From contig CACFLM010000008.1 in the NCBI GenBank assembly GCA_902567145.1, positions 1-22,466 of the forward strand: a stretch of DNA of 22,466 bases, written 5' to 3'. Position 1 is the first letter of the stretch. Every line of letters begins with the position of its first letter. The stretch is from an uncultured Alphaproteobacteria bacterium (GTDB lineage Bacteria; Pseudomonadota; Alphaproteobacteria; TMED127). Of the stretch, positions 1-22,466 are shown in pieces. Under the pieces are notes generated by a model. It searched no databases. It was not told the DNA's origin and saw only the letters and a program-made list of their open reading frames with translations. The position numbers were made by a program, and so were the translations under genes.

Positions 1-465
1 CTCTGCTCGATTAATTAATATACCTTTATCCTGCAAAAACATCCAATCATCAAAATCAACTTTAATATTTGAATCATTGACCTTCAAATTTAATTTATAT
101 TTCCAGTTAAGTGCGTTTCCACTCGCTTCGCCAACTGCCAAGCCAATTACATCATCCGCTGTTCCAGAATATTTCTTATTACCTAACATTTTAATTTTCC
201 ATATTCTTTGATCTTCTTCTCCGTCATCATATAGAAACTTTTCGTCAAGTGTTAGTTCATTACCAGATAATGTTCCTGTTATATCAACTTTAAAGGACCT
301 TTTTAAGTTTCCAAACCTGTCGTGGAAGAGTCCCCATGCTTGGGTTTTTCCAGAGAAATATTCTTCCAATGAGAATTCTGGCTCAATATTTGAGAATTTA
401 TTTATATTCATTTCGCTAGTACAAGAATTTAAAATAAGTAATAATGTTATAAAAAAAAATTTCAC
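1..465 (-). CDS. DUF3833 family lipoprotein, left copy, 3' end cut by window edge
   Basis: This is an identical mirror copy of the gene at 22002-22466. It reads from a GTG at 465 down to the window edge, giving 155 residues without a stop. A short lipoprotein signal is visible (hydrophobic residues 3-12, lipobox LNSC with Cys15), so the protein should be lipid-anchored in the envelope. The DUF3833 signature DDWMFLQDKGILINR is near the end of what is visible, so I infer that only about 20-30 C-terminal residues are missing. It lies 30 bp downstream of the MFS gene on the same strand. Its biochemical function is unknown; DUF3833 proteins typically accompany DUF1365, CFA-like methyltransferase and FAD oxidoreductase genes. 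Whether this copy exists in the real genome depends on the reality of the inverted repeat. Confidence 0.75.
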   Translation of the reverse strand, partial: MKFFFITLLLILNSCTSEMNINKFSNIEPEFSLEEYFSGKTQAWGLFHDRFGNLKRSFKVDITGTLSGNELTLDEKFLYDDGEEDQRIWKIKMLGNKKYSGTADDVIGLAVGEASGNALNWKYKLNLKVNDSNIKVDFDDWMFLQDKGILINRAE

Positions 466-495
466 TTTTTAAATATAATCAATTCCCAATTAAAT

Positions 496-1779
496 TCATC
501 TTTTAATTTTCTTTTGAATTTTAATTAATTCTTTTTGGCTCGATTTGAAATTTGTTAATTTCATAAACGACACAATCTTGAGAACTATTGGAATAATGGC
601 ATAAGAAAAAATAATAAAATAATAACTATTCTTACTTGTTGGTAAATTAGCATCAAAACCTAGTAAACCTAGAGAACCAAAAACAAAAAAACTCCCTAAC
701 GCAAATGATAGTTTTGTTATTGCAGTTATAAGAGAAAAAAGTACTCCTGAAATCTCTTCTTTATATTTTTGTTCGTGCATATCTGTCATATCTGCTTGAA
801 TTGATGGCGGAAGAACTAGATCGGCCCCCAAACAAAATCCAGTAAGGCAAGAAATTATCGTAAAAAGAAATAGATCTCCTGGATCAAGGAATATGACAAA
901 ACTAAAAAAAATCGAGGATGACATTAATGAAATAGACCAGGCTCTAGCTTTATTTGTTTTCTTACTTAATTGCGTCCAAAAAGGAACCCCAAGAATTGCA
1001 AATAGGAAATAGAAAAACAATATTCTCTGCCTATCAAAATCATTTCCGTCTAAAACATATGTAATGTAGAAAGCAAATAATATCATTGGAAAAACATTTG
1101 CACATGAATTAATGAACCATATCAAGAGAAACTTTCTTAATCTTGAATGTGATAATATATTTACAAATGACTTTTTTAAAGAAATTTTCTTCTTTAAATT
1201 ATTGTCATCTTTAATAAAAAAACATAAGAAAAAGACTCCTATAAAACCAGATACTATTGCTAACTTTACTAAGTATTCTGCTAAAACAATATTATTTATT
1301 GATAGGACCATAGGAATGCAAAGAGATGAAAATAAGCCCATCAATATGAACACCTCTCTTATTGCACTAAGTTTAGTTCTATAAAAATAACTATCCTCTA
1401 GATCATAACCCATGGAAAGATAAGGTATCTGAAACATTGTCCAGCCTAGATACAATAAACCAATCCAAAGCAGTAAGTATTCTTCATAAGGAATTTTAGT
1501 TATTAAAAATAGTTTGAATAAAGATATTGCAGATATGATTGACCCAATAACTATTAAAACTTTTCGACCAAACATTCTTCTATCATTTAGCCATCCAACA
1601 AAAGGATCAGTTAAGATATCAATTAATTTTGCAATAAAAAGGAACAGACCAACTTTTGCAACAGGGACACCCAAACTCTCAGTATAGAGAGCTGGTAGAA
1701 AAATCATTACAGGGAATGTGGGAATAGCAAATGCAAATGCAGGAGATGCATAAAGGATATCTCTTAAATTTATCTTCAA
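496..1779 (-). CDS. GPH-type MFS transporter, left copy
   Basis: This is an identical duplicate of 20688-21971, 427 residues with about 12 hydrophobic segments, and so a cytoplasmic-membrane transporter. The loop after the second membrane segment carries the family signature (TDPFVGWLNDR followed by GRK), as in the glycoside-pentoside-hexuronide/MelB branch (COG2211). It starts with TTG one base after the stop of the methyltransferase gene, indicating translational coupling. The substrate is unknown; in related operons this protein is presumed to move a lipid precursor or an associated small molecule, which is inference only. This copy is downstream of an incomplete cluster whose FAD oxidoreductase is reduced to a short tail fused to rsmB. 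Confidence 0.85.
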   Translation of the reverse strand: MKINLRDILYASPAFAFAIPTFPVMIFLPALYTESLGVPVAKVGLFLFIAKLIDILTDPFVGWLNDRRMFGRKVLIVIGSIISAISLFKLFLITKIPYEEYLLLWIGLLYLGWTMFQIPYLSMGYDLEDSYFYRTKLSAIREVFILMGLFSSLCIPMVLSINNIVLAEYLVKLAIVSGFIGVFFLCFFIKDDNNLKKKISLKKSFVNILSHSRLRKFLLIWFINSCANVFPMILFAFYITYVLDGNDFDRQRILFFYFLFAILGVPFWTQLSKKTNKARAWSISLMSSSIFFSFVIFLDPGDLFLFTIISCLTGFCLGADLVLPPSIQADMTDMHEQKYKEEISGVLFSLITAITKLSFALGSFFVFGSLGLLGFDANLPTSKNSYYFIIFSYAIIPIVLKIVSFMKLTNFKSSQKELIKIQKKIKR

Positions 1780-1780
1780 T

Positions 1781-2968
1781 TTAGATTTTCTTAATCAAGA
1801 ATTGACCAACATTTATATTTCCAGATTGAAAACCACCTTGGCAATAACTAAGATAATAATTCCACATTCTTTTGAAAGTATCATTAAAGCCCATATTTCT
1901 TATATTTTCCCAAGATTTTTCAAAAGATTTTCTCCAATATTCTAGTGTTTTTGCATAGTGGTCTCCAAACATAAAATGAGAGTCGACTTTTAACCCATTT
2001 TTATCAAGAACATGATTCATTGCTTCAACTGATGGAAGCATGCCACCAGGAAAGATATAAGTTTGAATAAAATCCGGAAACTTTCTGTATTTTCTAAAAA
2101 ATTTATCATCTATTGTGATGGTTTGGAGGCCAATACATCCTTCATTTTTAAGATTATTTCTTAAGATCTTAAAATAATCTGTCCAGTATTTTTCTCCAAC
2201 AGCCTCAAACATTTCAATTGAAACAATCTTGTCAAATTTGCCAGAAACATCTCTATAATCCGTTAACTCTACATTAACTAAATCATTTAATTCTTTTTTA
2301 TGAATATTTTGTTTAACCGATTTGTACTGATTCTCAGATATTGTTATTGCTGTTACTTGAGCTTTATAATTTTTTGCAAGAAATTCACTGAACCCTCCCC
2401 AGCCACAGCCTATTTCTAAAATTTTTTCATTCTTTTTCACATCAATTAGTTCTGCCAAATTCTTATATTTATTTATCTGCGCATCATATAGATCATCTCT
2501 CTTATTTTTAAAAATAGCGGACGAATATGTCATGGATTCATCTAGCCACGATTGATAGAAATTGTTACCTAGATCATAGTGGAACTTTATATTTTTTTGA
2601 GAGCCATTTTTTGTGTTCCTATTGAAGAAATGTTTTATTCTCAAATAAAAAATAATATACCATTTTCCTCGTATGAATTTTGAAAATTCATGGAAGTTCT
2701 TTGCACCCCACTCTAAAAAATCAGTTAAATTCGGTGTGCTCCAGTTTGCTTCTATAAAACTTTCAGCCCAACCTAAATCGCCTTTTAAAAAGAAATCATC
2801 CAAACACTTTTCTCTTTTAATAACAATTTTCGAACTTGGACCTTCATAAGGTCCTTTATGCTTAAAAAGGATATTATTCCTGTATTCTACAATAATACTC
2901 CCAAATTTACTTTGAGAAAGCACACTAAAGAATAGATCTAGTTTTTTAGTAAAGTCGTTATTGATCAT
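1781..2968 (-). CDS. Cyclopropane-fatty-acid-synthase-like SAM methyltransferase, left copy
   Basis: This is an identical duplicate of 19499-20686 (395 residues). SAM-binding motif I (EIGCGWGG, residues 185-192) and the HYDLGNNFY block (130-138) place it in the CFA synthase family, which transfers a methyl group from SAM to a double bond of a membrane phospholipid acyl chain. The residue replacements discussed for the right copy (Ser149, Gln282) are equally present here. It overlaps the DUF1365 gene by one base (TAATG) and is followed one base later by the MFS gene. In this arm there is no complete FAD oxidoreductase upstream, so if the duplication is real this copy would act only as extra dosage or be driven from rsmB expression. 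Confidence 0.88.
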   Translation of the reverse strand: MINNDFTKKLDLFFSVLSQSKFGSIIVEYRNNILFKHKGPYEGPSSKIVIKREKCLDDFFLKGDLGWAESFIEANWSTPNLTDFLEWGAKNFHEFSKFIRGKWYIIFYLRIKHFFNRNTKNGSQKNIKFHYDLGNNFYQSWLDESMTYSSAIFKNKRDDLYDAQINKYKNLAELIDVKKNEKILEIGCGWGGFSEFLAKNYKAQVTAITISENQYKSVKQNIHKKELNDLVNVELTDYRDVSGKFDKIVSIEMFEAVGEKYWTDYFKILRNNLKNEGCIGLQTITIDDKFFRKYRKFPDFIQTYIFPGGMLPSVEAMNHVLDKNGLKVDSHFMFGDHYAKTLEYWRKSFEKSWENIRNMGFNDTFKRMWNYYLSYCQGGFQSGNINVGQFLIKKI

Positions 2969-3729
2969 TATTTAATAATAGTAAAATCGTTAATGGGTTT
3001 GAAAGGTTTTTTACTATACTTAGCTCCTTTAATGTATAGTTTCAAGGCTTGATAATATATTCCAAAAGTTATCTTAATATTTTGAAACGATCTTTTAAAA
3101 AAAACATTAATTAGATTACTATAATTTAGGTCTATTGCTTTTCCAGAAAAATTAGCACAAAACACCTTTTTTTGACTAACTTCATAATCAATATTTAGAG
3201 ATATCCTTTTATTTATCATTTTTAATTTAATTTCGTATAAACCCTTAACTTTAAAAAATGGGGAAACATATAATCTTTTTTTAAAGAAAAAAGATTTTTT
3301 TTTTTCTGAAATTCTACAATAATATGAATGTCTTTCATTGAAAGTATTATTAACCTCAAATATAACAATTTTTGCTCTTTTATATTTGTCAAAACCTACA
3401 AATACTGAAATTGGATTAAATGAATAACCTAAAATATCTGGAAGACAAAGAATTTTTATGTGATCTATGTTAGTGTTTTCTAACTTTTTTAGGTTCTTAA
3501 CTATTGACTTAAACAACGTTTCTTTTCTTCTCTTTTTACCATGATCTCGCTCATTAAAAGAAAATAAACTAAACTTATTTTTTTTAAAAAGAAGATTCTC
3601 TTGTGGGTTTTTTATATCTAGCCAAAAATATGTAGCGTAATATTTAAAACTGTGATTAAAAGGATGTTTCCTAGCATGAGTTATCACACCTTCAAACAGA
3701 CTATCATCATGAAAAACAATCTGATTCAT
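2968..3729 (-). CDS. DUF1365 family protein, left copy
   Basis: This is an identical duplicate of 18738-19499 (253 residues). It shows the DUF1365 blocks: an N-terminal V-H-x-R pattern with P23 and H26, LGYSFNPIS around residues 100-108, EVNNTFNERH at 125-134 and YVSPF at 154-158. The biochemical activity is not established; members are nearly always encoded beside an FAD amine-oxidase-like protein and a CFA-like methyltransferase, implying a shared role in fatty-acid modification. It begins 3 bp after the stop of the fused rsmB/oxidoreductase frame, the same spacing as in the intact operon on the right. Confidence 0.85.
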   Translation of the reverse strand: MNQIVFHDDSLFEGVITHARKHPFNHSFKYYATYFWLDIKNPQENLLFKKNKFSLFSFNERDHGKKRRKETLFKSIVKNLKKLENTNIDHIKILCLPDILGYSFNPISVFVGFDKYKRAKIVIFEVNNTFNERHSYYCRISEKKKSFFFKKRLYVSPFFKVKGLYEIKLKMINKRISLNIDYEVSQKKVFCANFSGKAIDLNYSNLINVFFKRSFQNIKITFGIYYQALKLYIKGAKYSKKPFKPINDFTIIK

Positions 3730-3732
3730 GAT

Positions 3733-4326
3733 TTATGCCCTTTTGAGTAATTCATTAGCTACTTTTATACCAGACTTAATTCCATCTTGTGTCCCCAGAT
3801 AATTTTTTTTAATTTTAATATCTAAGTAGGGTTCTTTAATTACAGTTCTAGATATTTCTTTGAGTGCATTTTTTCCTAAATTAACTGAAATGTCTTTTTT
3901 AATCCAATTTGGGATATTTACTTCAAGAGTTTGATTTTTAAGGATCTTAGCTTTATTCCTACAAATATTTCTTAAAAGTCCATTAACAAATTTATCAAAT
4001 TTATAATTTTTAGCAATTTGTACTGCCGAATTTACAATTGAATATTCTTTTATTTCCAAGAAAAGAATTTGACAAATAGAGATTCTTATAAGATTTAAAA
4101 TAAAAACGTCTTTTTTTTTTAATGGTCGTCTAACGAAATCATTTATGACATTTGTAATTTGGCCATTTCTCCTTAAGGTATTCAAAATGATTGACCTTAC
4201 AAAAGCCTTATCTCTAGGATCAAGTCGACTGAAACTCTTGTTTTGAAGCATGGCTGTCTCAAAGAATTCAAATCTCGTATAAATATTATTGAGTATTTGA
4301 GTTGCTATTTCTCTTGAATTAGACAA
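3733..4326 (-). pseudogene. rsmB: rsmB fragment (NusB-like domain) fused in frame to the tail of the FAD oxidoreductase
   Basis: Residues 1-179 match the N-terminal part of RsmB, the 16S rRNA m5C967 methyltransferase. They include the NusB-like helical domain (RDKAFVRSIILNTLRR, residues 38-53; the VNGLLRNICRNK end) and the start of the linker to the catalytic domain (IPNWIKKDI). From base 3788 outward the sequence switches to the inverted repeat, and residues 181-197 are the last residues of the FAD oxidoreductase (ends ELLKRA). The whole SAM-binding catalytic domain, more than 200 residues in known RsmB proteins, is missing, so the product could not methylate rRNA. The start is a TTG at 4326; no better in-frame start aligns with the family. 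The join falls mid-codon and happens to stay in frame. Either rsmB is truly broken here or, more likely, the native gene continues elsewhere and this join is artificial. Confidence 0.85.
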
Positions 4327-4368
4327 TTATTTATGGAAAAAGATTATATTATTTATTAAATTATTATC

Positions 4369-4503
4369 ATGAATAAATTAATTAAACAGAAAAAAATCAA
4401 AAATCCAAAAGCTCAAAAAATTAAGGAGATAGGAGGGCCTTCTGGTCTTGAACCCACAAGATATGGTGATTGGGAAAAAAAGGGAATATGCTATGATTTC
4501 TAG
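4369..4503 (+). CDS. DUF1674 protein (SDHAF4-like succinate dehydrogenase assembly factor)
   Basis: A 44-residue protein starts at ATG 4369 and stops with TAG at 4501-4503. Its second half carries the DUF1674 signature: GGPSGLEPTRYGDWEKKG (residues 22-39), then a terminal CYDF. This matches the family pattern GGPxGxEPTRYGDWxxKGxxxDF. The eukaryotic relative, Sdh8/SDHAF4, binds the flavinylated SdhA subunit and helps assemble succinate dehydrogenase; the same role is inferred here. The N-terminal half is lysine-rich and unstructured, as usual for the family. It is divergent from rsmB (42 bp between starts) and convergent with acs (4 bp between stops). DUF1674 beside rsmB is an arrangement I associate with alphaproteobacteria. 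The motif is nearly perfect, so confidence is high despite the length. Confidence 0.92.
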   Translation: MNKLIKQKKIKNPKAQKIKEIGGPSGLEPTRYGDWEKKGICYDF

Positions 4504-4507
4504 CCTG

Positions 4508-6424
4508 CTATTCTCTATTTTTTATTAGTTCATCAACTACTTCTGGTTCATTTAATGTAGATGTGTCCCCAATGGAATCCTCCTCTTTGCAAGCAACCTT
4601 TCTAAGAATACGCCTCATAATTTTTCCTGATCTTGTTTTAGGAAGATTGGGTGCCCACTGAATGATATCAGGAGCAGCAATCGGACCTATTACATTTCTT
4701 ACCCATCTTACTAAATCTTTTTTTAATTCTGCAGTATACTTTTGACCCTCCATTAGTGTAACGTAAGCATATATTCCTTGGCCTTTAATATCATGTGGGT
4801 AACCAATAACCGCTGCCTCTGAAACTTTTTCATGTAAAACTAGCGCACTTTCAACTTCAGCTGTCCCCAATCGATGACCAGAGACATTAATTACATCATC
4901 AACTCGACCGGTAATCCAATAATAACCATCATTATCCCTCTTACAGCCGTCTCCTGTAAAATATTTGCCTTTAAAAGAAGAGAAATACGTTTCAACAAAT
5001 CTTTTATGATCATTGTACACAGTCCTCATCATTCCCGGCCATGAAGAAGTAATACATAAATTACCTTCACATTCACCAGATAATATTTTACCTTCACTGT
5101 CCACAATAACAGGTTCAACACCGTAAAATGGGAGAGTTGCAGAGCCAGGTTTAAGGGGAGTTGTTCCTGCTATAGGAGAAATTAATGCTGCACCTGTTTC
5201 TGTCTGCCACCAAGTATCTATAACTGGACATTTTTCCTCACCAACAATTTCGTAATACCACTTCCAAGCTTCAGGATTAATAGGCTCGCCGACTGTTCCT
5301 AAAATTCTTAATGAAGATCTTTTTGTTGTTTTAACGAATTTGTCACCTAAACCCATGAGAGCTCTGATTGCTGTGGGTGCTGTATAAAAGATACTTACAT
5401 TAAATTTATCTACAACTTCCCAAAATCTTGATGCTGTGGGATAGGTTGGAACTCCTTCAAACATTAAAGTAGTAGACCCGTTACATAATGGTCCATAAAC
5501 GATGTATGAATGTCCGGTAACCCAGCCAACATCTGCTGTACACCAGTACACATCTTCATCTTGAAGATTAAAGATAACTTTATGACTTAATGAAGCATGA
5601 AGCAGGTAACCTGCACTTGTATGGAGAACACCTTTAGGTTTTCCGGTTGAACCTGATGTATAGAGAATAAAAAGAGGGTCCTCGGCATTCTGCTCAACTA
5701 TTTCACAAGATTCGGGTTGTTCTGAGATTAAATCATCATACCAAATATCATTATTTTTATTGAAATATTTATTACAATCTGTTCGTTTGACAACAATTGT
5801 CTTTTTTAATTTGGGATATCCCTCTAATGCCTTTTTTACATTTGATAAAAGAGGAATTTTCTTCCCACCCCTTATACCCTCATTCGCAGTTATTAAATAT
5901 GAAGAATTACAATCTTCAATTCTATTTCTTAATGATTCTGGGGCAAATCCTCCAAAAACAACTGAATGGATAGCACCAATCCTAGCACAAGACAACATTG
6001 CAATTGCAGCCTCAGGTATCATTGGCATATAGATAGTTATTCTATCACCTTTTTGGACACCTAGTGAAAGCAATCCATTGGAAAACTTACAAACTTCTTT
6101 AAAAAGTTCATTGTACGTGATTTTTTTTGATATATTTGGATCATCTGATTCCCAAATAATTGCTATTTTATTTCCTTTATCTTTTAGATGTCTATCTAAA
6201 CAATTCTGACTCACATTTAGCGTGCCATCAGCAAACCATTTTATGTTCACTTTATCTTCAAATGAACTCTCTTTAACCTTTTTGAATTTTTTAATCCAAT
6301 TCAACGAATTTGCTTTTTCTCTCCAAAAAAGATCTGGATCATTTATTGATGTTTTATATTCTTTTGAATAATCTTCAAAAGACATGCTTTTAGAGTTAAC
6401 TTTATTTTTAACAAGATTCTTCAT
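4508..6424 (-). CDS. acs: Acetyl-CoA synthetase, AMP-forming
   Basis: This enzyme activates acetate with ATP and CoA to acetyl-CoA through acetyl-adenylate, in the cytoplasm. The 638 residues are close to the usual ~650. Visible features are the N-terminal ACS segment, the adenylate-forming P-loop [11 protein letters not shown] (255-265), the DTWWQTETG block (403-411) with the conserved Trp that shapes the acetate pocket, GDG and TGR motifs (491-493, 506-507), and the C-terminal [11 protein letters not shown] with Lys601. That lysine is the position acetylated to inhibit the enzyme in other bacteria. The start is ATG 6424. It is separated from the upstream YciI gene by 66 bp, so it may have its own promoter, and it converges on the DUF1674 gene. 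It would let the cell use external acetate or recycle its own. Confidence 0.97.
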
Positions 6425-6490
6425 TTTTTATCGAATTCTAACTCTACGCTTATCGGCTGGTCAATATTATTTTTCTTTTATATAAAAAAA

Positions 6491-6763
6491 CTATAGAACT
6501 TTCTTAAATTCTGTAATATTTACTTCTTTAAAAAGTCCTTCCTTTGAATATGGATCATTTTTTAAAAACTTATTTACTTCTTCTATATTATTAAAATCTA
6601 GCACCAAAACTGTCCCTTTCGGATTCTGGTTTTGGTCAAGAATAGGTCCCGCAAGTATTAACTTTTTTTTTATTCTCTTTAAATGTTTTATATGTTCTTC
6701 TCTTGTGGCAAGTCTTAAATTAAGTGAATCTTTTTTATCAATACATGTGATTAAGTAGGTCAT
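6491..6763 (-). CDS. YciI-like protein
   Basis: This is a 90-residue single-domain protein with a ferredoxin-like alpha/beta pattern. It has the YciI features: an N-terminal beta strand (YLITCIDK), REEHIKHL (21-28) with conserved His24, an AGPILD turn (38-43), and NDPYSKEGLF (69-78) with Asp70. The family is thought to have a small-molecule active site built on His/Asp residues, but the physiological reaction is unknown, so no function is assigned beyond family. Its start codon overlaps the gpsA stop by one base (TAATG), so it is probably translated by coupling with gpsA. A gcp/tsaD-gpsA-YciI order is familiar from alphaproteobacteria. Confidence 0.85.
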   Translation of the reverse strand: MTYLITCIDKKDSLNLRLATREEHIKHLKRIKKKLILAGPILDQNQNPKGTVLVLDFNNIEEVNKFLKNDPYSKEGLFKEVNITEFKKVL

Positions 6764-7698
6764 TAGTTTTCAAATTGGAGTGGTCTAGAAAGAAGTTCTG
6801 AAATTATTTTACTGGAATCAACTCCATTAATTATTCTTCGAACAGAATTACATATTGGTAGTTCAACATTATATTTTTTACCAAGATTACAAATGCTTTC
6901 ACAAGACTCAACACCCTCAAGCAAAATATTCTTTTTGATATTGAAGAGTTTTTTCCCTGCTGCAAGTTCATAACCAAATTTTGTATTTCTAGATTTAAGT
7001 GATGAGCATGTGAGGATTAGATCCCCGATACCAGATAAGCCGTAAAATGTTTTCCTTTTGGCTCCCATATTTAAACCTAACTTAACTATCTCAGAGATCC
7101 CTCTTGTTATTATTGCGGCTTTAGCATTTTCTCCTAGGTTATTTCCCTTAATAAACCCACACGCAATAGCAATCACATTCTTCATAGCACCTCCAAGCTG
7201 AGTTCCAATAATATCATTATTAAAGTAAATTCTGAATCTTTTTTGTGATAAGATTTGTGAGACCTTTGATAATGCTTTTTCATTTAATGAAGATAAAACA
7301 CATGCAGACGGTTTTTTTGCAATTAGTTCTGACGAAAAATTTGGTCCTGAAAGTATTACAACTCTGTTTCTAGGAAAAATATCTGAGATAACTTCATTCA
7401 TGAGTTTACACGTCTTTTTTTCAACCCCTTTGCTACAAACTATGAATACAAACTCCTTATTTTCTGTATTCCTTTTTAATTCAACAAGATTTTTTCTTAT
7501 AGATTGAGATGGTATTGCTAAAAAAATATAATCAGAATCATTTAATTCTTTAAACTTATCTGTAAATTCAATTTGTTTATTTGCAAACTTTGATTTGTCG
7601 AGAACTTTTCTATATTTAATTCTAATTCTCTTTTCCACAATAACTTTTGTTAGTGCCAATGCCCATGAACCCGATCCAATAATAGATATTTTCTTCAT
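6763..7698 (-). CDS. gpsA: Glycerol-3-phosphate dehydrogenase [NAD(P)+]
   Basis: This enzyme reduces dihydroxyacetone phosphate to sn-glycerol-3-phosphate, the backbone for phospholipids, in the cytoplasm. I chose ATG 7698 (311 residues) because it puts the Rossmann motif GSGSW at residues 8-12 and overlaps the tsaD stop by 4 bp; an in-frame extension to 7716 adds six residues without family match. Visible motifs are SKGVE (89-93, Lys90), SGPNF (117-121), GGAMKNV with catalytic Lys173, GIGDL with Asp226, and SRN (236-238). It is somewhat short: the region between the first Rossmann motif and the AIPSQ block (61-65) lacks about 15 residues found in typical GpsA, including the usual NPxYLPG segment. 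The third Rossmann glycine is Ala (GSGSWA). The C-terminal half is well conserved, so it should be functional. Confidence 0.94.
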   Translation of the reverse strand: MKKISIIGSGSWALALTKVIVEKRIRIKYRKVLDKSKFANKQIEFTDKFKELNDSDYIFLAIPSQSIRKNLVELKRNTENKEFVFIVCSKGVEKKTCKLMNEVISDIFPRNRVVILSGPNFSSELIAKKPSACVLSSLNEKALSKVSQILSQKRFRIYFNNDIIGTQLGGAMKNVIAIACGFIKGNNLGENAKAAIITRGISEIVKLGLNMGAKRKTFYGLSGIGDLILTCSSLKSRNTKFGYELAAGKKLFNIKKNILLEGVESCESICNLGKKYNVELPICNSVRRIINGVDSSKIISELLSRPLQFEN

Positions 7699-8726
7699 AA
7701 ACTGTCTAATCTCCAACGAGGTTTGGGTGGTAAATTAATCTTACTACTTGCTTTTCTATTCTTCATAATTTCAAGTCCAGCCCATGCTATCATAGTTGCA
7801 TTATCAACACATAAATTTTTATCTGGAGCAAAAAAAGATATTCTATTTCTTTTACATAAAAGTTTAAAACTTTCTCTTATATAGGTGTTTGATGCAACAC
7901 CACCAGACAAGACAAAATTATCAATATTCAATTTTTTTTTTATAATATTAAAAGATAACTCTACTTTTTTTATTAAGCACTCAGTAACTACACTCTGAAA
8001 TTCATTGGCAAGGTCATATTTTTGATCTCTATTTATACCTTTTTCAACTATTCTTCTTACAGCTGTTTTAAGTCCGGAGAAAGAGAGATTTAATGATTTG
8101 TTTTTCAAGAGCGGTTTTGGAAGATTAAAATTGTGTTTACCAGTACTTTTTTTTGCCAGCTCTTCTATTATGGGACCTCCCGGGTAACCATAACCCATAA
8201 TTCTTGAGATCTTGTCGTAAACTTCCCCTACAGCATCATCAAGCGTTTCTCCTAAAATTTTAAATTTATTATAGGCTCGGGCTAACAGAATCTGACAATG
8301 TCCACCAGAAACAAGAAGGCATACAAAAGGAAAAGGAATAGATTTTCTCATTCTTGAAACTAATATGTGTCCTTGTAGATGGTTAACCGACAAAAATGGT
8401 TTCTTTGATGATATTGCAAGAGCTTTGGCATAATTTGTTCCTACCAGTAATGCACCGAGAAGCCCCGGACCTGTAGTTGCAGCAAAAGCATCAATTTTTT
8501 TTAAGGATACTTTAGAAGATTTTAAGGTTTCTTTGACAATAAAATCAATGTTTTGACTATGTTCTCTTGATGCCAACTCAGGAACCACACCACCAAATTT
8601 TTTATGTTGTTCAATCTGTGATAAAGTTGTTTCTGATAAGATCTTTCCAAAATCTTTACTTTTTTCTTTTTCAACGATTGATACAGACGTCTCATCACAA
8701 CTTGTTTCTATTCCTAGAACTATCAT
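7695..8726 (-). CDS. tsaD: tRNA N6-adenosine threonylcarbamoyltransferase TsaD
   Basis: TsaD transfers the threonylcarbamoyl group from threonylcarbamoyl-AMP to A37 of tRNAs reading ANN codons, with TsaB and TsaE as partners. The 343-residue length is normal. Motifs include the N-terminal ETSCDETS (7-14) of the ASKHA fold, TTGPGLLGALLVG (84-96), the metal-binding HLQGH (His116 and His120), LLVSGGHCQI (137-146), GEVYDK (167-172) and the C-terminal VDNATMIAWAG segment. The start is ATG 8726, and the stop overlaps gpsA by 4 bp. It is the first gene of a leftward run tsaD-gpsA-yciI-like and diverges from hemC over 60 bp. Confidence 0.97.
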   Translation of the reverse strand: MIVLGIETSCDETSVSIVEKEKSKDFGKILSETTLSQIEQHKKFGGVVPELASREHSQNIDFIVKETLKSSKVSLKKIDAFAATTGPGLLGALLVGTNYAKALAISSKKPFLSVNHLQGHILVSRMRKSIPFPFVCLLVSGGHCQILLARAYNKFKILGETLDDAVGEVYDKISRIMGYGYPGGPIIEELAKKSTGKHNFNLPKPLLKNKSLNLSFSGLKTAVRRIVEKGINRDQKYDLANEFQSVVTECLIKKVELSFNIIKKKLNIDNFVLSGGVASNTYIRESFKLLCKRNRISFFAPDKNLCVDNATMIAWAGLEIMKNRKASSKINLPPKPRWRLDSL

Positions 8727-8786
8727 TTTAAAAATTAAATTAAAATTATTATAATAATTTTATAATAGTAAAATAAAATAAATTCT
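8727..8786. promoter_or_regulatory. Divergent promoter region between tsaD and hemC
   Basis: These 60 bp between two divergent starts are almost purely A/T and must hold promoters for both gene runs. A perfect 12-bp palindrome, TTATTATAATAA, sits around 8746-8757, giving a TATAAT-like -10 on both strands. A second TATAAT lies at 8761-8766, about 20 bp before the hemC start, so the hemC leader would be very short. No convincing -35 boxes stand out in such AT-rich DNA. The promoter positions are inference. Confidence 0.4.
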
Positions 8787-9710
8787 ATGCATAATTACGA
8801 AACAATAATTTTAGGTTCTCGAAAAAGTTTATTGGCTAGAAAGCATGTCGATATCTTTGAATTAGAATTAAGAAAAAAAAATGGAGTGTCATCAAAGATA
8901 AAAATTGAAAAAAAATTTTTTAAAACTTCAGGTGATAAGTTTAAAAATACTAAAATTTCAGATATAGGAAACAAAGGATTATTTACAAAAGAAATTGATA
9001 ATGCGCTTCTAAATTTTGAGATAAATTTAGGAATTCACTCCTTAAAAGACCTTCCAACAGTTTTACCTAAAGGGATTGAAATAGGAGCAGTACTTAAAAG
9101 AGAAGATTATAGAGATGTGCTTATCTCAGAAGATCACTTTAAACTTAATGATCTTAAATCAAATTCAATAATAGGAACGTCCTCGATAAGAAGAGAAATG
9201 CAACTAAGGAAAATTAGACCAGATCTAATTATAAAAGATATAAGAGGGAATGTAGACACCAGAATAAGAAAACTTAAAGAAAAAAGATTTGACGGTATTA
9301 TCCTTGCACATGCTGGTTTGAAAAGGCTTGGAATAAAAGAGAATTATAATGTTTTAGATCCAAAGATAATTTTCCCTGCGTTAGGTCAAGGTGCAATAGC
9401 GTTAGTAGTGAACGTAAAAAATAAGAAAGTAAATAAAGTTATAAAGGAACTAAATCATTTAAAAACTTATCTTGAAACTGAATGTGAGAGAATTTTTTTA
9501 AGAGCACTTGATGGAACGTGCCAAACTCCAGTTGGAGGGTATGCCGTGATGAGGAAACTAGGGAATAAGCAAAAGATATTTTTTAACTTTATCGCCTTTT
9601 CACACGACGGCTCCTTCTATGTTAAAGATAAGGTTTGTTTTGACGTTACAAGCTTCAGAAAAGAATGTTTTAAATTAGGTATAAGTGTCAGAAAAAAAAT
9701 TAACAAATAA
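8787..9710 (+). CDS. hemC: Hydroxymethylbilane synthase (porphobilinogen deaminase)
   Basis: HemC polymerises four porphobilinogens into hydroxymethylbilane in tetrapyrrole (heme) synthesis. The 307 residues match the family. Visible motifs are the N-terminal LGSRKSLLARKH, ALLNFEINLGIHSLKDLP (73-90) containing the catalytic aspartate region at Asp88, GTSSIRREMQ (130-139) and RGNVDTRIRKL (153-163) for substrate-acid binding, the PALGQGAI block (197-204), and LDGTCQTPVGGYA with Cys245 as attachment site for the dipyrromethane cofactor. The start is ATG 8787. Its end overlaps hemD by 26 bp. It leads a four-gene operon hemC-hemD-mitofilin-like-hemY. Confidence 0.97.
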   Translation: MHNYETIILGSRKSLLARKHVDIFELELRKKNGVSSKIKIEKKFFKTSGDKFKNTKISDIGNKGLFTKEIDNALLNFEINLGIHSLKDLPTVLPKGIEIGAVLKREDYRDVLISEDHFKLNDLKSNSIIGTSSIRREMQLRKIRPDLIIKDIRGNVDTRIRKLKEKRFDGIILAHAGLKRLGIKENYNVLDPKIIFPALGQGAIALVVNVKNKKVNKVIKELNHLKTYLETECERIFLRALDGTCQTPVGGYAVMRKLGNKQKIFFNFIAFSHDGSFYVKDKVCFDVTSFRKECFKLGISVRKKINK

Positions 9711-10437
9711 AAAAGTAAATATTCTTTTAACTAGGCCAGACGTAGATTCTTACAAAATCTCTAAGTCTCTTGATAAAAATAAATTTAGATTTTTCATCGC
9801 TCCACTTATAGAAATTTCTTCTAACAAATATAAATTAGACGAAAAGATAAAGTACGATCTAGTTATTTTTACAAGTAGAAACGGAATTTTAAATTTCCAA
9901 CACAGTGTTGGTAATTCTAAAGTAATTGTAATTGGCGATGGAACCTTTTCATTAGCAAAAAAAATGGGATTTAAAAAGGTAATAAATATTAAAGGTAATT
10001 TGCAAAACCTTAAAAAAAGAATTAAACCCCTACTTAAAAGAAACCTTAAAGTGCTTCATCCAACTTCTACAAAACCAAATAAAGATCTAAAAGATTTTTT
10101 TCATGAACAATGTTGTATCTATAATTCAGTAGGTTGTTATGAATCAAAGATGGTGAATTCAAATTCAGAAATATTTGAAAATTTTTTTAACTCATGTAAG
10201 TATGGTTTAATAACATTATTTTCGAGAAGAACAGCTATATCATTTAAAAATGAAATATCAAAATTAGGCCATTTAAAAAGTGCACAAAGTAAAAAGATTT
10301 TAGCTCTGAGTAAAGCAATTGCAGAAGAGCTTAAAGATATTTTTCAGGGTGAAGTTTTTATTAGTAAAGAGCCTAATGAAGAAGGAATGTTGGACTTAAT
10401 TGAAAAGGTAAGTCAAAAGGAGAATCTTATTGACTAA
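9685..10437 (+). CDS. hemD: Uroporphyrinogen-III synthase
   Basis: HemD cyclises hydroxymethylbilane with inversion of ring D to give uroporphyrinogen III. The 250 residues are typical. This family is poorly conserved, but the N-terminal ILLTRP, the DLVIFTSRNGI block (about 58-68) and a second alpha/beta domain ending in a LDLIEKV helix fit. The GTG at 9685 is the only sensible start; it sits inside the 3' end of hemC (26-bp overlap), so translation is probably coupled. The position directly after hemC strengthens the call, because sequence alone is weakly diagnostic. The 3' end overlaps the next gene by 8 bp. Confidence 0.9.
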   Translation: MSEKKLTNKKVNILLTRPDVDSYKISKSLDKNKFRFFIAPLIEISSNKYKLDEKIKYDLVIFTSRNGILNFQHSVGNSKVIVIGDGTFSLAKKMGFKKVINIKGNLQNLKKRIKPLLKRNLKVLHPTSTKPNKDLKDFFHEQCCIYNSVGCYESKMVNSNSEIFENFFNSCKYGLITLFSRRTAISFKNEISKLGHLKSAQSKKILALSKAIAEELKDIFQGEVFISKEPNEEGMLDLIEKVSQKENLID

Positions 10438-11458
10438 AAAAGAAAAGTCGTCCCCACAGAAAGGTGAATTTATTGATTTGGATAAGGGGCAATACAAGAA
10501 AAATAAGAACCTTAAGAAATATTTTTTAATTTTCTTTGCTGCAGCCTTTATAGTTTTAATTTCCGTCCTGTATTTAAATGAGTTTAATTTAAAAGAACTA
10601 ACAATCATAAATAAGATTGAGGATGAACCAGAAGTCTTAGATGAACTAGCTCTAAAGACTAAAACTGATGGAGAATTTTCTAAAATTAATAACGAACAGT
10701 TTAATTTAATCAAAAAGAAGTTAGATGATTTAAGTATACAAATTGTTGACAATCAAATTAAACTCTCTGAAGCTCATGAAAGAATTACAAATTTATCAAG
10801 ACAAATACAAATTTCAAACAGTAGAAATCAACAAAATTTAGACTTCTTTTTTGCAGAAAAATATATCATTTTAAATGCATTATTAAATTTGAAAAATAAA
10901 TTTTATAGAAGGCAAGAATTTAAAGAAGAATTAAATACTTTAATTTCAAGGTTAAATGATGAGTCAGAAATTAGAGATTTAATTTCATTTTTTGAAGATA
11001 TAAATATTGAAAAAATCAGTAAAGTTGATGACTTGTTGGAAAGGCTTAACAAGAAAATAAATTATTATGAACAAGATTTAGACACATTCATTGATAGTAG
11101 ACTTAAGGAAAATATGAATGACAACTTGATGATATTAGAATCTAAAGAGGATCTTATAATATATTTAAAAAGTTTATTTGACAGCACCTTTAAGATTACA
11201 AGAGTCAACAAGAATTCTAATATCCAGTCCCAACTTTCATCTGAAGATTTAAATTTTCTTAAGGTTTTAAATAAATCAAAAGAGTATCTGATAATGAATA
11301 ATATTAAACAATCAGTTGATGTGCTTGAAAAATCAAGTTTTGATGACTATGAAATGAACACATGGATGGATGATGCCTCAGCACTATTAGATTCAATAGA
11401 GAAACTTGAACGTCTAGAATCTATTTTGTTAGAAGTTATAGGAAAAAATGTTAATTAA
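10430..11458 (+). CDS. Mitofilin/Mic60-like inner-membrane protein (COG4223 type)
   Basis: This 342-residue protein has a charged cytoplasmic N-terminus (residues 1-30), one membrane span (about 31-49), then a long charged helical region with coiled-coil character in the periplasm (about 80-290). A C-terminal helical domain (about 275-340) resembles the mitofilin signature region. Alphaproteobacterial relatives sit in the same place, between hemD and hemY, and are regarded as the bacterial ancestors of mitochondrial Mic60, which shapes cristae and contacts the outer-membrane assembly machinery. A role in inner-membrane organisation or envelope contact is inferred; the primary sequence is too divergent for certainty. 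Translation starts at TTG 10430, overlapping hemD by 8 bp, and the end overlaps hemY by 11 bp. Confidence 0.75.
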   Translation: MTKKEKSSPQKGEFIDLDKGQYKKNKNLKKYFLIFFAAAFIVLISVLYLNEFNLKELTIINKIEDEPEVLDELALKTKTDGEFSKINNEQFNLIKKKLDDLSIQIVDNQIKLSEAHERITNLSRQIQISNSRNQQNLDFFFAEKYIILNALLNLKNKFYRRQEFKEELNTLISRLNDESEIRDLISFFEDINIEKISKVDDLLERLNKKINYYEQDLDTFIDSRLKENMNDNLMILESKEDLIIYLKSLFDSTFKITRVNKNSNIQSQLSSEDLNFLKVLNKSKEYLIMNNIKQSVDVLEKSSFDDYEMNTWMDDASALLDSIEKLERLESILLEVIGKNVN

Positions 11459-12770
11459 GACTTTTAAATTTTTTCTTCTTCTTCTTATTTTCTCTACTTT
11501 AGTTGTATGGCTCTCTAATAATCCAGGTACAGTAGATATATTATGGAAAAATTATTTATTCGAAACTAATTTATTAGGATTGGTCTTTATATTTTTTCTT
11601 CTTATCTTACTTATTTTAACATTAATTTATATTTTCTCATCATTAAGAAATATTCCTCGAAATTTTAAATCTAGAAAAAATGAAAAATATTTAAAATTAG
11701 CCGATCAAAGTTTAGATAATATTGCGGAAGCCTTATTACTAGGCGATTCGATAAGCATCGAGAAGAACTCAAGAATGATAAAAAAGTATCTCAACAACGA
11801 TCTTTTTTCCTCTTTTATGTTATTTAATTCATCTCTTATTAAAAATGATCTTGAAGAATCATTAAAATATTTACGAATTTTAGAATCTATTCCTAGAGCT
11901 AAATATATTGCTCAACGCGGAAAAGTAATTGTTATGTTAAAAAAAAATGAAAATAATAAAGCAAAGGAAATTCTTATGGAGCTTTGCGAGGAATATCCCG
12001 AAGATTCTTGGTTTCATGACAAACTATCAAGAATGTATGCACTCGAAGATAATTGGAAATTGGCTCACGATTCAATTGACCGTCTGAAAAATATCCCTAA
12101 TGAACTAAAAGTTAATTTAGCTGATTTAAAAGTTCTTTCTGGAGGATCTGTGATTGAGGCATATTATATAACAAGTAATTCAATTCCGGTTGTTAAAGAA
12201 ACTATTAAATTCTATATTGATCAGTCTAATTTAAAAAAGGCATCTGATGTAATCAATAAGACTTGGAAAAAGCTATTATGCATAGAGTTAGTCGAGATCT
12301 TTATGCAATATAGGGTTGGAGATGATAAAGAAACTTTAAAAAGATATAAGTTAATTTTAAAGGTATTAAAGAAATTCACTGAAGAGGAATCAAATGAAAC
12401 AAAATTAAGTTTAGCCTTTGCTAGTTTCAAAGCAAATATTTGGGGGGAGGCTCAAAACTTTTTAGATTTGATCAAGAAAAATGAAAGAGACGAAAGAGTG
12501 ATAGATCTTTATAAAAGAATACTTGAAAAGATACAAAAGGTCCAGCCTTCAGATCTTGAAGATGATGTATTACCGAAGCCGAAATGGAAATGTTTATTAT
12601 GTAATCATCAGAAAAATGAGTGGCAACTTAACTGTATTAATTGTGGTTCAGTTGGAAATATTATTTGGCCAAAAAGTAAGATTAAAGATGAAATAAATAA
12701 TTCTGACTTTTTTAAAGAGTTTTTACAAAACCCTCTTAGACATCTTCCAAAGATGAAGGGAAAAAATTGA
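11448..12770 (+). CDS. hemY: HemY-like TPR membrane protein with C-terminal zinc ribbon
   Basis: This 440-residue protein has two N-terminal membrane spans (about 5-22 and 41-65), the HemY_N region, then a cytoplasmic array of TPR-like helical pairs (about 80-370). It ends in a rubredoxin-like metal site with paired cysteines 382/385 and 396/399 (CLLC, CINC). This is not the protoporphyrinogen oxidase also called HemY; it is the HemY of the hemCDXY operon, a scaffold of uncertain role. The TPR plus rubredoxin layout recalls LapB/YciM, which controls LpxC and LPS synthesis, so a regulatory role in the envelope is possible but inferred. The start is ATG 11448 inside the preceding gene. Its last 48 bp overlap, tail to tail, with the alkA-like gene on the other strand. 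Confidence 0.85.
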   Translation: MLIKTFKFFLLLLIFSTLVVWLSNNPGTVDILWKNYLFETNLLGLVFIFFLLILLILTLIYIFSSLRNIPRNFKSRKNEKYLKLADQSLDNIAEALLLGDSISIEKNSRMIKKYLNNDLFSSFMLFNSSLIKNDLEESLKYLRILESIPRAKYIAQRGKVIVMLKKNENNKAKEILMELCEEYPEDSWFHDKLSRMYALEDNWKLAHDSIDRLKNIPNELKVNLADLKVLSGGSVIEAYYITSNSIPVVKETIKFYIDQSNLKKASDVINKTWKKLLCIELVEIFMQYRVGDDKETLKRYKLILKVLKKFTEEESNETKLSLAFASFKANIWGEAQNFLDLIKKNERDERVIDLYKRILEKIQKVQPSDLEDDVLPKPKWKCLLCNHQKNEWQLNCINCGSVGNIIWPKSKIKDEINNSDFFKEFLQNPLRHLPKMKGKN

Positions 12771-13337
12771 GAGGAAGGGGCTAAATTCAGTTTCAAAGCA
12801 AATATGTTTCTCTTCAATTTCGTTTAATTTATTTTTCATTCTTTTAATTACAAGATCTTGTTCAGGAAAAATATTTAATCTTTTAAAATAAAATATTAAG
12901 GTAATATTACACGTCCAATTACCTATTCCCCTATACTTAAGCATTGTAGCTTTAAATTCGGCTTCATTCATTTTACTCAGTTTATTTTTGTTTAGCTCGT
13001 TTTTTGATATAGCTAAGAAAACATTCGATATATAACTTCTTTTTTGTCTAGAGATGTTTAAATTTCTTAATATCTCATCTAAGAAAACTAAATTTCTAAA
13101 ATTACCGATTGATAAAGTTTTTGAATTAAATTTCTTGCACAATCTACCCCAAATTAATTCAGCTACACTATTTGAAATTTGTTGAGAAATAATTGTTTTT
13201 GTAAGAAAAGAAAAAAAATCCAAATAATTATTTTTAATTTTTATAATTCCATTTTTCTCTATTTCTTCTTTTATAAAAGGAAATTTAATACTTTTTTCAA
13301 CTATATAAGAATGGATTTTCTTATATTTAGATTCCAC
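12723..13337 (-). CDS. AlkA-like DNA-3-methyladenine glycosylase (HhH-GPD)
   Basis: A base-excision-repair glycosylase of 204 residues, predicted to remove alkylated purines from DNA. It has the family block FLTKTIISQQIS (44-55), a helix-hairpin-helix LKYRGIGNWT (133-142) and the downstream catalytic aspartate Asp161 in FPEQDLVIKR. It is a single HhH-GPD domain without the extra N-terminal domain of E. coli AlkA, like the short AlkA forms common in alphaproteobacteria. It starts with GTG at 13337, one base overlapping the LAB_N gene stop (TAGTG), so it is read as the last gene of the GT2-LAB_N-alkA run. Its 3' end overlaps hemY by 48 bp. The exact substrate range is not visible from sequence. 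Confidence 0.88.
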   Translation of the reverse strand: MESKYKKIHSYIVEKSIKFPFIKEEIEKNGIIKIKNNYLDFFSFLTKTIISQQISNSVAELIWGRLCKKFNSKTLSIGNFRNLVFLDEILRNLNISRQKRSYISNVFLAISKNELNKNKLSKMNEAEFKATMLKYRGIGNWTCNITLIFYFKRLNIFPEQDLVIKRMKNKLNEIEEKHICFETEFSPFLSIFSLHLWKMSKRVL

Positions 13338-13636
13338 TAGTTGGCTTTCATTATTTTATTAGTCTGATTTTTTTTTTTTCCTTCTTTTCTAATAAGATAA
13401 ATATTTCTGGAATAGATTAAGAACCCACAAGATAGTCCAACAATAAATACTGGATCCTCTTTGTGAATGGCATAGCTTAACAATACCATACTTCCTGCAA
13501 GGCTAATCCACCAAAAAATATTTGGTATGATACTTTTTGATGCCTTCTCACTTGCAAGCCATTGCACTAGAAAGCGGGAAGCAAAAATTGTTTGACCAAT
13601 AAACCCAATTATCAGCCAAATTTGTTCATTTTCCAT
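13337..13636 (-). CDS. LAB_N-domain small membrane protein (RgtF-like)
   Basis: A 99-residue integral membrane protein with three hydrophobic segments (about 5-24, 36-56, 63-82). It shows the LAB_N signature: an early F-x-x-RFLVQWLASEK motif (residues 21-31), IPNIFWWISLAG (37-48) and a final YSRNIYLI. The domain was named from the N-terminus of some lipid A disaccharide synthase fusions; stand-alone versions sit beside polyprenyl-phosphate glycosyltransferases. In Rhizobium, RgtF of this type is needed with RgtE to make dodecaprenyl-phosphate galacturonic acid. By context I infer a partner or flippase-like role for the adjacent GT2. The start ATG 13636 has a clear AGGAG upstream. It overlaps the GT2 3' end by 11 bp and the alkA-like gene by 1 bp. 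Confidence 0.85.
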   Translation of the reverse strand: MENEQIWLIIGFIGQTIFASRFLVQWLASEKASKSIIPNIFWWISLAGSMVLLSYAIHKEDPVFIVGLSCGFLIYSRNIYLIRKEGKKKNQTNKIMKAN

Positions 13637-14333
13637 TTTTTTTCTCCTTTTTAATTAAAATCCAGACCTTAATTAGGTCTATAATACCTATCCAGAATCT
13701 ATTGTTAAAAGAATATTTTGAAATACCAGCATTTCTTGGTCTATCATCAACTTGAACATTATATATTTTACAGTTATTCATCTTAAATAAGGCTGGAAGA
13801 AACCTATGCATATTTCTAAAATATTTAATTTTCAAGTAATCATTTCTTAAAAAAACTTTTAATGCACAGGCAGTATCATTGCAATTATCATCAAGGAAAA
13901 ACTTTCTGACTTTGTTTGCAATTTTTGAACTAATTCGCTTTGTTAAAGTGTCTTGTCTTTTGGAACGGTTGCCACAGATTATAATTTTTTTCTTTTCATT
14001 TTTAGGAAGGGAATCCCAAAATCTAATTAACTTTTTTACTTCATATGGAGGATTCTGTCCATCCCCATCCATTATACAAATAAGATCATTTTTTGCTGCA
14101 GATATTCCTGTTAGCATTGCCATACATTTTCCATAATTTTTTGGGTGATTTTTGATACTTATTTTTTTATATTTTGATGAATTTATTTTTTCATTAAAGT
14201 CATCATTACTTCCGTCATTAACTATAACAATTTCTGGACAATTTTTTGTAAATTCAATATTAATTTCCTCGATTAATTCAAATATTGATTCAGATTCATT
14301 GTAAATTGGTATTATAATACTAAAATTTTTCAT
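13626..14333 (-). CDS. GT2 polyprenyl-phosphate glycosyltransferase (dolichol-phosphate-mannose-synthase-like, RgtE-like)
   Basis: A 235-residue family 2 glycosyltransferase. The N-terminal IIIPIYNESESI, a VNDGSND nucleotide-binding motif (39-45), the metal-binding DGDGQNPP (90-97) and the acceptor-region DRPRNAGISKYSF are typical of dolichol-phosphate mannose synthase-like enzymes. They transfer a sugar from a nucleotide sugar to a polyprenyl phosphate on the cytoplasmic face. There are no C-terminal membrane spans, unlike ArnC. With the overlapping LAB_N gene and the divergent GT83 enzyme, the likely role is making the lipid-linked sugar (galacturonic acid, aminoarabinose or a hexose; identity not readable) used to decorate lipid A or core. 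The start is ATG 14333, and the intergenic space to the divergent GT83 gene is 49 bp. Confidence 0.9.
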   Translation of the reverse strand: MKNFSIIIPIYNESESIFELIEEINIEFTKNCPEIVIVNDGSNDDFNEKINSSKYKKISIKNHPKNYGKCMAMLTGISAAKNDLICIMDGDGQNPPYEVKKLIRFWDSLPKNEKKKIIICGNRSKRQDTLTKRISSKIANKVRKFFLDDNCNDTACALKVFLRNDYLKIKYFRNMHRFLPALFKMNNCKIYNVQVDDRPRNAGISKYSFNNRFWIGIIDLIKVWILIKKEKKNGK

Positions 14334-14382
14334 TTTGAATGTTATGATATTTTTAAATCTAGTCTAGTATGTATATTTAGCA
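14334..14382. promoter_or_regulatory. Divergent promoter region between GT2 and GT83 genes
   Basis: This 49-bp AT-rich gap separates two divergent starts that belong to one pathway, so it must carry promoters for both directions. TATA-rich hexamers are present on both strands (for example TATGTATAT near 14367-14375), along with a short CTAGTCTAG near-repeat at about 14360-14368. No clear -35 or operator can be assigned. Confidence 0.3.
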
Positions 14383-15987
14383 ATGAATATTTCTTTTGAT
14401 AAAAAATTTATTTTTTTCTTATTAATTTGTTTAATAATTTATTTTCAAGGAATACTAAGATTACCTGTTATGGATAGGGATGAGGCTAGATTTGCGACTG
14501 CATCTAAAACTATGCTTATTGATGGAGACTACATTGATATAAAAATGGTTGATGAGAAAAGGTACAAAAAACCTATTGGAATTTATTGGTCACAAGCTTT
14601 TGCAAACTCAATATTTGGGAGTTATCCCTTCGATAAGATATGGATCTACAGATTACCATCACTGTCAGGTATTTTTATATGCTTGCTACTGATTTTTTTA
14701 TTTATCAAGAAAATTGAGAACTCAAATGTCGCTCTTTTAACAGTATTTTTTCTTGTGTCATCAATCCTAACAATTTCTGAAGCCCATCAATCAAAAACTG
14801 ATGGCTTATTATTTTTATTTATAAGTTTATGTAACTTAATTATTTATAAATTTATTCATACTAAAAAAATAAATACCTATGAAAAAGTAGTTTATTGGAT
14901 TTCATTAGCTATTGGTATTTTAATTAAAGGTCCAATAATTATAGTATTCACTATTTTACCTTTGTCCCTTTTTTCATTTATAAAGAAGATAAATTATCTT
15001 AGAAGTATATGGTCAACTTTTGGTTTCATACTTTTTATTTGCATTTCAGTTCCTTGGTTTGTTTTGATAAATATTAAATCGGGTGGATTGTTTTGGTATG
15101 AATCAGTTGGGAATGACTTGCTTGAGAAGGTTAAATCAGGCAAGGAGTCACATGGTTTTCCACCAGGATATTATTCTTTATTAATATTTCTCTTTTTTTG
15201 GCCCGGCTGTTTATTTTTATTTAATCTAGTTAATAATATTAAGTCTAATTTTATGAAAATAGTTAGAAACGATGGTTTTTCATTCTATCTTATTTTGAGT
15301 TTCTTATTTCCGTTTATACTATTTGAATTGATACCAACTAAACTTCCTCATTATATCTACCCAGCCTATCTTCCATTAAGTATTTTGATATCGAAACATA
15401 TCTTTAACAATGATTTTAATCCAAGGATTATGAATTATGCTACGATTCCTTTATTAATTTTTCCAATAACTATAATTTTATTATTAATATTTTCAACGAT
15501 CGAATTCTCAAAAGTAGACTTAAATTTCATAATTATAATTTCTTGTTTTATATTTTTTACTTTTTTCTTGTTTTGGCTTAGAATCAAAGAAAAAGTTAGG
15601 CATATAATCATTGCTTCAGGTTCTTTTCAGGCTCTAACATACTTAGTTCTTATTTTTTTTTTAATACCTAGGTTAGAGAGTTTATGGATCTCTGAAAAGA
15701 TAAATAATACTATCTTAAAGCATGAGAAAGGGATAGATAAAGTTTTTACCATTGGTTTTAATGAACCCAGTTTATTATTTTTAACATCGCATAAATCCAG
15801 TAATTCCTTCGAGAATTTCGATACCAGTAAAATTATAGAAAAAAAAATTCTGTTAATTGTTACTGAGAAATTTAATAAAAATATAAGAGAAGATGAAGAT
15901 TTCTCTAGTTTTATACTTATTGATCAGTTTGTTGGTTTTAATTATTCCAGAGGTGAAGATGTTAGTTTTAAAGTTTACAAGAATTAA
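14383..15987 (+). CDS. ArnT-like GT83 membrane glycosyltransferase
   Basis: A 534-residue polytopic membrane protein of the PMT/ArnT (GT39/GT83) superfamily, with about a dozen hydrophobic segments and a shorter C-terminal soluble part. The first periplasmic loop has the catalytic signature MDRDEARFA (Asp33/Glu34 region), followed by KRYKKPIGIYW (59-69), matching the DEAR and KPP-x-YW blocks of ArnT. Family members use a polyprenyl-phosphate sugar as donor and glycosylate lipid A or core sugars on the periplasmic side. The donor would be supplied by the divergent GT2/LAB_N pair. The start is ATG 14383; 3 bp separate it from the PAP2 gene. The transferred sugar and acceptor site cannot be read from the sequence. 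Confidence 0.9.
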   Translation: MNISFDKKFIFFLLICLIIYFQGILRLPVMDRDEARFATASKTMLIDGDYIDIKMVDEKRYKKPIGIYWSQAFANSIFGSYPFDKIWIYRLPSLSGIFICLLLIFLFIKKIENSNVALLTVFFLVSSILTISEAHQSKTDGLLFLFISLCNLIIYKFIHTKKINTYEKVVYWISLAIGILIKGPIIIVFTILPLSLFSFIKKINYLRSIWSTFGFILFICISVPWFVLINIKSGGLFWYESVGNDLLEKVKSGKESHGFPPGYYSLLIFLFFWPGCLFLFNLVNNIKSNFMKIVRNDGFSFYLILSFLFPFILFELIPTKLPHYIYPAYLPLSILISKHIFNNDFNPRIMNYATIPLLIFPITIILLLIFSTIEFSKVDLNFIIIISCFIFFTFFLFWLRIKEKVRHIIIASGSFQALTYLVLIFFLIPRLESLWISEKINNTILKHEKGIDKVFTIGFNEPSLLFLTSHKSSNSFENFDTSKIIEKKILLIVTEKFNKNIREDEDFSSFILIDQFVGFNYSRGEDVSFKVYKN

Positions 15988-15990
15988 AGT

Positions 15991-16767
15991 ATGAATAATT
16001 ATAGAGACTTAGAATTTCTGTTATCAATTAAATTTTTCTTATTAATTTCTTTAATTGTATTATTACTATTTAATTTTTTTGACATTCACTTATTTGAACT
16101 TTCTAGATCTTTCCCGGGAATTATCTTTAATTTCTTTAAAGAAATTATTGATCCACTATCGAATCTTCTAGACCCCTTGAATCTAATAATTATTTGTGTG
16201 CTAATTTTATTTTTAAATTCAAATATCAAATTAATTATAAAGAATGAAAAAAAATTTGAAATAATTAAATCTAAAACTGATTTTAATATAGAAAAGGTTA
16301 AAGACCTCTTCACCTTCACATCGCTAGTGTGCAGACATTTTGTATTTTCTTTGGCACTTGCTGGCATTCTTTGCAATATCCTAAAATACATTTTTGGTGT
16401 ATCCAGGCCTAAATACTTTTTTTTAGAAGGTTATGAAAGAATGAATTTTTTTAATTTAGAACACAAAGTAAGTTCTTTTCCCTCAGGGCATACTCAAGCC
16501 GCATTTACTCTAGCTATTCTTGTTATGATATATTCTAGGAAGTATTATTTTCTTATAATAGCTATCGCTGTTTTAATGGGTCTATCTAGAATTTTTATGT
16601 CAATGCATTTCCCTAGTGATATTATTGCAGGGGCATATTTAGGTTCATTAGTTCCTATTATTCTTTATAAATATAGCTTTAGACGTAAAATTGAAAAAAT
16701 TAAAAAAAAACATGATTTTTTATTTAAAGACCTTATAAGATTAATGTATTGGAGGATGTTCATATGA
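15991..16767 (+). CDS. PAP2-family phosphatase (LpxE/LpxF-like)
   Basis: A 258-residue membrane phosphatase with all three PAP2 active-site motifs: K132-x6-RP (139-140), PSGH (164-167) and S199-R200-x5-H206-x3-D210. Several hydrophobic segments (about 11-30, 64-78, 110-130, 170-195, 213-226) place the active site at the periplasmic face. Candidate substrates are lipid A 1- or 4'-phosphate (LpxE/LpxF), undecaprenyl pyrophosphate, or phosphatidylglycerol phosphate. The position 3 bp after an ArnT-like transferase favours lipid A dephosphorylation, for example to free a position for a sugar, but this is inference. The last codons overlap the start of the following secreted-protein gene (ATGA). 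Confidence 0.88.
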   Translation: MNNYRDLEFLLSIKFFLLISLIVLLLFNFFDIHLFELSRSFPGIIFNFFKEIIDPLSNLLDPLNLIIICVLILFLNSNIKLIIKNEKKFEIIKSKTDFNIEKVKDLFTFTSLVCRHFVFSLALAGILCNILKYIFGVSRPKYFFLEGYERMNFFNLEHKVSSFPSGHTQAAFTLAILVMIYSRKYYFLIIAIAVLMGLSRIFMSMHFPSDIIAGAYLGSLVPIILYKYSFRRKIEKIKKKHDFLFKDLIRLMYWRMFI

Positions 16768-17078
16768 AAATTGTGTTTTTTTCTATTTTTTTTTACTTAT
16801 TGATTGTATGCAAAGGAACTAACTCTGCTAATTGGTGCAAGGTTATTTATAATCAAGGTATGACAGATGGTCAGGTTAAATCTCAATTATCAAAATGTAA
16901 GAATTCCGATAATATATTTATTGCAATTCACTCAGGTTTTCAAAATGCTGGGCATTTGCTCAACTCATTAGTGGCAGAGTATTGTGATATAAGACGAAAT
17001 CTTATTTCAACTAATCCTAGGAGTGGTGATCCATACTTTACTGTTGTATGTGAATTTAGGAAACATATTCTAAGATAA
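16764..17078 (+). CDS. Small secreted four-cysteine protein, unknown function
   Basis: A 104-residue protein. I chose ATG 16764 because a GGAGG lies 9-10 bases before it and the ATG overlaps the PAP2 stop as ATGA; a longer in-frame start at 16749 lacks these signals. Residues 1-22 form a signal peptide, probably cleaved after the NSA triplet. The mature part has four cysteines (in NWCK, SKCKN, EYCDI and VVCEF), an even number fitting two disulfides in the periplasm. I recognise no named domain. Overlap with the PAP2 gene places it in the lipid A/envelope run, so an envelope role is likely, but the function is unknown. Confidence 0.7.
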   Translation: MKIVFFSIFFYLLIVCKGTNSANWCKVIYNQGMTDGQVKSQLSKCKNSDNIFIAIHSGFQNAGHLLNSLVAEYCDIRRNLISTNPRSGDPYFTVVCEFRKHILR

Positions 17079-17115
17079 ATCACTAAACAATTTTGTGTTA
17101 TGTCGTTTAAGAAGT

Positions 17116-17289
17116 ATGCTTAGTTTGATTCATAGTCTTAGGTTTGACAGAAATAAAGAAAATTCTAGTTTCTCATTTAAAAAAGATCTTGAAAATTATA
17201 GTACCTCAGAATTAATACCATTTTCTTCATCGACTTTATGTAGCAAGCAACTGTCTTCTAATTGGATTTCGATTTATAGAAAACAATAA
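17116..17289 (+). CDS. Possible small protein ahead of the terminator, doubtful
   Basis: An open frame of 57 codons begins at ATG 17116 (a GTG at 17095 would add seven residues). The product is polar, rich in Ser, Lys and Asn, with no signal peptide, membrane span or recognisable motif. No good ribosome binding site precedes it. The only supporting point is that its TAA (17287-17289) touches the terminator hairpin, as real last genes often do. It could equally be the 3' untranslated tail of the preceding operon. Confidence 0.25.
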   Translation: MLSLIHSLRFDRNKENSSFSFKKDLENYSTSELIPFSSSTLCSKQLSSNWISIYRKQ

Positions 17290-17312
17290 AACCCTAGTGA
17301 GACTAGGGTTTT
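17288..17312 (+). terminator. Hairpin terminator after the GT83-PAP2-secreted-protein run
   Basis: A perfect 11-bp stem with a 3-nt loop (AAAACCCTAGT, GAG, ACTAGGGTTTT). The A-run before and T-run after the CCCTAGT core give an intrinsic terminator readable in both directions. It is the strongest hairpin noticed in the window and separates the lipid A run from the FAD/CFA-like operon. Confidence 0.85.
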
Positions 17313-17344
17313 ATTGGAGGAAATTAAAATAGACTTGAAACTAG

Positions 17345-17394
17345 TAATAACAAAAAGATTGATGAGAATGTTATTGCACAAAATTTTGTTATTA
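17345..17394. promoter_or_regulatory. Inverted repeat 1 in the leader of the lipid operon
   Basis: TAATAACAAAA (17345-17355) and TTTTGTTATTA (17384-17394) are perfect 11-bp inverted repeats, flanked further out by CTAG at 17341-17344 and 17400-17403. They could form an RNA stem-loop with a 28-nt loop, or a protein-binding site. The arms are AT-rich, so chance is possible. They lie 105-154 bp before the oxidoreductase start. Confidence 0.4.
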
Positions 17395-17407
17395 TCATAC
17401 TAGCCCA

Positions 17408-17456
17408 AAATCAATATATAGTAAGTAATACGGTAAGTCAAACAATATATTGATTT
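17408..17456. promoter_or_regulatory. Inverted repeat 2 with internal direct repeat, upstream of the FAD oxidoreductase
   Basis: AAATCAATATAT (17408-17419) and ATATATTGATTT (17445-17456) are perfect 12-bp inverted repeats with a 25-bp spacer. The spacer holds two GTAAGT copies (17421-17426 and 17433-17438) 12 bp apart. The site ends 42 bp before ATG 17499, a position suited to an operator or 5'-UTR hairpin for the lipid operon. I see no convincing sigma-E/ChrR-type promoter, but the -35/-10 boxes cannot be fixed by eye. Confidence 0.4.
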
Positions 17457-17498
17457 ATTTTGTTTTATTTAATTTTTTTTTTCTTAAAATTATTCTTA

Positions 17499-18734
17499 AT
17501 GAGTAAAGTAAAAATTGCCATAATTGGGAGCGGTATCTCGGGTTTATCCTGTGCATGGCATTTAGCAAGAAAGTATGATGTTGATATTTACGAAAGAAAT
17601 AATTATTTTGGAGGACACTCAAATACACATTCTTTCAGAATCAAAGATAAAGAGGTAAATATTGATACAGGATTCATTGTTTTTAATGAACTAAATTATC
17701 CTAATTTATGTAATTTTTTTAGATTATTGAATGTTGAGTCATATGCAAGTGATATGTCTTTTTCAGTATCAATGAATAAAGGAAATTTAGAATATTCAGG
17801 CTCGTCGATATCATCAATTTTTGCGCAAAGAAAGAATTTGTTCAATTTTAAATTTTTAAAAATGCTTTATGAAATTGTAAGATTTTACATTGAAGCTGAG
17901 AAAGACAGAGAATCTTTTAGAGGTATTACAATCTCTGAGTATCTTGATTTAAAAAAATATTCTCACTATTTTAAATATAATCATTTATTTCCAATGGCAG
18001 CCAGCATTTGGTCATCTCCAATTAGCAAGATTCCAGACTATCCATTTGTAGAGTTTGTGAAATTTTTCTCTAATCATGGATTACTTAGGATTTTTGATAG
18101 ACCAAAATGGCGCACAGTTAATGGAGGGAGTAAAGAATATGTAAAAAGAATCTTAGCGAATAAGAGAATTAAATCTTTTAAGAATACAAAAGTCATTGTT
18201 AAAAAAAAAAAAGGTAAATGGGAGGTAGCGAATAGAAAACAAAAAAAAAATTACGATCATCTAGTCGTAGGTGTGCATTCTGATCAGGTAGAAGATTTAA
18301 TTGTGTCTCCAAAATACAAATATTTAAAAATTTTTTCAAAAATAAAATATAGCAAAAATAATGTTTATCTTCACTCAGACTCTAAACTTATGCCAAAAAG
18401 AAAAGATGTGTGGGCAAGTTGGAATTATATTGAAAATGGTCCTCAAATAACGGTTACTTATTGGATGAATTTGTTACAACAAATTGGTACGAATAATAAC
18501 TTCTTTGTTACACTTAATCCTAAAAACCCACCTAAATCCGAAAAAATTGAAAAAAAAATTGTTTATGATCATCCAATTTATGACTTAGAGACTTTTAAAA
18601 GCCAAAAGATAATAGAATCAATACAAGGGAAAGAAAGCCTTTGGTTCTGTGGTGCTTACCTTGGATATGGATTTCATGAAGATGGAATTAAGTCTGGTAT
18701 AAAAGTAGCTAATGAATTACTCAAAAGGGCATAA
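17499..18734 (+). CDS. FAD-dependent oxidoreductase of the amine-oxidase-like COG2907 family
   Basis: A 411-residue flavoprotein. ATG 17499 is preferred over an in-frame ATG at 17460, because the extension is a low-complexity hydrophobic stretch before the natural Rossmann start. The dinucleotide-binding motif GSGISG (10-15) with acidic Glu32, GGHSNT (38-43) and DTGFIVFNELNYP (56-68) are visible. The C-terminal FAD-contact segment GAYLGYGFHEDGIKSG (385-400) is also present. The family lies next to DUF1365 and CFA-like genes in many proteobacteria and is thought to oxidise or desaturate modified fatty acyl chains; the furan-fatty-acid genes of Rhodobacter sphaeroides are the closest characterised context I know. 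It is the first gene of the five-gene operon, 3 bp before DUF1365. The right arm of the inverted repeat begins inside its codon 394, and its tail reappears fused to rsmB at 3733-3788. Confidence 0.92.
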   Translation: MSKVKIAIIGSGISGLSCAWHLARKYDVDIYERNNYFGGHSNTHSFRIKDKEVNIDTGFIVFNELNYPNLCNFFRLLNVESYASDMSFSVSMNKGNLEYSGSSISSIFAQRKNLFNFKFLKMLYEIVRFYIEAEKDRESFRGITISEYLDLKKYSHYFKYNHLFPMAASIWSSPISKIPDYPFVEFVKFFSNHGLLRIFDRPKWRTVNGGSKEYVKRILANKRIKSFKNTKVIVKKKKGKWEVANRKQKKNYDHLVVGVHSDQVEDLIVSPKYKYLKIFSKIKYSKNNVYLHSDSKLMPKRKDVWASWNYIENGPQITVTYWMNLLQQIGTNNNFFVTLNPKNPPKSEKIEKKIVYDHPIYDLETFKSQKIIESIQGKESLWFCGAYLGYGFHEDGIKSGIKVANELLKRA

Positions 18735-18737
18735 ATC

Positions 18738-19499
18738 ATGAATCAGATTGTTTTTCATGATGATAGTCTGTTTGAAGGTGTGATAACTCATGCTAGGAAA
18801 CATCCTTTTAATCACAGTTTTAAATATTACGCTACATATTTTTGGCTAGATATAAAAAACCCACAAGAGAATCTTCTTTTTAAAAAAAATAAGTTTAGTT
18901 TATTTTCTTTTAATGAGCGAGATCATGGTAAAAAGAGAAGAAAAGAAACGTTGTTTAAGTCAATAGTTAAGAACCTAAAAAAGTTAGAAAACACTAACAT
19001 AGATCACATAAAAATTCTTTGTCTTCCAGATATTTTAGGTTATTCATTTAATCCAATTTCAGTATTTGTAGGTTTTGACAAATATAAAAGAGCAAAAATT
19101 GTTATATTTGAGGTTAATAATACTTTCAATGAAAGACATTCATATTATTGTAGAATTTCAGAAAAAAAAAAATCTTTTTTCTTTAAAAAAAGATTATATG
19201 TTTCCCCATTTTTTAAAGTTAAGGGTTTATACGAAATTAAATTAAAAATGATAAATAAAAGGATATCTCTAAATATTGATTATGAAGTTAGTCAAAAAAA
19301 GGTGTTTTGTGCTAATTTTTCTGGAAAAGCAATAGACCTAAATTATAGTAATCTAATTAATGTTTTTTTTAAAAGATCGTTTCAAAATATTAAGATAACT
19401 TTTGGAATATATTATCAAGCCTTGAAACTATACATTAAAGGAGCTAAGTATAGTAAAAAACCTTTCAAACCCATTAACGATTTTACTATTATTAAATAA
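18738..19499 (+). CDS. DUF1365 family protein, right copy
   Basis: A 253-residue protein of unknown activity. The DUF1365 hallmarks are all present: H18-x-R20 with P23 and H26 near the N-terminus, NERDHG (59-64), LPDILGYSFNPIS (96-108), EVNNTFNERHSYYC (125-138) and KRLYVSPF (151-158). The many conserved His, Asn and Arg residues suggest a catalytic or metal/lipid-binding role, but none is proven. No membrane span is obvious. It lies between the FAD oxidoreductase (3-bp gap) and the CFA-like methyltransferase (1-bp overlap, TAATG). This is the standard order in proteobacterial fatty-acid modification clusters, so a role in that pathway is inferred from context. Confidence 0.88.
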   Translation: MNQIVFHDDSLFEGVITHARKHPFNHSFKYYATYFWLDIKNPQENLLFKKNKFSLFSFNERDHGKKRRKETLFKSIVKNLKKLENTNIDHIKILCLPDILGYSFNPISVFVGFDKYKRAKIVIFEVNNTFNERHSYYCRISEKKKSFFFKKRLYVSPFFKVKGLYEIKLKMINKRISLNIDYEVSQKKVFCANFSGKAIDLNYSNLINVFFKRSFQNIKITFGIYYQALKLYIKGAKYSKKPFKPINDFTIIK

Positions 19500-20686
19500 T
19501 GATCAATAACGACTTTACTAAAAAACTAGATCTATTCTTTAGTGTGCTTTCTCAAAGTAAATTTGGGAGTATTATTGTAGAATACAGGAATAATATCCTT
19601 TTTAAGCATAAAGGACCTTATGAAGGTCCAAGTTCGAAAATTGTTATTAAAAGAGAAAAGTGTTTGGATGATTTCTTTTTAAAAGGCGATTTAGGTTGGG
19701 CTGAAAGTTTTATAGAAGCAAACTGGAGCACACCGAATTTAACTGATTTTTTAGAGTGGGGTGCAAAGAACTTCCATGAATTTTCAAAATTCATACGAGG
19801 AAAATGGTATATTATTTTTTATTTGAGAATAAAACATTTCTTCAATAGGAACACAAAAAATGGCTCTCAAAAAAATATAAAGTTCCACTATGATCTAGGT
19901 AACAATTTCTATCAATCGTGGCTAGATGAATCCATGACATATTCGTCCGCTATTTTTAAAAATAAGAGAGATGATCTATATGATGCGCAGATAAATAAAT
20001 ATAAGAATTTGGCAGAACTAATTGATGTGAAAAAGAATGAAAAAATTTTAGAAATAGGCTGTGGCTGGGGAGGGTTCAGTGAATTTCTTGCAAAAAATTA
20101 TAAAGCTCAAGTAACAGCAATAACAATATCTGAGAATCAGTACAAATCGGTTAAACAAAATATTCATAAAAAAGAATTAAATGATTTAGTTAATGTAGAG
20201 TTAACGGATTATAGAGATGTTTCTGGCAAATTTGACAAGATTGTTTCAATTGAAATGTTTGAGGCTGTTGGAGAAAAATACTGGACAGATTATTTTAAGA
20301 TCTTAAGAAATAATCTTAAAAATGAAGGATGTATTGGCCTCCAAACCATCACAATAGATGATAAATTTTTTAGAAAATACAGAAAGTTTCCGGATTTTAT
20401 TCAAACTTATATCTTTCCTGGTGGCATGCTTCCATCAGTTGAAGCAATGAATCATGTTCTTGATAAAAATGGGTTAAAAGTCGACTCTCATTTTATGTTT
20501 GGAGACCACTATGCAAAAACACTAGAATATTGGAGAAAATCTTTTGAAAAATCTTGGGAAAATATAAGAAATATGGGCTTTAATGATACTTTCAAAAGAA
20601 TGTGGAATTATTATCTTAGTTATTGCCAAGGTGGTTTTCAATCTGGAAATATAAATGTTGGTCAATTCTTGATTAAGAAAATCTAA
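19499..20686 (+). CDS. Cyclopropane-fatty-acid-synthase-like SAM methyltransferase, right copy
   Basis: A 395-residue member of the CFA synthase family, which methylates double bonds in membrane phospholipid acyl chains using SAM. Motifs are HYDLGNNFY (130-138), EIGCGWGG (185-192, SAM motif I), EMFEAVGEKYW (252-262), YIFPGGMLPS (304-313) and YLSYCQGGF (372-380). Compared from memory with E. coli Cfa, Glu255 (E239), Ile284 (I268) and Tyr338 (Y317) of the bicarbonate pocket are kept. Cys139 is replaced by Ser149 and His266 by Gln282, and the residue after the catalytic glutamate is Ala instead of His. This argues for a product other than a plain cyclopropane, such as methyl, methylene or a furan precursor. 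The start is ATG 19499, coupled to DUF1365; the MFS gene follows after one base. Confidence 0.9.
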   Translation: MINNDFTKKLDLFFSVLSQSKFGSIIVEYRNNILFKHKGPYEGPSSKIVIKREKCLDDFFLKGDLGWAESFIEANWSTPNLTDFLEWGAKNFHEFSKFIRGKWYIIFYLRIKHFFNRNTKNGSQKNIKFHYDLGNNFYQSWLDESMTYSSAIFKNKRDDLYDAQINKYKNLAELIDVKKNEKILEIGCGWGGFSEFLAKNYKAQVTAITISENQYKSVKQNIHKKELNDLVNVELTDYRDVSGKFDKIVSIEMFEAVGEKYWTDYFKILRNNLKNEGCIGLQTITIDDKFFRKYRKFPDFIQTYIFPGGMLPSVEAMNHVLDKNGLKVDSHFMFGDHYAKTLEYWRKSFEKSWENIRNMGFNDTFKRMWNYYLSYCQGGFQSGNINVGQFLIKKI

Positions 20687-20687
20687 A

Positions 20688-21971
20688 TTGAAGATAAATT
20701 TAAGAGATATCCTTTATGCATCTCCTGCATTTGCATTTGCTATTCCCACATTCCCTGTAATGATTTTTCTACCAGCTCTCTATACTGAGAGTTTGGGTGT
20801 CCCTGTTGCAAAAGTTGGTCTGTTCCTTTTTATTGCAAAATTAATTGATATCTTAACTGATCCTTTTGTTGGATGGCTAAATGATAGAAGAATGTTTGGT
20901 CGAAAAGTTTTAATAGTTATTGGGTCAATCATATCTGCAATATCTTTATTCAAACTATTTTTAATAACTAAAATTCCTTATGAAGAATACTTACTGCTTT
21001 GGATTGGTTTATTGTATCTAGGCTGGACAATGTTTCAGATACCTTATCTTTCCATGGGTTATGATCTAGAGGATAGTTATTTTTATAGAACTAAACTTAG
21101 TGCAATAAGAGAGGTGTTCATATTGATGGGCTTATTTTCATCTCTTTGCATTCCTATGGTCCTATCAATAAATAATATTGTTTTAGCAGAATACTTAGTA
21201 AAGTTAGCAATAGTATCTGGTTTTATAGGAGTCTTTTTCTTATGTTTTTTTATTAAAGATGACAATAATTTAAAGAAGAAAATTTCTTTAAAAAAGTCAT
21301 TTGTAAATATATTATCACATTCAAGATTAAGAAAGTTTCTCTTGATATGGTTCATTAATTCATGTGCAAATGTTTTTCCAATGATATTATTTGCTTTCTA
21401 CATTACATATGTTTTAGACGGAAATGATTTTGATAGGCAGAGAATATTGTTTTTCTATTTCCTATTTGCAATTCTTGGGGTTCCTTTTTGGACGCAATTA
21501 AGTAAGAAAACAAATAAAGCTAGAGCCTGGTCTATTTCATTAATGTCATCCTCGATTTTTTTTAGTTTTGTCATATTCCTTGATCCAGGAGATCTATTTC
21601 TTTTTACGATAATTTCTTGCCTTACTGGATTTTGTTTGGGGGCCGATCTAGTTCTTCCGCCATCAATTCAAGCAGATATGACAGATATGCACGAACAAAA
21701 ATATAAAGAAGAGATTTCAGGAGTACTTTTTTCTCTTATAACTGCAATAACAAAACTATCATTTGCGTTAGGGAGTTTTTTTGTTTTTGGTTCTCTAGGT
21801 TTACTAGGTTTTGATGCTAATTTACCAACAAGTAAGAATAGTTATTATTTTATTATTTTTTCTTATGCCATTATTCCAATAGTTCTCAAGATTGTGTCGT
21901 TTATGAAATTAACAAATTTCAAATCGAGCCAAAAAGAATTAATTAAAATTCAAAAGAAAATTAAAAGATGA
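20688..21971 (+). CDS. GPH-type MFS transporter, right copy
   Basis: A 427-residue cytoplasmic-membrane protein with about 12 hydrophobic spans and the MelB/GPH-like loop TDPFVGWLNDR...GRK at about residues 57-73 (COG2211). MelB-type proteins move sugars with Na+ or H+, but here the substrate is unknown. Members in fatty-acid modification operons, including the sigma-E-regulated Rhodobacter operon with FAD oxidase and CFA-like genes, have no proven cargo. The start is TTG 20688, one base after the methyltransferase stop; no ATG aligns with the conserved N-terminus (ILYASPAFAFA). The DUF3833 gene begins 30 bp after its stop, completing the operon. Confidence 0.88.
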   Translation: MKINLRDILYASPAFAFAIPTFPVMIFLPALYTESLGVPVAKVGLFLFIAKLIDILTDPFVGWLNDRRMFGRKVLIVIGSIISAISLFKLFLITKIPYEEYLLLWIGLLYLGWTMFQIPYLSMGYDLEDSYFYRTKLSAIREVFILMGLFSSLCIPMVLSINNIVLAEYLVKLAIVSGFIGVFFLCFFIKDDNNLKKKISLKKSFVNILSHSRLRKFLLIWFINSCANVFPMILFAFYITYVLDGNDFDRQRILFFYFLFAILGVPFWTQLSKKTNKARAWSISLMSSSIFFSFVIFLDPGDLFLFTIISCLTGFCLGADLVLPPSIQADMTDMHEQKYKEEISGVLFSLITAITKLSFALGSFFVFGSLGLLGFDANLPTSKNSYYFIIFSYAIIPIVLKIVSFMKLTNFKSSQKELIKIQKKIKR

Positions 21972-22001
21972 ATTTAATTGGGAATTGATTATATTTAAAA
22001 A

Positions 22002-22466
22002 GTGAAATTTTTTTTTATAACATTATTACTTATTTTAAATTCTTGTACTAGCGAAATGAATATAAATAAATTCTCAAATATTGAGCCAGAATTCTCATTG
22101 GAAGAATATTTCTCTGGAAAAACCCAAGCATGGGGACTCTTCCACGACAGGTTTGGAAACTTAAAAAGGTCCTTTAAAGTTGATATAACAGGAACATTAT
22201 CTGGTAATGAACTAACACTTGACGAAAAGTTTCTATATGATGACGGAGAAGAAGATCAAAGAATATGGAAAATTAAAATGTTAGGTAATAAGAAATATTC
22301 TGGAACAGCGGATGATGTAATTGGCTTGGCAGTTGGCGAAGCGAGTGGAAACGCACTTAACTGGAAATATAAATTAAATTTGAAGGTCAATGATTCAAAT
22401 ATTAAAGTTGATTTTGATGATTGGATGTTTTTGCAGGATAAAGGTATATTAATTAATCGAGCAGAG
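22002..22466 (+). CDS. DUF3833 family lipoprotein, right copy, 3' end cut by window edge
   Basis: The frame opens at GTG 22002 and runs to the window end (155 codons, no stop). The N-terminus is a short lipoprotein signal (KFFFITLLLILNSC) with lipid-modified Cys15, so the mature protein is membrane-anchored and exported. The rest is a beta-rich lipocalin-like pattern including WGLFHDRFG (about 42-50), LDEKFLYDDG (about 74-83) and DDWMFLQDKGILINR near the cut, all typical of DUF3833. No enzymatic role is established; a lipid- or pigment-handling envelope protein is a guess from context. About 20-30 residues are probably missing. Confidence 0.78.
   Translation, partial: MKFFFITLLLILNSCTSEMNINKFSNIEPEFSLEEYFSGKTQAWGLFHDRFGNLKRSFKVDITGTLSGNELTLDEKFLYDDGEEDQRIWKIKMLGNKKYSGTADDVIGLAVGEASGNALNWKYKLNLKVNDSNIKVDFDDWMFLQDKGILINRAE

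Follow-up and report, generated by a model that had tools for sequence, protein, structure and literature searches.

Exact inverted arms at the ends of a 22,466-base alphaproteobacterial contig are very probably an artefact

Genes of the core and of the two arms

The window analysed here, a stretch of 22,466 bases, is an entire sequence record, and its two outermost segments are inverted copies of each other that reach both record ends. Comparison of the window with its own reverse complement showed that positions 1-3788 and 18679-22466 are reverse complements of each other without a single mismatch, the identity running inwards from each end for exactly 3,788 bases and then stopping abruptly. 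A repeat search of the window likewise gave arms of 100% complementarity with 14,890 bases between them, confirming the initial annotation, which had described perfect inverted terminal repeats around a unique core of this length. The next inverted pair after the arms, among the 25 of 27 pairs listed, measured 38 nt at 74%, and the identity of the arms is far beyond chance. The GC content is 28.5% in the arm and 28.5% in the core.

Gene calls and Pfam matches place the genes of the right arm (18679-22466) on the plus strand. The arm opens with the last 56 bases of an intact gene for an FAD/NAD(P)-binding oxidoreductase (17460-18734, plus strand; the FAD gene below), followed by DUF1365 (18738-19499), CMAS (19499-20686), MFS_2 (20688-21971) and DUF3833, which starts at 22002 and is cut by the record end. 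The left arm (1-3788) carries on the minus strand the end of the FAD gene, DUF1365, CMAS, MFS and the truncated DUF3833. Both record ends thereby cut the DUF3833 gene, whose aligned frame in G404, the closest genome that we found, is 57 bases longer than in the window.

The unique core (3789-18678) was annotated with Pfam and is colinear in relatives; the gene symbols used here are our reading of the Pfam matches. It holds part of rsmB (the N-part, with the NusB domain), acs, YCII, gpsA, tsaD, hemC, hemD and a 342-aa protein, and also a hemY-like gene (HemY_N), HhH-GPD, LAB_N, a family 2 glycosyltransferase, PMT_2, PAP2, a 109-aa protein and most of the FAD gene. Two of the 19 proteins scanned had no Pfam match, namely the 342-aa protein (10430-11458) and the 109-aa protein (16749-17078), and both have counterparts in G404, 66% and 76% identical respectively. 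The FAD protein has a homologue of 410 aa (P0002, 81% identical) with similarity kept to the last residues, among the 120 of 7,815 matches listed. The Pfam matches of the 19 proteins included no mobile-element family and no replication or mobility gene, ARAGORN found no tRNA in the window, and no Rfam family reached its gathering threshold there. In its content the contig looks like an ordinary bacterial chromosome.

The rsmB gene at the left junction

At the inner end of the left arm, between 3788 and 3789, the rsmB gene is interrupted. Gene calls, Pfam and comparison with G404 define a fused frame on the minus strand (3733-4326) that consists of 179 native rsmB codons, one mixed codon and then 17 residues of the FAD C-terminus, this tail being read in the FAD gene's own frame. 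The product keeps the NusB domain and has no methyltransferase domain; the RsmB of G404 carries the RsmB/F methyltransferase domain. Past rsmB, on the side away from acs, G404 has a heparinase-like gene. The broken partner gene noticed in the initial annotation is thus rsmB, with a tail supplied by the FAD gene. In the family of related genomes described below, rsmB was detected in 28 of 32 genomes, always within an open frame of 426-440 aa, and in these 28 no stop codon fell inside the match.

We considered 144 listed RsmB matches, made up of 120 of 749 listed for RsmB and 24 listed with the truncated protein as the query; the RsmB-FAD tail, searched as two short motifs, occurred among them in the window's own protein and in none of the others. 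At least 420 aa were present in 117 of the 120. The matches listed that come nearest to the 179 native residues, apart from the protein itself, were P0257 (84%, a 111-aa piece) and P0121 (81%, 430 aa), and the 144 contained no near-identical strain. In the protein collection the RsmB-FAD fusion protein (P0241) forms a cluster of its own with a single member.

The same region in related genomes

Relatives were reached by a genome search centred on a Terasakiella genome, whose class, and hence that of the genomes searched, we take to be Alphaproteobacteria. This class search covered a sample of 385 genomes out of a larger group, and a closer relative may exist outside this sample and the family. 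Its three best TsaD matches (75, 72 and 62%) all fell in one family, that of genome G010, and the 32 genomes of this family were then searched. A HemC scan of genome contigs gave three loci, all of them distant (39-42% identity).

The window from 3799 to 22466 is colinear with positions 15828-34506 of a 125,833-base contig of G404 (C3), at 81.8% identity over 18,710 columns, and the G404 sequence runs on at both sides of this block. Window positions 1-3786 align in reverse to G404 30721-34506 (82.4%), the very stretch that matches the right arm (alignments of more than 150 columns were considered). One alignment stops at 3786 and the other begins at 3799, which brackets the putative chimeric junction at 3788/3789. 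A 401-base query spanning the junction breaks up when aligned to G404, its two pieces matching separate loci on opposite strands. Position 15828 of G404 is the counterpart of one side of the join and 30721 that of the other; they lie 14.9 kb apart, so that the segment between them is skipped.

Gene maps of 11 relatives, built from matches above 50 bits, agreed in gene order as far as the fetched contigs extend. The succession FAD-DUF1365-CMAS-MFS-DUF3833 was kept in all 7 of the 11 in which the whole block was covered; the other four maps are incomplete, those of G400 and G402 ending inside DUF1365 and the contigs of G406 and G401 ending earlier. In the fetched regions of these 11 relatives the longest inverted self-match was 68 bases. 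Across the family DUF1365 was detected in 27 of 32 genomes, as a single copy in each. Both rsmB and DUF1365 are present in 26 genomes, and in the 20 that have them on one contig the two genes point apart (20/20); the count of order leaves out the 6 of 26 with the genes on different contigs, two genomes with rsmB only and one with DUF1365 only. In the window the gap from rsmB to DUF1365 is 14,412 bases to the right copy and 61 bases to the left copy. The spacing of the two genes (window 3790-19499) is nearly constant in the family, at 14,340-14,795 bases in all 20 same-contig genomes.

No match crossed the left junction in the 32 family genomes when the 401-base query was used; 18 of them gave any match at all, and this was a first look in which 21 candidates were scored of the 39-75 per genome and to which the 14 matchless genomes contribute nothing. 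The 26-mer at the junction had no exact match in viral_contigs, which says little about chromosomal DNA. The arm was not seen adjoining rsmB in any relative among the 32 family genomes. The initial annotation had called for a comparison with related genomes, and this gave a full-length rsmB frame in 28 of 32 genomes, DUF1365 once each in 27 of 32 and the right-side order preserved in the 7 of 11 maps that cover it, in agreement with its suggestion that the right arm is the single-copy one. Since both arms align to one and the same stretch of G404 and the right arm does so colinearly, we regard the right arm as native and the left arm, as judged from these alignments, as a surplus inverted copy joined inside rsmB. 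The true chromosome would then probably read rsmB - core - FAD - DUF1365 - CMAS - MFS - DUF3833, and its right side would hold the single copy of the arm.

Origin of the surplus arm

Taking all artefactual origins together, the inverted repeats are very probably an artefact. The initial annotation favoured this reading, and the relatives support it through the full-length rsmB, the kept order of the arm genes, the single DUF1365 and the unseen junction. Its arguments carry unequal weight: the broken gene stands, and the identical end points and complete identity are weaker since they would fit a recent duplication left unresolved by the assembly just as well. We consider the comparison with relatives to be the deciding evidence. 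The closest of them that we found shares about 82% of its DNA sequence with the window, and the comparison may leave room for a change private to the strain.

Within the artefactual origins, the contig is likely an amplification chimera, most plausibly one produced by MDA with phi29 polymerase, the amplification step itself being surmised. Inverted joins were said in the initial annotation to be the main type of MDA chimera, and Lasken and Stockwell 2007 (PMC1855051) agree, giving inversions as 406 of 475 MDA chimeras. As in those chimeras the two joined segments are inverted relative to each other, as seen with the junction query in G404, and the intervening segment is missing at the join (G404 15828 against 30721). 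The geometry also fits a 3' end that was displaced and primed anew on a displaced strand. Most inverted MDA chimeras have short complementarity at the join; here we can offer about 2 bases (AA), a guess by eye in which G404 stands in for the strain's own sequence past 3789. According to Lasken and Stockwell (PMC1855051) the joined points were less than 10 kb apart in 337 of 406 inversions, and unlike most of these the points here are separated by 14.9 kb, which puts the join in a minority class and counts against this origin.

In such an event a 3' end extending leftward through rsmB during whole-genome amplification would have detached at base 3789. The loose end could then have re-primed at the site matching 18679, on a displaced strand and some 14.9 kb further back, and the arm would have been copied outward from there, joining rsmB to an inverted arm. 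The polarity would fit, as a leftward strand in rsmB would switch to an opposite-sense template at 18679. The assembler may finally have linked one arm sequence to the core on either side and written it twice, and because the arm would thus be attached at both core ends, both record ends would stop at the same base. Palindromic MDA reads have been described (PMC13265396), and PMC12755884 reports mirrored contigs in single-amplified genomes that were removed as very likely artefacts. Our contig resembles the latter in that one part is mirrored exactly in another; it differs from them, where the first half is mirrored in the second, in having a unique 14.9-kb core between the arms.

An artefact made without amplification, in which an assembler or scaffolder or a library ligation chimera joined rsmB to the arm and the arm was used twice, is unlikely but deserves some weight. 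It would yield the same contig, one graph node used at both ends would explain the equal end points, and the evidence from relatives backs any artefact equally, this kind included. The authors of PMC12755884 moreover call their palindromic contigs very likely assembly artefacts. Against it, a graph overlap would have no visible cause in the window, as besides the arms the longest repeat listed is one of 42 bases (11463/11586) that lies away from the joined places, and a random ligation chimera would presumably seldom choose a partner from the same genome 15 kb away.

We consider it improbable that the arms are a real and recent inverted duplication private to the strain, with an arm copy of at least 3,788 bases inserted into rsmB. 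A recent real copy would likewise be identical, an unresolved real repeat would end the contig at the copy ends, and a relative about 82% identical leaves such a private event conceivable. But it would have broken a gene that has a full-length frame in all 28 of the 32 family genomes in which it was found, and DUF1365 was never found twice in the 27 of 32 genomes that gave a match. No family genome showed the same structure or a match across the join, the junction query having matched anything at all in 18 of the 32. Neither a mobile-element Pfam family (19 proteins) nor a tRNA nor an Rfam family at gathering threshold is at hand in the window, and the arm ends, on its outer side, within a gene. 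If the duplication were real the 14.9-kb core could flip between the arms by recombination and rsmB would lack the methyltransferase domain whichever way the core lay, a full scenario to which we give very little credence.

That the arms mark the termini of a linear replicon, be it a virus, a plasmid or a linear chromosome, was an option raised in the initial annotation, and the repeats do reach both record ends exactly. It is scarcely credible and is contradicted by housekeeping genes that line up with internal stretches of longer contigs (125,833 bases in G404, which continues on both sides rather than ending at the repeats), by a gene cut at both ends and by the lack of any megablast match in phage or plasmid collections. 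Phage and plasmid readings were rejected on the same gene content and megablast negatives, and the CMAS protein, scanned against viral_contigs, had no relative there.

Taken as a whole, the inverted repeat is in our judgement very unlikely to be a real genomic feature. Contigs of this kind seed databases with false duplicate genes, with false broken genes such as the rsmB-FAD fusion and with false terminal repeats, and screening for contig ends that are reverse-complementary to each other would detect such artefacts.
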